Part shown: positions 1 through 64,000 of the stretch, in pieces | Layout: each line of letters starts with the position of its first letter | How positions within the stretch are numbered: the first letter of the stretch is position 1 | Assembly (NCBI RefSeq): GCF_018327705.1 | Contig: NZ_BNEM01000001.1 | Location: 1,798,001 to 1,862,000, forward strand | DNA length: 64,000 bases | Origin: Catellatospora sp. TT07R-123 | GTDB lineage: Bacteria; Actinomycetota; Actinomycetes; Mycobacteriales; Micromonosporaceae | Reading direction: 5' to 3' | Notes under the pieces: generated by a model | Databases searched by the model: none | Told to the model about the DNA's origin: nothing | The model's input: only the letters and a program-made list of their open reading frames with translations | Program-made: the position numbers and the translations under genes

Positions 1-2280
1 CACCGTCGGCGGCCGGTCCGGCGGGCTGTGCCGCAGGGCGTTGCCGATCACGTTGACCAGGACGCGTTCCAGCAGCCCGGGGTCGGCACTGACCTCGGGC
101 AGGTCGGCGGGGATGCGGATGCGCACGTCGCGGGCGCTGTCGCCGAGTTCGTCCAGCGCGTGCGGCACGACCTCCTCGAAGCCCATCACCCGGGCGGCCA
201 CGCCCAGCACCCCGGCCTGGAGCCGGCTCATGTCGAGCAGGTTCTCGACCAGGCGGTTGAGCCGGTCCAGCGACTCGCCGGCGGTGGCCAGCAGTTCGCG
301 GCGGTCGTCGGCGCCGAAGGCGACCTCGGGGCTGGCGAGGCTGTCGACCGCGGCCTTGGCCGAGGCCAGCGGGGTACGCAGGTCGTGGCTGACCGCCGCC
401 AGCAGCGCGGTGCGCATCCGGTCGGCCTCGGCCAGCGGCCGGGCGGTGGCGGCCTGCTCGGCCAGCCGCTCCTGGCGCAGGGCGAGGGCGGCCTGGGACG
501 CGAACGCCTCCAGGATGCGCCGGTCGGCCGCGGCCAGCGGCTGCCCGCGCAGCACCAGCGTCAGCTCGTCGCCGATCGGCACGTCGGTGTCGGCCTGGCC
601 CGGGGCGAAGCACGGCTGCCCGCCCACGGTCGCCGCGACCCGCCACACGCCGGGCTCGTGGCGGCGGTCCGGCCCGTGCGGGGCGTCCTCGCGCGCCTCC
701 AGCAGCGTCACCGACTCCAGCCGGAACGTCTCGCGCAGCCGTTCCATGAGCGCCGTCAGCGGCCGGTCGCCGCGCAGCACACTGCCCGCGACCGTGGCCA
801 GGGTCTGCGCCTCGGCCCCGGCCTGCGCCGCCTCCCGGGTGCGCCGGGCCGCCTTGTCGACGGTGGCGCTCACCGCGATCGCGACCACGGTGAACACGAA
901 CAGCGACAGCAGGTTCTCCCGCTCGGCGATGGTCCATCTCAGGACCGGCGGGGTGAAGAAGTAGTTGAGCAGCGCCGAACCGCCCAGCGCCGCGACGATC
1001 GCGGGCCACATGCCGCCCACCAGCGCCACCGCCACCACCGCCGCCAGGAACAGCAGGATGTCGGTGCCCAGGTTCAGGTCGTCGCCGAAGCGGTACAGCA
1101 GCAGGGTCAGCAGCGGCAGGCCGACCGCGGCCAGGGCGTACCCGGCGGTCCTGCGGCGGGTCGACAGCGCGCTGCCGACCGGGCGGGCGAACCGGCCGCG
1201 GCCGGCCTCGGCGTGGGTGACCAGGTGCACGTCGATCGGGCCGGACTCGGCGGTGGTGGTGACCCCGACCCCGCGCGAGAACAGCTGGGCGAACCGGCCG
1301 CGACGGCTCGCGCCGAGCACCAGCTGGGTGGCGTTGACGCCGCGGGCGAAGTCCAGCAGCGCGGTCGGCACGTCCGTGCCGACGACCTGGTGGTACGTGC
1401 CGCCCAGGCTCTCGACCAGCATGCGCTGCCTGGCCAGCAGCGCCGGATCGACCCCGGCCAGGCCGTCGTTGCGGGCCACGTGCACCGCCATCAGGTCCGC
1501 GCCGCGGGCCCGGTCGGCGATGCGGGCCGCGCGCCGGATCAGCGTCTCGCCCTCGGGGCCGCCGGTCAGCGCGACCACCACGCGCTCCCGCGCCTCCCAG
1601 GTGCTGTCGATGCGGTGCTGGGCGCGGTAGCGGTCGAGCTGCTCGTCGACCTTGTCGGCCAGCCACAGCAGCGCCAGTTCCCGCAGCGCGGTGAGGTTGC
1701 CGACCCGGAAGTAGTTGCTCAGCGCCGCGTCGACCTTCTCCGGCAGGTACACGTTGCCGTGCGCCATCCGCCGCCGCAGCGCCTCGGGCGTCATGTCGAT
1801 CAGCTCGACCTGCTCGGCGCGGCGCGCCACCTCGTCGGGCACGGTCTCGCGCTGCGGCACCCCGGTGATGGTCTGCACCACGTCGTTGAGCGACTCCAGG
1901 TGCTGGATGTTCACCGTGGACAGCACGTTGATCCCGGCGTCCAGCAGCTCGGCGATGTCCTGCCAGCGCTTGACGTTGCGGCAGCCGGGCACGTTGGTGT
2001 GCGCCAGCTCGTCGACCAGCACGACGTCGGGCCGCCGGGCCAGGATCGCGTCGAGGTCCATCTCCGTGAACGTCGCGCCCCGATACTCCATCGGGCGCCG
2101 GGGCACCACCTCCAGGTCGCCGATCATCTCCTGGGTGTGCCTGCGGCCGTGCGTCTCCACGAAGCCGACGACGACGTCGGTGCCGCGCTCGCGCCTGCGC
2201 TGCGCCTCCTCCAGCATGGCGTACGTCTTGCCGACGCCGGGCGCGGCGCCCAGGTAGATCCGCAGCTGCCCTCGCGACAT
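1..2280 (-). CDS. kdpD: KdpD potassium sensor histidine kinase (3' end outside window)
   Basis: Membrane sensor kinase that senses K+ limitation and phosphorylates KdpE to induce the Kdp pump. The 760 visible residues start MSRGQLRIYLGAAPGVGKT, with the KdpD Walker A loop; a VVLVDELAHTN segment follows near residue 75, then a USP-like domain, four clustered membrane helices around residues 390-480, a GAF-like region, and the H-box (SHDLRTPLASAK) near 620-640. An N-box (NVIGNALRHS) lies just before the window edge, so roughly the last 80-100 residues, including the G boxes, are missing. It follows kdpC on the same strand after 91 bp. kdpE is not in the window and would be expected beyond the left edge. 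Confidence 0.96.
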   Translation of the reverse strand, partial: MSRGQLRIYLGAAPGVGKTYAMLEEAQRRRERGTDVVVGFVETHGRRHTQEMIGDLEVVPRRPMEYRGATFTEMDLDAILARRPDVVLVDELAHTNVPGCRNVKRWQDIAELLDAGINVLSTVNIQHLESLNDVVQTITGVPQRETVPDEVARRAEQVELIDMTPEALRRRMAHGNVYLPEKVDAALSNYFRVGNLTALRELALLWLADKVDEQLDRYRAQHRIDSTWEARERVVVALTGGPEGETLIRRAARIADRARGADLMAVHVARNDGLAGVDPALLARQRMLVESLGGTYHQVVGTDVPTALLDFARGVNATQLVLGASRRGRFAQLFSRGVGVTTTAESGPIDVHLVTHAEAGRGRFARPVGSALSTRRRTAGYALAAVGLPLLTLLLYRFGDDLNLGTDILLFLAAVVAVALVGGMWPAIVAALGGSALLNYFFTPPVLRWTIAERENLLSLFVFTVVAIAVSATVDKAARRTREAAQAGAEAQTLATVAGSVLRGDRPLTALMERLRETFRLESVTLLEAREDAPHGPDRRHEPGVWRVAATVGGQPCFAPGQADTDVPIGDELTLVLRGQPLAAADRRILEAFASQAALALRQERLAEQAATARPLAEADRMRTALLAAVSHDLRTPLASAKAAVDSLASPEVAFGADDRRELLATAGESLDRLNRLVENLLDMSRLQAGVLGVAARVMGFEEVVPHALDELGDSARDVRIRIPADLPEVSADPGLLERVLVNVIGNALRHSPPDRPPTV

Positions 2281-2308
2281 CTACGAGACTCCTTTCCGAT
2301 GTGGGCGG

Positions 2309-2351
2309 GCGGGCGGCCCGGTGACCGTGGAGGGATCACCCGGCCGCCCGC
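2309..2351. terminator. hairpin between kdpC and kdpD
   Basis: A 10-bp perfect stem (GCGGGCGGCC with its complement) extends to 16 bp with a single C-C mismatch, around an 11-nt loop. There is no T tract. It sits in the 91-bp gap between kdpC and kdpD, so it may attenuate read-through into kdpD or stabilise the kdpFABC message. This is inferred from position and symmetry only. Confidence 0.45.
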
Positions 2352-2371
2352 GGTTCATCGCGGCCGGACCG

Positions 2372-3250
2372 CTAGACGCGGTCCAGGGCCAGGTTCAGGT
2401 CGAGGACGTTGACGGCGGGCTCGCCCATGAAGCCCAGCGCCCGGCCCGTGGTGTACTCGTCGATCAGGTCGTCGACCCGGTCCAGCGGCAGGTTCCGCGC
2501 GGCGGCGACCCGCTTGGCCTGCAACCGCGCGTACTCGACGCTGATGTGCGGGTCGATGCCGCTGGCGCTGGCGGTGACCGCGTCGGCGGGCACGGCGGAC
2601 TGCTCGGGCGCGTCACCGCGAACGGGGACGAGCACGCCCTTGCCGTAGTCCTCGCCGAACTTCCCGCACTCCACAGCCACGCCCTGGTAGACGGCGAGGA
2701 ACGGGGTCGCGGGGCACGCCTGGTTGACGCTGACCGCGCGGGTGACCTTGCCGGACATGCCGTCGGTGTAGAAGACGCGCAGGACCGCGCCGAGGCCGTC
2801 GGCCGTGCAGTACGGCCGGCGCCCGTCCACGCCCTCCAGCTCGCCGACGGCCTTGCTGCGGGCGCAGACCTGGGTGAGCAGGGCCTGCTTGCCGCCGTCG
2901 CCGTCGGGTGAGTCCTTCAGGGCCGGGTCGCCGAGGGTGTCCTGCACGCTCTCAGGGCCGAGGTTGCTGGCCGAGGTGGCGTCGAGGCTGTACCCGGAGG
3001 CCGACGGGCGGCTCTGGAAGTACTTCGGGACCGGGTTGCCGTCGGCGTCGGTGAACGCCTGCCCGATGAGCAGGGAGCCGACCGGGCGCCCGTCCGCCTC
3101 GACGACCGAGCCGTTCGCCTTGTCGCGCAGGCCGGGTGCCTGGGCCAGGCCGGTGATGACCAGCGGGTAGGCGATGCCGGTCAGCACGGTGAGGACCAGC
3201 AGTGCCCGCAGGGCGGCGAGGTGCTGTGAGATCCAGCTAGGAGTACGCAT
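2372..3250 (-). CDS. kdpC: KdpC, K+-transporting ATPase subunit C
   Basis: Single-span accessory subunit of the KdpFABC pump that stabilises the complex and assists ATP binding by KdpB. The 292-aa product has one N-terminal membrane helix (LRALLVLTVLTGIAYPLVIT) followed by the periplasmic KdpC domain, including YFQSRPSASGY and the C-terminal DPHIS and NVLDLNLAL motifs. It is longer than the E. coli protein (190 aa) because of an insert in the middle, as in other actinobacteria. The ATG overlaps the kdpB TGA by one base (TGATG), which implies translational coupling. Confidence 0.96.
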   Translation of the reverse strand: MRTPSWISQHLAALRALLVLTVLTGIAYPLVITGLAQAPGLRDKANGSVVEADGRPVGSLLIGQAFTDADGNPVPKYFQSRPSASGYSLDATSASNLGPESVQDTLGDPALKDSPDGDGGKQALLTQVCARSKAVGELEGVDGRRPYCTADGLGAVLRVFYTDGMSGKVTRAVSVNQACPATPFLAVYQGVAVECGKFGEDYGKGVLVPVRGDAPEQSAVPADAVTASASGIDPHISVEYARLQAKRVAAARNLPLDRVDDLIDEYTTGRALGFMGEPAVNVLDLNLALDRV

Positions 3251-5409
3251 CAGGAGATCCCCGGGATGAGCGAGATGATCATGTCGATGAGCTTGATTCC
3301 GACGAAGGGTGCGACGATGCCGCCCAGGCCGTAGATCCACAGGTTGCGGGTCAGCAGCTTGGAGGCGCTGCTCGGCGTGTAGCGCACGCCGCGCAGCGCG
3401 AGCGGGATCAACGCGATGATCACGAGGGCGTTGAAGACGACGGCGGACAGGATCGCCGACTCGGGGCTGGCCAGCCGCATGATGTTCAGCCGGTCCAGGC
3501 TCGGGTAGACCACCGCGAACATCGCCGGGATGATCGCGAAGTACTTCGCGATGTCGTTGGCGATGGAGAAGGTGGTCAGCGCTCCGCGGGTGATGAGCAG
3601 CTGCTTGCCGATCTCGACGATCTCGATCAGCTTGGTCGGGTCGGAGTCCAGATCCACCATGTTGCCGGCCTCCTTCGCGGCCGACGTGCCGGTGTTCATG
3701 GCCACGCCGACGTCGGCCTGGGCCAGCGCCGGGGCGTCGTTGGTGCCGTCGCCGGTCATCGCGACCAGGCGGCCGCCCTCCTGCTCCTTGCGGATCAGGG
3801 CGAGCTTGTCCTCCGGCGTCGCCTCGGCCAGGAAGTCGTCGACCCCGGCCTCGTCGGCGATCGCCCTGGCGGTCAGCGGGTTGTCGCCGGTGATCATGAC
3901 GGTACGGATGCCCATCCGGCGCATCTCGTCGAACCGCTCCCGCATGCCCGACTTCACGACGTCCTTGAGGTGGATGACGCCCAGGGCACGGGCCGTGCCT
4001 CCGGTGCGCAGCTCGGCCACGACCAGCGGCGTGCCGCCGGTGCCCGAGATGCCGTCCACGGCTGGGCCGACGTCGTCGGACGGGTGGCCGCCGTTGTCGC
4101 GTACCCACTTCATCACGGCCGAGGCCGCGCCCTTGCGGATCTGGCGCTGCCCGCCGTCCTCGGCCAGGTCCACCCCGGACATGCGGGTCTGGGCCGTGAA
4201 CGGGATGAAGGTGGCGTGCGGCATCACGCCCTCCTCGCGGGCGCGCAGTCCGTACTTCTCCTTCGCCAGGACGACGACCGAGCGGCCCTCGGGGGTCTCG
4301 TCGGCCAGGCTGGACAGCTGCGCCGCGTCGGCGAGCTGCTCGGCGGTGACCCCCGCGGCGGGCAGGAACTCCCACGCCTGCCGGTTGCCGAGGGTGATGG
4401 TGCCGGTCTTGTCCAGCAGCAGCGTGTTGACGTCACCGGCCGCCTCGACCGCCCGGCCGCTCATGGCCAGCACGTTGCGCTGTACGAGGCGGTCCATGCC
4501 CGCGATGCCGATCGCCGACAGCAGCGCGCCGATCGTGGTCGGGATGAGGCAGACCAGCAGCGACACCAGGACGATCCCGCTGATGCCGTCCGCGTTGAAC
4601 GACGGGGTGTCCGGCGCCGCGCCCTGCCAAGCTTTGGCGTAGATCGCCATCGGCTGCAAGGTCACCACGGCCAGCAGGAAGATGATCGTGAGCGCGGCCA
4701 GCAGGATGTTGAGCGCGATCTCGTTCGGGGTCTTCTGCCGGTCGGCACCCTCGACCAGTGCGATCATGCGGTCGATGAAGCTCTCGCCCGGTTTCTGGGT
4801 GATCTTCACGACGATCCGGTCGGACAGCACCTTCGTGCCACCGGTGACCGCGCTGCGGTCACCGCCCGACTCGCGGATGACCGGCGCGGATTCGCCGGTG
4901 ATCGCCGACTCGTCGACGCTGGCGATGCCCTCGACCACGTCGCCGTCACCGGGGATGATCTGCCCGGCCTCGACGACCACGAAGTCGCCCTGCGCCAGGG
5001 CCGTCGCCGAGACGGACTCCTCCTGGAACCGCGTGGCCTCGGCACCCTGCGACCAGCCGATCAGGCGGCGGGCCATGGCGTCCTTCTTGGCCTTGCGCAG
5101 CGTGTCCGCCTGGGCCTTGCCCCGGCCCTCGGCCACCGCCTCGGCCAGGTTGGCGAAGACGACGGTGAGCCAGAGCCAGACCGTGATGGCCCAGGCGAAC
5201 CACGAGGGCTGCGTGATCGCCAAAACCGTGGTGAACGCGGCGCCGACCTCGACGATCAGCATGACCGGATTGCGCCACAGGGTGGCCGGGTTGAGCTTGC
5301 GCGCGGCGTCGGGCAGCGACTTCCACAGCTGCCTGGGGTCCAGCAGCCCGCCGCCGACCCGCTTGGCCTGCGGTCGGGCGCCGGCGCCCGCCACTGATGC
5401 GACAGTCAT
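3250..5409 (-). CDS. kdpB: KdpB, K+-transporting P-type ATPase catalytic subunit
   Basis: Catalytic P-type ATPase subunit (719 aa) that hydrolyses ATP to drive K+ import through KdpA. Visible motifs are the actuator loop ITGESAPV, the phosphorylation site DKTGTIT, the nucleotide-domain segment [10 protein letters not shown] and the hinge [12 protein letters not shown], plus paired membrane helices at both ends. The ATG at 5409 was chosen because AAGGAAACAGAG precedes it. An in-frame GTG overlapping the kdpA stop would add 12 residues. It lies between kdpA and kdpC in the usual kdpFABC order. Confidence 0.98.
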
Positions 5410-5441
5410 CTCTGTTTCCTTGTCTGTTTCCGCGGCCGCGT

Positions 5442-7118
5442 TCACAGGCCCTCGGCCAGCGGGCCGAGCGCGAGCGCGGGCAGGAAGGTGAGGGCGATCA
5501 GGATCACCACGACGCCGACGACCATGCCGATGAACAGCGGCTTGTGCGTGGGCAGCGTGCCCGCCGAAGCCGGCACCGGCGACTGCTTGGCCAGCGAGCC
5601 GGCCAGGCCGAGCACGAACACCAGCGGCAGGAAGCGGCCGAGCAGCATGGCCAGCCCGAGCGCGGTGTCCCACCAGGGGGTGTTCACGGTGATGCCCGCG
5701 AACGCCGAGCCGTTGTTGTTGGCCGCGGAGGTGAAGGCGTAGACGACCTCGGAGAAGCCGTGCGGGCCGACGTTGAGCTGGGTCCGCCAGTTCCCGGTGG
5801 CCATCGCGGCGGCGACGCCGACCAGCACCAGCGTCGGGGTGATCAGGAAGTAGACCGACGCGAACTTCATCTCGCGGGCGCCGATCTTCTTGCCCAGGTA
5901 TTCGGGGGTGCGGCCGACCATGAGACCGGCCACGAACACCGTGATCACGGCCAGGATCAGCATGCCGTAGAGGCCCGAGCCGACACCGCCGGGCGCGACC
6001 TCGCCGAGCATCATGTTGACCATCGGCATCATGCCGCCCAGCGCGGTGTACGAGTCGTGGAACGAGTTCACCGCACCGGTCGAGGTCAGCGTCGTCGCGG
6101 CGGCGAAGGTCGCCGAGTCCGGGACCCCGAACCTGACGTCCTTGCCCTCGAACGCGGCGCCGACGGCCTGCGGCACCGTGCCCAGGTGCTGCAGCTCGAA
6201 CACGTTGGTCAGCGCGACGCTCGCGATGGCGATGATCGCCATGACGGCGAGGATCGCGTACCCCTGCCGGTTGTCCTTGACCATGCGGCCGAACACCCGG
6301 GGCAGGGCGAACGGGATCAGCAGGATCAGGAAGACCTCCAGCCAGTTCGTCCACGCGGTCGGGTTCTCGAACGGGTGGGCCGAGTTGACGTTGTAGAAGC
6401 CGCCGCCGTTGGTGCCGAGCTCCTTGATCGCCTCCTGGCTGGCCACCGCGCCGCCGGTGATGTGCTGCTCGCTGCCGGTCAGTGTGTGCAGCAGCGTGCC
6501 GTCGGACAGGTTCTGCACCGCACCGCCGACGATCAGCAGCAGCGCCGCGACGGCGCTGATCGGCAGCAGGACGCGCAGCGTGATCCGGGTCAGGTCGACC
6601 CAGAAGTTGCCGAGCTGGTCGGTCTTGCGCCGGGCGAACCCGCGCACCAGGGCGACCGCGACCGCGATGCCGACGGCCGCGGAGACGAAGTTCTGCACCG
6701 CCAGGCCCGCCATCTGCACGACGTGCGTCATCGTGTTCTCGCCCGAGTACGCCTGCCAGTTCGTGTTGGTCACGAAGCTGACGGCGGTGTTCCAGGCCAG
6801 GTGCGGGAACATCCGGTCGTCGATGCCGGCCGACAGGGCCGGCCCGGCTCCGGCGAAGACGTGGTCCTGCAGGCGCAGGAACGCGTACAGGAACAGGATG
6901 GAGACCGCCGAGAACGCCAGCACGCTGCGGGCGTACACGCCCCAGGACTGCTCCGCGTTCGGGTCGACGCCGACCAGCTTGTAGATGCCGCGCTCGACGC
7001 GGCCGTGCCGCTGCGCGGCGACCACCCGGAACATGTAGTCACCGAGGTAGCGGTATGCCAGCGCCAGCGCGGCGATGAGCGAGAGGATGAAGACCACTCC
7101 CGCGACTGCCGTACTCAT
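5442..7118 (-). CDS. kdpA: KdpA, K+-transporting ATPase potassium-binding subunit
   Basis: Channel-like subunit (558 aa, the usual family length) of the Kdp pump that selects and conducts K+. It is hydrophobic throughout, with about ten membrane helices, and carries selectivity-filter-like loops such as [11 protein letters not shown] and [22 protein letters not shown]. The ATG at 7118 is preferred over an in-frame TTG two codons upstream because GAAGAGAG lies at a normal distance. It is 19 bp downstream of kdpF and 32 bp upstream of kdpB. Confidence 0.98.
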
Positions 7119-7137
7119 TGACAACTCTCTTCGATCG

Positions 7138-7224
7138 TCAGAACTTCTCGGGGAACAGCAGCGCGTAGACCAGGTAGACCGCCAGTGCGCAGGCGATCAC
7201 CAGGCCGACCAGGTTGGCGGTCAC
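7138..7224 (-). CDS. kdpF: KdpF, small subunit of the Kdp pump
   Basis: A 28-residue single-helix membrane peptide (starts [20 protein letters not shown], ends LLFPEKF) that stabilises the KdpABC complex. The C-terminal FPEKF is typical of KdpF. The GTG start is preceded by GAGGAG at 10 nt and overlaps the stop of the upstream 27-aa frame (GTGA), so the two are probably translationally coupled. Confidence 0.9.
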
Positions 7225-7304
7225 AGTCGCTCAGCTCCTCGTACGACGAGGGCGAGGACCGCGAACAGGCCCACCGTGAGCAGCACGAATGCCAGGTCAG
7301 CCAC
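7221..7304 (-). CDS. 27-aa membrane peptide at the head of the kdp operon
   Basis: A GTG-initiated frame with a strong AAGGAGG ribosome site 6 nt upstream. It encodes a single hydrophobic helix (starts VADLAFVLLTVGLFAVLALV) with a short basic tail (RGAERL). Its stop overlaps the kdpF GTG as GTGA. I recall similar short frames ahead of kdpF in other actinobacteria, where they are usually unannotated. The role is unknown; a leader for translational coupling or an extra Kdp microprotein are both possible. Confidence 0.7.
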   Translation of the reverse strand: MADLAFVLLTVGLFAVLALVVRGAERL

Positions 7305-7536
7305 CGTGCGCCTCCTTCGTGAGTGTTTTGCGGCGATTTGCCCGATACCTTCGGGCCGACGGGCGGCCCGGAGACGATCAAACTCCCGAAACCAGCTCGC
7401 GTACGGGCTCTTGACGCCATCGCTACGGGCGCCCCGGCTTTCTTGACGGGCGCTTGACACCGTGGTGACCGAGGACACCGTCCGCGGTGCCGGACAGGTC
7501 TTGGCAGCCGGTCGCCGCTGCCCCACCGTGTGAGGA
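7305..7536. promoter_or_regulatory. divergent promoter region, kdp operon / KimA-like permease
   Basis: This 232-bp gap separates the start of the kdp operon (leftward) from the APC permease gene (rightward), so it must hold both promoters. On the plus strand there are TTGAC hexamers at 7411 (TTGACG), 7443 (TTGACG) and 7454 (TTGACA) that could act as -35 elements for the permease. No convincing -10 hexamer or KdpE box was recognised. Confidence 0.35.
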
Positions 7537-9390
7537 ATGCTGAACACCGCGACCGAGGTCGCCGATCCCGAACCTGACGAACGCCCGGCCCCCGAACCGG
7601 CGACGGCACCGCCGCCCGTGGCCACCGGCCACGACCGCGACCGGCTGTCGGTCATCGGGGGCCTGGCCGCCCTCTCGCTCGACGCCATGGCGTCGGTGGC
7701 CTACGGGCCCGAAGCGATCGTCCTGGTCCTGGCCGCCGCGGGCGGCACCGGACTCGGGTTCACCCTCCCGGTCACCGCGGCGATCGCCGCGCTGCTGATC
7801 GTGCTCGTCTTCTCCTACCGGCAGGTCATCGCCGCGTTCCCCGACGGCGGCGGCTCGTACGCCGTGGCCAAGCGGCATCTCGGGCGCCGGACCAGCCTCA
7901 CCGCCGCCGCCTCGCTGGTCATCGACTACGTGCTCAACGTGGCCGTGTCCACGGCCGCCGGGGTCGCCGCGCTGACCTCGGCGTTCCCGGGCCTGCTGCC
8001 GTACACGGTGGAGCTGTGCCTGGCCGTGCTGGGGCTGGTCACGCTGGTCAACCTGCGCGGCATCGCGCACAGCGCCCGCACCTTCATCGCCCCGACCGCG
8101 CTGTTCGTCGGCGCCGTGCTGACCGTCATCGTGGCCGGTCTGCTGCGCGGCGAACCCGCCGTGCCCGTCGCGGCCCCGGTGTCCGCGACCGACCCGGTCA
8201 CCGCCGTCGGCGCGCTGCTGCTGCTCAAGGCGTTCGCCAACGGATGTGCGGCGCTCACCGGCGTCGAGGCCATCGCCAACGCGGTGCCCGCGTTCCGGGC
8301 CCCGGCGGTCCGGCGGGCCCAGCGGGCCGAGGTCGCACTCGGGGTGCTGCTGGGCGTGATGCTGCTGGGCCTGGCGGTGCTGATCTCCCGGTACGAGATC
8401 CGCCCGGTCCCCGGCAAGACCGTCCTCGCGCAGGTCACCGACGCCGCGCTGGGCCACGGGGTCGGCTTCTACCTGGTGCAGATCACCACGACGATCCTGC
8501 TCGCGCTGGCCGCCAACACCTCGTTCGGCGGCCTGCCGGTGCTGGCCCAGCTGCTGGCGCGCGACAACTTCCTGCCGCACGTGTTCGCGCTGCGCGCCCG
8601 GCGCCAGGTCTACCGGTACGGCGTGCTGGTGCTGTCGGCCCTGTCGGCGCTGCTGCTGGTGTTCGCGGGCGGCCAGATGAACACGCTGGTGCCGCTGTTC
8701 GCGATCGGGGTGTTCGTCGGGTTCACCATCGCGCAGGTCGGCATGGTCCGGCACTGGCGCGCCGAGCGCGGGACCCGCTGGCGGGCCAAGGCCGCGCTGA
8801 ACGCGGTCGGCGCGGTGCTCACCGGCGCCGCCGCGGTCGTCACCACGGCGAGCAAGTTCGCCGACGGCGCCTGGATCATCGCGCTGGCGCTGCCGGTGCT
8901 GGTGCTCGGATTCGAGCAGGTGCACCGGTCGTACCGGCGCATCGGCGAGCGGCTCCAGCTCGGCCGGGTGCCCGACGAGCCGTGCCGGGGCCGGTCGGTG
9001 GTGGTCGTGCCGGTGGGCTGCGTCTCGCGGCTCACCCACGACGCGCTGGCCTGCGCGCTGTCGCTGGGCGACGAGGTGGTGGCGCTGCACGCGGCCTACC
9101 ACGACGAACCCGCCGAGCGGGAGCGGTTCCGCGCCGAATGGGAGGCGTGGCACCCGCATGTGCCGCTGGCGGTGGTGGACGCGCCCGAGCGCGACCTCGG
9201 CTCGCCGGTGGCGGCCTACATCCGGGACACCTATCCCGACCGGCACGTGTTCGTGCTGATCGCGGAGGTGGAACCGTCTCGGCGGTGGGAGCGGATCCTG
9301 CGCAACAACCGCGGCAACGTCCTGGATCGCGCCGTACGCCGCGGCACCGGCGCGATCGTGTGCCGGATGCGCTTCCCCGTCCCGGCCTGA
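7537..9390 (+). CDS. APC-family permease, probable KimA-type K+ importer
   Basis: A 617-aa integral membrane protein: a proline-rich N-terminus (residues 1-35), about 12 membrane helices (residues 40-460) and a C-terminal soluble domain (470-617), the architecture and length of the Bacillus K+/H+ symporter KimA. Near residue 50 it has SLDAMASVAYGPEAI, resembling the KimA/KUP-type signature with its conserved Asp and Tyr; other APC features are SYRQVIAAFPDGGGSY and AANTSFGGLPVLAQ. The position divergent from kdp supports potassium transport. An amino-acid or other APC substrate cannot be excluded. GAGGA lies directly against the ATG, so the true start may be slightly different. Confidence 0.75.
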   Translation: MLNTATEVADPEPDERPAPEPATAPPPVATGHDRDRLSVIGGLAALSLDAMASVAYGPEAIVLVLAAAGGTGLGFTLPVTAAIAALLIVLVFSYRQVIAAFPDGGGSYAVAKRHLGRRTSLTAAASLVIDYVLNVAVSTAAGVAALTSAFPGLLPYTVELCLAVLGLVTLVNLRGIAHSARTFIAPTALFVGAVLTVIVAGLLRGEPAVPVAAPVSATDPVTAVGALLLLKAFANGCAALTGVEAIANAVPAFRAPAVRRAQRAEVALGVLLGVMLLGLAVLISRYEIRPVPGKTVLAQVTDAALGHGVGFYLVQITTTILLALAANTSFGGLPVLAQLLARDNFLPHVFALRARRQVYRYGVLVLSALSALLLVFAGGQMNTLVPLFAIGVFVGFTIAQVGMVRHWRAERGTRWRAKAALNAVGAVLTGAAAVVTTASKFADGAWIIALALPVLVLGFEQVHRSYRRIGERLQLGRVPDEPCRGRSVVVVPVGCVSRLTHDALACALSLGDEVVALHAAYHDEPAERERFRAEWEAWHPHVPLAVVDAPERDLGSPVAAYIRDTYPDRHVFVLIAEVEPSRRWERILRNNRGNVLDRAVRRGTGAIVCRMRFPVPA

Positions 9391-9398
9391 CAGCCGAT

Positions 9399-9430
9399 GC
9401 GGCGGTGCCCCTACCTGCGGGCACCGCCGC
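9399..9430. terminator. bidirectional terminator hairpin
   Basis: A 12-bp perfect stem (GCGGCGGTGCCC with its complement) around an 8-nt loop lies between the convergent permease and DUF1349 genes. A short CTTTC follows on the plus strand. Confidence 0.75.
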
Positions 9431-9441
9431 CTTTCACGATG

Positions 9442-10047
9442 TCACGAGCCGTCGCGCAGGTCGCGCAGGCGTTCCGGGCTGAACGCGACCTCGTCGAAGA
9501 CCGCCGTGCAGCCGTCGCCGACCGGCGACTGGACCTCGAACCCGAGTGCCACCGGGCCGGGCGCGTCGAGGCCGAAGTGCCGCACCAGCCGCCAGGTCTT
9601 GCCGTCGGTCGCGGCGTGGTAGGCGTACGCCCCGTCCACCCGCGACACCCGCAGCCAGACGGTGTTCCCCTCGACGGTGAAGCCGTTGGCGTCGTCGGAG
9701 GTGCCACGGGTGACGACGGAGACGGCCATGGGCTCGCGGTCGGGGCTGTACTCGAAGCAGAGCTTGGCCCAGTGCTGCTCGTCGCACCACAGCAGCAGCA
9801 CCCCGGCGTCGAAGTCCGCCCCGAAGCCGACCGTCACCCGGGCGCTGAACTGGAAGTCGCCCTCCGGCGGCGCGCCCGTCAGCATCGGGGCGTCGAGCAC
9901 GGGGGCGCTTACCCGAGCGGGGTGGATGAACAGATCGGACCGGGCGGGAGCGGTCGCGCGCACGGTGGTGCCGTCCACCTCCCAGGCGCTGCCCGCCGAC
10001 GGGCTGAGAGCGAACGGCAGTCCGGGCAGGTGCACGGCGCTTGTCAT
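9442..10047 (-). CDS. DUF1349 domain protein
   Basis: A 201-aa soluble protein that looks like the DUF1349 family (concanavalin/lectin-like beta sandwich). Characteristic stretches are FIHPARVSAPVLDAP, DAGVLLLWCDEQHWAKLCFEYSPD and GFEVQSPVGDGCTAVFDEVAF. There is no signal peptide. Members are often annotated as regulation-of-enolase protein 1, but a molecular function is not established. It is transcribed in the same direction as the upstream AraC gene with a 58-bp gap, so it may belong to that regulator's operon. Confidence 0.85.
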   Translation of the reverse strand: MTSAVHLPGLPFALSPSAGSAWEVDGTTVRATAPARSDLFIHPARVSAPVLDAPMLTGAPPEGDFQFSARVTVGFGADFDAGVLLLWCDEQHWAKLCFEYSPDREPMAVSVVTRGTSDDANGFTVEGNTVWLRVSRVDGAYAYHAATDGKTWRLVRHFGLDAPGPVALGFEVQSPVGDGCTAVFDEVAFSPERLRDLRDGS

Positions 10048-10105
10048 GGGCGGTCCTCCGAGTCGGGTGGCTGGCCGAAGCCTATCGCCGGGCGGCGCCG
10101 GCCAG

Positions 10106-10876
10106 TCAGGGGCGGAAGCTGGACCGGTACTGGGTGGGGGTGCGGCCGGTCAGGTCCAGGAACGCGGCGTTGAACGCCGACAGCGAGGTGTAGCCGACCC
10201 GGTGGGCGATCGCGGTGACCGGGGTGTCGCCCGCGGCCAGCTCCTCGACGGCGCGCAGCACCCGCATCCGGCGCAGCACCGCCCGCCAGGTCATCCCGGT
10301 CTCGTCCTCGAACCGCCGCGCCAGCGACCGGGACGACAGCCCGACCGCGGCCGCGACGTCCTCGAAGCTCAGCTCCTCGGCGAGCCGCTGCTCGGTGACC
10401 TCCAGCGCCCGGCGCAGCTCCGGCGAGCGCCCCGAGGGCACCACGACCGGGCTGGGCCGCTCGGCCAGCCGCCACGCGACCGCGGCGAGCGCCGCGAACA
10501 GCGTCCGGGCGTACTCGGGCAGCGGCTGCTCGCCCTGGCCCCACGCGCCGCACTCGCCCACCAGCGCGCGGGCCAGCGGGTTCAGGTCGAACACGGTCAG
10601 CGGGGCGGGCGGCGCCGGGGCGAAAGCGGGGTCGAACAGCACCGAGGCCGTGGTGACCGGCTGCGGGATGCTCACCCGGATCGGCCGGCCCGCCTCGATC
10701 AGGGCGGCCCGTGCCGGGGGCAGCAGCCACGCCTGGCCCTGCGCCTCCAGCCGGAGCGCACCGGCGGAGGCGCAGAGCAGGTAGTGGCGGTCCACGCACA
10801 GCTCACGTGCCGCCTCGGGCGCGAACGTACGCACAAAGCTGTACGCCTGGCGGGTCATCGGCTGGCTCGCACGCAC
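10106..10876 (-). CDS. AraC-family transcriptional regulator
   Basis: A 256-aa regulator with an N-terminal cupin-like sensing domain (about 1-140) and a C-terminal double helix-turn-helix (about 160-250). The first HTH reads SFEDVAAAVGLSSRSLARRF, and the second contains AIAHRVGYTSLSAFNAAF and ends with the AraC signature GRTPTQYR. The GTG at 10876 gives the longest product; an in-frame ATG at 10858 would remove six residues, and neither has a clear ribosome site. It sits between an ABM-type monooxygenase and the DUF1349 gene on the same strand. The ligand is unknown. Confidence 0.9.
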   Translation of the reverse strand: MRASQPMTRQAYSFVRTFAPEAARELCVDRHYLLCASAGALRLEAQGQAWLLPPARAALIEAGRPIRVSIPQPVTTASVLFDPAFAPAPPAPLTVFDLNPLARALVGECGAWGQGEQPLPEYARTLFAALAAVAWRLAERPSPVVVPSGRSPELRRALEVTEQRLAEELSFEDVAAAVGLSSRSLARRFEDETGMTWRAVLRRMRVLRAVEELAAGDTPVTAIAHRVGYTSLSAFNAAFLDLTGRTPTQYRSSFRP

Positions 10877-10895
10877 TCATCGTAGGAGCCGCCGG

Positions 10896-11198
10896 TCAGG
10901 CGACCGTCTGCACCAGTTCGGCCCGGAACCGGCGGCTGACCGGCGCCCCGGTCATCATCGGCCGCAGCACCTGGCCCGACCGGGCGAAGGAGTCCGAGGC
11001 CGCGTACCCGGCGAACGCGGTCTCGTCCTCCCACTCATGGACGATGACGATCCCGGTGTCGTCCTCACGCGACGCGTGGACGCGGTAGGCGATGTTGCCC
11101 GGCATGGCGCGCACCCGCACCCGCTCGGCGTCGAGCTGTGCGAGGGCGGCCGGGCGGTCGGCGGCGGTGGTGGCGAACTCGACGATGGCGATGAACAT
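10896..11198 (-). CDS. antibiotic-biosynthesis monooxygenase (ABM) domain protein
   Basis: A 100-aa protein of the dimeric ferredoxin-like ABM/YgiN family, recognised by IAIVEFATTAADRPAALAQL at the start and the HEWEDETAFAGYAASDSF segment. Relatives are cofactor-free quinol monooxygenases or small dehydratase-like proteins. It lies 19 bp upstream of the AraC gene on the same strand and is divergent from an MFS exporter. The substrate cannot be assigned. Confidence 0.85.
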   Translation of the reverse strand: MFIAIVEFATTAADRPAALAQLDAERVRVRAMPGNIAYRVHASREDDTGIVIVHEWEDETAFAGYAASDSFARSGQVLRPMMTGAPVSRRFRAELVQTVA

Positions 11199-11446
11199 GG
11201 TGTCCTCCTGATCGGGCGGCGGCTGCCGCGCGGTTCTGATCCTGCTCGGATCCGCGCCGTCCGGCCGCCGTCAGGCGGACAGGTTCGCGCTGCGGCCGGA
11301 CAGGCGGAGGTGCCGCCGGTCACGTTCCCTGGGCACGTCAAGAGGTGAGCGCCCCTCCCGGCGCTGGGCACGATGGGCTGGCAGCGAACCGTTCGCGCCG
11401 CGGCCCGGCCTCGTACGGTCGCGGATCTGGACCCGGAAGGTGCGGC

Positions 11447-13102
11447 ATGACCGGACACCTCCAACCAAGCCGCCGCTGGGCCGCACTCGCCGTGCTGTGC
11501 CTGGGCAACTACCTCATCCTGCTCGACACGAGCATCGTCAACACGGCCGCACCGGTGCTGATGCGGACCCTGGACGCGGGCGTCGGCGAGATCCTGTGGG
11601 TGTTCAACGGATACCTGCTCGCCCTGGCCTCCCTGCTGGTGCTGCTCAGCCGTCTGGGCGACCTGCTGGGCCCGCGCAGGGTGTTCCTCGGCGGGCTCGC
11701 GCTGTTCGCGGCCGCGTCGCTGCTGTGCGGGCTGTCGCAGACCGCCGGGCAGCTCATCGCGGCCCGGGTGCTGCAGGGCATCGGCGCCGCCGCCCTGCTC
11801 CCGCAGTGCCTCGTCCTGATCACCGCGATCTTCCCGCCGGACCGCCGGGGCGCGGCGTTCGGCATCTTCACCGCCGTCGCCGGGGTCGCCGCGGTCAGCG
11901 GGCCGACGCTGGGCGGCCTCGTGGTCACCCACGTCTCCTGGTCCTGGATCTTCTTCGGCAACGTGCCGCTGGCGCTGGGCGGCATCGTCGCGGCCCGGCG
12001 GCTGGTGCCGGACCTGCGCACCCCGCCCCCGGCCGGGTACGACATCCCCGGCGTGCTGCTGGCGACCCTGGGCCTGCTGGCCCTGGTGTACGGCCTCATC
12101 GAGGGCGAGCGGCACCACTGGGGCCGCATCGCCGGCCCGCTGAGCATCCCCGCGGTGCTGGCCGCCGGGGTGGTGCTGCTGGTGCTGTTCGTGCTGTGGG
12201 AGCGCAAGCAGGCCGATCCGGTGCTGCCGCCCGGCCTGCTGCGCGACCCCGAGTTCGGGGCCGCGACGGCGATCACGTTCGTCACCTCGTTCGCGCTGCA
12301 CGGCTTCCTGCTGGTGTTCGTGCTGCTGACACAGCTGGTGCACGACATGAGCCCGCTGGAGTCGGGGCTGACCGCGCTGCCGTGGACGCTGACGCTGAGC
12401 GCCGTCGCGCCGGTGGCGGGGCGGCTGGCCGACCGGATCGGCACGCGCTGGCTGCTGACCGTGGGCCTGGCCGTGTTCGCGGCCGGGGTCGCGGGCACCG
12501 GCCTGCTGCCGACCCGCGACTGGACCGGGCTGTCGTACGTCTGGGTGCTCATCGGCGTGGGACTCGGGATGGGGCTGGTGATCGCGCCGACCACCACGCA
12601 GGCGATGCGGGCGGTCACGCCGCGGCTGGCGGCCACGGCCTCCGGGACGCTGAACACCGCCCGGCAGGTCGGCGGCGCGGTGGGCCTGGCCGCCGTGGGC
12701 GCGATCGTGCAGCACCGGTTCGCCGAGGTGGCCCGGGTCGAGGCCGAGGCCCGGTCAGGTGAGCTGAGCGTGCCGGGGCGGCAGGCGCTGGAGTCCGCCA
12801 TGGCCACGGCCGCCGACGGCGGGGCGCTGGTCGGCGGACGGCCGGCCGTCGCACCGGCCGGGCTGGGCGGCGCCGAGGCCGACCGGCTCCGGACCGTGCT
12901 GCACGACGCGGCCGCGAGCGGCTTCCTGGCCGCGGCCCGGCCCGCGCTGGTGGTCGTCGCGGTCCTGCTGGCGCTGGCCGCGGTGCTGGCGCTGGTGATG
13001 CGCCAGTCGAAGCCGCCGGCGGCACCGGTGGTGCCGGTGCCGGTGCCGAAGGGGCGGAAGGGCACTCGCGAAGAAGACCGCCCCACCCGGGTAAAGCGAT
13101 AA
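11447..13102 (+). CDS. DHA2-type (EmrB/QacA) MFS drug exporter
   Basis: A 551-aa proton-driven exporter predicted to have 14 membrane helices. Family motifs include LCLGNYLILLDTSIVNTA (motif D1), LGDLLGPRRVFLGGLALF (motif A) and the helix-5 motif C region AVAGVAAVSGPTLGGLVV. The ATG at 11447 has GGAAGG nine bases upstream; an in-frame upstream ATG would add 34 arginine/glycine-rich residues unlike a transporter N-terminus. It could export the product of the neighbouring cluster, but three other pumps also lie in the window. Confidence 0.92.
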   Translation: MTGHLQPSRRWAALAVLCLGNYLILLDTSIVNTAAPVLMRTLDAGVGEILWVFNGYLLALASLLVLLSRLGDLLGPRRVFLGGLALFAAASLLCGLSQTAGQLIAARVLQGIGAAALLPQCLVLITAIFPPDRRGAAFGIFTAVAGVAAVSGPTLGGLVVTHVSWSWIFFGNVPLALGGIVAARRLVPDLRTPPPAGYDIPGVLLATLGLLALVYGLIEGERHHWGRIAGPLSIPAVLAAGVVLLVLFVLWERKQADPVLPPGLLRDPEFGAATAITFVTSFALHGFLLVFVLLTQLVHDMSPLESGLTALPWTLTLSAVAPVAGRLADRIGTRWLLTVGLAVFAAGVAGTGLLPTRDWTGLSYVWVLIGVGLGMGLVIAPTTTQAMRAVTPRLAATASGTLNTARQVGGAVGLAAVGAIVQHRFAEVARVEAEARSGELSVPGRQALESAMATAADGGALVGGRPAVAPAGLGGAEADRLRTVLHDAAASGFLAAARPALVVVAVLLALAAVLALVMRQSKPPAAPVVPVPVPKGRKGTREEDRPTRVKR

Positions 13103-13185
13103 TCACCTATATATCGGTACAGATTGGGCGTTCCGCGCGGGACCGCCCCGCCCGGTCGTGCCCGCCCGACGAAGGGATCTACCGC

Positions 13186-13974
13186 ATGACCCACAGTGAC
13201 GTCCTCGCCGACCTCAAGACCGACGGCGAGGAACTCGACAGCCTGCTGTCCGGGCTGACCCCGCAGCAGTGGGCGCTGCCGACCCCGGCCAAGGGCTGGA
13301 CCGTCGCCCACCAGGTCGCCCACCTGACCGCCACGTTCCAGCTCGCCGCCCTGGCCGCCAGCGACGCCGAGAAGTTCGCGGCGGTCACCTCGCGGCTCAG
13401 CGACGACTTCGACGCCAACGTCGAGGGCGCCATGGCGCCGTTCCTGGCGCTGCCGGAGCAGGAGCTGCTGGCCCGCTTCCGCGCCATCCGCGGCCTGTCC
13501 GAGCAGGCGCTGGCGGCCGTGCCGGAGGGCCAGCCGGTGCCGTGGCTGGTCCGCCCGCTGCCCGCGCCGGTGCTGGCGGCCGCGGGCATGATGGAGCTGT
13601 TCGGGCACGGCCAGGACATCGCCGACGCGCTCGGCGTGACCCGCCCGGCCACCGACCGCCTCGGCCACCTGGTGTTCTTCGCCGTACGGACCTGGGACTT
13701 CGGTTACCTGGCGCGCGGCCGCCAGGCCCCGGAGACGGCGTTCCGCTTCGAGATCACGGCGCCGTCGGGCGCCGTGTGGAGCTTCGGCCCGGCTGACGCC
13801 GAGCAGGTCGTCAGCGGTCCCGCGCTGGACTTCTGCCTGCTGGTGACCCGGCGCCGGCACCACACCGACCTGGCCGTCAAGGCGGTCGGCGCGGACGCCG
13901 AGGAGTGGCTGACGCTGGCCCAGGCCTACCGCGGCCCGGCCGGTCCCGGACGTGAGCCCGGCCAGTTCAGCTGA
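13186..13974 (+). CDS. TIGR03084-type metal-binding / mycothiol-dependent isomerase-like protein
   Basis: A 262-aa protein with the DinB/maleylpyruvate-isomerase four-helix bundle: N-terminal GWTVAHQVAHLTATF supplies one metal histidine and MMELFGHGQDIADAL the others. The overall layout fits the TIGR03084 family. A C-terminal SCP2-like domain follows (about 170-250). Family members are thiol-cofactor-dependent or of unknown function and occur both in primary metabolism and in natural-product clusters. It is convergent with the first gene of the biosynthetic block and separated from it by a strong terminator. Confidence 0.85.
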   Translation: MTHSDVLADLKTDGEELDSLLSGLTPQQWALPTPAKGWTVAHQVAHLTATFQLAALAASDAEKFAAVTSRLSDDFDANVEGAMAPFLALPEQELLARFRAIRGLSEQALAAVPEGQPVPWLVRPLPAPVLAAAGMMELFGHGQDIADALGVTRPATDRLGHLVFFAVRTWDFGYLARGRQAPETAFRFEITAPSGAVWSFGPADAEQVVSGPALDFCLLVTRRRHHTDLAVKAVGADAEEWLTLAQAYRGPAGPGREPGQFS

Positions 13975-14084
13975 GCACTCCCCCGCCGCCCCCGGTGCCG
14001 TCACGGCCCGGGGGCGGCGCCGTGTCCCGGGTCGGCCGGTCGGTGCCGCACGGGCACGGCGAGCACGGGACCGGGCACGAATAA

Positions 14085-14122
14085 AGAGGACGACGACGCG
14101 GGCGGCTGCGTCGTCGTCCTCT
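14085..14122. terminator. strong bidirectional terminator
   Basis: A perfect 15-bp stem (AGAGGACGACGACGC and its complement) with an 8-nt loop lies between two convergent genes. It ends the biosynthetic minus-strand operon and the TIGR03084 gene. Confidence 0.85.
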
Positions 14123-14151
14123 CCGCACCGGCGGGGGCCGCCGGTCGTCTC

Positions 14152-15333
14152 TCAGATGTAGAGCGTGTTGGGCTCCAGGCCGCAGGCGACGCGGCCGTAC
14201 AGCTCCAGGCCGTTGGCCGGGTGCAGGATCGCGTGCAGCGACAGCACCTCCAGGTCGCGCGCGATGCGCTGGATCGGCACGTCGTGGTACGCCGAGGACG
14301 CGCCGCTGGCCGTCTTCAGGATGTCGACGGCCTCCTTGGCCAGCTGCACCGCCCGGCTGATGTCGACGCGGACGCGGGCCCGCTCCTCCATCGTCCACGC
14401 CTCGCCGCTGACGCCCTTGGCGTCGAGCGTGGACGCGGCCCGGTAGATGTGGAACTCGGCCTCGTCGATGCGCACCGACGCCTCGGCGACCTGCAGGTGC
14501 GTGATCGGGGCGTCGGCCTGGCTCTCGTACGTGGTGTAGGTGATCTTGCGGCCGGGCAGGCGCTCGAAGAACGCCTCGCGCGCCGCCTTGGCCAGTCCGA
14601 GCACCGTGCCGGTGGTCGACGTGGCGGCCGTCAGCAGCATCGGGGTGCGGTAGACGGGCACGTCGGCGTTGGTCTTGGACGCGTACTGCTCGTGCAGCAC
14701 CGGGCCCATCGGCAGCACCCGCTGCGCCGGCACGAACAGCTCGGCCGCCGCGGCGGTGACGCTGCCGGTGCCGCGCAGGCCGGTGGTGTCCCAGTCGTCG
14801 ATGATCTGCAGCTCCGACGCCGGGACCAGCGCCATGACCGGCATCATCCCGCCGTCGGGGGTGGGCGTCACGGCCACCAGCGAGTTCCAGTGGCTCTGCT
14901 GCACGGCGGTGTTGAAGGCCCACTTGCCGCTGACGACGTAGCCGCCGTCGACCGGGATCGCCGGGCCGCCGGGGCTGAGCAGCCCGCACACCCGCACGTC
15001 AGGGGTGGCGAACACCTCGTCCTGCACCTCGTCCGGGAACAGGCCGACCAGCCACGAGCAGATCGACCACACCGACAAGGTCCACGCGGTCGAGCCGTCG
15101 CCGCGGCCCACCTGGGTGATGACGTCGACCAGCGAGCGCAGGTCCGCCTCGTACCCGCCGAAGCGCGACGGGGCCCGCAGGCGCAGCAGGCCGGCGCCGG
15201 TCAGCGCCTCGACCGACTCGTCGGCGATCCGCCGGTTCTGCTCGCCCCAGGCCGCGTTGCGGCGCAGCAGCGGCACCAGGTCCGACGCGCGCTGCGCCAG
15301 CTCGGCCGCGGTGGGCACAGTGGTGAGTTCCAT
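14152..15333 (-). CDS. acyl-CoA-dehydrogenase-fold flavin-dependent monooxygenase (paralogue 1)
   Basis: A 393-aa group D flavin monooxygenase (HsaA/acyl-CoA dehydrogenase fold) that would hydroxylate an aromatic or carrier-bound substrate using FMNH2/FADH2 from a separate reductase. It shows RFGGYEADLRSLVDVITQVGRGDGS near the N-terminus, WDTTGLRGTGSV in the middle and HAILHPANGLELYGRVAC near the end. It closes with EPNTLYI, as does the paralogue at 48671; the one at 53527 closes EPNTPFI. It is the last gene of the minus-strand operon. No flavin reductase gene was recognised in the window. Confidence 0.85.
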   Translation of the reverse strand: MELTTVPTAAELAQRASDLVPLLRRNAAWGEQNRRIADESVEALTGAGLLRLRAPSRFGGYEADLRSLVDVITQVGRGDGSTAWTLSVWSICSWLVGLFPDEVQDEVFATPDVRVCGLLSPGGPAIPVDGGYVVSGKWAFNTAVQQSHWNSLVAVTPTPDGGMMPVMALVPASELQIIDDWDTTGLRGTGSVTAAAAELFVPAQRVLPMGPVLHEQYASKTNADVPVYRTPMLLTAATSTTGTVLGLAKAAREAFFERLPGRKITYTTYESQADAPITHLQVAEASVRIDEAEFHIYRAASTLDAKGVSGEAWTMEERARVRVDISRAVQLAKEAVDILKTASGASSAYHDVPIQRIARDLEVLSLHAILHPANGLELYGRVACGLEPNTLYI

Positions 15334-15422
15334 GGGGTCCTTCCTTCATGAACACGGCAGGCCGCCCGGACGCTCCGTTCCGGGCGGCCTGAGGGAGTGG
15401 AGGCCGTGGGGGGCCGCGCCGG

Positions 15423-15842
15423 TCAGACGGCGCGGATGGGGGTGTTCTGGTACGCGGTGATGAGCCACTCACCGTCCTTCTTGGCCAGCAGCCAGCTGGC
15501 GCGGATGGCCCGCTCCGCCGTGACGTCCTCGTCGCCGGGCGCCAGCACGCCGCCGCGGGTGATGACGAGAACGGCGTTGGCGGCCAGCGGCTTCACGGCC
15601 AGCGGCGTGCCGGTGACACGGGTGCCCTTGAACGGCCCCGCGAAGGCCTTCGCCATGAAGTCGTGCACCTCGGCACGGCTCTTGAGGAAGATGTCGTCGG
15701 GCAGGATCAGGGTGCCGTCCTCGGTGAACACGGCGGCGAAGGCGTCAGCGTCGTTCTTGGCCCAGGCCTCGATGATCCGCTGCGGCACCTTGCTCACCGC
15801 GGCGAGGTCGGCATCGGTGATGACGGTCGTCCCGTCGCTCAT
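15423..15842 (-). CDS. SnoaL/NTF2-fold protein of the SgcJ/EcaC type
   Basis: A 139-aa cone-shaped alpha+beta barrel protein. The helix IIEAWAKNDADAFAAVFTEDGTL and the end strand ASWLLAKKDGEWLITAYQNTPI are typical of the TIGR02246 (SgcJ/EcaC) group of the NTF2-like superfamily. SgcJ occurs in the C-1027 enediyne cluster, where its precise role is unclear to me. It lies in the operon between the dioxygenase (49 bp upstream) and the flavin monooxygenase. It could bind or isomerise a pathway intermediate. The family assignment is firm, the function is not. Confidence 0.82.
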   Translation of the reverse strand: MSDGTTVITDADLAAVSKVPQRIIEAWAKNDADAFAAVFTEDGTLILPDDIFLKSRAEVHDFMAKAFAGPFKGTRVTGTPLAVKPLAANAVLVITRGGVLAPGDEDVTAERAIRASWLLAKKDGEWLITAYQNTPIRAV

Positions 15843-15891
15843 GATGGTCGTCCTTTCTAGACGATCTCTTGCCGGGCAGTCCGGCCGGGCG

Positions 15892-16779
15892 CTAGCCCAG
15901 CGCGGGCTGCTTTTCCTGGCCCTGGTCGAACAGGGCCGGCTCGAAGTCCGGGTCCACCAGCAACCGGTGGGGGTCCTGCATCTCGTACCAGCCGACGCCC
16001 GGCGGGCACCGGTCGTAGCCGAGCAGGCGCTGCATCTCCTCGGGCAGTCCCAGCACCGTCTCGCGCGGGACGGCCAGGTACTGGTTCTCCTCCTGACGCA
16101 GGTTGCCCAGGTCGTAGGAGACGGTGAGGCTGGTGCGCGGCTGGTCGGTGGTGTTGGCCCCGCCGCCGTGGTAGACGCCGCCCAGCCAGAGCAGGCCCGA
16201 GCCGGCAGGCATGGCGGCGGGGATGGCCTCGGCGTAGCGGGGGGCCCGCTCGTCGTCCCAGTGGTGGCTGCCCGGGATGACCAGGGTGGCGCCGTTGGGC
16301 GCCGTGAACTCGCTCATGGCCAGCATGAGCTGTACCCGCGTGGTCGGCCCCGGGTGGCGGCGCAGGTGCAGCGAGTCGTCCCGGTGCAGCGGCTGCTTGC
16401 CCTGGCCCGGGTCGATCTGGATGGCCTGGGTGGCACTGATCTGGATGTTGGGGGTCATCTCGATGCGCGCCTGCCCCACCCACATGTGCACGGGCTTCTC
16501 CATGATCCGCCGTGACGCGCCGAGGTACTGCGGCTGCATGAACACGGCGGGCATGTGGGCGGTGCGCCGGAACAGCGACGACACCCGCCGGGTCAGGTGG
16601 CCGTCGTAGCCGGTCTCGCTGTAGCGGCCCCGGTCCAGGTACGGCCCGAGGTCGTCCCACAGCCCCTTGAGGACGGCGGCGTCGACGAAGTTCTCGATGA
16701 TCACCGCGCCCTCGCGTTCGAGGATCTCCACCACGTCGTCGAGCGGCGTGTCAGGGGTAACGTGAATCAGCTCTGCCAT
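15892..16779 (-). CDS. phytanoyl-CoA dioxygenase-family Fe(II)/2-oxoglutarate oxygenase
   Basis: A 295-aa non-haem iron oxygenase. The iron ligands are visible as H-x-D in QPLHRDDSLH and the distal His in GGVYHGGGANTT, followed by the 2-oxoglutarate-binding Arg in QPRTSLTVSYD. A substrate hydroxylation (for example beta-hydroxylation) or desaturation is likely, possibly on the thioester held by the adjacent carrier protein. The ATG at 16779 follows AGAGAGGTGCAGTGAG. It is 29 bp downstream of the free-standing PCP gene in the operon. Confidence 0.88.
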   Translation of the reverse strand: MAELIHVTPDTPLDDVVEILEREGAVIIENFVDAAVLKGLWDDLGPYLDRGRYSETGYDGHLTRRVSSLFRRTAHMPAVFMQPQYLGASRRIMEKPVHMWVGQARIEMTPNIQISATQAIQIDPGQGKQPLHRDDSLHLRRHPGPTTRVQLMLAMSEFTAPNGATLVIPGSHHWDDERAPRYAEAIPAAMPAGSGLLWLGGVYHGGGANTTDQPRTSLTVSYDLGNLRQEENQYLAVPRETVLGLPEEMQRLLGYDRCPPGVGWYEMQDPHRLLVDPDFEPALFDQGQEKQPALG

Positions 16780-16808
16780 CTCACTGCACCTCTCTTGTGC
16801 CTGAAGGC

Positions 16809-17078
16809 TCAGAGCGCGGCGCCGGTCGCCTTCGCCACCACGTCGCGGGTGAACGTCGCCAGATCGGGGTCCTCGAACAGGTCGCCCATGTCGACGTTGA
16901 CGCCGATCTCCTCCTCGATCCGGGCCACGATCTGGACCGCGGAGATCGACTGCCCGTTCAGCTCGAAGAACGTGGCACCACGCGAGTTCGAGGGCACGTC
17001 GAGCACGGAGTTCCAGATCGCCTCGACCCGCTGCTCGATCTCGGCGGGGCTGAGCGCGGCGCGCTGGTTGGTGTCCAT
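16809..17078 (-). CDS. free-standing peptidyl carrier protein (SgcC2-like)
   Basis: An 89-aa carrier protein with the phosphopantetheine site in FFELNGQSISAVQIVARIEEE, where Ser in NGQS would carry the arm, followed by the helix-3 segment LFEDPDLATFTRDV. The ATG at 17078 has a near-ideal AGGAGG. Its place beside a free-standing condensation enzyme and a tyrosine aminomutase mirrors SgcC2, which holds beta-tyrosine during tailoring in C-1027 biosynthesis. The NRPS upstream has its own PCP, so the pathway has two carriers. Confidence 0.9.
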   Translation of the reverse strand: MDTNQRAALSPAEIEQRVEAIWNSVLDVPSNSRGATFFELNGQSISAVQIVARIEEEIGVNVDMGDLFEDPDLATFTRDVVAKATGAAL

Positions 17079-17178
17079 ATGAATCCTCCTGCCGATACGA
17101 ATACGAATTTATGCTTGTCGCTGGGTGGCGGGGCCGCACCTCTGGTCGTGCGGATCAGGGCACGACCCCGCCGGTGGT

Positions 17179-18552
17179 TCAGAGCCCGGCCAGCGGGGCG
17201 TCGGGTGACGCCAGCAGGCTGCCCAGCAGCGACACGTACTCGGCCGTGCTCCGGTCGAGCGTCTGCGTCGTGAACAGGTGGGCGCTGTAGCCGATCGCGC
17301 CCACGATCTCCTCCGTCGGCCCCAGGTGCAGCGACCACAGCACCCCGTCGGGGATGTCCGAGCCGATCTCCTGCGTGATGACCCGGCGCCAGATCGCGCT
17401 GAACTCCAGGCCGCCGATCTGCTCGCGCTCCATCACGAACGGCGGCTGGATCACCTGGAACAGGGCCGGGGCGACCCCGGGCGCGGCCAGCGACGCCATC
17501 AGCTCCGGCGCCTCCTGGAGCACCACCAGCAGCGGCACCTCGTGCGAGTACGCCCCGAGGCAGGTCGCCCGGGTGCGCGCCACCACGTCGCGGAAGGTCG
17601 CGCAGCCGGTCAGGTCCGTGCGCAGCGGCACGAAGTTGAAGAACGACCCGACCGTCTTCTGGAACCGCGCCTGGCCGCGGCCCGGCGTGAACGTCGGCAC
17701 CACGATGTCCTGCGACCCCGTCTGCCGCGAGGCCAGCACGTTGAACGCCGCCAGCAGCACCATGAACGGCGAGCTGTGCGTGCTCTCGGCCAGCCGGGCG
17801 GTGCCGGTGCGCAGCTCGGCGCCGGCGAGGAACCGGTACCACCCGGTGATCGCCTCTTCCTCGGCGCCCCGGGCCTTGTCCGCCGGCACGGTCAGGATCC
17901 GGGCGCCGTCCAGCGTCTTGCGCCAGTACTCCCGGGCCCGCTGCACCGACGGGGCGCCGAGCTGCTCCAGCTGGGCGACGGCGTACTCGCCGTACTGCGC
18001 GGCCGGCTCCAGGCCGGGCTCGCGGCCCTGCACCCGTGCCGCGTAGCACGAGGCCACGTCGCGCATGACGACCTGCATCGACCACGCGTCGGCGGCGGTG
18101 TGGTGGGTGACCAGCACCAGCACCGAGTCGGTCCGGTCGAACCGGCCGAGCACCGCCCACAGCAGCGGCGACTGCCGGATGCTGTACGTCTGCGCCTCGA
18201 TCTCGTTGACCAGTTCCTCCGCGACCCGGCCGCGGTCGGCCGGGTCGACGCCCGGCAGGTCGCGCACCGTCAGCGACACCGCGGACGGCGGGGACACCCG
18301 CTGGCCGGAGCCCTCCTCGCCGCGCACGATGGTGGTGCGCAGCGACTCGTGCCGGGCGGCCACGTCGTCCAGCGCCTGGCGCAGCGCGGCGAGGTCGACC
18401 TCGCCGCCCACCCGCCAGCCGTCGGCGACGATGTAGCGGGGACCGAACGGGCCCTCCGCGTCCCCGCGGTCGAACAGGCGCAGGAACTCCTGCTGAAGCG
18501 ACAGCGGAAGGTCGACGGCGGCCGGGGCGGCCGCGGCTTCGGAGATGCTCAT
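17179..18552 (-). CDS. free-standing NRPS condensation enzyme (SgcC5-like)
   Basis: A 457-aa single C domain that would join an aminoacyl-S-PCP to a nucleophilic acceptor as an amide or ester. The catalytic motif is present as HHTAADAWS, with both His and Asp kept and the usual Gly replaced by Ala. Later motifs include VGSFFNFVPLRTDL. The ATG overlaps the stop of the aminomutase gene (ATGA), so the two are coupled. SgcC5 in C-1027 is the closest model: it esterifies the beta-tyrosyl unit to the enediyne core. The acceptor here is unknown. Confidence 0.9.
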   Translation of the reverse strand: MSISEAAAAPAAVDLPLSLQQEFLRLFDRGDAEGPFGPRYIVADGWRVGGEVDLAALRQALDDVAARHESLRTTIVRGEEGSGQRVSPPSAVSLTVRDLPGVDPADRGRVAEELVNEIEAQTYSIRQSPLLWAVLGRFDRTDSVLVLVTHHTAADAWSMQVVMRDVASCYAARVQGREPGLEPAAQYGEYAVAQLEQLGAPSVQRAREYWRKTLDGARILTVPADKARGAEEEAITGWYRFLAGAELRTGTARLAESTHSSPFMVLLAAFNVLASRQTGSQDIVVPTFTPGRGQARFQKTVGSFFNFVPLRTDLTGCATFRDVVARTRATCLGAYSHEVPLLVVLQEAPELMASLAAPGVAPALFQVIQPPFVMEREQIGGLEFSAIWRRVITQEIGSDIPDGVLWSLHLGPTEEIVGAIGYSAHLFTTQTLDRSTAEYVSLLGSLLASPDAPLAGL

Positions 18553-20156
18553 CGCAGCACCACCCCCGCCTGGTCGAGCGCCTTCACGAAGGTGCCGCGG
18601 CCGAGCTCGGCGGCGATCAGCTCGATGTCGTCGGCCATGTACCGGTCGCCGTCCAGGGTCGGGACCAGCGAGCGGACCGTCTCGTAAGTGACCGTGCCGG
18701 CCGGGCTGAGCCCGTTGGCGCGGCCGGAGACGTCCACGGCCTGGGCCGCCGCCAGGAACTCCAGCGCCAGGATGATGTTGTTGTTGTTCAGCACGCGGCG
18801 GGCGTTGCGGGCCGCGATCAGGCCCATGCTGACCACGTCCTGGTTGTCGCCGTTGGACGGCACGCTCTGCGCGCTGGCGGGGCCGATCGTCCGGTTCTCG
18901 GCGACCATGGCGGTCGCCGGGTACTGGGCACCCGCGAAGCCGCTGTTGAGGCCGGGCTCGCCCTTGATGAGGAACTCGGGCAGGCCGTAGCTGAGGTGGC
19001 GGTTGAGCATCCGGTTGGTGCGCCGCTCCGACAGCACGCCGAGCTGCGTCAGGGCGATGGTCACGAAGTCCATCACGAACGCGATCGGCTGGCCGTGGAA
19101 GTTGGCCCCGTGGAAGATCTCCTTGCCCTCGAAGAACAGCGGGTTGTCGTTCGCCGAGTTCAGCTCGATGTCGAGCTTGGTGTACGCGTGGCCGAGCGTG
19201 TCGCGCACCGCGCCGATCACCTGCGGGATCGCCCGCAGCGAGTAGGCCTTCTGCAGGTACACGTCGGTGCGGTGGACCTCGCCCACCTCGCCCTTGCTGT
19301 CGGCGACCTGGCGGCGCAGGTCGGCGTGCTCGACGGTCAGCTTGCTGCCGTCCATGAGCCGCCGCATGTTGAAGGCGCTGTCGATCTGCCCCGCGTGCGG
19401 GCGGGCGATGTCGTGGCCCTCCGGCTGGAACGGGCTCAGCGAGCCCTGCAGCGTCTCGATGACCAGCGCGGCCGCGATCTCGGCGTGGCGGGCCTGGTTC
19501 ATGGCGTGGTGGGCCACCAGGGCGCCCAGGCCGGTCATGGCCGAGGTGCCGTTGATGAGCGCCAGGCCCTCCTTGAACTTCAGCTCCAGCGGCTCGATGC
19601 CCAGCGAGCGCAGCACCGGGCCGGTCTCGACCTTCTTGCCGTCGCGCAGCAGGTAGCCCTCGCCGATCAGCGAGCTGGCGATGTGCGCCAGCGGGGCCAG
19701 GTCGCCGCTGGCGCCCAGCGAGCCGATCTCCGGAATGGCCGGGATGAGGCCCGAGTTCAGGTACAGCGCGATCCGCTCCAGCACCTCCGGACGTACCGCG
19801 GAGTGGCCCTTGGCCAGCGCGTTCAGCCGGGCCGCGACGATCGCCCGCGCCTCGTCCTCGGTGAAGAGCGGACCCACGCCGGCGCTGTGGCTGCGCACCA
19901 GGTTGGTCTGCAGTTCCGTCTCCTTGGACGTCTCCACCAGCATGTAGATCATCTCGCCGTAGCCCGTGGTCACGCCGTAGACGGGGATCTGCTGGTGCAC
20001 GATGTCCTCGAAGATCGCGCGGCTGGCCGCCGCGCGTTCGAGCACCTTCGGCGACAGCGAGCACGGAGCCCTGTCCTCGGCGACCCTGCGCAGGCTCGCC
20101 ACGTCCAGGCTCTCGCCGTCGAAGGCGACCGGGGCTTCGGTACCGATCATGGTCAT
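18549..20156 (-). CDS. MIO-dependent tyrosine 2,3-aminomutase (SgcC4-like)
   Basis: A 535-aa member of the histidine/phenylalanine ammonia-lyase family. The MIO prosthetic group would form from Ala149-Ser150-Gly151 in EIGSLGASGDLAPLAHI. The catalytic-loop Tyr60 lies in YGVTTGYGEMIYM, a segment that, as I recall it, is nearly the same in the C-1027 tyrosine aminomutase SgcC4 (539 aa). IELNSANDNPLFF and NGDNQDVVSMG are further conserved active-site stretches. It should convert L-tyrosine to beta-tyrosine. The ATG at 20156 has GGAG seven bases upstream and follows the NRPS stop by 4 bp. Ammonia-lyase activity alone is a less likely alternative. Confidence 0.92.
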   Translation of the reverse strand: MTMIGTEAPVAFDGESLDVASLRRVAEDRAPCSLSPKVLERAAASRAIFEDIVHQQIPVYGVTTGYGEMIYMLVETSKETELQTNLVRSHSAGVGPLFTEDEARAIVAARLNALAKGHSAVRPEVLERIALYLNSGLIPAIPEIGSLGASGDLAPLAHIASSLIGEGYLLRDGKKVETGPVLRSLGIEPLELKFKEGLALINGTSAMTGLGALVAHHAMNQARHAEIAAALVIETLQGSLSPFQPEGHDIARPHAGQIDSAFNMRRLMDGSKLTVEHADLRRQVADSKGEVGEVHRTDVYLQKAYSLRAIPQVIGAVRDTLGHAYTKLDIELNSANDNPLFFEGKEIFHGANFHGQPIAFVMDFVTIALTQLGVLSERRTNRMLNRHLSYGLPEFLIKGEPGLNSGFAGAQYPATAMVAENRTIGPASAQSVPSNGDNQDVVSMGLIAARNARRVLNNNNIILALEFLAAAQAVDVSGRANGLSPAGTVTYETVRSLVPTLDGDRYMADDIELIAAELGRGTFVKALDQAGVVLR

Positions 20157-20160
20157 CTGT

Positions 20161-23100
20161 TCACTCCATCGTTGCGTCGGAACTGGAGGCGGGTCCGGAC
20201 AGGGCGCGGTCGACGCGCGCGGCCATACCGGCGAGACTGGGTGCGGCGAGGCAGTCCGCGATCGGCACGGGTACGCCGACCGTGTCCTGCACCCGCAGGG
20301 CGAACCGGGGCAGCAGCAGCGAGTGCCCGCCCACGGCGAAGAAGTCGTCTGCCAGGTCGTAGTCCCGCGGTCCGAGCAGCTCCGCCCAGATCCGGGCGAC
20401 GACCAGCTCGGACGGGGAGCGGGGCGGCCCCGAGGTCGCGGCCGCGACCTCGCGCGGCGCGGGCAGCGCCCGCCGGTCGACCTTGCCGGTCGCGCCGCGC
20501 GGCAGCGGCTGGGCCATGAGGTGGAACGACACCGGCAGCAGCACCGCGCCGAACCGCCGCCGCAGGTGCGCGCGCCACACTGGCGGCCCACCGGACTCGG
20601 CTCCGGCGACGGCCACGACGTACGCCACCAGGCGGTTGACCAGCCCGTCGCCGTCGCGCACCGGCACCACCACACATTCGGCCACCGACTCGTGGGCGTC
20701 GAGCGTCGACTCGATGTCCCCGAGCTCCAGCCGGTGCCCCTGCAACTTGACCTGGTGGTCGAGCCGGCCGCGGAACTCGAGCAGGCCGTCCCACCGCCGT
20801 CGCGCGAGGTCGCCGGTACGGTAGTACCGGCCCCCCTCGTCGCGTTCGGCCCGGCCCGCGATCGCCGCGAACACCGGATCATCCGGGTCGCCGCCGAGGT
20901 AGCCAGGCGTGACGTAGGGGCTGCGCACGACGATCTGGCCGGTGACCCCCGTGGGGCACAACCGGTCCTCGTCGTCGAGCAGCAGCACCTGCCGCCCTGG
21001 AATGGGCGACCCGATCGGGGTCGCCCCGGACACCTGGCCGTCGATGTCGTGCCAGGTCGCCGCCACCGTCTCGGTGGGGCCGTAGAGGTTGGCCAACCGG
21101 GTCGCGGGCAGGGCCGCGCGCAGTCCGTTGACCAGGTCGCCCGGCAGGGCCTCCCCCATCAGCAGCAGCCGGTCGAGGGGCGGTGCGTCGCCGCCGGACT
21201 CGGCGACGGCGCGCAGCAGGCGCCGCGCGAAGCTCGGCACGGTCTGCAGCGCCGTCACCCGGTGCTCGACCAGCCACCGCACCAGCCCCTCCGGGTGCGG
21301 GCGCACCTGGTCGGGGACCAGGTGCAGCGCCGCGCCGCCGACCAGGGCCGCGAACACCTCGCACAGCGCCGGGTCGTGCTCGGGGGCGACCCACTGGGCC
21401 ACACGGGCCCCGGCGCCGAAGCCGAACGCGCGCGCCATCCACGAGGTGAACTGGGCCAGGGCGGCGTGGGTCTGCGGCACGCCCTTGGGCCGGCCGGTCG
21501 AGCCGGACGTGTAGGCGACGTACGCGACATAGGCCAGTTCCACGGGCACCGGCTCGGCCCCGGGCCCGCGCGGGGCCGCCAGCAGCTCGGGCACGTCGAG
21601 AATCCGGCCGAAGCCCTGCACGCAGAACCAGTCGTGCACCTCGTCGGAGCCGTCGGCCAGCAGCCACACCGGGCGCAGGTCGCCGAGCACCTGCCGGGTG
21701 CGCTGGCCGGTGTCGTCGGCGGCCAGCCAGCAGAAGTGGGCGCCCGCGCGCAGCACGCCCAGCAGGGCCGCGATCCGCGCCGGGCCGGTCCGCATGCGCA
21801 CCGCCACCGGCCGCCCGGCGGCCCCGGTCAGCGCCGCGGCGATCCGCGCCGACCAGTCGTCGAGCTCGGCGTACGTGATCGTGCCGCCCTCGCCGGTGAC
21901 GGCCACCGCGGCGGGCCGCTGCACGGCGTGGCGGCGCACCAGCTCGGTGACCGGCTCGCGCGGCGCGCCGACGGCGGGATCGGCCTCGGCCCGGTCGGTG
22001 TCGTCCAGCGGCAGGCCGGCCAGCGGCCGGTCCGGCTCCCGCACCGCCCCGAGCAGCAGGGTGTGCAGCTGGCCGAGCAGCAGCCCGGCCGCCGTGGGGT
22101 CGAACAGGCCGTCGCGGTACTCCAGATGCCCGGCCGCCGCGGCGCTGACCTGGTCCAGGACCAGGGTCAGGTCGGCCCTGACCGCACCGCCGGCGGCGTG
22201 GCGCTCGCGCACCGCCGCACCCGCCAGCCGCAGCGTCGCCCGCTGCTCCTCGGGCAGCACCACCATCGCGTCGCACCACGGCACCCGCCCCGGCTCGCGC
22301 TCGGGGTTGACGGCCCGCACGATCTCGGCGAGCGGCACGTCGCCGTGCGCGTACGCCTGCCCGAGCGCACCGGACACCCGGCGCAGCAGCTCGCGCAGCG
22401 TCGGCTTCCCGGACAGGTCGGCCGCGAGCACCACCGGCTCGGTGCACGGACCGACCAGGTCCGCGGGCACCTCGCGGCGCCGGCGCAGCGTGCCGACGCT
22501 GACCGTGTCGACGGCGGCGTGGCGGTGCAGCAGCGCCAGGAACCCGGCCAGCACCACCTCCTCGGCCGTCGTGCCGGTGGCGTCGGCGATCCGGCGCAGG
22601 TCGTGCCCGAGCCCGTCACCCCACCAGAACGGCGTGCTGCGCCCCTGCCAGTGCAGGCCCGCGGGCCGCGGCTGGTCCGCCGGCAGCGCCAGGGCCGACG
22701 GCACCGCGGCCAGCCGCCCGGCCCACCAGTCCAGCCGCCCGGCGAATCCGTCGTCGGTCCGCTCCGCCCGCCGGTGCTCGGCGTACTCGGAGAACGGAAC
22801 GTCGACCGGCTTGAGCTCGGCGCTGGTGCCGCCGAGGGCGGCGGCGTATCCGGCGGACAGCTCGTCCAGGATGATCGACACCGACCTGCCGTCGGCGACG
22901 ATCCGGTGCAGCACCAGCAGGACCCGGTGCGCCTCGGCCGCCTGCCGCAGCACGATCAGGCGCGCGGCGGGCCCGCCGGCCAGGTCGAACGGCGCCGCCG
23001 CGACCTCGGCCGCCCACCGGTCGGCGTAGGCCTGGTCGACGCCGCGCAGGTCGATCACCGTGGGCTCGATGCGGGCCCGGCCGTCGATGCGCAGCCCGAC

Positions 23101-23334
23101 GCCGCCGTCCGCCTCGGCCAGGCTGCCGCGCAGGACCTCGTGCCGGGCCACGACGGCGTGCCAGGCGGTGCGCAGCGCCTCCGGGTCGAACGGGCCGCCG
23201 ACCTCGAAGTCCCGGCACTCGTGGAACGACGGCGCCGCCCCGGCCGGCGTGGCGGCGAGCTGCTGCAGGAACCACAGATCCTGCTGCGCGGGGGTGGTGG
23301 CGGCGATGGCGCCGGCACTGTGCGCGATAGGCAT
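20161..23334 (-). CDS. NRPS module C-A-PCP, predicted beta-tyrosine activating
   Basis: A 1057-aa module. The condensation-like domain (about 10-430) has LHRIVADG at 142-149, where the catalytic second His of HHxxxDG is Arg144, so it may be inactive. The A domain (about 470-960) has YTSGSTGRPKG near 608, NLYGPTE, YRTGDLAR and the Lys motif ATGKVDR near 950. The PCP has GGHSL with its Ser near 1005. By alignment to the PheA pocket I read the specificity residues as D-P-C-Q-L-M-L-A-A-K, close to the code I recall for SgcC1 (beta-tyrosine). The ATG at 23334 has GGGAG upstream; an in-frame upstream start would add 33 residues. Confidence 0.92.
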   Translation of the reverse strand: MPIAHSAGAIAATTPAQQDLWFLQQLAATPAGAAPSFHECRDFEVGGPFDPEALRTAWHAVVARHEVLRGSLAEADGGVGLRIDGRARIEPTVIDLRGVDQAYADRWAAEVAAAPFDLAGGPAARLIVLRQAAEAHRVLLVLHRIVADGRSVSIILDELSAGYAAALGGTSAELKPVDVPFSEYAEHRRAERTDDGFAGRLDWWAGRLAAVPSALALPADQPRPAGLHWQGRSTPFWWGDGLGHDLRRIADATGTTAEEVVLAGFLALLHRHAAVDTVSVGTLRRRREVPADLVGPCTEPVVLAADLSGKPTLRELLRRVSGALGQAYAHGDVPLAEIVRAVNPEREPGRVPWCDAMVVLPEEQRATLRLAGAAVRERHAAGGAVRADLTLVLDQVSAAAAGHLEYRDGLFDPTAAGLLLGQLHTLLLGAVREPDRPLAGLPLDDTDRAEADPAVGAPREPVTELVRRHAVQRPAAVAVTGEGGTITYAELDDWSARIAAALTGAAGRPVAVRMRTGPARIAALLGVLRAGAHFCWLAADDTGQRTRQVLGDLRPVWLLADGSDEVHDWFCVQGFGRILDVPELLAAPRGPGAEPVPVELAYVAYVAYTSGSTGRPKGVPQTHAALAQFTSWMARAFGFGAGARVAQWVAPEHDPALCEVFAALVGGAALHLVPDQVRPHPEGLVRWLVEHRVTALQTVPSFARRLLRAVAESGGDAPPLDRLLLMGEALPGDLVNGLRAALPATRLANLYGPTETVAATWHDIDGQVSGATPIGSPIPGRQVLLLDDEDRLCPTGVTGQIVVRSPYVTPGYLGGDPDDPVFAAIAGRAERDEGGRYYRTGDLARRRWDGLLEFRGRLDHQVKLQGHRLELGDIESTLDAHESVAECVVVPVRDGDGLVNRLVAYVVAVAGAESGGPPVWRAHLRRRFGAVLLPVSFHLMAQPLPRGATGKVDRRALPAPREVAAATSGPPRSPSELVVARIWAELLGPRDYDLADDFFAVGGHSLLLPRFALRVQDTVGVPVPIADCLAAPSLAGMAARVDRALSGPASSSDATME

Positions 23335-23589
23335 CCGGGTGACTCCCGCCTGTACGGTGACCGTATTCGTTCCCACGTCTGTGGGGACCGATTCGCCGAA
23401 AGGGCCGCCGCAATGCGGAATGGCGCTTGCCAATAACCCTTGCGAATCGGTTACGGATACTGAGTCTGTCCGTATACGACAGTGCCGTCATCTTCTCCAT
23501 TGCGGAGCGGAGAGTCAGGTCATGGCACTGCTGGCGCCTGAATGCGCACGCGCGGAGTTGTGCCGGAGGCGGATATCCGAAAAGAGGAC
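23335..23589. promoter_or_regulatory. upstream region of the NRPS with a 10-bp inverted repeat
   Basis: This gap is less GC-rich than its surroundings and contains an inverted repeat ACCGATTCGC (23387-23396) and GCGAATCGGT (23442-23451), 45 bp apart. It is the largest gap inside the minus-strand operon and could hold an internal promoter and regulator site for the NRPS-aminomutase-condensation segment. No hexamers could be assigned with confidence. Confidence 0.35.
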
Positions 23590-24654
23590 TCAGGCGGCCG
23601 ATCGCCGCAGGTTCTCCCGCACTTCCAGCATGGCGGCGGCGACCTCGTACAGCCGCGCGACGGCGAACCCGCCGGCGAATTCGGGCAGCACCGCCGAGAG
23701 TGCGGCACTCGTCCGGCCGCCGAAGGCGACCGCCGTCTCGCCGACGTGGATGCCCTCGCGGCGGCCGGCCCGGTCGTTCCAGGCGACGGCGGCGGCGCGG
23801 TCCCAGCCCGGGGGCAGGTCCAGGCCCAGCGTCCCGTCCGGGGCCAGGCACACGGGATAGCCGCCGGGCAGCCCGGCGGGCCCCGGCAGGTTCGTGGCGA
23901 CCTCACCCCGGGCCAGGTCGAGCAGCAGCAGCGCGGCCGCGTGCCCGGTGACGGCGTTGAGTTCCGGACGGGCCGATCCCCGCAGCGCCGCCAGCGCGGC
24001 CGTGACGTCACCGACCGGCTCGTCGCCGACCCAGGCCAGGACCTCGTCGGCGGGCGCCTCGGGGCGGTTGAGGTGGATGTGGTGGGCCAGGACCCGCAGG
24101 TGGTCCGCCGGTTTGAGGCCCAGCGCGCCGCGCAGGCCGGCGGCCAGCAGCGCGACGTTGCCGACACCCGCGGTGATCGGCAGCCCGAGTCCGGCCAGGA
24201 TCGGGTTGACCGCGTCCGGGAAGCAGGCGTTGAGCAGCCGCGCGGGCACCCCGCTGTCGCGCAGCGCGGCCGCGACCTGCGCGGCCAGCAGCGCGTGCAG
24301 TGGCGCGGTCGCGGCGAACCCGGCCGCCGACAGCAGCTCGGTCCAGCGCGACGGGTGGGTCAGCTGCTCCCAGGGCGACTGCAACGACGCGCAGTGCAGC
24401 ACCCAGTCGGGTGCGGCCGCCCACAGCACCTCGGCCAGCGCGGCGGTGTCGGCGAGGTCGGCGGTGGCGGCCCGGAAGCCCGCCGGGGTGCCGCTCAGCG
24501 CCGCGCGCATGGCGGCGATGGCGGCGACCTCGGCGGATTTCGCGGGGTCACGGGCGACGACGGTCACGGTCAGCGGCCGGTCGGCGAGCACTGCCAGGGA
24601 GAAGCAGATGTTGCGGGCCAGCGACCCGCTGCCGACCACGACCACTGAGTCCAC
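23590..24654 (-). CDS. Rossmann-fold NAD(P)-binding protein, function unrecognised
   Basis: A 354-aa protein starting with a dinucleotide-binding fold (VVVVGSGSLARNICFSLA) and TVVARDPAKSAEV, like the N-terminus of saccharopine- or opine-type dehydrogenases. Residues about 100-350 hold no motif I recognise; DWVLHCASLQSPWE and NACFPDAVNPILAGLGLP look like active-site loops. The start is a GTG six bases after the stop of the FemX-like gene. It belongs to the panD to NRPS segment and may reduce or couple an amino-acid-derived intermediate, but this is inferred only from context. Confidence 0.7.
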   Translation of the reverse strand: MDSVVVVGSGSLARNICFSLAVLADRPLTVTVVARDPAKSAEVAAIAAMRAALSGTPAGFRAATADLADTAALAEVLWAAAPDWVLHCASLQSPWEQLTHPSRWTELLSAAGFAATAPLHALLAAQVAAALRDSGVPARLLNACFPDAVNPILAGLGLPITAGVGNVALLAAGLRGALGLKPADHLRVLAHHIHLNRPEAPADEVLAWVGDEPVGDVTAALAALRGSARPELNAVTGHAAALLLLDLARGEVATNLPGPAGLPGGYPVCLAPDGTLGLDLPPGWDRAAAVAWNDRAGRREGIHVGETAVAFGGRTSAALSAVLPEFAGGFAVARLYEVAAAMLEVRENLRRSAA

Positions 24655-24660
24655 GTCAGT

Positions 24661-25821
24661 TCACCGTCCGTTGAGGAACTCGTCCAGGTCTATCATACGT
24701 ACGCCGTCGACGCCGGGGCTGGCCGCCGTCACCGAGGTGCGGGCGGGCCGGTCGGCGTCGGCGAAGTAGACCGCCTCCAACCGCCCGTCGGGGGTCAGCC
24801 CGAACATTGGCGTGTCCACCAGCAGGTCGCGCACGGCAGGAGTGTCGCGCTGCACCCGCAGCCACAGCGCCTTGCCGCCCTGGTGGTCGACCGGCAGCCC
24901 CACCGTCGGGTGGAACCGGCGCTTGAACTGGAACACCCCGACCCCCGGGAACGACTCCCCGCCCGCCAGCCCGAGCCAGCGGACGCCGTTGTCGCAGGCC
25001 CACTCGATGGCCAGGTAGTACACGGCCTTCACGGCCCCGCTGCGGTAGTGCGCCTCGTCGCCGTCGAGCACGCCGAGCAGCCGCATGGTGAGGCTGCGGG
25101 TCTCCGGCTCCCACCGGCACAGCACCCCCGCCACCGGCTTGGCCTCCTCGGTGACGAAGAACAGGCGCCCCTGTCCGAACAGGCACTCCTGCGCGGTCAC
25201 CCAGTCGGTGCTGCGGGTGTCGGCGCCGTGCCGGCCCGCCATCGTCGGCAGGTGCATCCGCTCCCAGAAGTGCAGCAGGTCCTCGGGGTCGCGGGTGCGC
25301 TTCCAGGCCCAGTCGCGCTCGCGGCGCAGCTTGGCGAACTGCCGCCGCTCGTTGCCGGAGACGCGCTTGCGCATCACCTCCGGGTCCTCGTCCACCTCGA
25401 TGTTGAGGTCGATCCGGTACGGCAGCAGCACCGACCGCTCCGTCGGCAGGGACCGGGCGCGGGCGGTGGAGCAGCCCACCACCAGCAGGTCGGCGTCCTG
25501 CTGGTCGAGCAGGCCCGGCCAGCGCCGCGGCGGCAGGTCGACGATCTCGGCCGGGCCGCCGCCGTGCTGCTCCACCTGCGCGCGCAGGTGGGTCAGCACG
25601 TAGTGCGGGCCCTCGGCGAAACCCCGGTAGGCGAGGCTGACCCCGCCGGGCGTGCCGTCCGGCGGGGCGGCCGTGATCAGCCGGTTCAGGTACCGGCGGC
25701 CGGGACGGCTGTCCCACCACCCGTGCAGGCGGGCCGCCGAGCCCGCGCCGCTGGTCCAGTCGTAGCGTCGACGCGCGAGGGCCCGCCGCAGCGCGGTCGG
25801 GCGCGGGGTCACCGCGCCCAT
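24661..25821 (-). CDS. FemX/BioF2-like GNAT acyl- or aminoacyltransferase
   Basis: A 386-aa protein with the GNAT fold typical of peptidoglycan-bridge and BioF2-like enzymes: a basic segment VSGNERRQFAKLRRERDW near residue 165, then LFFVTEEAKPVAGVLCRWEP, YYLAIEWACDNGVRWLGLAGGE and FKRRFHPT, a usual C-terminal signature of this group. Such enzymes can transfer an aminoacyl group from tRNA or a carrier to an amine. The ATG at 25821 overlaps the upstream gene by 13 bp; a GTG at 25812 with a GTGA overlap is an equally good start. It is related in type to the GNAT half of the 43868-46177 fusion. Confidence 0.8.
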   Translation of the reverse strand: MGAVTPRPTALRRALARRRYDWTSGAGSAARLHGWWDSRPGRRYLNRLITAAPPDGTPGGVSLAYRGFAEGPHYVLTHLRAQVEQHGGGPAEIVDLPPRRWPGLLDQQDADLLVVGCSTARARSLPTERSVLLPYRIDLNIEVDEDPEVMRKRVSGNERRQFAKLRRERDWAWKRTRDPEDLLHFWERMHLPTMAGRHGADTRSTDWVTAQECLFGQGRLFFVTEEAKPVAGVLCRWEPETRSLTMRLLGVLDGDEAHYRSGAVKAVYYLAIEWACDNGVRWLGLAGGESFPGVGVFQFKRRFHPTVGLPVDHQGGKALWLRVQRDTPAVRDLLVDTPMFGLTPDGRLEAVYFADADRPARTSVTAASPGVDGVRMIDLDEFLNGR

Positions 25822-27170
25822 GCGGCCTCGCCGGCGGCCAGCAGCACCTCGTGCAGGGCCGCCGCGTCGTCCACGGTGGTGAGGCGGTCTGCCGGGATCG
25901 CCCGGTAGTCGTCGGTCCCGTAGCTGCCGGACCCGTGCACGACCACCTCGTCGGCCTCGATCAGGCCGCGCTCGCAGGCGTTGACGACACCGGTCAGCGC
26001 CATCACCAGCGACCACTCGCGCAGCTTGCGCGGGTCGGCCGGAAGCTGGATCGACGTGCCCGACAGCATCTGGCGGATCTGCGGGTAGCGCTCCAGGCAC
26101 TCGTACAGCGACACGACGATGCCGCCGCCGCCCTGGGCCGCGATGATGCTGTTCATCTCGGCCGAGGTGACCGGCGAGCGGGTGTAGAACGTCGGTTCCA
26201 GGTTCTCGGCCGGGTCGTAGGTGGCCGCCGGGAAGTGCGGGTCGGTGTCCTGGCGGTACAGGAACGACTTGGGGTCGTAGGTGTAGGCGGGCAGGTTCGC
26301 CGGATCGGCGCTGCCGTGGTAGAGGCTGAGCACCATGTCCGGGGTGGCCAGGTGCTGGACCAGGAAGTAGCCCGGACCGGCGTCGCCGCCGTCGAGCACC
26401 CGGCCCAGGTGGTGGCCGAGCAGGCCGTACGCGCTGGAGACCGAGTGGGCGTGCACGCGCCGCGACCCCGGCCGGGTCGGGAGCAGGTCGCGCTCGGCGA
26501 AGGCCCGCACGGTGTCGGCGGGCCGGTAGTTGTCCAGGTTCAGCGAATACCACACGTTGATGCCGTGCCGGTCGCGCAGGAGCGGCGCGGCGGTGCCGAC
26601 GGCCTGGTCGGCGATCGTCTTGACGTCGGAGGGGACGTCGCTGTGGTAGACGCACATCGGGTTGCGGCCGCTCAGCGGCGCCTCGCTCAGCGCCGAGGAC
26701 CACAGCTTCTCCCGGGCGATGCCCGGCACCACGGTCACGATCTGAAGCTGGTCGGGGGTCACCAGGCCGTGCCGGTACGCCCGCAGCACCGCGTCGCGCA
26801 GCGCCGTGGCCTTGTTGGCCGACGAGGGCGTCACGATCATGATCGGCTCGCCGGTCGCCTGGATCTGCCGGACCGCCCGAGCGACCATCACCAGCGACGC
26901 CATGGTCTTGGTGGTGCGGGTGCCCGGGTTGCGGGTCAGGTCGAGCAGGGTCAGCTCGCGCCCGGCCACCTCGCCGAGGCGGTCGAAGGACAGCTCGCCC
27001 GCGCCCAGGAAGCCGACCACGGCGTCGGTGGGGGCGGGCAGCTCGAACGCGGGGTGGAAGCCGGTCGCCCGGTGGGACGCGCCGACGTGCCGCAGCGCGG
27101 CCTGGATCTCGTCGTACCAGCGGACCAGTGCGGCAACCGCGGACGTGGTGGTGGGGGTGGTCGTCGTCAT
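25809..27170 (-). CDS. unrecognised 453-aa protein, possibly PLP fold-type II-like
   Basis: I do not recognise a defined family with certainty; it may be what databases call DUF6002. Sequence features are LTLLDLTRNPGTRTTKTMASL, a segment IMIVTPSSANKATALRDAV whose S-x-N-K pattern recalls the lysine loop of threonine-synthase-like PLP enzymes, and a C-terminal glycine-rich turn VVHGSGSYGTDDYR that could bind phosphate. The N-terminus is Thr-rich and has no signal peptide. It lies 10 bp after panD and overlaps the FemX-like gene, so the three are co-translated. A role in making or processing an amino-acid building block is inferred from context. Confidence 0.75.
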   Translation of the reverse strand: MTTTTPTTTSAVAALVRWYDEIQAALRHVGASHRATGFHPAFELPAPTDAVVGFLGAGELSFDRLGEVAGRELTLLDLTRNPGTRTTKTMASLVMVARAVRQIQATGEPIMIVTPSSANKATALRDAVLRAYRHGLVTPDQLQIVTVVPGIAREKLWSSALSEAPLSGRNPMCVYHSDVPSDVKTIADQAVGTAAPLLRDRHGINVWYSLNLDNYRPADTVRAFAERDLLPTRPGSRRVHAHSVSSAYGLLGHHLGRVLDGGDAGPGYFLVQHLATPDMVLSLYHGSADPANLPAYTYDPKSFLYRQDTDPHFPAATYDPAENLEPTFYTRSPVTSAEMNSIIAAQGGGGIVVSLYECLERYPQIRQMLSGTSIQLPADPRKLREWSLVMALTGVVNACERGLIEADEVVVHGSGSYGTDDYRAIPADRLTTVDDAAALHEVLLAAGEAAWAR

Positions 27171-27180
27171 GGCAGCCCGG

Positions 27181-27597
27181 TCAGACGTGCACGACGTCGC
27201 CACGGACAGCGTCCATGTGGGCACCCGGCGCGGCGAGGTCGGTGCCGTGCTCCACCACGCGGTTCAGCTCGTCGACGAAGACCACCCGCGGCTTCACCGA
27301 GGCGGCCTCGTGGTCGGGCACCAGCCCGTAACAGATGATGATGACCAGGTCACCTGGCTTGATCAAGTGAGCGGCCGCGCCGTTGATCCCGATGACGCCG
27401 GAGTCACGCGGCCCCTCGATGGCATAGGTGGACAGACGCGCACCGTTGGTCACGTCCACGATGTCGACCTTCTCACCCGGTAGCAGACCCGCCGCGTCCA
27501 TCAGGTCGGCACTGATCGTCACAGAACCCACGTAGTGCAGATCGGCCTGGGTGACCGTGGCACGGTGGATCTTCGACCTCAGCATCTCGCGAAACAT
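27181..27597 (-). CDS. panD: aspartate 1-decarboxylase PanD
   Basis: A 138-aa pyruvoyl enzyme that converts L-aspartate to beta-alanine. Self-cleavage between Gly and Ser is expected in [20 protein letters not shown]. Other family segments are [35 protein letters not shown] and [10 protein letters not shown]. The ATG at 27597 has GAGGAG seven bases upstream. No panB or panC accompanies it; it heads a biosynthetic sub-operon, so it probably supplies beta-alanine to the secondary metabolite and not only to coenzyme A. Confidence 0.95.
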
Positions 27598-27772
27598 GGC
27601 AAGGCTCCTCACTTATGTGGTGGGAAGACCCCGCCGGGGCGCATGCTTCGCGAACCCCCGCGAGATCTCACCCAGCTTCGGCCAGTGCACCGGTCGGTTC
27701 TACTTTGAAAGTGCTCAGTTGTGACAAAGAATGGACAGGATTATGAACGTGTGAACGGGGTATGCGCGCGGG

Positions 27773-29341
27773 TCAACGGTTGAGCATCCCCGCGACCACC
27801 TGACGCAGGTCGTCTGAGGACGACAGGTCGGGCACGGTCCAGCCGTCCAGGTCGTACTCGCTCATGCACTGGTCCACGAACGCCTTGTACCGGTCGAGCT
27901 GGCCGGTGGCCATCTGCGCGTGCAGCAGCTCGACGCGCACGTTCTCGTGGTTGCCGGAGTAGTTGCGCTCGTACAGCTCGTGCCGCCCGCCGAACTCGGT
28001 CCCGACCGCGTCCCACAGCAGCTTCATCACCTTCACCCGCTCCTCGGCCGAGACGCCGTTCGAGCCGCGCAGGAACCGGTCCAGGTACGGCCGGATGGCG
28101 GGGTTCTTGAAATCCTCGGCACTGGAGTTCACATAGATGAGGCCGCTGGCCACGTCCTGCTGGATGATCTCCTTGATCCGCGGGTAGCCCAGCTGCATGA
28201 ACCAGCGGTACGCCTGCCCGTACTGCGGGTTGGGCAGCAGCGCGCCGTTCTTCCACTGCGCCGGGTTGCGCACGGAGGCGTCCGACAGTGCCCAGAACAG
28301 GTTGCGCCAGGCCAGCACCTCGCCCAGCCGGCTCTGCACCCCGCGGAAGTCCTTGGTGCCGGTCAGCTCCACCGCCTTGGCCAGCAGGCCCGCGATGAAC
28401 TCCAGCTTGACCGCCAGCCGGGTGCAGCCGTGGAAGGTGAACCGCTCGGCGAACCCCGACTGCGGCGCGAACATCTGCACCTTGCCCAGGTCACCGTAGA
28501 TGAATACGTTCTCCCACGGGATCAGCACCTTGTCCAGGATGAAGATGGTGTCGTTCTCGTCCATCCGCGACGACAGCGGGTAGTCGAACGGGCTGCCCAT
28601 CACCTCCGCCGTCGCCGTGTACGACGGCCGGCAGATCAGCTTCAGCCCGGGTGCCCCCATCGGCACCGTCGCCACCAGGGCGAACTCCTTCTTGCGGATC
28701 GGCAGCCCGAAGTGGGCGATGAAGTTGTAGTGGGTCAGCGCCGAGGCGGTGGCCACCACCTTCGCCCCGCTGACGATCAGGCCCGCATCGGTCTCCTTCT
28801 CCACCCGGATGTAGACGTCGGCGAGTTCCTCGATCGGCTTGTTGCGGTCCACCGGCGGGTGCACGATGGCGTGGTTCCAGTACAGGACCTTCTCCTGCGA
28901 CTCCTGGTACCAGCGGCGCGCGTTGTCGCTGTACGGAGCGTAGAAGTCGGCGTTGGCGCCCAGCGTGCCCAGGAACGACGCCTTGTAGTCGGGGCTGCGG
29001 CCCATCCAGCCGTAGCTCATGCGAGCCCAGGCGGCGATCGCGCGCTGGTCGGCGATGAGGTCCTCGACGCTGCGCGGGGTGCGGTAGAACGGATGGGTGA
29101 ACCCGGTCGAACCGGTGTCGGTCGGCGTGGTCAGCACGCCGGCGTTGGCCGGGTCGTGCAGCGCGTCGTACAGGCGCGCCGTCATCCGGACCGGGTTGCG
29201 GAACGCGGGGTGCGTGGTGACGTCCTTGACGCGGTCGCCGTAGAGGAAGATCTCCCGGTCGTCGCGAAGGCTCTCGATGTACTCGTCGCCGGTCAGCGGT
29301 CGGGTCACCCGGCCTGCGGGCGCGGCCTGCTCGTCGGTCAT
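27773..29341 (-). CDS. HpaB/SgcC-like FADH2-dependent aromatic 3-hydroxylase
   Basis: A 522-aa two-component flavin hydroxylase of the 4-hydroxyphenylacetate 3-monooxygenase family, at full family length. It starts [18 protein letters not shown] and has [35 protein letters not shown] and [11 protein letters not shown], all typical of HpaB. SgcC of C-1027 belongs here and hydroxylates carrier-bound beta-tyrosine at C-3. With an aminomutase and carrier in the same operon, the same reaction is likely. The ATG at 29341 has GAGGAGGG upstream. No flavin reductase partner is seen nearby. Confidence 0.92.
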
Positions 29342-29584
29342 CTGCGTCCATCCCTCCTCGGACCCGGCCGCCGACCCGGTCGGGTGGCCGGTACGCGGAG
29401 GGCAGGAGCCCGCGCCACCGCGGCGCAACCATCACGACAGATCGACGGCCGCGGATCTTCATCGTCGCATCCGATGTGAATCCACCCGCCTCCGAGAATG
29501 CGGACCTACCCGGCGTGGCGGGTTGAATCGCGACCGGATCCACGACAGGGTGCACCCGACCAAGACGCTACGGAGGTGAAACCC
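29342..29584. promoter_or_regulatory. divergent promoter region of the biosynthetic operon
   Basis: This 243-bp gap separates the operon starting with the HpaB-like gene (leftward) from the RibD-like gene (rightward). It contains TCCGATGTGA at 29470-29479, a 10-mer that recurs on the opposite strand at 39290-39299 in another divergent promoter region. No clear -35/-10 pair was recognised. Confidence 0.35.
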
Positions 29585-30124
29585 ATGGGCAAGGTCCTGT
29601 GGCACGCGACGATGTCGCTCGACGGATTCATCGCGGGCCCCAAGGGCGAGATGGACTGGATGAGCGGCCACCCCGGCATGACCGCCGAGGAGTTCATGAA
29701 GATCATCCAGGCCACGGGCGCGGCGATCACGGGTCGGCGCAGCTACGACGTGGGCGTACGGCAGGGGCACAAGGTTTACGGCGGGGCCTTCACCGGACCG
29801 GTGTTCGTGCTCACCCACGAGCCGCCGGCCACATCGGACCCCGGCCTCACGTTCCTCAACGCCGACATCACCGACGCCGTCGCGCAGGCCAAGGCCGTCG
29901 CGAACGGCAAGAACGTCGCGCTCATCGGCGCGAACGTCGCCAAGCAGGCCGCGCTGGCGGGCCTGGTCGACGAGGTGCTGATCCACGTGGTGCCGGTGCT
30001 CGTCGGCGACGGCACGCGGCTGTTCGACGACCCGGGCTCGGACTGGATCCACCTGGAGCCGATCAGCGTCAACCGCTCCGGCCACCAGGCCGACCTGCGC
30101 TACAGCGTCCGCAAGGACGGCTGA
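29585..30124 (+). CDS. dihydrofolate reductase-like (RibD C-terminal) protein
   Basis: A 179-aa RibD_C/DHFR-fold protein: MSLDGFIAGPKGEMDW at the start, AITGRRSYDVG in the middle and EVLIHVVPVLVGDGTRLF toward the end. Actinobacteria carry many such proteins of unknown substrate, presumably NADPH-dependent reductases. The ATG at 29585 has a clear GGAGG eight bases upstream. It is divergent from the biosynthetic operon and ends at a strong terminator, so membership in the pathway is uncertain. Confidence 0.88.
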   Translation: MGKVLWHATMSLDGFIAGPKGEMDWMSGHPGMTAEEFMKIIQATGAAITGRRSYDVGVRQGHKVYGGAFTGPVFVLTHEPPATSDPGLTFLNADITDAVAQAKAVANGKNVALIGANVAKQAALAGLVDEVLIHVVPVLVGDGTRLFDDPGSDWIHLEPISVNRSGHQADLRYSVRKDG

Positions 30125-30131
30125 GCCGGGC

Positions 30132-30169
30132 CGGGCGGCCGGCGGCTCCCTCGGGCCGCCGGCCGCCCG
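30132..30169. terminator. bidirectional terminator
   Basis: A perfect 14-bp stem (CGGGCGGCCGGCGG and its complement) with a 10-nt loop lies between the convergent RibD-like and multicopper oxidase genes. Confidence 0.8.
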
Positions 30170-30173
30170 ATGC

Positions 30174-31658
30174 TCACGGCACGATCTCCATCTGCGCCAT
30201 CATGCCCACGGACGAGTGCTCCAGGAAGTGGCAGTGGTAGGCGTACCGGCCGAGGAACCCGGCGAACGTGGCCGCCACCCGCACCGACGTGCCCGGCGGC
30301 ACCGACACGGTGTCCTTGAGCCCGAGGTCGTCGATCGACGGCGGGACGCCGTCGCGGTCGAGCACCCGGAAGTTGGTCAGGTGCAGGTGGAAGTTGTGCA
30401 GGAAGCCGAAACCGCCGTCGCCGTTGACGATCCGCCAGATCTCGGTGGTGCCCTCCTTGATCTGGAAGTCCACCCGGTCCGGGTCGTACGTCTGCCCGTT
30501 GACCAGGCCCTGCGGCATCGGCCCGGCCAGGTCGAAGCTCAGCACCACCTCACGCTCGCGCACCGCCGGCGGCACCGGCGGCAGCGGGCGCAGCACCTGC
30601 GGCAGGCGGCTGTCGTCGTGCGCGCGCTGCGTGACGTCGAAGCGCAGCAGCCCGCCCGAGGTCGCGTCGGTGAGCATCAGCTGCGTGCCGACGGGCAGCC
30701 CGCTGAAGTCCACGACCACGTCGACCCGCTCGCCCGACCCGAACTTGATCTCGGTACGCGGCACCGGCGCGGGCAGCAGACCCTGGTCCGTGCCGACCTG
30801 GGTCAGCGGCGCGCCGCCCAGGCTCAGCCGGAAGACGCCCTCGTTGGTGGCGTTCAGCAGGCGGAACCGGTACTTGCGCGCGGCGACCGGGAAGTGCGGC
30901 TGGGCCTTGCCGTTGAGCAGGATCGTGGTGCGCAGCCCGGGGTTGCCGTACACCATCGCGCCGGTCTCGTCGAACTGCGCGCTGGTCAGCATGATCGGCA
31001 CGTCGTACGCGCCGCGCGGCAGGTTGAGGTGGCGCTCCGCGTCGTCCTCGATCAGGTAGAAGCCGTGCAGGCCCCGGTACACGTTCTCGGACTCGGTGCC
31101 GTGGGAGTGGTCGTGGTACCACAGCGTCGCGCCCCGCTGGCTGTTCGGGTACTCGTAGCGCTTGGCCGCCCCCGGCGCGATCAGGTCCATCGGGTGGCCG
31201 TCGCTGGTCGCGGGCACGTGGCCGCCGTGCAGGTGCACGTTGGCCTCCCGGTCGAGCCGGTTGCGGAAGGTCACCGCGACGGGCCGCCCGGTCTTCGCCC
31301 GGATCGTCGGGCCGACGAACGAGCCGCCGTAGGCGAACACCGGGGTCTGGATGCCGGGCACCAGCTCGGCGGTGGTGGCCGTGATGTCCACCTCGTACTC
31401 GTCGGCCGCGCGGGTGCGGCGCTTGGGCGCCAGCTCCCGCGGCACCGGCATCCGCACCGAGAAGGGCACGAACTCGGGCGCGACGGTGACCCGCGTCTCC
31501 AGCGCGGTCGCCTGGTGGTTGGCGTGGGCCGAGTGGTCGGCCGGGGGCGCGGCGGGCAGCTCGCCGGCCGCGGCGCCGAGCCGGCCGAGCACCGGCGCCA
31601 GGGCGGCACCGCCGACCGCGGTCGCGCCGATGGTGAGCATGGTACGTCTTTGCAGCAT
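30174..31658 (-). CDS. Tat-exported multicopper oxidase
   Basis: A 494-aa three-cupredoxin laccase/CotA-type oxidase. All copper-binding motifs are visible: VHLHGGH, WYHDHSHG, HNFHLHLTNF and YHCHFLEHSSVGMM, the last supplying Cys, His and a Met axial ligand of the type 1 site. The N-terminus has a twin-arginine signal (QRRTMLTIGATAVGG), so it should act outside the membrane. It would oxidise phenols or catechols with O2; a hydroxylated beta-tyrosine catechol is a conceivable substrate. The ATG at 31658 has GGAG five bases upstream. A general copper or phenol-detoxification role is the alternative. Confidence 0.93.
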   Translation of the reverse strand: MLQRRTMLTIGATAVGGAALAPVLGRLGAAAGELPAAPPADHSAHANHQATALETRVTVAPEFVPFSVRMPVPRELAPKRRTRAADEYEVDITATTAELVPGIQTPVFAYGGSFVGPTIRAKTGRPVAVTFRNRLDREANVHLHGGHVPATSDGHPMDLIAPGAAKRYEYPNSQRGATLWYHDHSHGTESENVYRGLHGFYLIEDDAERHLNLPRGAYDVPIMLTSAQFDETGAMVYGNPGLRTTILLNGKAQPHFPVAARKYRFRLLNATNEGVFRLSLGGAPLTQVGTDQGLLPAPVPRTEIKFGSGERVDVVVDFSGLPVGTQLMLTDATSGGLLRFDVTQRAHDDSRLPQVLRPLPPVPPAVREREVVLSFDLAGPMPQGLVNGQTYDPDRVDFQIKEGTTEIWRIVNGDGGFGFLHNFHLHLTNFRVLDRDGVPPSIDDLGLKDTVSVPPGTSVRVAATFAGFLGRYAYHCHFLEHSSVGMMAQMEIVP

Positions 31659-31841
31659 CCGGTCTCCGTGGATAAGGGGTGAAAAGGCTGAGCCGTCACA
31701 GGCAGAGATCGCCGTCCACCATGGACGGTGGATCACGGTCGCGCATCTTCCAAAGTGCTCAGTTTCCGCGTGATTGCGGAGTGCGACCATGTCGCAACCA
31801 GGAAGATGCGTCGCGCAGTCGGCCGCACGAGGCTTTTGCCC

Positions 31842-33161
31842 ATGTCGACTTCCGAGGTCACCTCTGCCGACGCGCCCGGCCGCGCTCCCGCGCCCGGCGC
31901 GAATCCACCATCGTCGCCGCGCGGCGGGCCCGACCAGGACCGCTACGTGTTCCGGGTCAGCACGTCGCTCGAGGACGAGCCGATCATCGACATGGTGCTG
32001 GCCGACTGCTTCGGCTTCGAGGGGATCGTCGCCGGGCCACCGGAGCTCAGCGTCACCGAGCCGGGGCGCAACGTCGTCGTCGAGTACGACGGTGAGCCGG
32101 TCGCCAACGTGGGCGCCTTCTCGCGGATGGTCACCGTGCCGGGCGCGGTGCTGCCCGCCGCGCATCTGACCCGGGGCGGCGTGCGCCAGACCCACCGGCG
32201 GCGCGGCCTGATGACCCGGCTCATGCGCTGGCACCTGTCGCAGGCCCGCGACGTGCACCAGGAGGCGCTCGCGGTGTGGTGGGCCAGTGAGGCCAAGATC
32301 TATCAGCGCTACGGCTCCGGCCTGGCCAGCATCAACCAGAGGTTCTCGATCGACAACCGGGACGTCAAGGTCCGGGTGCCCGAGTGGGACGGCCGGCTGC
32401 GTGAGGTGCCCGCGATGTCGGCCCTGCCCGACGTCCGCTCGGTGTACGAGTCGGTGCGGCCGCACCAGCCGGGCTGGTCCAGCCGGCCCGACCCGGTGTG
32501 GGTGCTGCTGCTGGCCGACCCGCCGCCGGAGTTCCGGCAGGGCTGGTCAGCCAAGCGCGTGGTGCTGGCCGAGGGCCCCGACGGCGTGGAGGGCTACGCC
32601 ATCTGGCAGCGCAAGCAGGAGTGGAGCGGCGACATCCGCAACGGCGAGGTGAACCTCGTCGAGATCGCCGCGAGCACCCCCGGGGCGTACGCGTACCTGT
32701 GGCAGTTCCTGCTGTCGGTGGACCTGACCCGTACCGTCAAGTGCGACTTCCGGCCGCTGGAGGACCCGCTGCTGCTGCTGGTCGACGAGCCGCGGGCGCT
32801 GTACCCGTCCACGACCGACGGCCTGTGGGTGCGGCTGCTGGACCTGCCGACCGCGCTGACCGGGCGGCGCTACAGCAACCCGCTCGACGTGGTGATCGAG
32901 GTCGTCGACGACCTGTTCCCGCAGAACTCCGGCCGGTGGCGGCTACAGGCCAAGGACGGCACGGCGACCTGCGAGCGCACGACCGACCCGGCCGACCTGG
33001 CCGGCAGCATCAACGTCTTCAGCGCCATCTACCTGGGCGGCACCACGCTGACCTGGCTGGCCGCGGCCGGTCAGGCGCGCGAGCTGCGGCCGGGTGCGCT
33101 GGCCGAGACGGATCTGGCGTTCTCGTGGCCGGTCAAACCGACCGGTCTCGGCATCTTCTGA
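31842..33161 (+). CDS. Eis-family N-acetyltransferase
   Basis: A 439-aa GNAT of the Eis type: an acetyl-CoA-binding loop GVRQTHRRRGLMTRLM in the first GNAT domain (about 40-170), a second GNAT-like domain, an SCP2-like C-terminal domain and a C-terminal Phe (GLGIF), whose carboxylate acts in catalysis in known Eis enzymes. Eis proteins acetylate amines of aminoglycosides and peptides. Here it could be self-resistance or a tailoring N-acetylation. The ATG at 31842 was chosen because upstream residues show no family similarity. It is co-directional with the methyltransferase 16 bp downstream. Confidence 0.88.
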   Translation: MSTSEVTSADAPGRAPAPGANPPSSPRGGPDQDRYVFRVSTSLEDEPIIDMVLADCFGFEGIVAGPPELSVTEPGRNVVVEYDGEPVANVGAFSRMVTVPGAVLPAAHLTRGGVRQTHRRRGLMTRLMRWHLSQARDVHQEALAVWWASEAKIYQRYGSGLASINQRFSIDNRDVKVRVPEWDGRLREVPAMSALPDVRSVYESVRPHQPGWSSRPDPVWVLLLADPPPEFRQGWSAKRVVLAEGPDGVEGYAIWQRKQEWSGDIRNGEVNLVEIAASTPGAYAYLWQFLLSVDLTRTVKCDFRPLEDPLLLLVDEPRALYPSTTDGLWVRLLDLPTALTGRRYSNPLDVVIEVVDDLFPQNSGRWRLQAKDGTATCERTTDPADLAGSINVFSAIYLGGTTLTWLAAAGQARELRPGALAETDLAFSWPVKPTGLGIF

Positions 33162-33177
33162 CGGGTTGGAGGCGACC

Positions 33178-33948
33178 ATGGGACTGTTCCACCGGCGGCT
33201 GCCGAACGGTCTGGAGGTGGCGCAGGTCGATCCCGGTGAGGCGGCCCTGCTCTACCGCGAGATCTTCGTCGAGGGGTCGTACCTTCGCGAGGGTTTCCCG
33301 ACCACGCCGCTCAAGACGATCGTCGACGTCGGCGCCAACATCGGCCTGGCCTCGATCTTCTTCAAGCAGCACCACCCGGACGCACTGGTCGTGGCGATCG
33401 AGCCGGGGCCGGACACCTTCCAGGCGCTGCAGGAGAACTTCACCCGGCACGTGCCCGGCGGCATCGCGCGCAACGTCGCCGCGTCCGACCGCAACGGCAC
33501 GGCCCGCTTCGGCTACTACCCGAAGTCCCCGGCCGAGTCCGGCTTCTACGCCGAGCAGGCCGAGGACACCGAACTGGCCCGCCAGCTGCTGATCCAGACG
33601 GGCCTGAGCGAGCGCGACGCCGGGCGGCTGGCCGAGTCGCGCCACGCCATCTCCTACCTGGAGTGCGAGACGGTGACGCTGTCGGAGCTGTTCCGGCAGG
33701 CGGGGCTGGACCGGATCGACCTGCTCAAGATCGACGTGGAGAAGGCCGAGCGCGAGGTGCTGGCCGGCATCGAGGCGGCGGACTGGGCCCGGATCGGGCA
33801 CGTGGTCCTCGAGGTGCACGACATCGAGGGACGGCTGGAGCAGACGCTCGATCTGCTGCGCGGGCACGGCTTCACGGTCGACGTCGCGCAGGAGGCGCGG
33901 CTGGCCGACACCGACATGTACATGATCTTCGCCGCCCGGACGGCCTGA
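33178..33948 (+). CDS. FkbM-family SAM-dependent methyltransferase
   Basis: A 256-aa class I methyltransferase of the FkbM family. The SAM-binding motif is TIVDVGANIGLASIFF, followed by VVAIEPGPDTFQALQENF and, near residue 180, DLLKIDVEKAEREVLAGI, the conserved FkbM D-V-E-G-x-E-like motif. These enzymes usually O-methylate hydroxyl groups. The catechol produced by the HpaB-like enzyme is a plausible acceptor. It lies in the same short operon as the Eis-like acetyltransferase and the following flavin monooxygenase. Confidence 0.9.
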   Translation: MGLFHRRLPNGLEVAQVDPGEAALLYREIFVEGSYLREGFPTTPLKTIVDVGANIGLASIFFKQHHPDALVVAIEPGPDTFQALQENFTRHVPGGIARNVAASDRNGTARFGYYPKSPAESGFYAEQAEDTELARQLLIQTGLSERDAGRLAESRHAISYLECETVTLSELFRQAGLDRIDLLKIDVEKAEREVLAGIEAADWARIGHVVLEVHDIEGRLEQTLDLLRGHGFTVDVAQEARLADTDMYMIFAARTA

Positions 33949-33990
33949 TCCGGCCCGCCGACCCCCGTACCGACGACAGGAAGGCCTTAT

Positions 33991-35247
33991 ATGACGACGA
34001 CCCATGACGCACCGGCGCAGAGCGTCGCCCCGCCCGAGCCGGACCTGACCCCGGCCGACCTCATCGCGCGCGCCGAGGCGCTGTCCGCGCTGCTGGTGGA
34101 GCGCCAGGCCGAGACCGAGCAGCGCAGCTTCTACAGCGAGCAGACGCACAAGGAGTTCGCCCAGGCGGGCTTCTACCGGATCATGGTGCCGCGCCGCTAC
34201 GGCGGCTACGAGTTCGGGCTGGACACCTTCCTGAAGGTGACGATGATCCTGGCCCGCGGCTGCGCGTCGACGGCCTGGATGTACTGCCTGGGCGCGGCCC
34301 ACTCGCTGATCGCGGCGACGGTGTTCGAGGAGCGGGCGCAGCGGGAGATCTTCGCCGAGGGCGACTTCATCGCCCCGATGCCGATCGCCCCGACCGGCAC
34401 GGCGCGGCGCACCCCGGAGGGCGACTGGGAGATCAACGGCACCTGGGCGTACTGCTCGGGCGCGCCGTACGCCTCGCACCTGATCGCCCACGCCCTGGTG
34501 ATGGGTGAGGACGGCGAGCCGCCGTACCCGCTGCTGTTCGTGGCGCCGCGCAGCCAGTGGAAGATGCTGGAGGACTGGGGCGACATGCTCGGCCTCAAGG
34601 GCAGCGGGTCGCACACCGTCACCATCGAGAACGGGCGCATCCCCGGCTACTGCGCCATCGAGGGCGTCCACGTGAGCACGGTCGACGTCACCGGCGGCAC
34701 GCCGGGGCTGGCCCTGCACGGCAACCCGATGTACGGCGGGGCGCCGACGAGCTCGATGGCGATGGAGGGCGCGGCGCTGGCGGTGGGCATGGCGGGCAAC
34801 GCGCTCGCGGCGTACGAGGAGGTGCTGCGGACGAAGACGACCATGGCGCCGCCCTTCGCCCCCCGCATGCAGGACCCCGACTACCAGCGCTGGTACGGCA
34901 TGGCCCTGACGAAGATCGCCGCCGCCGAGGCCATCACGATGAACGCGATCCACCAGTGGCAGGAGCTGTGCGCCCAGGGCCCGGCCTCGTTCACCCCGGA
35001 CCGGGACCTGCTGCTGGCGATGATCTGTGGAGAGGCGGCGGACCTGTCCTGGTTCGCGGTGGAGAACATCATCCACTCCACCGCGGGCTCGGGCGCCGCG
35101 CGCACCGGCGAGCGGCTGGAGCGGGCGTGGCGTGACCTGTCCACCGGGCACACCCACGCCGGCTTCGCGGTGGTGCTGAAGTCCGCCATCCCCCGCGCCC
35201 TGGCGCAGCTGCGGTTCGGCGTGCCGCCGATGGTCTCGACGCACTGA
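33991..35247 (+). CDS. acyl-CoA-dehydrogenase-fold flavin monooxygenase (paralogue 4, divergent)
   Basis: A 418-aa HsaA-type flavin monooxygenase. Features are FYRIMVPRRYGGYEFGLDTF near residue 65, ARGCASTAWMYCLGAAHS, and the FMN-site segment WGDMLGLKGSGSHTV near 200. It is more distant from the three closely related paralogues at 14152, 48671 and 53527 and lacks their EPNT-type C-terminus. It ends the Eis-FkbM operon and is followed by a terminator. Substrate unknown; a separate flavin reductase would be needed. Confidence 0.85.
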   Translation: MTTTHDAPAQSVAPPEPDLTPADLIARAEALSALLVERQAETEQRSFYSEQTHKEFAQAGFYRIMVPRRYGGYEFGLDTFLKVTMILARGCASTAWMYCLGAAHSLIAATVFEERAQREIFAEGDFIAPMPIAPTGTARRTPEGDWEINGTWAYCSGAPYASHLIAHALVMGEDGEPPYPLLFVAPRSQWKMLEDWGDMLGLKGSGSHTVTIENGRIPGYCAIEGVHVSTVDVTGGTPGLALHGNPMYGGAPTSSMAMEGAALAVGMAGNALAAYEEVLRTKTTMAPPFAPRMQDPDYQRWYGMALTKIAAAEAITMNAIHQWQELCAQGPASFTPDRDLLLAMICGEAADLSWFAVENIIHSTAGSGAARTGERLERAWRDLSTGHTHAGFAVVLKSAIPRALAQLRFGVPPMVSTH

Positions 35248-35264
35248 GCGCCGGGCACGGATGA

Positions 35265-35301
35265 GCCGAGGCCGCCCCGGGAGTCCCGGGGCGGCCTCGG
35301 C
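35265..35301. terminator. bidirectional terminator
   Basis: A perfect 16-bp stem (GCCGAGGCCGCCCCGG and its complement) with a 5-nt loop lies between the convergent monooxygenase and MFS genes. Confidence 0.85.
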
Positions 35302-35319
35302 GTCTGTCGGCCCTGGCGG

Positions 35320-36912
35320 TCAGCCCAGGGCGGCCTGCTCGGCGGGCGCCTCGGCCGGCGCCCCCGACTGCGCCGGCACGGCGGCCGGACGCGGACGGTT
35401 CATGTACGACAGCAGCAGCGCGATGCCCAGGAAGACGACCGCACCCACGATGGCGGCGACGTTCATGCCGCTGGTGAACGCGTCGTGCGCCTTCGACAGC
35501 AGCGCCTGGGCGCCGTCCGCGGGCAGCTGGGTGGCCGCCTGCGCCGCGCCGACGACCGTGTCGCGCGCCAGATCGGCCTGAGCGGGCGCCAGCCCGCCGA
35601 GGTCTGCCGACGACATCTGGGAGACGTAGATGGCGGCGCCGATGGTGCCCATGAGCGCGATGCCGAACGTCGACCCGAAGGTGTTCGCCGTCTCCGACAG
35701 CGACGCCGCCGAACCGGCCCGCTCCGGCGGGACGGAACCGACGACCAGGTACGTGCCCAGGGCGAACAGCGGGCCCGCACCGATGTGGATCAGAATGAGC
35801 CCGACGACGATCTGGGGCAGCCCGCCGTCACCGCTGACCAGCGCGATCAGGACCCAGCCGACGACCGCGACCAGCAGACCCAGCGTGATCACCACCGGCG
35901 GGCGGAGCTTGCGGGTCAGCAGCGGCCCGAACTGCGCGCCGATGGCGATGGAGACACCGGCCGGCAGCAGCCACAGCCCCGCCTTCGGCGGGGAGAAGCC
36001 GAGCACCGTCTGCACGTACTGGCTGGACAGCAGGAACGCGCCGGCCATGGCGGCCGCCGCCAGCAGCAGCGACAGCAGCGTCACGCGGAAGGTCGGGTTC
36101 GCGAACAGCCGCAGGTCCAGCAGCGGGCTGGTGAGCCCGAGCTGGCGGCGGATGAACACGAACATGATGACGGCACCGAGCACGAGCGCGCCGAACGTCG
36201 TCAGCGGCTTGTCCGCGCCGTGCACGGCCAGTTCCTTGAGGCCGTAGATCAGCAGCAGGATCGCGGCGACCGACAGGGCCACGCTGAACAGGTCGAGGCG
36301 GCCGGAGCCGGGGTTCTTGTACTCCGGCAGCAGGATGGGGCCCACGACCAGCAGCAGCACCATCACCGGCACGCCGAGCAGGAAGACCGAGCCCCACCAC
36401 CAGTGGTTGAGCATGAGTCCACCGACCACGGGACCGATCGCGGCGCCGGTCATCATGCAGCTGACCCAGGTCGCGATGGCGGTGCCGCGCTGGCGGTCGT
36501 TGCGGAACATGTTGGTGATCAGGGCCAGGGTCGAGGGCATCAGGGTCGCCCCGGCGATGCCCAGCAGCGCCCGCGACACGATCAGCATCTCGGCACTGGA
36601 CGAGTAGGCCGCCACGACGCTCAGCACGCCGAACATGAAGCCGCCGATGAGCAGCAGCTTGCGGCGGCCGATGCGGTCGCCCAGGGTGCCCATGGTGACC
36701 AGCAGGCCCGCGGTCAGGAAGCCGTAGATGTCCGCCACCCACAGCTGCTGCGTGCTGGTGGTGTGCAGATCGACGCTCAGGTGCGGCAGCGCCAGGTAGA
36801 GCGCTCCGATGTCGAGCGCCCCCAGCAACGTGGGCAGGGCCAGCACGGCCAGCCCGATCCATTCCCGCTTACCGGCAAGCGGGCTGGCCTCGGTGGGGTT
36901 TGCGCCTTGCAA
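35320..36912 (-). CDS. DHA2-type MFS exporter
   Basis: A 530-aa 14-helix drug:proton antiporter. Motif A is visible as LGDRIGRRKLLLIGG, motif C near MTGAAIGPVVGGLML, and the first helix has LPTLLGALDIGALYLALP. The only suitable start is TTG at 36912, which has AGGAAGG eight bases upstream and no ATG nearby. It lies 190 bp after the FAD monooxygenase gene and has a large palindrome upstream that could be a regulator site. It probably exports the pathway product or an intermediate. Confidence 0.9.
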   Translation of the reverse strand: MQGANPTEASPLAGKREWIGLAVLALPTLLGALDIGALYLALPHLSVDLHTTSTQQLWVADIYGFLTAGLLVTMGTLGDRIGRRKLLLIGGFMFGVLSVVAAYSSSAEMLIVSRALLGIAGATLMPSTLALITNMFRNDRQRGTAIATWVSCMMTGAAIGPVVGGLMLNHWWWGSVFLLGVPVMVLLLVVGPILLPEYKNPGSGRLDLFSVALSVAAILLLIYGLKELAVHGADKPLTTFGALVLGAVIMFVFIRRQLGLTSPLLDLRLFANPTFRVTLLSLLLAAAAMAGAFLLSSQYVQTVLGFSPPKAGLWLLPAGVSIAIGAQFGPLLTRKLRPPVVITLGLLVAVVGWVLIALVSGDGGLPQIVVGLILIHIGAGPLFALGTYLVVGSVPPERAGSAASLSETANTFGSTFGIALMGTIGAAIYVSQMSSADLGGLAPAQADLARDTVVGAAQAATQLPADGAQALLSKAHDAFTSGMNVAAIVGAVVFLGIALLLSYMNRPRPAAVPAQSGAPAEAPAEQAALG

Positions 36913-36985
36913 TGCAGGTTCCTTCCTCGAACGCGGAGATCGTGGGGGGAGTCCGCCACGCTCACTGCGTGCCGGAAACAAAGAT

Positions 36986-37023
36986 GAGGAGGGTATGTGG
37001 ACGGTGTCCACAATACCCTCCTC
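36986..37023. promoter_or_regulatory. 38-nt near-perfect inverted repeat upstream of the MFS exporter
   Basis: GAGGAGGGTAT and ATACCCTCCTC (11 bp) enclose GTGGAC and GTCCAC (6 bp) around GGT, with one unpaired base. It is 74 bp upstream of the MFS start and 79 bp past the end of the upstream gene. The A/T-containing GTGGAC-GGT-GTCCAC core looks like a TetR-type operator, but a 17-bp stem could also terminate the FAD monooxygenase transcript. Confidence 0.55.
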
Positions 37024-37102
37024 GATGGCCGGGGCGGAACCACCCATGACCGACAAATGGTCCCGAGTGGCCTCACGTCGCCGTCCTGAGCCGAGTCCAC
37101 CG

Positions 37103-38479
37103 CTAGTTGGAGGCTCCGGCCGACGCACGGGTCGGCTCCTCGGCGGACGGACCGCCGAAGATCGACTTGGCCAGCACCCGCAGGACCATGCCTGGGCGCA
37201 TCAGCGCCTCGGGGCGGTCCATCATGCCCGCGGCCCGCATGTACGCCGTGGTCACCGCGGTGTCGCGGGTCGCCGCGGCCTGCACCAGGTTGAGGTACGC
37301 CTGCTGCATCTTCACCATGAACGGCCGCTCACCCTCGACCTCGGGGAAGCTGAGGTCCACCACGCTGGTCATGCCCCACGGCGCGTCGATCACGTCGCGG
37401 GCCAGGTCGCGGAAGTACTCCAGCGGCCGCGTCTCGGGCGCCGCCCGCAGGTGGTCGCGCAGCGCCAGCGCCGACAGCGCCGCCACCGTCATGCCCTGCG
37501 CGTACACCGGGTTGAAGCTGGTCACCGCGTCCCCGGTCACCAGCAGGCCCAGGGGCAGGCTGCTCATCCGCTCGTAGCGGCGGCGGATCGTGGTGGGGTA
37601 CCGGTAGGACACCGGCTCGTCCAGCGGCTTGGCGTACCGGACCGCGTCGTAGATGTCCTGGGTGCTCAGCGACTTGACGAACTCGAAGTAGCCCTCCTGG
37701 TCCGTCGGCGGGTGATCGCCGAGCAGGCCGTAGACGGTCAGCTCCCACTTGCCGTGGTCGGTCTTGGTGAAGATCGCACCGCGCGGCCGCTCCGGCGACG
37801 CCACCGGGATGATCGCGAGCTCGCCGTCGAGCGGGTCGCCGTCGATCTCGTAGTGCTGGGTGGCGTACATCAGGTCGACCTTGATGCGGTCTTCCTCGAC
37901 CTTGGGGTAGCCGAACTGCTCCAGCCACACCGGCGTACGCGAGCCGCGGCCGGTCGCGTCCACGACGAGGTCGGCGGTGACCGCCTCCTCCCGCGACCCC
38001 GTCTCCTGCCGCTGCACCCGCACCCCGGTGATCCGGGAGCGGTCGGGTGTGGCGGTCAGGCCGACGATGTCGCGCTCCTCCAGGAAGGACACATTCGGCA
38101 GGGCGCTGGTGCGCTCGCGGATGTGCTGCTCCAGCAGCGGGGCGGTGACCGGCACGGCGATGTAGCCGATGTCCTCGCGCTTGAGCGGCTTGTCGTGGAA
38201 GTACCAGCGCACCGAGCCCACGAAGTCGCCACTGGGGCACTCGTCGGCCATGAGCTCCTCGGTGATGCCGGGGAACAGGTCCTCCATCACCAGGCGCCCC
38301 TTGACGTGCATGGCGTTGATGTGACGGCCCTGCGGCCGGCCGCGGCGCGGGCCGTCCACCCCGAGGAGGCGGTCGCGGTCGACCACGAGCACCTCGTCGT
38401 ACAGCTCAGACAGCACGCGTGCCGCGAACAGGCCCGCGATGCTGCCACCGAGCACGACGGCCCGGCTTCTGTCAGACAT
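37103..38479 (-). CDS. FAD-dependent aromatic monooxygenase/epoxidase-like oxidoreductase
   Basis: A 458-aa single-component flavoprotein of the PHBH-like fold. The N-terminal dinucleotide motif is AVVLGGSIAGLFAARVLS, the family middle motif is VVDATGRGSRTPVWLEQFGY, and the FAD ribityl-binding GD motif is VTGDAVTSFNPVYAQGM. Such enzymes hydroxylate or epoxidise, and squalene-epoxidase-like members are known. An epoxide hydrolase at 54727 could act on an epoxide product. A 5' neighbour SDR is 35 bp upstream on the same strand. It lacks halogenase hallmarks such as WxWxIP. Confidence 0.88.
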   Translation of the reverse strand: MSDRSRAVVLGGSIAGLFAARVLSELYDEVLVVDRDRLLGVDGPRRGRPQGRHINAMHVKGRLVMEDLFPGITEELMADECPSGDFVGSVRWYFHDKPLKREDIGYIAVPVTAPLLEQHIRERTSALPNVSFLEERDIVGLTATPDRSRITGVRVQRQETGSREEAVTADLVVDATGRGSRTPVWLEQFGYPKVEEDRIKVDLMYATQHYEIDGDPLDGELAIIPVASPERPRGAIFTKTDHGKWELTVYGLLGDHPPTDQEGYFEFVKSLSTQDIYDAVRYAKPLDEPVSYRYPTTIRRRYERMSSLPLGLLVTGDAVTSFNPVYAQGMTVAALSALALRDHLRAAPETRPLEYFRDLARDVIDAPWGMTSVVDLSFPEVEGERPFMVKMQQAYLNLVQAAATRDTAVTTAYMRAAGMMDRPEALMRPGMVLRVLAKSIFGGPSAEEPTRASAGASN

Positions 38480-38514
38480 GTCCAGTCTCCTATCGGTGCG
38501 GCCCGGCGCCGCGG

Positions 38515-39279
38515 TCAGCGGGGGCCGGAAGGGACGGCGCCCAGCAGGCCGCCGTCGACGACCAGCTCCTGGCCCGTCACGTACGCCGCGCGCGGCGACA
38601 GCAGGAAGGCGACCGCCTCGGCGACGTCGTCCGGGCTGCCGATGCGGCCCAGCGCCACCTGGTTGCGGAAGATCTCCTTGACGTGCTCGTTGCCGCCGGT
38701 GACGCCCTCGAACATGTCGGTGGCCACGTGGCCCGGCGTGATGGTGTTGACGCGGATGCCGCGGTCGGCCAGGTCGGCGGCGAACGCGCCGGTCAGCGCG
38801 AGCACCGCGGCCTTGGTCGAGGAGTACACCGAGCCGATGGCCAGGCCCTGGTGCGCGGTCCACGACGCGTTCAGCACCACCGACGCACCCTCGCCCAGCA
38901 GCGGCAGCGCGCGCTGGACGGTGAAGAAGGCACCCTTGAAATTGGTGGCGACCACGCGGTCGAAGTCGGCCTCGTCGACGTCGGCCAGCCGGCCCACGGT
39001 GCCGGTGCCCGCGTTGACGAACAGGCCGTGCAGGCTGCCGAAGCGGGCGCGGACCTGCTCGACGAGCTGGTCCAGCTCCTCGGTGCGGCTCACGTCGGCG
39101 GTGACGGTCAGCACCCGCTCGCCCGCGTCCAGCGACTTGGCCGCCGAGGCGAGGCGCTCACTGCTGCGCCCGGCCAGGGCAACACATGCCCCCGACGCCA
39201 GCAGCCGCCGGGCGGTGGCGAGGCCGATGCCACTGCCGCCACCAGTGATAAGCACGAATTTGTCCTGGAAGTCTGTCAT
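38515..39279 (-). CDS. SDR-family oxidoreductase
   Basis: A 254-aa classical short-chain dehydrogenase: cofactor loop TGGGSGIGLATA, N-A-G in LFVNAGTGTVG, catalytic Tyr/Lys in VYSSTKAAV and ITPGHVATDM. It would oxidise or reduce an alcohol/carbonyl with NAD(P)H. It is the first gene of a two-gene unit with the FAD monooxygenase and is divergent from a TetR regulator that probably controls it. Confidence 0.92.
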   Translation of the reverse strand: MTDFQDKFVLITGGGSGIGLATARRLLASGACVALAGRSSERLASAAKSLDAGERVLTVTADVSRTEELDQLVEQVRARFGSLHGLFVNAGTGTVGRLADVDEADFDRVVATNFKGAFFTVQRALPLLGEGASVVLNASWTAHQGLAIGSVYSSTKAAVLALTGAFAADLADRGIRVNTITPGHVATDMFEGVTGGNEHVKEIFRNQVALGRIGSPDDVAEAVAFLLSPRAAYVTGQELVVDGGLLGAVPSGPR

Positions 39280-39285
39280 GCGATT

Positions 39286-39303
39286 AGACTCACATCGGAG
39301 TCT
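39286..39303. promoter_or_regulatory. candidate TetR operator
   Basis: A 6-6-6 palindrome AGACTC-ACATCG-GAGTCT lies six bases upstream of the SDR start in the SDR/TetR divergent gap. Its position over the SDR start region would let the divergent TetR protein block transcription or translation initiation. Confidence 0.5.
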
Positions 39304-39395
39304 TTCCGGTGCATCTCCAGGATTGCCGTGTGGAGTCGGCCAATCACAGATGCGGAATAATCGTCCCGCGACCGGCCCGGCCCCAGTGGAGAGAG

Positions 39396-40031
39396 ATGAG
39401 TGCCACCCCGCCCACCCGCAGCACCTACCGGCACGGCGACCTGCGCCGTGCGCTGCTGGACGCGGGGATCGAGATGGCCCGCGACGGCGGCCCGGACGCC
39501 GTGGTGCTGCGCGAGGCCACCCGCCGGGTGGGGGTGGCCCCCAACGCGGCGTACCGGCACTTCGCCGACCGGCAGGCGCTGCTCGACGCGGTCTGCTCCG
39601 CCGCCCAGGCCACCCTGGCCGACGCGATGGAGTGCCAGCTGGCCGTGCTGCCGCCGGCCGCCGACGACGCGGCGGCGGCGCGGGCCCGGCTGCGCGCGGT
39701 GGGCACCGGCTACCTCTCCTTCGCCGTGGCCGAACCCGGCCTGTTCCGCACCGCGTTCTCGGTCCCGGCGGACCTGTCCACCGCGAGCAGCCCGGACAAG
39801 CGCGGCGGCCGCGACCGCGCGCCGCTGGAGATCCTCACCGACGTGCTGGACGAGATGGTCAAGGCGGGTGCGCTGGCACCGCAGCGGCGGCCGCGCGCCG
39901 AGTTCCTCGCCTGGTCGGCGGTGCACGGGCTGGCCACGCTGCTCATCGACGGGCCGCTGCGGGCCTTCGGCTCGGCCGGGCTCGGCGATCTGGGCACCCG
40001 GCTGCTCGACATGGTCGAGAAGGGACTGTGA
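39396..40031 (+). CDS. TetR-family regulator
   Basis: A 211-aa repressor with an N-terminal helix-turn-helix (about residues 12-60: YRHGDLRRALLDAGIEMARD and VVLREATRRVGVAPNAAYRHF) and a ligand-binding C-terminal domain with LRAVGTGYLSFAVAEPGLFRTAFS, as in the WHG/TetR_C subgroup. The ATG at 39396 has GGAGAGAG just upstream. It is divergent from the SDR/FAD monooxygenase pair and upstream of the acyltransferase, so it probably represses the former. The ligand is unknown. Confidence 0.92.
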   Translation: MSATPPTRSTYRHGDLRRALLDAGIEMARDGGPDAVVLREATRRVGVAPNAAYRHFADRQALLDAVCSAAQATLADAMECQLAVLPPAADDAAAARARLRAVGTGYLSFAVAEPGLFRTAFSVPADLSTASSPDKRGGRDRAPLEILTDVLDEMVKAGALAPQRRPRAEFLAWSAVHGLATLLIDGPLRAFGSAGLGDLGTRLLDMVEKGL

Positions 40032-40048
40032 TCTCTTAAACCGACGGG

Positions 40049-40074
40049 ATTGAGCATTCTGAAAGATGCTCGAT
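40049..40074. promoter_or_regulatory. inverted repeat upstream of the acyltransferase
   Basis: ATTGAGCAT and ATGCTCGAT (9 bp with one mismatch) flank an 8-nt spacer, 18 bp after the TetR stop and 82 bp before the acyltransferase GTG. It lacks a T tract and could be an operator or a weak terminator. Confidence 0.4.
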
Positions 40075-40155
40075 CGGGGTGACGCATGCCACATTGCGTC
40101 GGGCGTCGCCCCGGGTGGCGCCCTCCCACCCCCGAACCGAAGAGGTGCGTCCCTG

Positions 40156-41334
40156 GTGACTACGGCACAGATTCCGGCGAACGGAACCCCGCAAAGATCA
40201 CGCCTGCCCGCCCTGACCGGGATGCGATTCATCGCGGCGGCGGCGGTGTTCCTGTTCCACGCGATGTACCAGATGTTCTTCGCCTCCACACAGGCACAGG
40301 CGGACTACACGTCCATCTTCGGACGCGCCGGATACCTCGGTGTCGGCTTCTTCTTCGTGCTCAGCGGCTTCGTGCTCACCTGGTCGGTGCGCGACGAGGA
40401 CACCACCCCGCGGTTCTGGCGGCGCCGCTTCTTCAAGATCTACCCGAACCACCTGCTGACCTTCGTCGCCGCGTTCATCCTGCTGACCACGGTCTCCGGC
40501 GCGGTGGTCGAGAAGAAGCCCGCGATCCTCAACTTCTTCCTGCTGCAAGCCTGGTTCCCCCAGTTCGAGATCAACAACAGCGTCAACAACATCTCGTGGT
40601 CGCTGTCGTGCGAGGCGCTGTTCTACCTGGCGTTCCCGCTGCTGTTCGCGCTCATCCGGCGCATCCGCCCCGAGCGCCTGTGGGCCTGGGCCGCGGTGGT
40701 GGTCGTCGGGATCTTCGCCGTGCCGTTCGTGTCGCTGCTGCTGCCGGACCCGGAGCAGCTGGCCTGGATGCCCGCCTCGCGCAACCAGTTCTGGTTCATC
40801 TACTTCTTCCCGCCCGCACGTCTGCTCGACTTCATCTTCGGCATCGTGCTGGCCCGGATCGTGCTCGCCGGGCGCAAGCTGCCGCTGGGAGTCGGCGGCG
40901 CCGTCGCGCTGGCGGTCACCGCGTACGCGCTGGCGCCGCTGGCCTGGGGCAAGTTCAGCTTCGTGGCGATCACGGTGGTGCCGATCGGCCTGGTCATCGC
41001 GGCCGGTGCCGTCGCCGACGCCGAGGGCCGCCGCACCTGGCTGGCCAGCCCGGCGATGGTATGGCTGGGCAACGTGTCGTTCGCCTTCTACCTGTGGCAC
41101 TTCATGGTGCTGACATATGGCCACCATTGGCTGGGCGACGGCAGCAACTTCAGCACCCCGGTCGCGCTCGGCGTGATCGCCCTGCTGGGCGGGGTCACCC
41201 TGCTGCTGTCCTGGCTGACCTTCACCCTGTTCGAACGGCCGATCATGCAGCGGTTCGCCAACCCGCGCCGCCCGCTGGCCACCGCCACCGCGCCCACCCC
41301 GGAGCCCGCGCCGGAGCCGGTCCCGGCAAAGTAG
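40156..41334 (+). CDS. acyltransferase-3 family membrane O-acyltransferase
   Basis: A 392-aa integral membrane protein with about ten helices, of the acyltransferase 3 (OafA/mdmB) family. The proposed catalytic His is in MRFIAAAAVFLFHAMY; GYLGVGFFFVLSGFVLTW, an Arg-rich loop FWRRRFFKIYPNH and WSLSCEALFYLAFP are the other hallmarks. It would acylate a hydroxyl group of the natural product or a surface glycan at the membrane. The start is GTG with AGAGG upstream. The tail is a Pro/Ala/Glu-rich extension. Confidence 0.92.
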   Translation: MTTAQIPANGTPQRSRLPALTGMRFIAAAAVFLFHAMYQMFFASTQAQADYTSIFGRAGYLGVGFFFVLSGFVLTWSVRDEDTTPRFWRRRFFKIYPNHLLTFVAAFILLTTVSGAVVEKKPAILNFFLLQAWFPQFEINNSVNNISWSLSCEALFYLAFPLLFALIRRIRPERLWAWAAVVVVGIFAVPFVSLLLPDPEQLAWMPASRNQFWFIYFFPPARLLDFIFGIVLARIVLAGRKLPLGVGGAVALAVTAYALAPLAWGKFSFVAITVVPIGLVIAAGAVADAEGRRTWLASPAMVWLGNVSFAFYLWHFMVLTYGHHWLGDGSNFSTPVALGVIALLGGVTLLLSWLTFTLFERPIMQRFANPRRPLATATAPTPEPAPEPVPAK

Positions 41335-41499
41335 CGCGGCCCGTGCAGGTGACCCCGGATGCTCCCCCGTACATCCGGGGTCACCCCATTTCCCGGCCCT
41401 GCGGCGTCGCGCCGGGCCCCGCAATCTGGAATACGACGGCAGCGATCGTGATCGATAAAGTTGAGGCGACTTCCGCTCCACAAGGCTTCTGGAGTTCCC

Positions 41500-42741
41500 A
41501 TGAGCAGCGGCACACCCGTCGCCATCGATCCACTCGGCCGCGACATCCACGGCGAAGCGCAGCGCCTGCGCGAGCAGGGCCCCGTCACCCGCATCGAGCT
41601 GCCCGGCGGCGTGCTCGCCTGGTCGGTGACCGGATACGACGTCGCCCGGCGGGTGCTGGCCGACGAGCGCTTCTCCAAAGACCCCCGCAAGCACTGGACC
41701 GCGTACGCCGAGGGCCGTATCGACCCCGACTTCCCGCTGATCGTCTGGGCGCGGATGGAGAACCTGACCACCGCGCACGGTGACGATCACAGCCGCCAGC
41801 GCCGCCTGATCGCCAAGGCGTTCAGTCCGCAGCGGATCGCCGCCATGCGCCCGAAGATCGAGAAGCTCGTCGCCGAGCTGCTCGCCGAGCTGAGCGACCT
41901 CCCCCCCGGCACGGTGGTGGACCTGAAGGCGCAGTATGCCCACCCGGTGGCCGCCCGCGTGATCGGCGAGCTCATCGGCGTGCCCGAGGCGGACCGCGAC
42001 ACGGTGCTCGGCGCCGGATACGCCGGCACCAGCGCGGCGGTGACCCCCGAGAACGCGGCCGCGGTGTTCGCGCAGCGGTTCGCCGCCATCCAGGGCATCA
42101 TCGAGGCCAAGCGGCGCGAACCCGCCGAGGACCTGGCCAGCGACCTCATCGCCGCCCGCGACGAGGACGACTCGCGGCTGTCCGCCGCCGAGCTGGTGAG
42201 CACCCTGCTGCTGCTGCTCAACACGGGCACCGAGCCGGCGATGAACCTCATCGTCAACGCCGCCCACGCCCTGCTCACCCACGAGTCCCAGCGCGACCTG
42301 GTGCTGGCGGGCGAGGCCGGCTGGTCCGGCGTGATCGAGGAGACGCTGCGGGTGGAGGCGCCCGTCGCGCACCTGCCGTTCCGGTACGCCGTGGAGGACG
42401 TCGACCTCGACGGGGTCGTCATCGCCAAGGGCGACCCGGTGCTGGTCCACTTCGCCGCCGTCGGGCGCGACCCGGAGGTGCACGGCGAGAGCGCGTGCCG
42501 GTTCGACACCACCCGCCAGAGCAAGCAGCACCTTTCCTTCGGACACGGCATGTACCGCTGCCTCGGTTCCTCGCTGGCCTGGCTGGAGGTCGAGATCGCG
42601 CTGGCGACGCTGTTCGCCCGCTTCCCCCGGCTGGCCCTGGCCGTGCCGCCCGAGAAGCTCGCCCCGCAGGGGACCTTCATCATGAACGGCCTGCACACGC
42701 TGCCGGTGCTCCTGCACGGCGTCGCGGACGCGCAGTCCTGA
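41500..42741 (+). CDS. cytochrome P450 (first of a related pair)
   Basis: A 413-aa class I bacterial P450. Haem-binding Cys is in FGHGMYRCLGSSLA, ExxR is in EETLR, and the C-terminal QGTFIMNGLHTLPV ends the fold. In the I helix the usual A-G-x-E-T reads T-G-T-E-P, so the conserved oxygen-activating Thr is a Pro. The ATG at 41500 follows GGAG. It is 32 bp upstream of the zinc dehydrogenase. The close similarity to the P450 at 49873 (shared FSKDPR-HWTA, APVAHLPFR, KGDPVL) shows a duplication. Substrate unknown. Confidence 0.93.
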   Translation: MSSGTPVAIDPLGRDIHGEAQRLREQGPVTRIELPGGVLAWSVTGYDVARRVLADERFSKDPRKHWTAYAEGRIDPDFPLIVWARMENLTTAHGDDHSRQRRLIAKAFSPQRIAAMRPKIEKLVAELLAELSDLPPGTVVDLKAQYAHPVAARVIGELIGVPEADRDTVLGAGYAGTSAAVTPENAAAVFAQRFAAIQGIIEAKRREPAEDLASDLIAARDEDDSRLSAAELVSTLLLLLNTGTEPAMNLIVNAAHALLTHESQRDLVLAGEAGWSGVIEETLRVEAPVAHLPFRYAVEDVDLDGVVIAKGDPVLVHFAAVGRDPEVHGESACRFDTTRQSKQHLSFGHGMYRCLGSSLAWLEVEIALATLFARFPRLALAVPPEKLAPQGTFIMNGLHTLPVLLHGVADAQS

Positions 42742-42773
42742 CCGAGCGTCCCGACCGATCAGAGAGGTGTGCC

Positions 42774-43790
42774 ATGAGAGCCGCCGTCATCACCCAGGCC
42801 AAGAGCCCCTGGCTCCTGCGCGAGGTGCCCACCCCGACCGCCGGCCCCGGCCAGGTGCTGATCCGCGTGCACGCCAGCGGGTTGTGCCACAACGACCTGT
42901 ACCTCAGCCAGGGCGTCCTCCCGCTCCCCCCGCTCGACCCGGTCGTCACCGGCCACGAACCGGCCGGTGAGGTCGTCGAGGTCGGGCCCGGGGTCACCTC
43001 CCGCAAGGTCGGCGACCGCGTCGGCGCCACCTGGGTGCAGGCCACCTGCGGCACCTGCGACTACTGCCGGCTGGGCCGCCCGCTGACCGGGCAGGCCGCG
43101 ATGAGCTGCCGCGGCGCGACCCTGACCGGCCTCACCGCCCCGGGCGGCCAGGCCGAGTACATCGCGGTGCGGGCCGAGAGCACCGTGCTGCTGCCCGACG
43201 GCCTCAGCTACGAGTCCGCCGCCCCGGTGCTGTGCGCCGGGTACACCGCCTGGAGCGCACTGCGCGCCGCCCAGCCGCAGCCCGGCGAGCGGGTGGCCGT
43301 GCTCGGCATCGGCGGGCTCGGGCACCTGGCGCTGCAGTTCGCCCGCGCGAGCGGGTTCGAGACCGTCGCGGTGACCCACAGCGCCGACAAGCACGACCTG
43401 GCCCGCAAGCTGGGCGCCGACCACGTCGTGGCAGACGGCGCCGAGCTGCGTGCCGCGGGCGGGGCCGACGTGCTGGTCGTGACCGGCGCGTCCAACGCCG
43501 CGGCGTCCGACGCGCTACAGGGCGTGCGCGCCGACGGCCGGGTGGCGATGACCACGATCGACCCCACCACCCCGCTGGCGATCGGCCCGATGGCCGGGAT
43601 GTGGTGGAAGCGGCTGCGCATCGTCGGGGCCAGCCACGACGGCCTGGACCGCCTCGCCGAGGCGCTGAAGCTGGTCGCCTCCGGCGCGGTCACCCCGATG
43701 GTCGAGGCCTACCCGTGTGAGCGCATCAACGAGGCCGTCGACCGGTTCGAACGGGGTGAGGTGCGATTCCGCGCGGTGGTCACGTACTGA
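42774..43790 (+). CDS. zinc-dependent alcohol dehydrogenase (MDR family)
   Basis: A 338-aa medium-chain dehydrogenase. Catalytic-zinc residues are in ASGLCHNDLYLSQG and VVTGHEPAGEVVEVG; the structural zinc cluster is shortened (CGTCDYCRLGRPLTGQAAMSC), with four cysteines still present. The NAD-binding motif is VLGIGGLGHLALQFA. It would interconvert an alcohol and aldehyde/ketone, perhaps acting on the product of the P450 immediately upstream. The ATG at 42774 follows AGAGAGG. The gene ends at a nested hairpin. Confidence 0.93.
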   Translation: MRAAVITQAKSPWLLREVPTPTAGPGQVLIRVHASGLCHNDLYLSQGVLPLPPLDPVVTGHEPAGEVVEVGPGVTSRKVGDRVGATWVQATCGTCDYCRLGRPLTGQAAMSCRGATLTGLTAPGGQAEYIAVRAESTVLLPDGLSYESAAPVLCAGYTAWSALRAAQPQPGERVAVLGIGGLGHLALQFARASGFETVAVTHSADKHDLARKLGADHVVADGAELRAAGGADVLVVTGASNAAASDALQGVRADGRVAMTTIDPTTPLAIGPMAGMWWKRLRIVGASHDGLDRLAEALKLVASGAVTPMVEAYPCERINEAVDRFERGEVRFRAVVTY

Positions 43791-43808
43791 TCCGACGCCG
43801 TACGCGGC

Positions 43809-43851
43809 GCGACCCGCCCGGACCGTGGCACTGCCACGCCGAGCGGGTCGC
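43809..43851. terminator. nested-hairpin bidirectional terminator
   Basis: An outer 9-bp stem (GCGACCCGC/GCGGGTCGC) encloses an inner 7-bp stem (CGTGGCA/TGCCACG) between convergent genes. Confidence 0.65.
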
Positions 43852-43867
43852 CGCCGTCTTCGCGCCC

Positions 43868-46177
43868 CTATCCGCCCAGCGCGGCGAGCTCCGCGCGCAG
43901 GCCGACGTCGGTGGCCTTCAGCAGGTCGACCAGCGCCGTCTCGGTGGCGGGCACGGCCGCGTAGAGGGGCGTGAACCGCGCCCCGCGCAGCTGCTTGGCC
44001 TGCCAGCCGGTCGGCCCCAGGTGGATGCGGCGCATGCCGTGGGCGTACGCGTACTCGATCGGCAGGTAGTAGGCCGCGTTGAAGTAGCCGGCGACGTCGC
44101 GGCTGTCCGGCAGCAGCAGGCCCGCGCTGTACAGCAGCAGCTCGCCGGTGCCCGCGATCAGCGTGGCGCTGGCGACCGGCTGGTCGCCGACGCTGACCAT
44201 GGTGAGGATGAAGTCGTCGCCGCACCGGTCCACCAGGCGCTGGTAGACCGCCAGCGCCTCGTGCTCGTCCCGGTAGCCGCCGCGCTGGAGGTAGCCCTGC
44301 GCGTTGAGCCAGGCGGCCGCGGCCAGGTGCGGGCGGCACTGCTCGCCGGTGAACACGTCCACCCGGCCGCCGGCCCGCGCGGCGGTCTCCCGGCGCGCGT
44401 TGCTGCGCCGGCCCTTGGACAGCATCGCCAGGTAGTCGTCGATGCCGTCGCCGGGCAGGTCGAGCACCGGGTAGAGGTCGGCCATCCCGACCGCGAAGCC
44501 CTCCTGCTCGAGCACGTCGAGCAGCGGGTCGCCCTGCGGCACGTGCAGCAGCGCCGGGACGGCCTGCTGCCGCCCGGCCTCGGCGACCAGCCCGGCGACC
44601 AGCGTGCTCAGCTGCGCCGCGGTGGGCTCGGCGGCGGCCACCACCGGGGAGCCGTAGCCGGTCGCCGCGCAGACGAGCTGCCTCGGGTAGGCGGCGCGCA
44701 GCGCCTCCAGCTGCGCGGGATCGACTTCCAGCCCGGCCACCGCCCCGCTGGCGACGTCGGCGGCGTTCATCCGGGGCGCGGGGCTGAGCGTGTCGCGCAG
44801 CCACAGGGCGGGACCGTCGGGCAGGCCCAGGAACCGCACGGGCTCGCTGGTGCCCGCCGCCCAGGCCAGGCTGGCGCGCGGATCGGCGGGGCGGCCCGGC
44901 CACCAGTGCGCCGCGCGGTCGGGCTCGGCGACCAGGACCGGTTCGACCGTGTCGATGCCGACCGCGGCCACGGCGGCGGCGGCGTTGCCCGCGGCGGCCT
45001 CGGCCGTGTCGCCGGTCGCGATGATCCGGCCCAGCCGGTCCCAGGAGGACAGCAGCTGGCCGACCCGGGCGCCGGGCGCCGCGGTCACCCGCACGTCGAC
45101 CACCCCGGCCACGGCCCGCGCCGCGTCGGCGCCGCCGACGCGGGTGACCAGCCCCGGGGACGCGGTGAGGAAGTGCACCGCGGCGCCCCGGGCGGCGCGG
45201 GCCGGCCGGCCCGGGTCGGTCCCGGAGCACACGGTGATGAGGTCGCCCACGATGTTGCCGCCGTATGCCAGGTCCAGCAGCGGGATCAGTTCGTCGCCGG
45301 GCAGCCGGCCCGCGCACTCGACCAGGTGCGGCACGCCGTCGACCAGGATCCACTCGCTGTGCAGCGTGCCGTAGCCGAAGCCGACCGCCGCGACGAACGC
45401 CCGCAGCGAGGTTTCGAGCCGCTCAGCCACCTCGGCGGGCAGCGGGGCGGGCATGACGTGGCCGAGCTCGACCGGGTGGCGGCCGGGCAGCACGGACTTC
45501 GCGGTGATGTTCGCGAAGACGACCTCTCCGGCGCGGACGATCGCCTCGATGCTGAGCTCGGGCCCGTGCAGCCGCTCCTCGACCAGGTAGCGCGGCCGGA
45601 ATCCGCGCGGCGCGCGCATCAGCGGCTCGTCGGCGTCGACGGTGCGCTGCCACGCGGCGTCGACGTCGTCACCGGCGCCGAGCAGCTGCACCCCGACGCT
45701 GGCCTGCCGGTTGGCGGGCTTGAGCACGAACTCCGCCCGCCCGAACGCACGGATGTCGTCCGGGCCGGTCACCTCCTGCCAGGCGGGCTGGGCCACCGCA
45801 CGGCGCGCGGCGGCGCGGCGCAGCCGGGTCTTGTCGCGCAGGTTGCGCGCGGCCTCCAGCCCCGCGCCCGGCATGCCGCGCAGGTGCGCCAGCGCCGCGG
45901 CGCCGACGACGCCGTATTCCTGGCCGGGGATGATCGCGCCGAGCTCGTCGGGCAGCGCGAGCGCGCCCATGATCTCCAGCGCGGCGGCCTCGTCCTGGAT
46001 CGGCGCCTCGACCAGCTCGGCGATGCATGGATAAGCGTCGACCTTTTCGCGCAGTCCACGTGCGGCAATTACGTCAGGATCATCGACGATGATGAGTCGG
46101 CCAGGTGGCAGGGCGCGTTCGACGCCGGGCAGCAATGCGATCCCGAATCCCACCATAACAACCGTGCTGTCAGGCAC
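43868..46177 (-). CDS. ATP-grasp ligase fused to a FemX/BioF2-like GNAT
   Basis: A 769-aa two-domain protein. The N-terminal half (about 1-400) has a pre-ATP-grasp region (GAIIPGQEYGVVGAAAL) and an ATP-grasp fold (AEFVLKPANRQASVGVQLL; YLVEERLHGPELSIEAIV; GTLHSEWILVDGVPHLVECAGRLPGDE with metal-binding Glu). The C-terminal half (about 560-740) is GNAT-like (SKGRRSNARRETAARAGG; PLYAAVP). It could make an acyl-phosphate on an amino acid and transfer another acyl group in the same protein. It is divergent from an MFS exporter. The start is a GTG; an ATG seven codons later is possible. Confidence 0.85.
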   Translation of the reverse strand: MPDSTVVMVGFGIALLPGVERALPPGRLIIVDDPDVIAARGLREKVDAYPCIAELVEAPIQDEAAALEIMGALALPDELGAIIPGQEYGVVGAAALAHLRGMPGAGLEAARNLRDKTRLRRAAARRAVAQPAWQEVTGPDDIRAFGRAEFVLKPANRQASVGVQLLGAGDDVDAAWQRTVDADEPLMRAPRGFRPRYLVEERLHGPELSIEAIVRAGEVVFANITAKSVLPGRHPVELGHVMPAPLPAEVAERLETSLRAFVAAVGFGYGTLHSEWILVDGVPHLVECAGRLPGDELIPLLDLAYGGNIVGDLITVCSGTDPGRPARAARGAAVHFLTASPGLVTRVGGADAARAVAGVVDVRVTAAPGARVGQLLSSWDRLGRIIATGDTAEAAAGNAAAAVAAVGIDTVEPVLVAEPDRAAHWWPGRPADPRASLAWAAGTSEPVRFLGLPDGPALWLRDTLSPAPRMNAADVASGAVAGLEVDPAQLEALRAAYPRQLVCAATGYGSPVVAAAEPTAAQLSTLVAGLVAEAGRQQAVPALLHVPQGDPLLDVLEQEGFAVGMADLYPVLDLPGDGIDDYLAMLSKGRRSNARRETAARAGGRVDVFTGEQCRPHLAAAAWLNAQGYLQRGGYRDEHEALAVYQRLVDRCGDDFILTMVSVGDQPVASATLIAGTGELLLYSAGLLLPDSRDVAGYFNAAYYLPIEYAYAHGMRRIHLGPTGWQAKQLRGARFTPLYAAVPATETALVDLLKATDVGLRAELAALGG

Positions 46178-46286
46178 TTGGCACCCCGCTCGTCTGTCTG
46201 GAAAGGATAATCATATAACATGATATAAAGATCCATCCAAAATGGATCTTGCATCGGAATGGCCGGTTCACGACGGGGGTATACCC
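46178..46286. promoter_or_regulatory. AT-rich divergent promoter with two inverted repeats
   Basis: The gap between the ATP-grasp fusion and the MFS gene is unusually AT-rich. It holds AAGATCCAT-CCAAA-ATGGATCTT (46228-46250, perfect 9-bp arms) and next to it ATCAT-ATAAC-ATGAT (46210-46224). TATAAC/TATAAA-like strings within could be -10 elements for both genes. No regulator gene adjoins it, so control is probably by a protein encoded elsewhere. Confidence 0.55.
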
Positions 46287-47591
46287 ATGGGCAAGGTCCG
46301 CCAGTACCTCAGCGAGTACGCCCCGAAGTCCCGCGCGGGACGCACCCTGGTCGCCGTGGCCGTCACCGACTCCATCGGCACCGGGCTCTACCTGGCCGGG
46401 TCGGTCCTCTACTTCGTCCGCGGCGTCGGGCTGCCAGCCGAGGGCGTCGGCCGCGGCCTGGCCATCGCCGGGGTGGTCGGCCTGCTGACCACGGTGCCGC
46501 TGGGCCTGCTCGGCGACCGGATCGGCGCCAAGAGCATGCTGATGGCGATCCAGACCTGGCGCGCGGTCATGCTGGTGCTGCTGGCCTTCGTCAGCGACCT
46601 GTCCGGCTTCGTCGTCGGCGCGATCGGCCTGACCATCGCGGTGCGCGCAGCCTACCCGGCCTCGCAGGCCCTCGTCGCCAACGTCATCACCGGGCCCGAC
46701 CGGGTCAGCACGATGGCCATGATGCGGTCGGTCCGCAACGTCGGCTACTCGCTGGGCGCTCTGCTCACCGCCCCGATCTTCGCCGCCGACACCCTCTGGG
46801 CGTACCGGTCGATCCTGCTCGTCAACGCCCTCACCTTCCTCGTCTCGGTGGTGCTGCTGGCCACGCTGCGGGTGCCCACCCAGAGCACCGAATCCGTGGC
46901 CGGGCGCGCCCGCCGCCCCGCCGGGGTCAAGGACCTGCGGTTCATGGCGCTGTCTCTGCTCAACGGCGTGTTCGCGCTGCACAACACGATGCTGGCGATC
47001 GCCGTGCCGCTGTGGGCCCTGGCCACCGACGCCCCCCGCTGGCTGGTGTCGGTGCTGTTCGCTGTGAACACCGTGCTGGCCGTGGTCTTCCAGGTCGCCT
47101 CCGCCCGCGGCAGCGACCAGCCGGGCTTCGGCGGGCGCGCCCTCACCAAGGCCGCGTTCTCGCTGGCCGCGGCCTGCCTGTTCTTCGCCGCCGCCGTCCT
47201 GGACAACCCGTACGCCGAGATCGCCGCGCTGGTGCTGGGCGTCGCCGCGCTGACCGGCGGCGAGCTGTGGCAGTCGGCGGGCTCGTGGGAGCTGGCGTTC
47301 CGGCTGTCCCCGCCGGAGCGGCGCTCGGAGTACCTGGCGGCGTTCAACCTGGGCCAGGCGGTGGCCGACATCGCCGGGCCGCTGCTGTTCACCGCCGCCG
47401 TGGCCTACCGCTCGCCCGGCTGGATCGTGCTGGCGGCCTTGTTCCTCGTGGCGTCGCTGCTGATCCGCCCCTTCGTGGGGGCGGCCGAGCGGCGTGCGAC
47501 CTGGAACCACCCCGCCCCCGAACCCACCCCGGCGCCCGCTCCGGAACCCGCCGTCGCCCCCGCCGCGACCGGGCTCCAGAAGGGCGACTGA
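46287..47591 (+). CDS. 12-helix MFS transporter
   Basis: A 434-aa MFS protein with a 12-helix layout: first helix VAVAVTDSIGTGLYLAGSVLYF, motif-A-like loop LLGDRIGAKSMLMAI, then a C-terminal Pro/Ala-rich tail of about 25 residues. It differs from the DHA2 pumps in size and motifs and resembles MFS transporters found in actinobacterial lanthipeptide and peptide clusters. Divergence from the ATP-grasp/GNAT gene suggests it moves that enzyme's product. GGGGGT precedes the ATG. Confidence 0.9.
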   Translation: MGKVRQYLSEYAPKSRAGRTLVAVAVTDSIGTGLYLAGSVLYFVRGVGLPAEGVGRGLAIAGVVGLLTTVPLGLLGDRIGAKSMLMAIQTWRAVMLVLLAFVSDLSGFVVGAIGLTIAVRAAYPASQALVANVITGPDRVSTMAMMRSVRNVGYSLGALLTAPIFAADTLWAYRSILLVNALTFLVSVVLLATLRVPTQSTESVAGRARRPAGVKDLRFMALSLLNGVFALHNTMLAIAVPLWALATDAPRWLVSVLFAVNTVLAVVFQVASARGSDQPGFGGRALTKAAFSLAAACLFFAAAVLDNPYAEIAALVLGVAALTGGELWQSAGSWELAFRLSPPERRSEYLAAFNLGQAVADIAGPLLFTAAVAYRSPGWIVLAALFLVASLLIRPFVGAAERRATWNHPAPEPTPAPAPEPAVAPAATGLQKGD

Positions 47592-47616
47592 GCGACCCGG
47601 CCACGAGCGCGAGGCC

Positions 47617-47643
47617 GGTGACCGACGGTGCCGTCGGGTCACC
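47617..47643. terminator. terminator hairpin between convergent genes
   Basis: GGTGACC/GGTCACC (7 bp) encloses GACGG/CCGTC (5 bp) with a 2-nt loop and one bulged G. Confidence 0.55.
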
Positions 47644-47730
47644 ATCTCGGCCGCCGGATCACCGGCCCGCGCGCTCGGATGGATCACCTGCCGCCCGGCG
47701 CGGTCGGCCCGCGCCGGGCGGCCCGAACAC

Positions 47731-48342
47731 TCAGGCCGCCGTCGCGGCGACCGGGACGGCGGCGGGCCGCGGCGGCTCCGCGATGCGCCAGTAGCCGAAG
47801 GCCAGGGCCAGGCCGAGGGTGACGATGCCGAGGCCGGAGATCGGCTTGACCGCCATGACCAGGATGTCCACCACCGCCAACGCGGGCATCCACAGGGCGA
47901 CGCGCCGCTGGACCGCCAGCACCACCGTCAGCGCGACCAGGCCGAAGAAGAAGAACAGCGGCCCGATGTCGTAGAACGCCGCCTGCACGCCGGGGACGTC
48001 GGCGATCCGGCCGGACAGCTCGTCCATGGCGTCCTTGGTCGTCGCGTGGAACCCGACGTACAGGTCGAGCACCATCTGGCCCGCGCTGGCGACCAGGCCC
48101 ACGATGGTGGCCGCTCCCGCGATGTTCGCGGTCAGCCGCTGGCCGCGCGTGCCGGCCGCGGCGATGCGGCGCAGCGTGAGGCAGACGACGGCGAACGCGA
48201 CGAAGCCGATGATCCACACGCTGTGCGCGACCGTCCAGCCGAGACCCGGCGACTTGCGGGCGCCGAGCGGGCGCATCAGGAACCAGGCGAGGAACAGACA
48301 CAGCGGACCGGTGACAAAGGACAGTTTCGCGATCTTGAGCAC
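47731..48342 (-). CDS. six-helix membrane protein of unknown function
   Basis: A 203-aa protein with about six hydrophobic segments, including LSFVTGPLCLFLAWFLM, IIGFVAFAVVCLTL and YDIGPLFFFFGLVALTVVLA. I do not recognise the family. The GTG at 48342 (VLKIAKLSFV) is the most likely start because upstream residues are a non-hydrophobic, Pro/Arg-rich extension. The gene stands alone between a convergent MFS gene and the region upstream of the second flavin monooxygenase. Confidence 0.65.
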   Translation of the reverse strand: MLKIAKLSFVTGPLCLFLAWFLMRPLGARKSPGLGWTVAHSVWIIGFVAFAVVCLTLRRIAAAGTRGQRLTANIAGAATIVGLVASAGQMVLDLYVGFHATTKDAMDELSGRIADVPGVQAAFYDIGPLFFFFGLVALTVVLAVQRRVALWMPALAVVDILVMAVKPISGLGIVTLGLALAFGYWRIAEPPRPAAVPVAATAA

Positions 48343-48670
48343 GTCCCGAGTATCGACCGGCGCGCGATGATCAGGCAGATGGTGATGATCACATCGCCGC
48401 GGCGGACCGCCCCGCGTCCAGGCCCCGGCACGGCCGGGCGGCGGATCCACACGGTACCTCCCCGGGCCGCCGACGCGAACGCCCCGCGGTCGTCCGCCGA
48501 CCGGCCCGGGACTGCCTCCTCGCCGGCATCAGCTTGCCGACCTGCTGTTTCTCTGCGCGTTCAGGACGCGAAGTCGGCAATCCCGAAGATGTGCGCCAGG
48601 CCACTCGGATGCCAGGGTCGTATAGCGCCGGACGTCAATGGATCACGGCGCTTGCCGGGAGGACTGATTC
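48343..48670. promoter_or_regulatory. 328-bp gene-free stretch with an inverted repeat
   Basis: No plausible gene is seen. The stretch contains TTGCCGAC (48534-48541) and GTCGGCAA (48573-48580), 8-bp arms 31 bp apart, about 90-135 bp upstream of the flavin monooxygenase start, and GATGATCA copies near 48366-48391. It should hold the promoter of the monooxygenase-P450 operon. Confidence 0.4.
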
Positions 48671-49855
48671 ATGGATAACACAGCTGTTGCTCCCCCGCAC
48701 GACGCCCTGGTCGCACAGGCCGCGGGTCTCGTGCCGCTCATCGCCGGGCACGCCGCCTGGTCCGACGAGAACCGCCGCCTGCACGAGGAGGTCGTCGAGG
48801 CGGTCACCGCGTCGGGCATCCTGCGGATGCGGGCGCCCCAGCGCTACGGCGGCCACCAGGTCGACCTGCGTACCGTCAAGGACGTCATCACCCAGATCGG
48901 GCGCGGCGACGGCTCGGCCGCGTGGACCGTGTCGGTGTGGACGATCTGCTCCTGGCTGGTCGGGCTGTTCCCCGACGAGGCGCAGGACGAGGTCTTCGCC
49001 AACCCCGACGCGCGGGTGTGCGGCCTGCTCAGCCCGGGCGGCATGGGCACGCCGGTCGACGGCGGCCTGCTGGTCAACGGCCGGTGGCCGTTCAACTCCG
49101 GCTCGCTGCAGAGCCACTGGAACTCGCTGATCGTGGTCGCGCCGATGCCCGACGGCCAGATGGCGCCGGTCATGGCCCTGGCGCCGATGTCGGACCTCCA
49201 GATCATCGACGACTGGCACACCAGCGGCCTGCGCGGCACCGGCAGCGTCACGACCGTGGCCCAGGACCTGTTCATCCCGCAGCACCGGATCCTGCCGATG
49301 GGCCCGGTCCTGCACGAGATCTACGCGTCCAAGCACAACGCCGACGTGCCGGTGTACCGCACGCCGATGCTGCTCACCGCCGCGACCACCACGGCCGGCT
49401 CGGTGCTCGGCCTGGCGGCGGCGGCCCGGGAGGCGTTCTTCGAGCGGCTGCCGGACCGGAAGATCACCTACACGTCGTACGAGAGCCAGCGTGAGGCGCC
49501 GCTGACCCACCTCCAGGTGGCCGAGGCGACGCTGCGGCTGGACGAGGCCGAGTTCCACGGCGACCGGGCCGCGGGGACGCTGGACGCCAAGAGCACCGCG
49601 GGCGAGGCCTGGACCACGGTCGAGCGGGCCCGCGTGCGCGCCGACCTCGGCCGCATGGTCGAGCTGGCCAAGGGCTCGATCGACGTGCTGAAGAACGCCA
49701 GCGGCGCGTCGTCGATCTACCAGTCGGGGCCGCTCCAGCGCATCTCGCGCGACATCGAGGCGCTGAGCCTGCACGCGATCCTGCACCCGGACACCAACTA
49801 CGAGCTGTACGGCCGCGTCCTGGCCGGGTTCGAACCCAACACCCTCTACATCTGA
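48671..49855 (+). CDS. acyl-CoA-dehydrogenase-fold flavin monooxygenase (paralogue 2)
   Basis: A 394-aa close paralogue of the enzyme at 14152: shared GRGDGS-AWT-SVW-ICSWLVGLFPDE, LRGTGSVTT, ERLPDRKITYTSYESQ and the identical C-terminal EPNTLYI. A reduced-flavin-dependent hydroxylation is expected. It is followed after 17 bp by a P450, with GGAGG between them, so the two oxygenases are co-expressed. The paralogue at 14152 instead ends the NRPS operon, which suggests two related hydroxylation steps or divergence after duplication. Confidence 0.85.
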   Translation: MDNTAVAPPHDALVAQAAGLVPLIAGHAAWSDENRRLHEEVVEAVTASGILRMRAPQRYGGHQVDLRTVKDVITQIGRGDGSAAWTVSVWTICSWLVGLFPDEAQDEVFANPDARVCGLLSPGGMGTPVDGGLLVNGRWPFNSGSLQSHWNSLIVVAPMPDGQMAPVMALAPMSDLQIIDDWHTSGLRGTGSVTTVAQDLFIPQHRILPMGPVLHEIYASKHNADVPVYRTPMLLTAATTTAGSVLGLAAAAREAFFERLPDRKITYTSYESQREAPLTHLQVAEATLRLDEAEFHGDRAAGTLDAKSTAGEAWTTVERARVRADLGRMVELAKGSIDVLKNASGASSIYQSGPLQRISRDIEALSLHAILHPDTNYELYGRVLAGFEPNTLYI

Positions 49856-49872
49856 GCCCGGAGGACTTCCCC

Positions 49873-51117
49873 ATGGAGCAGTTGACCTGCCCGCACATCA
49901 TCGACCGTACGGGTTCGGACGTGCACGCCGAGGCGGCGCAGATCCGGGCCAACGGCCCGGTGTCCCAGATCGAGCTGCCCGGCGGCGTGCTCGCGTGGTC
50001 CATCGTCGGCTACGAGGAGGCGGTCCAGGCCCTGGCCGACGCCCGCTTCTCGAAGGACCCGCGCCAGCACTGGACCGCGTTCCGCGACGGCCGGATCGGC
50101 CAGGACTTCCCGCTGATCGGCTGGGCGCTGATGGACAACATGACCACCGCGTACGGCGCCGACCACTCCCGCCTGCGGCGGCTGACCGCCAAGGCGTTCA
50201 CCACCCGGCGGGTCGAGGCCATGCGGCCCCGGGTGCGGGCCATCATCGACGGCCTGCTGGAGGAGCTGGCGGCCGTCGAGCCCGGCGAGGTCATCGACTT
50301 CAAGGCCCGCTACGCGCACCCGTTCCCGTCACGGGTGATCTGCGAGCTGTTCGGCGTGCCCGAGGAGCGGCGCGCGGCGATGCTGCGCGGCGGCGAGCTG
50401 AACGTCGACACCACCCTGACGCCGGAGGAGGTCGCGGCGAACATCGAGCAGTGGCACACGCTCATGCACCAGTTCGTCGCGGACAAGCGCCGCGAGCCCG
50501 GTGACGACCTCACCTCGGACCTGCTCGCGGCCCAGGAGGAGGACGGCAGCCGGCTCACCGACTCCGAGCTGGTCGGCACCCTGTTCCTGCTGCTGGCCAC
50601 CGGCACCGAGCCGGTGATGAACCAGCTCACCAACTCGGTGCACGTCCTGCTGTCGCACCCCGAGGAGCTGGCCCGGCTGCGCAGCGGTGAGATCACCTGG
50701 TCGCAGGTGATCGAGGAGACGCTGCGGATGGAGGCGCCGGTGGCGCACCTGCCGTTCCGGTTCCCGATCGAGGACGTCGAGGTCGGCGGGGTCGTCATCC
50801 CCAAGGGCGACCCGGTGCTGATCGGGTTCGCGGGCATCGGCCGGGACCCGGTCAAGCACGGCCCGACCGCGAGCGAGTTCGACCCGACCCGGTCCGACAA
50901 GTCGCACCTGTCCTTCGGGTACGGCATCTACCGCTGCATCGGCATGCCGCTGGCCATGCTGGAGCTGGAACTGGCCCTGCCGGCCCTGTTCGAGCGCTTC
51001 CCCGGCCTGGAGCTGGCGGTGAAGTCCGAGGAGGTCGAGCCGCAGGGCACGTTCATCATGAACGGCCGCAAGGAGCTGCCCGTCCGCCTCGCGGGCGCGG
51101 CGGTTCAGGCCGCCTGA
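49873..51117 (+). CDS. cytochrome P450 (second of a related pair)
   Basis: A 414-aa P450 with haem Cys in FGYGIYRCIGMPLAM, ExxR in EETLR, and the I-helix motif T-G-T-E-P instead of A-G-x-E-T, as in its paralogue at 41500. The two share long stretches such as IELPGGVLAWS and EAPVAHLPFR. The ATG follows GGAGG. The end overlaps the convergent HxlR gene by 13 bp. Likely oxidative tailoring; redox partners are not encoded nearby. Confidence 0.93.
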   Translation: MEQLTCPHIIDRTGSDVHAEAAQIRANGPVSQIELPGGVLAWSIVGYEEAVQALADARFSKDPRQHWTAFRDGRIGQDFPLIGWALMDNMTTAYGADHSRLRRLTAKAFTTRRVEAMRPRVRAIIDGLLEELAAVEPGEVIDFKARYAHPFPSRVICELFGVPEERRAAMLRGGELNVDTTLTPEEVAANIEQWHTLMHQFVADKRREPGDDLTSDLLAAQEEDGSRLTDSELVGTLFLLLATGTEPVMNQLTNSVHVLLSHPEELARLRSGEITWSQVIEETLRMEAPVAHLPFRFPIEDVEVGGVVIPKGDPVLIGFAGIGRDPVKHGPTASEFDPTRSDKSHLSFGYGIYRCIGMPLAMLELELALPALFERFPGLELAVKSEEVEPQGTFIMNGRKELPVRLAGAAVQAA

Positions 51118-51779
51118 GGCCGTGGAGCCAGGGCGGGCAGTGCGAACAGCGTCATGAATCGCCTGCCCGCCCGCTCATCCCCTTCGATGGTCAGGATGCC
51201 GGTATCCAGCGCCTCAGTGACGTCGCGCCCCTGGTACACCACCTCAGCCAGCACGAGCGGGGTGGTGCGGATCGTCGCGTCCGGGGCCGGTGCCGAGCCG
51301 CGGGCGATGTCCAGCCGCTGCGCGGCCACGCGCGCCCGGAAGCTGTCCTCGGCGAGGTCGAGGCCGATCTCGGCGGTCAGCCCGTCGCTGCGCGCGGGCT
51401 GGAACATGGTCCGGAACGAGATGATCAGCGAGTCGACGCTGAGCGCCTTCGGGGTGATCGGCAGCGGCGAGCGGGCGCCCCAGGCGCCCAGCTGCAAGAT
51501 GATCGGCTCCAGCTCGGCGCCCCAGGCGGTCAGCTCGTACACCGTGGACGCGGCGGGCGGGGGCAGCCGACGGCGGCACACCACGCCGGCGTCCTCCAGC
51601 TCCTGGAGCCGCTCGGTCAGCACGTTGGAGCTGATCCCGGGCAGACCGGCGCGCACGTCGGTGAACCGCTTGGGGCCGAGCAGCAGCTCGCGCGCGACCA
51701 GCAGCGCCCACCGCTCCCCGATCACGTCGAGTGCACGGGCGGCCCCGCACCCGTCGTGGTAGCTGCGTCTGGTTCCCAT
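51105..51779 (-). CDS. HxlR-family regulator with C-terminal SCP2-like domain
   Basis: A 224-aa regulator. The winged-helix domain (about 1-110) reads RALDVIGERWALLVARELLLGPKRF and GLPGISSNVLTERLQELEDAGVV, the HxlR signature. The C-terminal half (about 125-220) resembles an SCP2/sterol-carrier-like ligand pocket. HxlR proteins often sense quinones or aldehydes. It is divergent from the MFS pump at 51934, which it may repress. Its start codon lies inside a 16-bp perfect palindrome. Confidence 0.9.
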   Translation of the reverse strand: MGTRRSYHDGCGAARALDVIGERWALLVARELLLGPKRFTDVRAGLPGISSNVLTERLQELEDAGVVCRRRLPPPAASTVYELTAWGAELEPIILQLGAWGARSPLPITPKALSVDSLIISFRTMFQPARSDGLTAEIGLDLAEDSFRARVAAQRLDIARGSAPAPDATIRTTPLVLAEVVYQGRDVTEALDTGILTIEGDERAGRRFMTLFALPALAPRPQAA

Positions 51780-51791
51780 GGGGCCCCATGG
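51776..51791. promoter_or_regulatory. 16-bp perfect palindrome over the HxlR start codon
   Basis: CCATGGGGCCCCATGG covers the ATG of the HxlR gene. It could be an autoregulatory operator or fold in the mRNA to limit translation. Chance is not excluded in GC-rich DNA. Confidence 0.4.
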
Positions 51792-51933
51792 TATCCGCCT
51801 TCGGGCGTGTCGCCAGGCCTCTGGTTGTTTTTCCGAACCGGCAAGTTATAGATTCGCACCGACTAATCCATAATCGACAGTCGTTACCCGACTTCCGCCA
51901 GAGCCGGGGCCAGTCGTCTGAAGGAGAATCACC

Positions 51934-53388
51934 GTGAGCGCGAGTGACATGACCGCGGCGGGGCCCGACCCCCGCCGCTGGAAGGCCCTGGCACTGCTGT
52001 GTACCGCCATGTTCGTGGTCAACCTGGACGCGCAGATCGTGCTGCTGGCGATCCCGTCCATCGAGCGTGATCTGCACTTCACCGGCGGCAGCCAGCAGTG
52101 GGTGCTCAGCGCCTACCTGCTGACCTTCGGTGGTCTGCTGATGCTCGGCGGGCGGATGGCCGACCTGCTCGGCCGCCGCCGCATGTTCTTCATCGGCACC
52201 GCGCTGTTCCTGCTGGCCTCGCTGCTGTGCGGGTTCGCGTGGACCGGCGGCGTGCTGATCGCGGCCCGCACCCTGCAGGGCGCCTCGGCCGCCGTGATGG
52301 CGCCGACGGCACTGTCCATCCTGGTCACCACGTTCGACGAGGGCAGCGAGCGCAACCGCGCGCTCGGCATCTGGTCCGGCGTGGCCGGGTTCGGCGCGAC
52401 CGCCGCGCTGCTGGTCGGCGGCCCGATCACCGACACCCTCGGCTGGGAGTGGATCTTCTTCCTGAACGTGCCGATCGCGCTGGTCCTGCTCGGCTTCGGC
52501 CCGACCCTGCTGCGCGAGAGCAAGGGTGAGCGGAGCAACTCCTTCGACATCGCCGGCGCGATCACGATCACCCTGGCCCTGGTGCTGCTGGTGTACGCGG
52601 TGGTCGAGGCCCCCAAGGCGGGCTGGCTGAGCGCGCAGACCCTCGGCCTGCTGGTCGCCTCGGCGGTCGTGTTCGCCGTGTTCGCCCGGGTGGAGTCGCG
52701 CTCCGCGGCGCCGCTGGTGCCGCTGCGCATCTTCCGCTCCGGCATCCTGGTCGGCGGCAACCTGGTGATGCTGCTGCTCGGCATGATCGGCTTCGGCATG
52801 GGCCTGCTGGTGTCGCTGTACGCGCAGCAGGTGCTCGGCTACACCGCGCTGCTGTTCGGCCTGGGCATGGCGGTGATGACCGTGATGACCGTGTTCGGCT
52901 CGGCGGGCGGCCAGGCGCTGGTCACCAGGATCGGGTTCCGCCCGGTCGCCGCCGGGGCGATGGCGCTGCTCGGCATCGGCTGCGTGCTGCTGTCGCGGAT
53001 CTCGGCCGACGGCAGCTACCTCGGCGACATCCTGCTGCCGCTGCTGGTGTTCGGCCCCGGTCTGGGCGGCTGCTACGTCGCCGCGACCATCGCCTCGCAG
53101 ACCGGCGTCAAGGCGGAGGAGGCCGGTCTGGCCTCCGGCATCAACAGCGCCTCGTTCCAGATCGGCGGCGCGCTGGGCGTGGCGATCTGCTCCACGGTCG
53201 CCGCCGCGGTCACCGGCCTGGCCACCGGCCCGGTCGCGCTCAACGAGGGCTTCCAGAGCGCCTTCGTCGCCTGCGCGATCTTCGCCGCGCTGGGCCTGGC
53301 GGTGGCGCTGCTGCTGGTGCGCCCGTCGCGCCAGTCGTCGCCTGCCGCCGTCGCCACCAAGACCCCGGCCACGGCGCAGGCCGACTGA
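51934..53388 (+). CDS. DHA2-type MFS exporter
   Basis: A 484-aa 14-helix drug:proton antiporter with FVVNLDAQIVLLAIPSIERDL in helix 1, motif A MADLLGRRRMFFIGTALF and motif C near GVAGFGATAALLVGGPITD. The start is GTG with AAGGAG seven bases upstream. It is divergent from the HxlR gene that probably controls it and is followed by a strong terminator. It is a likely self-resistance or product export pump. Confidence 0.92.
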   Translation: MSASDMTAAGPDPRRWKALALLCTAMFVVNLDAQIVLLAIPSIERDLHFTGGSQQWVLSAYLLTFGGLLMLGGRMADLLGRRRMFFIGTALFLLASLLCGFAWTGGVLIAARTLQGASAAVMAPTALSILVTTFDEGSERNRALGIWSGVAGFGATAALLVGGPITDTLGWEWIFFLNVPIALVLLGFGPTLLRESKGERSNSFDIAGAITITLALVLLVYAVVEAPKAGWLSAQTLGLLVASAVVFAVFARVESRSAAPLVPLRIFRSGILVGGNLVMLLLGMIGFGMGLLVSLYAQQVLGYTALLFGLGMAVMTVMTVFGSAGGQALVTRIGFRPVAAGAMALLGIGCVLLSRISADGSYLGDILLPLLVFGPGLGGCYVAATIASQTGVKAEEAGLASGINSASFQIGGALGVAICSTVAAAVTGLATGPVALNEGFQSAFVACAIFAALGLAVALLLVRPSRQSSPAAVATKTPATAQAD

Positions 53389-53400
53389 CCACGTACGTCG

Positions 53401-53432
53401 GCAAAGGGGCGGCCCCGGGGCCGCCCCTTTGC
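53401..53432. terminator. strong terminator, 32-bp perfect palindrome
   Basis: The segment reads identically on both strands (GCAAAGGGGCGGCCCC and its complement), giving a 14-bp stem with a tight loop that ends in CCCTTT. It lies 12 bp after the MFS stop. Confidence 0.85.
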
Positions 53433-53526
53433 TGTATCGACGGACAGCAATCAGGAAGATGTGCCGTCCGCCACCGGGCGGCACGCTCATGTCTGACCCA
53501 GACTGCTGATGCCAAGGAGGCAATCG

Positions 53527-54711
53527 GTGTCGACCACCCACGCCCCAGCCGGGGCCGACCTAGTCGAACGCGCCACCCAGCTGCAACCCCTGCTGCGTTC
53601 CCACGCCCTGTGGACCGAGGAGAACCGGCGCCTGCATACAGAGAACATCGAGGCCCTCGCCGACGCCGGTGTGTTCCGGATGCGGGTGCCCACCCGCTAC
53701 GGCGGCCTGGAGAGCGACTCCAAGACCATGGTCGACGTGTGCGGCGCGATCGGCCGCGGCGACAGCTCGACGGCCTGGAACATCTCCGTGTGGTTCACCT
53801 GCACCTGGATGGCGAGCATGTTCGCCGACGAGGTCCAGGACGAGGTCTTCGCCACCCCGGACGTACGCGTCTGCGGTGTGCTCAGCCCGACCGCGGTGGC
53901 CGTGCCCAGCAACGGCGGCTACCTGGTCAACGGCAGCTGGCACTTCGTCAGCGGTGCCCTGCACAGCCAGTGGCAGGTCATCGTGGCGCTCGCGCCCGCC
54001 CCGGACGGGGTGCAGCAGATGCCGGTGCTGGCCATGGTGCCGATGTCGGACCTGGAGATCGTGGACGACTGGCGCACCGCGGGCCTGCGGGGCACCGGCA
54101 GCGTGTCCACCGTGGCCAAGGACGTGTTCGTGCCCGCGATCCGGGTGCTGCCGGTGCCGCTGGTGCTCCAGGAGCAGTACGCCTCGCAGCTCAACACCGC
54201 CATCCCGATGTTCCGCACCCCGCTGATGCCGGTGGGCTGCGCCTCGTTCGTCGGCGGCTCGGTCGGCATCGCCCGCGCCGCCATGGACAACTTCATGGAG
54301 CGCCTGCCCGGCCGCCCGATCACCTACACGGGGTACGAGAGCCAGGCCGCGGCGCCGCTGACGCACCTCCAGCTGGCCCAGGCCAGCCTGCTGACCGACG
54401 AGGCCGAATACCACGCCCAGCGGATCGCCGCGCTCGTCGACCACAAGGACCGCAGCGGCGAGGCGTGGACGCTGGAGGAGCGGGTCCGCACCCGGGTCAG
54501 CACCGGCCGCGCGTTCCAGCTCGTCAAGTCGGCCGTGGACGTGCTCAACACGGCCAGCGGCGGCTCGTCGGTGTTCAGCACGGTGCCGATCCAGCGCCTG
54601 GAGCGCGACATCCAGACGATGAACCTGCACGCCCTGATGCACCCGAACACCACTGCGGAGGTCTACGGCCGCGTCCTGTGCGATCTGGAACCCAACACCC
54701 CCTTCATCTGA
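53527..54711 (+). CDS. acyl-CoA-dehydrogenase-fold flavin monooxygenase (paralogue 3)
   Basis: A 394-aa paralogue of the 14152 and 48671 enzymes (shared RYGGLES, GRGDSSTAWN, DEVQDEVFATPDVRVCG, LRGTGSVSTVAKD; C-terminus EPNTPFI). A longer frame opens with ATG at 53509, but AAGGAGG lies within it, six bases before a GTG at 53527, so GTG is the start and gives the same length as paralogue 2. It is followed after 15 bp by an epoxide hydrolase. Epoxide formation upstream of that hydrolase is a reasonable but unproven role. Confidence 0.85.
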   Translation: MSTTHAPAGADLVERATQLQPLLRSHALWTEENRRLHTENIEALADAGVFRMRVPTRYGGLESDSKTMVDVCGAIGRGDSSTAWNISVWFTCTWMASMFADEVQDEVFATPDVRVCGVLSPTAVAVPSNGGYLVNGSWHFVSGALHSQWQVIVALAPAPDGVQQMPVLAMVPMSDLEIVDDWRTAGLRGTGSVSTVAKDVFVPAIRVLPVPLVLQEQYASQLNTAIPMFRTPLMPVGCASFVGGSVGIARAAMDNFMERLPGRPITYTGYESQAAAPLTHLQLAQASLLTDEAEYHAQRIAALVDHKDRSGEAWTLEERVRTRVSTGRAFQLVKSAVDVLNTASGGSSVFSTVPIQRLERDIQTMNLHALMHPNTTAEVYGRVLCDLEPNTPFI

Positions 54712-54726
54712 TCGAAAGGCGTGGCG

Positions 54727-55896
54727 ATGTACCCGTACCGCATCGACATCCCGCAGGCTCAGCTGGACGATCTGCACCGCCGGGTGACCGAGACCCGCTG
54801 GCCCACCGAGCCCGCCGGGCTGGGCTGGAGCCGCGGCATCCCGCTGGACTACCTCAAGGAACTCGCCGACTACTGGGTCAACACCTACGACTGGCGCAAG
54901 GCCGAGGAGCGCCTCAACCAGTACCCCCAGTTCATGACCGAGATCGACGGCGCGAACGTGCACTTCCTGCACGTACGTTCGCCTGAGCCGGACGCGACGC
55001 CGCTGGTGCTCACCCACGGCTGGCCGGGGTCCATCGTGGAGTTCCTGGACTCGATCGGCCCGCTGACCGACCCGGTCGCGCACGGTGGCACCGCCGCCGA
55101 TGCGTTCCACCTGGTCATCCCGTCGATCCCGGGCCACGGCTTCTCCGGCCCGCTGACCGAGACCGGCTGGGACATCCCACGCGTGGCGCGGGCCTGGGTG
55201 GAGCTGATGAACCGCCTCGGCTACGACCGGTACGGCGTGCAGGGCGGCGACTGGGGCTCGTTCATCTCGCTGGAGATGGGCCGGATCAACCCGGACCAGG
55301 TCATCGGCGTGCACGTCAACCTGCTGCTCACCCCGACCTCCGGCGACCCGGCCGAGCTGGAGGGGCTCTCGGAGGTCGAGCACGTCCGCATCGCCCGGCT
55401 CAACAACTACCACGCCGACCTGTCCGGCTACGCCAAGGTGCAGTCGACCCGGCCGCTGACGGTGTCCTACGGCCTGCACGACTCGCCCGTGGGCCAGCTC
55501 GCCTGGATCATGGAGAAGTTCCGGGAGTGGACCGACTCGGCCGGCCTGCCGGAGGACGCCGTCGACCGCGACCTGATGCTGACCAACGTGATGCTGTACT
55601 GGCTGACCGGCACCGCCGGGTCCTCGGCGCACCTGTACTACGACTCGGGCAACTACCTGGGCAAGTGGTTCATGCCGGGGCCGCGTGAGGTGATGAACGT
55701 GCCGATCGGCGTCGCGGTGGCCATCCCGGACGTGACCCCGCCGGTGCGCACCTTCGCCGAGCGCGACCTGCCCACCATCTCCCACTGGGAGGAGTACGAC
55801 CGGGGCAGCCACTTCTTCGCCATGGAGGAGCCGGACCTGTTCGTGCACGACGTGCGGCTGTTCTACCGCTCGCTGCGTACGGCCCTGGCGGCCTGA
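54727..55896 (+). CDS. epoxide hydrolase, EphB/SgcF type
   Basis: A 389-aa alpha/beta-hydrolase-fold epoxide hydrolase with the N-terminal cap extension. The oxyanion-hole motif is HGWPGS, the nucleophile Asp is in QGGDWGS, and the catalytic His is in [12 protein letters not shown]. The family contains SgcF, NcsF2 and other enediyne-cluster hydrolases as well as many catabolic ones. The ATG at 54727 is preferred over the GTG at 54721 because GAAAGG then has normal spacing. It is co-transcribed with the flavin monooxygenase upstream. Confidence 0.92.
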
Positions 55897-55904
55897 ACCG
55901 ACAC

Positions 55905-55935
55905 CGCGGCGGGCGGGCCGAGCCCGCCCGCCGCG
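55905..55935. terminator. bidirectional terminator
   Basis: A perfect 13-bp stem (CGCGGCGGGCGGG and its complement) with a 5-nt loop lies between convergent genes. Confidence 0.8.
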
Positions 55936-55943
55936 AACGGTCC

Positions 55944-56741
55944 TCAGTCGACCAGCGAGCCGCAGGTCAGGTTCAGCACCGTGCCGGTCATCGCGGCCGC
56001 GCGGTCCGAGGCGGCGAACACCGCGGCCTCGGCCACGTCGTCCAGCGTCGGCAGCCGCTTGAGCAGCGTGTTCCCGGCCGCCCCGGCGACCATGTCCGAC
56101 AGCGGCACCCCGGCCCGCGCCGCGATCGGCTCGAACACCTCGCGGCTGTAGGAACCGGCCTCGATGGCCTGCGGCACCGCGTCCGGGCGCAGGCAGACCA
56201 CCCGCACGCCGCTGCCGCCGAGCTCTCCGGCCAGCAGGCGCGAGGTCGCCTCGATCGCCGCGCAGGTCACCCCGAAGCCGAGGAAGCCGGGGCCGGGCAG
56301 CTTCGAGCCGGGCGTCGACAGCGACAGGATCACCCCGGAGCCCTGCCGGGTCATGTGCCGGGCGGCGGCCTTGGCCGTCACGAACTGCGCCCGGGTGTAC
56401 GCGTTGATCGGGTGCAGGAAGTCGTCCAGCGCCAGCTCCGCGAACGGCGTGCCCTGCACGTGCATGATGCCGACCGCGTTGAGCACGATGTCGATCGAGC
56501 CCGCCTCCTTGGCGACGTGGTCGGCGTGGTCGGCGACGGCGTGCTCGTCCATCGCGTCCAGCTGCGCCGTCTCGACGCTGCCGCCCTCGTCCCGGATCCG
56601 CGCGGCCACCGCGTCCAGCTTGGACTGGGTGCGCCCGGTCAGGTAGACGGCGGCACCCTCCCGGGCGAAGGCGCGGGCCACGGCCGAGCCGATGGCGCCG
56701 GCTCCACCGTGGACGATGGCGTTCTTGTTCGCGAGCAGCAT
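55944..56741 (-). CDS. SDR-like protein lacking the catalytic Tyr-x-x-x-Lys
   Basis: A 265-aa Rossmann protein with an SDR cofactor loop (IVHGGAGAIGSAVARAFA), the helix-4 motif as LNAVGIM and the catalytic-Ser strand GVILSLSTPGS. Where YxxxK should lie it reads LGFGVTCAAIEATSR, without Tyr or Lys. It may bind NAD(P) without classical SDR catalysis, use other residues, or be an enoyl-reductase-like divergent member. It is 105 bp downstream of an intact SDR on the same strand, with a hairpin between, so it may have its own promoter. Confidence 0.8.
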   Translation of the reverse strand: MLLANKNAIVHGGAGAIGSAVARAFAREGAAVYLTGRTQSKLDAVAARIRDEGGSVETAQLDAMDEHAVADHADHVAKEAGSIDIVLNAVGIMHVQGTPFAELALDDFLHPINAYTRAQFVTAKAAARHMTRQGSGVILSLSTPGSKLPGPGFLGFGVTCAAIEATSRLLAGELGGSGVRVVCLRPDAVPQAIEAGSYSREVFEPIAARAGVPLSDMVAGAAGNTLLKRLPTLDDVAEAAVFAASDRAAAMTGTVLNLTCGSLVD

Positions 56742-56782
56742 TGGGGGAATTCTTCCTCTTTGGGGGCAAGGTCCATCTTGCT

Positions 56783-56822
56783 AACGGCCGCACCCGCGCA
56801 CAGGACACGTCGTGCGGCCGTT
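56783..56822. terminator. hairpin between two SDR genes
   Basis: AACGGCCGCAC and GTGCGGCCGTT form an 11-bp stem with an 18-nt loop. It lies 24 bp past the stop of the intact SDR and probably ends its transcript. Confidence 0.55.
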
Positions 56823-56846
56823 TCATCCCCGGTGCCGCCGCGCGGG

Positions 56847-57590
56847 TCAGGCCCCGTAACCGCCGTCGACGTTGACGGCGGCACCCGTGATGTACCCCGC
56901 CTCGGGTCCCGCCAGGAACGCCACCAGCCCGGCGACCTCGTCCACGGTGCCGTAGCGGCCCGCCGCGATGAACGGCACCGTGAAGCCCGCGAACGGGCCG
57001 TCGGCCGGGTTCATGTCGGTGTCGACCGGGCCCGGCTGCACGGTGTTGACGGTGATGCCGCGGCTGCTCACCTCGCGGGCCAGGCCGCGGGTGAAGCCGG
57101 CGACGCCGGCCTTGGTCAGCGCGTACACGCTGCCGCCGCCGTAGTGGATGCGGTCGCCGTTGACGCTGCCGATGGTGATGATCCGGCCGCCCTCCCCCAT
57201 GTGCCGCAGCGCCTCCCGCGAGGCGTGGAACACCGCGTCCAGGTTGACCGCCACCATCCGCTCGTAGTGCTCGTCGTCGATCTGGTCGATCGGCGCCACG
57301 ACCGCGACACCGGCGTTGTTGACCAGGATGTCCACCTTGCCGAAGCGCTGCGCCACCTCGGCGATCCCGGCCCGGACGGCGGCGCCGTCGGCGGAGTCGA
57401 CCCGCAGCGCCACGGCCTGCCCGCCCTGGCTGTCGATCTCCTTCACCACGGCTTCGGCCCGGTCGGCCGACGCCTGGTAGGTCAGCGCGACCGTGGCGCC
57501 CTGCGCCGCGAGCCGCTTGGCGATCCCGGCGCCGATGCCGCGCGATCCACCCGTGACGACGGCGACCTTGCCCGCCAGCTGCTGTGCCAT
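56847..57590 (-). CDS. classical SDR oxidoreductase (FabG-like)
   Basis: A 247-aa short-chain reductase: TGGSRGIGAGIAKRLA cofactor loop, NNAG in ILVNNAGVAVV, catalytic Tyr/Lys in SVYALTKAGVAGF, and PGPVDTDMNP. NADPH is likely from the Arg in GGSRG. It is divergent from a TetR gene; two copies of a shared palindromic box lie between them, so it is the probable target of that repressor. The role may be general carbonyl detoxification and not part of the biosynthetic pathway. Confidence 0.94.
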   Translation of the reverse strand: MAQQLAGKVAVVTGGSRGIGAGIAKRLAAQGATVALTYQASADRAEAVVKEIDSQGGQAVALRVDSADGAAVRAGIAEVAQRFGKVDILVNNAGVAVVAPIDQIDDEHYERMVAVNLDAVFHASREALRHMGEGGRIITIGSVNGDRIHYGGGSVYALTKAGVAGFTRGLAREVSSRGITVNTVQPGPVDTDMNPADGPFAGFTVPFIAAGRYGTVDEVAGLVAFLAGPEAGYITGAAVNVDGGYGA

Positions 57591-57616
57591 GACACTCCAC
57601 CCCTCAGTTCGACTTC

Positions 57617-57632
57617 TTGAGTGCTCATTCAA
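57617..57632 (+). promoter_or_regulatory. TetR operator copy 1
   Basis: TTGAGTGCTCATTCAA is an imperfect palindrome in the SDR/TetR divergent gap. It matches copy 2, in the opposite orientation, at 13 of 16 positions, with differences only in the centre. Confidence 0.7.
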
Positions 57633-57668
57633 CATGTCATGGCGCAGCCCCCCGCCGCAAGTGATATC

Positions 57669-57684
57669 TTGAACAGGCACTCAA
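57669..57684 (-). promoter_or_regulatory. TetR operator copy 2
   Basis: Read on the minus strand it is TTGAGTGCCTGTTCAA, the partner of copy 1. It lies 22 bp upstream of the TetR ATG, suited to autorepression. Confidence 0.7.
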
Positions 57685-57706
57685 AAACTTTCCGGAGGGT
57701 ACGGCG

Positions 57707-58303
57707 ATGACACCGGCACTCGGGCGGCCCCGCGAGTACGACACCGACGAGGTGCTCGACCGCGCCATGAAGGTCTTCTGGGCCAAGGGCTACGAGGGCA
57801 CCAGCATGGCCGACCTGACCGCCGCCAGCGGCCTGAAGCCGGGCAGCATCTACTCCGCGTTCGGGTCCAAGGCCGGGCTGTTCGAGCGGGTGCTCGACCG
57901 CTACGTCGACACGGTGTTCGGCTACGCCGCGGCGGCGGTGCGGGCGCCGACCGTGCGCGAGGTGGTCCGGCGCTGGCTGGACGGGGTGGTCCACGCCACC
58001 ACCGGCAGCACGACACCGCCCGGCTGCCTGCTGGTGCAGGGCGCGCTCGCGGTCGGCGACACCGCCCGCGCGGTGCAGGAGCAGCTGCACCGGCGCCGCC
58101 TGGCCGGGGAGCGGATGCTCGTCGAGCGGCTGGAACGCGCCCGCAGCGAGGGCGACCTGCCCGCCGGGGCCGACCCCGCCGCGATCGCGGGCTGGCTGCT
58201 GTCGCTGAGCGCGGGCATGTCGGTCGAGGCGGCCGGGGGCGCCGACCGGCGGCGCTTGCAGCGCACCGCCGACCTGGCGCTGGCCCGGCTGCCGTGGGAG
58301 TGA
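57707..58303 (+). CDS. TetR-family regulator
   Basis: A 198-aa repressor with HTH (about 10-60: VLDRAMKVFWAKGYEGTSMADL, ASGLKPGSIYSAFGSKAGLF) and a TetR_C-type effector domain containing PPGCLLVQGALAVGD, as in AcrR/NemR-like repressors that sense electrophiles. The ATG has GGAGGG upstream. It is divergent from an SDR gene, and two matching boxes between them indicate shared control. Confidence 0.93.
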   Translation: MTPALGRPREYDTDEVLDRAMKVFWAKGYEGTSMADLTAASGLKPGSIYSAFGSKAGLFERVLDRYVDTVFGYAAAAVRAPTVREVVRRWLDGVVHATTGSTTPPGCLLVQGALAVGDTARAVQEQLHRRRLAGERMLVERLERARSEGDLPAGADPAAIAGWLLSLSAGMSVEAAGGADRRRLQRTADLALARLPWE

Positions 58304-58312
58304 ACGGCGCCG

Positions 58313-59239
58313 TCAGACCGGCTTGGTGAACGTGTCGCACTGGCGCCCGTCACCGGTCTGGTAACCGGTGCCGAACCAGCGGCTGCGCTGCTCGGAGGTG
58401 CCGTGGGTGAACTTCGACTCGTCGACCCGGCCGCCCGCCTGGGACTGGATCCTGTCGTCGCCGATCGCGGCGGCCGCCTCCAGCGCCTGGTCGATGTCGG
58501 CCTGGGTCAGCGAGCTGAAGATGGGCTGCCCCTTGGCGTCCTTCGTCTCCAGTGCGTGCTTGGCCCATACCCCCGCGAAGCAGTCGGCCTGGAGTTCCAG
58601 CCGGACCGACAGCCCGTTGGCACTGCCCGGATCGGCCTCGGAGCGGCGCTGCACGTCGTCGGAGGTGCCCAGCAGGTCCTGCACGTGGTGGCCGTACTCG
58701 TGGGCCAGCACATACGGCTGGGCGAAGCGGCCCTTGGCGCCGAAGCGCGAGGCCAGCTCGTCGTAGAAGGACAGGTCGATGTAGACCTGGTCGTCCAGCG
58801 GGCAGTAGAACGGGCCCACCCCGCTGTCGGCCGTGCCGCAGCCGGTGTTGACCTGCTGGGCGAAGAAGACCGTGTCCACCTGCTGGTACTGCTCGCCGAA
58901 GGTGGTCGGCAGCGCGGTGCGCCAGTACGCCTGGATCGAGTTCACGTACAGCGCGTTGCGGCACTCGCTCTGGTTGAGCCGGTCCGGGTTGGCCGTCGAG
59001 CAGGTCTGGTCCACGCCCGGCCCGCCCGCCTCGTCGCCGCCGTCGCCCATCAGCTTCGGGCCGAGGAACGTCCCCGCCACGATCAGCGCGAGCACCAGCA
59101 GCGTGCCCAGCGTGCCGCCGCCGCCCGGGATGGGGATGGGAAAGCCGCCACCGCCGAGACCGCCGAGCGAGCCGCCGCCGGAGCCCCGCTTGTCGGTGAC
59201 CTGACTGGTGTCGATGTCAGCGTTCTCGTTGAGGGTCAT
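58313..59239 (-). CDS. membrane-anchored neutral zinc metallopeptidase (YpfJ family)
   Basis: A 308-aa protein of the putative neutral zinc metallopeptidase family. It has a Gly-rich N-terminus, one membrane helix (LGTLLVLALIVAGTFLGPKL), then an extracytoplasmic domain with the zinc motif HEYGHHVQ near residue 180 and ELQADCFAGVWA supplying the third ligand. Four or more cysteines in the outer domain could form disulfides. Its substrate is unknown. It is a conserved actinobacterial gene and marks the return to housekeeping genes. Confidence 0.92.
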   Translation of the reverse strand: MTLNENADIDTSQVTDKRGSGGGSLGGLGGGGFPIPIPGGGGTLGTLLVLALIVAGTFLGPKLMGDGGDEAGGPGVDQTCSTANPDRLNQSECRNALYVNSIQAYWRTALPTTFGEQYQQVDTVFFAQQVNTGCGTADSGVGPFYCPLDDQVYIDLSFYDELASRFGAKGRFAQPYVLAHEYGHHVQDLLGTSDDVQRRSEADPGSANGLSVRLELQADCFAGVWAKHALETKDAKGQPIFSSLTQADIDQALEAAAAIGDDRIQSQAGGRVDESKFTHGTSEQRSRWFGTGYQTGDGRQCDTFTKPV

Positions 59240-59325
59240 GCGCGCCGGATACCCGCCGCGCGGCGCGATATTCGGGCCGCGCCGTGTCAGCTCGGGATGT
59301 CGGCCGGGGCCGTTACGCTCCGCCC

Positions 59326-59622
59326 ATGGCCGAATGGATCTACTTCCTGCACCCGCCGCGCGACGACTTCGCGGCCACCATGACCGACGCCGAGAAGGCG
59401 GCCTGGGGCGTGCACTTCGAGCAGCTCAAGCAGCTGCTCGCCGACGGCGTGCTGATCCTGGCCGGGCCGACGCTGGGCCGGGTCAACACCGGCATCTGCG
59501 TGTTCGAGGCCGAGGACGAGGCAGCGGCCATGCAGATCATGAACAGCGACCCGGTGGTCGCGGGCGGCTTCGCCCAGGGCGAGCTGCGCCCGTTCCGCGC
59601 CGCCCTGCTGCGCGGCCGCTGA
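59326..59622 (+). CDS. YciI-like protein
   Basis: A 98-aa ferredoxin-like fold protein of the YCII family, with HPPRDDFAATMTDAEKAAW, the conserved HFEQLKQLLADGVLILAGPTL and AMQIMNSDPVVAGGFA. The family is thought to have enzymatic activity (His/Asp pair), but substrates are mostly unknown. It stands alone between divergent and convergent neighbours. Confidence 0.9.
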   Translation: MAEWIYFLHPPRDDFAATMTDAEKAAWGVHFEQLKQLLADGVLILAGPTLGRVNTGICVFEAEDEAAAMQIMNSDPVVAGGFAQGELRPFRAALLRGR

Positions 59623-59646
59623 GTCTGAGCGGCGCACCGCGACCGG

Positions 59647-60141
59647 TCAGGGCACCACCACGACCGGCCAGCGGCCGAGGCGGACCAGGCGGGTCGCGAC
59701 CGAGCCGAGGAACCGGTGCCCGGCCTGCGCGGACGTGCCGACGACGAGCATGTCGGCCTTGAACTGGTCGGCGGTGTCGCGCAGCTGCGCGAACGGGTCG
59801 CCCTGGCGCACCACGAAGGTGACCGGCAGGCCCATCTCCTCGGCAGCCTGGCGCGCACCGGCGCGCAGCTGCTCGGCGACCTCGTCGTTGGCGTCGGCGG
59901 CGGCCACGGCGAGGTCGGCGTACATGGTGGTGAGCAGGCCCGAGGGGGCGCCGACGAAGACGACGACCAGGCGGCACCGCTGGCGGCGGGCCAGGCCCGC
60001 GGCGTACGCGGCGGCGTGCTCGGAGGTGGGGCTGCCGTCGACCCCGACCACGATCACGCGGGGGCCGTCGGTGCCGCACTCGAACTCGTGGCGCAGGGCG
60101 GCCGGGCCGTAGTGCTCGGCCGCGCCGATCGGAGTGTCCAT
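59647..60141 (-). CDS. universal stress protein (UspA family)
   Basis: A 164-aa single-domain USP: RVIVVGVDGSPTSEHAAAYAA at the start and the ATP-binding-like end ADMLVVGTSAQAGHRFLGSVATRLVR. The ending differs somewhat from the G-2x-G-9x-G-S/T motif (GTSAQAGHRFLGSVA), so nucleotide binding is probable but not certain. It is cytoplasmic and usually stress- or dormancy-induced. It is divergent from a TetR gene. Confidence 0.92.
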   Translation of the reverse strand: MDTPIGAAEHYGPAALRHEFECGTDGPRVIVVGVDGSPTSEHAAAYAAGLARRQRCRLVVVFVGAPSGLLTTMYADLAVAAADANDEVAEQLRAGARQAAEEMGLPVTFVVRQGDPFAQLRDTADQFKADMLVVGTSAQAGHRFLGSVATRLVRLGRWPVVVVP

Positions 60142-60203
60142 CAGCTGCTCAGGTTCCTATCGAGGGGCGTCCACGTCAAGCATGCCAGTTCTTGCCGAGT
60201 ACG

Positions 60204-60228
60204 CAAAGTTGCCCATGCGGCAAGTTTG
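60204..60228. promoter_or_regulatory. candidate TetR operator upstream of 60255 gene
   Basis: CAAAGTTGCC and GGCAAGTTTG (10-bp arms, one mismatch) flank CATGC. It lies 26 bp before the TetR GTG and shares the AGTTGCCC...GGCAA core with the site at 60863. Confidence 0.6.
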
Positions 60229-60254
60229 CCCGGCGGGCGGTAAAGTGTGCGGTT

Positions 60255-60848
60255 GTGGAGACGACGATCACGCTGCGCGAGCGCAAGAAGGAAGCCACCC
60301 GGCAGGCGCTGCACGAGGCGACCCTGCGGCTGGCCCTGGAGCGCGGCTTCGACGCGGTGACCGTCGACGCGGTCGCCGACGAGGCCAACGTGTCGCGGCG
60401 GACGTTCTCCAACTACTTCCTCAACAAGGAGGACGCGCTGCTCTACGGCGACCGGGCCCGCATCGACGGGCTGCTGGAGCGGCTGCGCGCCCGGCCCGCC
60501 GGCGAGCCGCCGTGGCAGGCGCTCACCCGCAGCTCCGCCGCGCAGTTCGCCCAGCGGCGCGACCCGGACCCGAACTGGCTGGGACAGCTGCGCCTGCTGC
60601 GCCGCCACCCGTCGCTGCTGGCCCAGCAGGCGGCGATCCAGGCCGCGTTCGAACAGGACCTCGCCGCCGAGATCGCGGCCCGCGACCCCGGCCACCCGGG
60701 CGAGCCGATGCGCTCGCAGATCATGGCGGCGGTGTTCCTGGCGACCATCCGCACCGTCGCCGCCCAGTGGGCCGAGCAGAAGGGCCGGACCACGCTGGCG
60801 GCCGCCATCCAGGCCGGTCTGGCCTGCGCCGGAGAGCGCTTCGCCTGA
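60255..60848 (+). CDS. TetR-family regulator
   Basis: A 197-aa repressor with HTH in FDAVTVDAVADEANVSRRTFSNYF (about residues 32-55), of the subgroup with the Y-F-x-x-K-E motif (NYFLNKEDAL). GTG at 60255 is taken as start because upstream codons run through the operator-like repeat. No ribosome site is obvious, so translation may be leaderless. Related palindromes before this gene and before the next suggest it controls itself and the membrane protein at 60934. Confidence 0.92.
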   Translation: METTITLRERKKEATRQALHEATLRLALERGFDAVTVDAVADEANVSRRTFSNYFLNKEDALLYGDRARIDGLLERLRARPAGEPPWQALTRSSAAQFAQRRDPDPNWLGQLRLLRRHPSLLAQQAAIQAAFEQDLAAEIAARDPGHPGEPMRSQIMAAVFLATIRTVAAQWAEQKGRTTLAAAIQAGLACAGERFA

Positions 60849-60862
60849 GCCGTCCGCCGCGG

Positions 60863-60893
60863 CAAGTAGTTGCCCTGTGGGCAAAATTACTTG
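60863..60893. promoter_or_regulatory. candidate TetR operator upstream of membrane protein gene
   Basis: TTGCCC-TGT-GGGCAA is a perfect core, flanked by CAAGTA and TACTTG. It is 40 bp upstream of the GTG at 60934 and related to the site at 60204. Confidence 0.6.
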
Positions 60894-60933
60894 TTGTGCA
60901 AAACTTCAGCTTCACGGCGTAGCGTCACGCCTC

Positions 60934-61986
60934 GTGCGGCACCCTGCGATAAGACGCTGGCTCCGCAGGCTGCTGCCTGTGGTGGCGATCGGGCTGGCGC
61001 TCTACACCGTCCGCGACAAGGTCCCGAGCGCGGGCGAGATCTGGCCGGTGCTCGCCGGCGCCGAACCCGGCTGGCTGCTGGTGGCCCTGGCCGCCGAGTG
61101 GGTGTCCATGGCCATGTTCGCCCGGCAGCAGGTCGCGCTGCTCAAGGGCGTCGACGTGGACGTGCCGATGCGCAGCGCGCTGGCCGTGACGTACGGCCGC
61201 TCGGCCATCGCCATCAGCATGCCCGCCGGATCGGCGGTGTCGGCGGCGTTCGCGTACCAGTCGTTCCGCCGCTGGGGCGCCAGCAGCGAAGCCGCCACCG
61301 CGGTCATGATCCTGTCCGGGGTGTGCTCGTTCGCGGCGCTGGCGCTGCTGTACCTCACCGGCTTCCTGACCATGGTCGCGCGGGCGCCGCAGGAGATGTG
61401 GCAGGCCCACCCCGCCGGGGTGCTCAGCGCCGCCGCCGCCGTCGCGGCCGCCGTCGGCCTGCGCATCTGGCGCCGGTCGCCGCGCCGCCCCGACTGCGCC
61501 GAGCGCGTCACCCCGGTCGCGGACCCGCGCCCGGCCCGCGGCCGGCTGCACCAGCAGTGGCGCAACCTGTCGGACCTGCTGCGGCGTACGGTCTCCGTCA
61601 GCGCCACCATCGCCCGCCACCACCGGCGCGCCGCCCTCGGCTTCGCCGCCGCCAACTGGCTGGCCGACCTGGTCTGCCTGGCCGCCGTCTCCCGCGCGTT
61701 CGACCTGCCGCTGACCTTCGTCCAGCTCGGCACCGTGTACGTCGTCGTCCAGCTGGTCCGCCAGATCCCGGTCTCCCCCGGCGGCATGGGCGTCATCGAG
61801 GCCAGCCTGCTCACCGCGCTCACCTCGGCCGGGGCCGGGCAGGCCCCCGCCACGGCGGCCGTCCTCGGCTACCGGCTGTTCTCCTGCTGGCTGATCATCC
61901 CGATCGGCCTGGCGATCTGGGCCCATCTCGGCCGCGTCAACGCCCGGCAGCCGCAGCCGGCCGTGCCCGAGCCGGTCATGCTCTAG
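60934..61986 (+). CDS. LPG synthase-like (UPF0104/AglD) membrane protein
   Basis: A 350-aa integral membrane protein with about eight helices, of the lysylphosphatidylglycerol synthase transmembrane-region family. Hallmarks are YGRSAIAISMPAGSAVSAAFAYQ and QLVRQIPVSPGGMGVIEASLL. There is no C-terminal aminoacyltransferase domain, so it is a flippase-like member, as common in actinobacteria. GTG at 60934 is preferred to the GTG at 60877, which lies inside the operator. The end overlaps the convergent GNAT gene by 11 bp. Confidence 0.88.
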   Translation: MRHPAIRRWLRRLLPVVAIGLALYTVRDKVPSAGEIWPVLAGAEPGWLLVALAAEWVSMAMFARQQVALLKGVDVDVPMRSALAVTYGRSAIAISMPAGSAVSAAFAYQSFRRWGASSEAATAVMILSGVCSFAALALLYLTGFLTMVARAPQEMWQAHPAGVLSAAAAVAAAVGLRIWRRSPRRPDCAERVTPVADPRPARGRLHQQWRNLSDLLRRTVSVSATIARHHRRAALGFAAANWLADLVCLAAVSRAFDLPLTFVQLGTVYVVVQLVRQIPVSPGGMGVIEASLLTALTSAGAGQAPATAAVLGYRLFSCWLIIPIGLAIWAHLGRVNARQPQPAVPEPVML

Positions 61987-62452
61987 TCAGCCACAGGTAC
62001 GGCCGGGGCTGGATCGCGTTCCACTGCCGCTCCTGCTCGGCCGGCACCCGGACGAACCCCGCCCCGAGGTAGCAGGCCAGCGCCGCGTCGTTGCCCGGCA
62101 CCAGGCGCAGGAACACCGTCTCGTGCACCGCGACGGCCAGCTCGGCCAGCCGGGTCACCAGCACCCGGCCCAGGCCCCGGTGGCGCCGCCGCGGGTCGAT
62201 CAGCAGGCGGGCCAGCTCGACCTCGCCCTCCTCGTCGTCGAGCCACAGCTCGCCGTAGCCGACCGGCTCGGCCCCGTCCAGCAGCAGGTAGGCGCGCACG
62301 TCCGGCTCGGCGGACCAGCCCGCGATCACCTCGGCGGGCACGGGCGCCGCGTCGCGCGAGCACCAGGCCGACACCTCGGCGGGGGTCGTCGCCCAGCGGC
62401 TCACCAGCGCGGCCGCCTCGTCCCGGAACGGCACCACCGTCAGCTCCGCCAT
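61976..62452 (-). CDS. GNAT-family N-acetyltransferase
   Basis: A 158-aa single GNAT domain: LLIDPRRRHRGLGRVLVTRL is the acetyl-CoA-binding motif A, and LRLVPGNDAALACYLGAGFVRV is motif B. The ATG at 62452 is the only start consistent with family length. It is transcribed alone, convergent with the membrane protein and divergent from the CapA-like gene. Acceptor unknown. Confidence 0.92.
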   Translation of the reverse strand: MAELTVVPFRDEAAALVSRWATTPAEVSAWCSRDAAPVPAEVIAGWSAEPDVRAYLLLDGAEPVGYGELWLDDEEGEVELARLLIDPRRRHRGLGRVLVTRLAELAVAVHETVFLRLVPGNDAALACYLGAGFVRVPAEQERQWNAIQPRPYLWLTRA

Positions 62453-62563
62453 ACCCCCGCCTCCTCCGCCGGCCGCACCGACGCGGCGCCGCACGCTAAC
62501 ACCTCGCCGCAGCCAACGCCGGTGGGCCCGCACGGACCCTGGGCGGACAATGGGAGGGTGCGG

Positions 62564-63523
62564 GTGGTGCTCGCCGGGGACACCATGCTCGGGCGGGGCG
62601 TCGGCGACCGGCTGGCCGCCGGGGCGGCGTTCGAGGAGCTGTTCTCCCCTGCCGTACGCCGGATCTGCGCCGCGGCCGACGCGTGCGTGCTCAACCTGGA
62701 GTGCTGCGTCAGCGACCGGGGGCAGCGCTGGGCCGCGCCCGGCAAGCCGTTCTTCTTCCGCGCCCCGCCCCGCGCGGCCGCCCTGCTGTCGTGGCTGGGG
62801 GTCGGGTGCGTGACGCTGGCCAACAACCACGCCCTCGACTACGGCTCGGTGGCGCTGCTGGACACCCTCGCGCACCTGCGTGACGCCGGGATCGCGGCCG
62901 TCGGGGCGGGCCCCGACACCGACGCGGCGCGCGCCTGGCGGGTGCTCTACGCGGGCGGCCTGCGGCTGGGCGTGCTCGGCTGCACCGACCACCCGGCCGA
63001 CTTCGCCGCCGGCCCCACCGCGCCCGGGGTCGCCTACGCCGAGCTGCACCAGGGCGTGCCGGACTGGCTGGCCGGGCAGATCGCCGCGATGGCCGCCGAC
63101 TGCGACCTGGCCCTGGTGCTGCCGCACTGGGGCCCGAACATGACCACCCGCCCCGTGCCGTACGTGCGGACCGCGGCCCCGCGCCTGCTCGCCGCGGGCG
63201 CGGCGCTGGTCGCCGGGCACTCCGCGCACGTCTGCCACGGCGCGGCCGGCCCGGTCCTGTACGACATGGGCGACCTCATCGACGACTACGCCGTCGACCC
63301 GGACCTGCGCAACGACCTGGGGCTGCTGTTCGAGGTGACCGCCGACGCGCACGGGCCGGTGCACGCCGACGCCGTGCCGCTCGCGCTGGACTTCTGCCAC
63401 ACCCGGCTCGCCCGCGACCGGGAGGCGGCCTGGATCGGCCGCCGGTTCGCCGCCGCCTGCGCCGAGCTCGGCGGCACGGCCGCACCGGTCGCGGACGGCC
63501 GCTGGCGGGTGCCGCTGCGCTGA
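62564..63523 (+). CDS. CapA-family (poly-gamma-glutamate synthesis-like) metallophosphatase-fold protein
   Basis: A 319-aa PGA_cap protein. The metallophosphatase-like motifs are VVLAGDTMLGRGVGDRL, CVLNLECCVS, VTLANNHALDYG, LPHWGPN and AGHSAHVCHGAAG. CapA-type proteins take part in poly-gamma-glutamate capsule handling in bacilli, but actinobacterial homologues lack capBC and have unknown roles. No signal peptide is visible. GTG at 62564 is used because GGAGG then has six-base spacing; a GTG two codons earlier is possible. Confidence 0.88.
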   Translation: MVLAGDTMLGRGVGDRLAAGAAFEELFSPAVRRICAAADACVLNLECCVSDRGQRWAAPGKPFFFRAPPRAAALLSWLGVGCVTLANNHALDYGSVALLDTLAHLRDAGIAAVGAGPDTDAARAWRVLYAGGLRLGVLGCTDHPADFAAGPTAPGVAYAELHQGVPDWLAGQIAAMAADCDLALVLPHWGPNMTTRPVPYVRTAAPRLLAAGAALVAGHSAHVCHGAAGPVLYDMGDLIDDYAVDPDLRNDLGLLFEVTADAHGPVHADAVPLALDFCHTRLARDREAAWIGRRFAAACAELGGTAAPVADGRWRVPLR

Positions 63524-63535
63524 GCCGCGGCTGAG

Positions 63536-63551
63536 CCGGGCCGCGGCCCGG
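63536..63551. terminator. palindrome between convergent genes
   Basis: CCGGGCCGCGGCCCGG is a perfect 16-bp palindrome 13 bp after the CapA-like stop; it is probably a weak GC-type terminator. Confidence 0.4.
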
Positions 63552-63563
63552 AGCGGCCCCGGA

Positions 63564-64000
63564 TCAGGACGCGGCGTGCAGGTCCGTCCAGGCGCGACCG
63601 GGCTGCGCCGACCAGGCGCCGAGGATCTCGCAGGCCTGCTGCGCCGGGGCGGCGACCAGGCACTGCTGCCGCCCGGTCAGCTCCTCCCGCCGCTGCGTCA
63701 GCGTGCCCTCGCTACAGCACTTGCACAGGATCTCGCCGTTGGCCACCGGCTCGAACCCGTAGCCGCGAGCGTCGAGCGCCTGGCCGAGGGCGTGCAGGTC
63801 GGCCGGGGTCGCGACGGTGACGGTCACCGCGAGGGTCGGCAGGGCGGACGGTTCGAACAGGACCAGCTCGTCGAAGACCCGGTAGGTCCGGTCGCCCACG
63901 ACGCGGTCGCCCTTGGGCTCGCCGTCGTGCACCACGATCTCGCCGTAGCGGCGCGACGGGTCGAACGGGACGTTGACCACCCGGGCCCGGGTCGGGCACA
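63564..64000 (-). CDS. hypothetical protein, 5' end probably outside window
   Basis: At least 138 residues in an open frame that stays open to the window edge, so the start may lie outside; a GTG at 63980 is the only internal candidate. It contains EIVVHDGEPKGDRVVGDRTY, VTVTVATPADLHALGQALDARGYGFEPV and a cysteine pair ILCKCCSEGTLTQRREEL that might bind metal. I recognise no family. Codon use fits the neighbourhood, which supports a real gene. Confidence 0.6.
   Translation of the reverse strand, partial: CPTRARVVNVPFDPSRRYGEIVVHDGEPKGDRVVGDRTYRVFDELVLFEPSALPTLAVTVTVATPADLHALGQALDARGYGFEPVANGEILCKCCSEGTLTQRREELTGRQQCLVAAPAQQACEILGAWSAQPGRAWTDLHAAS

Follow-up and report, generated by a model that had tools for sequence, protein, structure and literature searches.

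The window analysed here, a 64,000-nucleotide stretch of a Catellatospora sp. TT07R-123 contig, carries a beta-tyrosine operon whose genes, as found by family profile scans, all lie on the minus strand at 14152..29341. The 522-residue HpaB/SgcC-type FADH2-dependent hydroxylase (27773..29341) matched PF11794 and PF03241 and scored 897.4 bits against 4oo2, which we take to be SgcC; its score against TIGR02310 (715 bits) was under the 885 cut-off. An NRPS gene encodes a C-A-T protein (20161..23376; candidate starts 23334, 23376 and 23433) whose C domain is degenerate (HRIVADG, with the second catalytic His missing) and whose A domain, the only one in the operon, has the signature DPCQLMLAAK. Then come a MIO tyrosine 2,3-aminomutase with an Ala-Ser-Gly motif (18549..20156; TIGR03832, 943.9 bits, cut-off 501), whose best solved-structure match was the tyrosine aminomutase 2rjr/2ohy (832.8 bits), a free-standing SgcC5-type condensation enzyme with an intact HHTAADAW motif (17179..18552; PF00668; 427.8 bits to 4znm, presumably SgcC5) and a free-standing SgcC2-like carrier protein with its Ser in NGQS (16809..17078; PF00550). 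Counterparts of SgcC, SgcC1, SgcC2, SgcC4 and SgcC5 had been placed here by a first-pass annotation, and all five are indeed encoded at this location, except that the A domain is built into the C-A-T protein instead of standing alone. Downstream of these are three genes, encoding a PhyH-type dioxygenase (15892..16779; PF05721, 101 bits), an SgcJ homologue (15423..15842; TIGR02246, 112.7 bits; top solved structures 4ovm and 4i4k, SgcJ) and an HsaA-type flavin monooxygenase (14152..15333; PF08028; NF045629, 247 bits, under the 450 cut-off).

Four more genes, passed over in the first reading, lie between the hydroxylase and C-A-T genes within the same-strand run. The first encodes PanD, a 138-residue aspartate 1-decarboxylase with a Gly-Ser site (27181..27597; TIGR00223, 164 bits, cut-off 106); the genome has three further full-length PanD matches and a partial one. 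It is followed by genes for a 453-residue DUF6002 protein (25809..27170; PF19465, 642 bits), a GNAT/FemAB-like acyl or aminoacyl transferase (24661..25812; Acetyltransf_6, PF13480, 25 bits, cut-off 22) and an NAD(P)-binding dehydrogenase (23590..24654). The latter matched no Pfam family and was assigned an LDH/MDH-like fold from a structure model (pLDDT 84.5) whose best Foldseek matches were LDH/MDH with a TM of about 0.5-0.6; in a PDB search, its profile aligned over short N-terminal Rossmann stretches only (best E 4e-4).

Both the family profiles and the C-1027-type best solved-structure matches supported the identification of a C-1027-like beta-tyrosine arm. The SgcC4/C1/C2/C/C5 and SgcE6 system of C-1027 (Streptomyces globisporus) gave the top solved structures for the aminomutase, hydroxylase, condensation enzyme, SgcJ homologue and reductase found here. 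The components of such an arm were present, namely an aminomutase, adenylation (fused) and carrier functions, an HpaB-type hydroxylase with an SgcE6-type reductase, and an SgcC5-type enzyme. The exception was the SgcC3-type halogenase, also reported missing in the first reading: there was no Trp_halogenase (PF04820) match in the whole genome, and the arm is therefore not the full arm of C-1027. It differs from the latter also in having its A domain in a C-A-T protein without the second His, and in its additional PhyH and HsaA-type enzymes and PanD-DUF6002-GNAT-dehydrogenase quartet. A candidate SgcC1 signature found no match in a literature search and was kept out of the evidence.

The aminomutase belongs to the same superfamily as the histidine and tyrosine ammonia-lyases of primary metabolism, and two hutH models gave it 523 bits, just under their cut-offs of 524 and 539. 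That it is itself such a lyase, a histidine ammonia-lyase having been the pitfall named in the first-pass annotation, is nevertheless extremely improbable, and we rejected this reading on the basis of the TIGR03832 score and the gene context. Another aromatic-lyase-family gene is located at C1:3503455, and within about 10 kb of 32 aminomutases of the family there was a carrier in 25, an A domain in 26 and a C enzyme in 24. The aminomutase search covered 48 loci from 48 genomes; a search of viral contigs identified nothing.

Left of the operon, on the plus strand, are genes for an EmrB-type MFS efflux pump (11345..13102; TIGR00711, 264 bits) and a TIGR03084 (MDMPI-like) protein (13186..13974; 304 bits), with counterparts at 66% and 73%, respectively, in locus L169. 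TIGR03084 genes adjoin several enediyne cassettes. The flanks had been considered ordinary, which proved wrong on the right side, where a run of tailoring-type and transport genes extends up to an epoxide hydrolase (beyond 47 kb, the family scan covered some of the window genes). The run starts with RibD_C and multicopper oxidase genes, followed by those for an FkbM methyltransferase, flavin monooxygenases and MFS pumps, and it also holds an FAD oxidoreductase, an acyltransferase, P450s and an ADH. The FkbM methyltransferase (33094..33948, plus strand) has a 61% counterpart in an Amycolatopsis arida block, and a second HsaA-type flavin monooxygenase (33991..35247, plus strand) has counterparts in A. 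arida (62%) and Streptomyces CB00455 (57%). The MFS transporter MFS35 (35320..37128) and the FAD oxidoreductase FADox (37103..38863; weak Pfam matches) are on the minus strand, and FADox recurred in 17 of the 32 aminomutase neighbourhoods. The epoxide hydrolase (54721..55896, plus strand; PF06441) is of the enediyne, SgcF/NcsF2-like type and, in a further likeness to C-1027, is close to 5f4z (547 bits) and 4i19 (516 bits), entries which we take to be SgcF/NcsF2-like enediyne epoxide hydrolases.

The apparent lack of an enediyne cassette, on which the first-pass annotation had based its proposal of a small, PKS-free conjugate, was an effect of the window edge. UnbU, UnbV, an enediyne polyketide synthase (PKSE), a thioesterase, two DUF1702 proteins and a flavin reductase are encoded on the same contig 10-28 kb past the right edge. 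The distance from the edge is 10.4 kb for the start of UnbU/UnbV and 19.8 kb for that of the PKSE, so that in substance the finding named in advance by the first-pass annotation as contradicting its proposal has been made. None of five cassette query proteins matched the window, so for this cassette the statement that the window has no PKS was correct; the PKS-free product is reduced to a rival reading by the cassette found outside. The PKSE (1,924 residues, C1:1881831-1887605) had Pfam matches for KS, AT, KR and DH, and none for its ACP and PPT parts. The thioesterase best matched 4i4j (248 bits) and then CalE7 among solved structures, the two DUF1702 (UnbL) proteins scored 434 and 452 bits, and UnbV was the sole UnbV_ASPIC match in the genome (48 bits, cut-off 23). 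UnbU matched no Pfam family and was named from its place and from homologues beside UnbV in relatives. The flavin reductase is SgcE6-like, its top solved structures being 4r82/4hx6, presumably the C-1027 flavin reductase proteins. The search with cassette proteins identified no SgcE6-type reductase in the window; since the HpaB hydroxylase of the arm needs one and the cassette has one, this supports the union of arm and cassette. According to PMC6165268, a single reductase, SgcE6, is believed to supply SgcC in C-1027.

Together, the identities of the arm genes, the cassette on the same contig (with tailoring-type genes among those between) and the epoxide hydrolase in the window suggest that the operon is most likely the beta-tyrosine arm of one enediyne cluster, probably 9-membered and of C-1027-like logic. 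The rule for 9-membered enediynes, as given in PMC5181780, is that E2 is present and R3 absent. The cluster would span about 87 kb, beginning near 11 kb in the window and ending near contig position 1,896 kb. Relatives with both arm and PKSE also support a single cluster. Phytohabitans flavus has an arm at 482-494 kb (aminomutase 76%, HpaB 80%, C-A-T 48%, PCP 60%, C enzyme 51%) and a PKSE (71%) at 519-525 kb, and in this species and CB00455 the beta-tyrosine genes are 19-32 kb from the PKSE. CB00455 resembles the present locus in its aminomutase (74%), HpaB (82%), PhyH (69%), C enzyme (48%), FADox (64%) and PKSE (64%), the last being on the contig of the aminomutase, about 19 kb away. As with the locus described here, its beta-amino-acid genes are near an enediyne cassette, and PMC5181780 lists it, with such genes, among the predicted producers of 9-membered enediynes. 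In addition, cassette genes were present in five of the 32 family aminomutase neighbourhoods (20 kb read), and homologues of the left-end MDMPI and MFS genes adjoin an enediyne cassette in two Catellatospora species.

Other observations point the other way. The 5' end of the operon is 54.5 kb from the PKSE. The aminomutase grouped (support 100/100) with copies from four genomes and A. arida, and the stretches of 40-140 kb read near these closest relatives held no PKSE. In A. arida the shared block (C14:576-617 kb) comprises DUF6002, GNAT, PCP, PhyH, two HsaA, FkbM, RibD, C enzyme, A, aminomutase, HpaB and FADox genes and has a reductase beside it, yet block and PKSE are on separate contigs; its A domain is free-standing, and PanD and dehydrogenase matches were absent from 556-656 kb. 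HsaA1/2, FADox, HpaB, A and the C enzyme recur as a unit, in several cases also with PhyH and MFS35. Moreover, the two Catellatospora species with a cassette had no aminomutase above the cut-off, and the best-matching A domain of CB00455 has the signature DAVQLALLAK rather than DPCQLMLAAK. The aminomutase grouping, the arrangement in A. arida and the recurring unit would fit two adjacent clusters, in which window 14-44 kb is independent, as in A. arida, and makes a small non-enediyne conjugate beside a separate enediyne cluster. We consider this arrangement unlikely, as the MDMPI and MFS genes left of the block adjoin a cassette in the two Catellatospora species, CB00455 and P. flavus combine many of these genes with a PKSE, one relative of the block (G534) has an epoxide hydrolase, and the SgcE6-type reductase absent from the window was also absent from the four PKSE-poor stretches.

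Within the single enediyne cluster that we favor, the quartet is the unusual element. A search up to about 10 kb away from 32 other family aminomutases identified none of its four genes. Parts of it were found in 77 loci elsewhere, in most of which DUF6002 is accompanied by at least one of the other three genes. In Streptomyces-type loci these genes form a tight group together with a TauD dioxygenase and a transporter, some loci adding an aminotransferase, Asn synthase or methyltransferase. In CB00455 the DUF6002/PanD/GNAT/dehydrogenase set is on a contig of 1,700,334 bases, and the aminomutase and cassette are on one of 132,759 bases. The recurrence of the set in other loci, and the spacing of 175 bp before PanD and more than 200 bp after the dehydrogenase gene, would suit a quartet that entered the operon as a small cluster of its own and makes a product with no relation to beta-tyrosine. 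Such an insertion is rather doubtful, given the position of the quartet inside a same-strand run between the hydroxylase and A-domain genes, and given that A. arida independently has DUF6002 and GNAT alongside these beta-tyrosine genes.

A literature search found no paper on DUF6002. We aligned the window protein with those of 57 of the 77 DUF6002 loci (alignment A3), and the dehydrogenase with those of 37 of 54 dehydrogenase loci (alignment A4), in both cases after near-duplicates and odd lengths were dropped. In hhalign comparisons the DUF6002 profile scored 45.2 against one PALP protein and 39.1 against a pooled PALP alignment, compared with at most 23.6 for 60 control rows (about six of them duplicates, and the C-enzyme row out of frame), and K88 of DUF6002 aligned on the PALP lysine. 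Ten other PALP proteins scored 13.5-27.0. The profile had no match in the PDB, and a structure model of poor quality (pLDDT 44.6) was left out of the evidence. With this moderate support from profile alignment, DUF6002 may be a new family of fold-type-II PLP enzymes. A DUF1702 search was requested for 50 of the 77 DUF6002 loci and covered 48 genomes, two loci sharing one genome.

From the gene families we infer the following pathway. The MIO aminomutase would convert L-tyrosine to beta-tyrosine, which the adenylation domain in the C-A-T protein would load on a carrier. The HpaB enzyme, with FADH2 from the SgcE6-like reductase of the cassette, would hydroxylate the tethered ring, with no chlorination, and the PhyH and HsaA-type enzymes may oxidize the unit further. 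The PKSE/thioesterase/UnbLUV set would make the enediyne core, the epoxide hydrolase would open it, giving a diol that the free-standing C enzyme would esterify with the beta-amino acid. At low confidence throughout, we speculate that the quartet provides a further small amino-acid-derived unit, in that PanD could form beta-alanine or decarboxylate an adduct, DUF6002, as a putative PLP enzyme, could catalyse a beta-replacement, and a redox step and an acyl transfer could fall to the dehydrogenase and the GNAT/FemAB-like protein, respectively. We tentatively raise the possibility that the product is a hybrid enediyne in which the beta-tyrosine unit is joined to this second, undescribed unit, the quartet being, in whole or in part, a building-block cassette of many actinobacterial loci.

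Enediynes are used as payloads of antitumour conjugates. Few are characterized, 11 by 2016 according to PMC5181780. If the above reading is correct, the compound predicted from the locus is an enediyne whose beta-tyrosine is hydroxylated and lacks chlorine, possibly with a second new unit. DUF6002, as an uncharacterized enzyme family recurring in dozens of other loci, would have chemistry amenable to in vitro work. A literature search for PanD and enediynes together gave no such cluster among the matches listed. PanD does occur inside the kirromycin and aurodox biosynthetic clusters (KirD/AurD), where it is the presumed source of beta-alanine, and the motif for beta-alanine in the aurodox NRPS AurB is DTLQLGVIWK (both from PMC9361827), as opposed to the DPCQLMLAAK of the only A domain in this operon.

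The minus-strand run that descends from 29.3 to 14.2 kb of the window (genes called from codon-position GC and translation) was found to encode, in order, an HpaB-type hydroxylase, PanD, a DUF6002 protein, a GNAT/FemAB-like protein, an NAD-binding dehydrogenase, an NRPS C-A-T protein, an MIO aminomutase, a free-standing C enzyme, a carrier protein, a PhyH dioxygenase, an SgcJ homologue and an HsaA-type flavin monooxygenase. The five beta-tyrosine genes named in the first-pass annotation are all in this run. The aminomutase scored 943.9 bits to TIGR03832 (cut-off 501) and its first-ranked solved structure was the tyrosine aminomutase 2rjr; those for the hydroxylase and the condensation enzyme were 4oo2, a chlorophenol-4-monooxygenase entry, and 4znm, a type-II C-domain entry, which we take to be SgcC and SgcC5 of C-1027, respectively. 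For the small protein encoded at 15.4 kb, SgcJ itself was the best solved-structure match. A second aromatic-lyase-family gene is encoded elsewhere in the genome, which consists of two contigs (9.17 Mb in total) and includes the window as C1:1798001-1862000. Given the chosen starts, the four genes from PanD to the dehydrogenase (the quartet) are spaced by a 10 bp gap, a 4-base overlap and a 6 bp gap, and the C-A-T, aminomutase and C enzyme genes lie as tightly; larger gaps occur ahead of PanD (175 bp), past the dehydrogenase (>200 bp) and ahead of the carrier gene (100 bp).

The first-pass annotation, which called both flanks ordinary, was in error on the right flank and on the genome outside the window. 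A KS search of the genome returned an open frame of 1,929 aa at C1:1886742, on the same contig, and the region 1,858-1,918 kb of this contig was found to contain an enediyne core cassette: a PKSE (C1:1881831-1887605), a thioesterase (C1:1881383-1881844; best solved relative 4i4j at 248 bits, presumably SgcE10, with CalE7 next), a flavin reductase (C1:1880821-1881357; closest solved relatives 4r82/4hx6, presumably SgcE6), a P450 (C1:1879469-1880824), two DUF1702 proteins (between C1:1887678 and 1889859), the only ones in the genome, and UnbV (C1:1873442-1875424), its sole UnbV_ASPIC match, with further genes also present. A membrane-type ORF adjoining UnbV had no match in a Pfam search; its homologues adjoin UnbV in relatives, and we take it as a putative UnbU. 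The first cassette gene begins 10.4 kb past the window edge and the PKSE 19.8 kb past it, 54.5 kb from the 5' end of the operon. The window was also searched with the reductase, PKSE, thioesterase, DUF1702 and UnbV of the cassette; none of these five queries gave a match, and the first-pass annotation was right that the PKSE is absent there. The right flank itself encodes, at window 54721-55896, an enediyne-type epoxide hydrolase with >500 bits to 5f4z and 4i19; enzymes of this type open the core epoxide in enediyne pathways. Our preferred interpretation is that the operon belongs to a new enediyne cluster as its beta-tyrosine arm, and that the inserted quartet is an unusual feature.

Counterparts of operon genes also lie near a cassette in other genomes. 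Phytohabitans flavus has, at 482-494 kb, homologues of the aminomutase (76%), HpaB (80%), C-A-T (48%), carrier (60%) and C enzyme (51%), and its cassette (PKSE 71%, thioesterase 85%) spans 508-528 kb. The 133-kb contig that carries the cassette of Streptomyces sp. CB00455 also encodes the aminomutase, HpaB, PhyH, HsaA2, FAD oxidoreductase and C enzyme, with about 19 kb from the aminomutase to the PKSE start. A 2016 survey names this strain as one of those that have beta-amino-acid genes and are predicted to produce 9-membered enediynes (PMC5181780). An aminomutase over the cut-off was found in 33 of 354 genomes of the family, own genome counted; none of the 10 other same-genus genomes among the 354 had one. 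In the roughly 20 kb covered around one aminomutase in each of the 32 other genomes, HpaB (19), carrier (25), A domain (26) and C enzyme (24) were counted at at least 40% identity over half the length; PhyH was present in seven neighborhoods and cassette genes in five (loci L215, L216, L218, L219 and L222). On its left, the window operon is flanked by MFS and MDMPI genes whose homologues adjoin the cassette in Catellatospora vulcania and C. coxensis.

Evidence against a single cluster came from the closest aminomutase relatives. A tree was built from 36 aminomutase-type sequences with a single HutH-type outgroup (bootstrap not converged). In it, the window aminomutase grouped at 100/100 support with five other sequences, one each from G163, G534 and G492 and two from G562, and that of Amycolatopsis arida joined this clade with weak support (81/71). 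No PKSE, DUF1702 or UnbV was detected around these aminomutases in 140 kb of G163, 120 kb of G534 and 100 kb of A. arida, or on the short contigs of G492 (60 of 70 kb) and G562 (40 of 47 kb), nor was an SgcE6-type reductase found in the stretches covered of G163, G534, G492 and G562. It is possible that these blocks are independent PKS-free clusters. A. arida does have a cassette, but on a contig other than that of its beta-tyrosine block, and the 61-aa thioesterase-like match and flavin reductase (49%) adjoining the block may be remnants or the block's own supply. In G534, two MDMPI pieces lie near the block, as does an epoxide hydrolase homologue, and a PanD is located 28 kb from the aminomutase. 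We read the PKSE-poor blocks as split or rearranged enediyne clusters. The A. arida block (contig C14, L261-L263) is a near-complete counterpart of that in the window, and the 47-kb contig C292 of G562 has two tyrosine aminomutase genes (L235 and L274).

None of the quartet proteins had a match around the 32 other aminomutases (E 1e-5, about 10 kb reach). Of the 77 named loci in which DUF6002 was identified, 54 also had the dehydrogenase within about 10 kb, 25 had GNAT and 19 had PanD. The identical order PanD-DUF6002-GNAT-dehydrogenase was seen in Streptomyces griseosporeus, E2N166, CB00455, S. longispororuber and Actinacidiphila paucisporea, and also in WAC08241, where the dehydrogenase match was weak. 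A TauD-type dioxygenase was common to six of the 19 PanD loci and a transporter to seven; six compact Streptomyces-type loci (L062, L063, L065, L066, L090 and L125) combine this dioxygenase with the quartet, some also having a class-III aminotransferase, Asn synthase or methyltransferase. In some other loci, DUF6002 and the dehydrogenase lie alongside PKS-NRPS genes. Four of 48 DUF6002 genomes searched had an aminomutase over the cut-off, near DUF6002 (13 kb) only in A. arida. Two Pseudomonas genomes also encode DUF6002 (L115 and L128), beside a weakly GNAT-like neighbor (33% and 27%). With three additional full-length PanD matches in the genome, the quartet PanD is probably not needed for pantothenate; PanD also occurs in the kirromycin and aurodox clusters, as the presumed source of beta-alanine (PMC9361827). 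Adjoining the beta-tyrosine block, at window 43868-46177 (minus strand), is a protein that combines ATP-grasp and LAL_C2 (amino-acid ligase) domains with a FemAB-like/Acetyltransf_6 domain in one fusion and could form an amide with the second unit.

Profile alignment of DUF6002 with PALP proteins of the same genome gave one match at 77.5% probability (score 45.2), and the pooled PALP alignment gave 35% (score 39.1); scores were 13.5-27.0 for another ten PALP proteins aligned singly and did not exceed 23.6 in 60 control rows. K88 and N119, both invariant in DUF6002, fell on the PLP lysine and within the asparagine loop, respectively. These alignments lend moderate support to DUF6002 being akin to PALP-type PLP enzymes. 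The predicted dehydrogenase structure (pLDDT 84.5) was similar to LDH/MDH. If DUF6002 were to carry out a PLP-dependent beta-replacement, its pairing with the NAD-binding dehydrogenase would be reminiscent of the SbnA/SbnB route to 2,3-diaminopropionate.

The C domain of the window C-A-T protein has HRIVADG where HHxxxDG is expected and is probably non-catalytic. Among the 29 best-matching relatives from aminomutase loci, the motif was recognizable in 18; the residue replacing the second histidine was R in nine of these, Q in six, L in two and A in one, and H was never found there. The other 11 had no clear motif, several of these ORFs being without a C domain. Proteins with such substitutions lie near tyrosine aminomutases at L213, L215, L216, L218, L219, L220, L223, L226 and other loci. 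The ten signature residues of the window A domain, located by motif, are DPCQLMLAAK. Signatures starting DPCQ, with small changes after, were found in 22 of the 29 relatives (four identical to the window), and DACQ, DAVQ or DAMQ in seven, CB00455 included. From linkage, we infer that this signature specifies beta-tyrosine.
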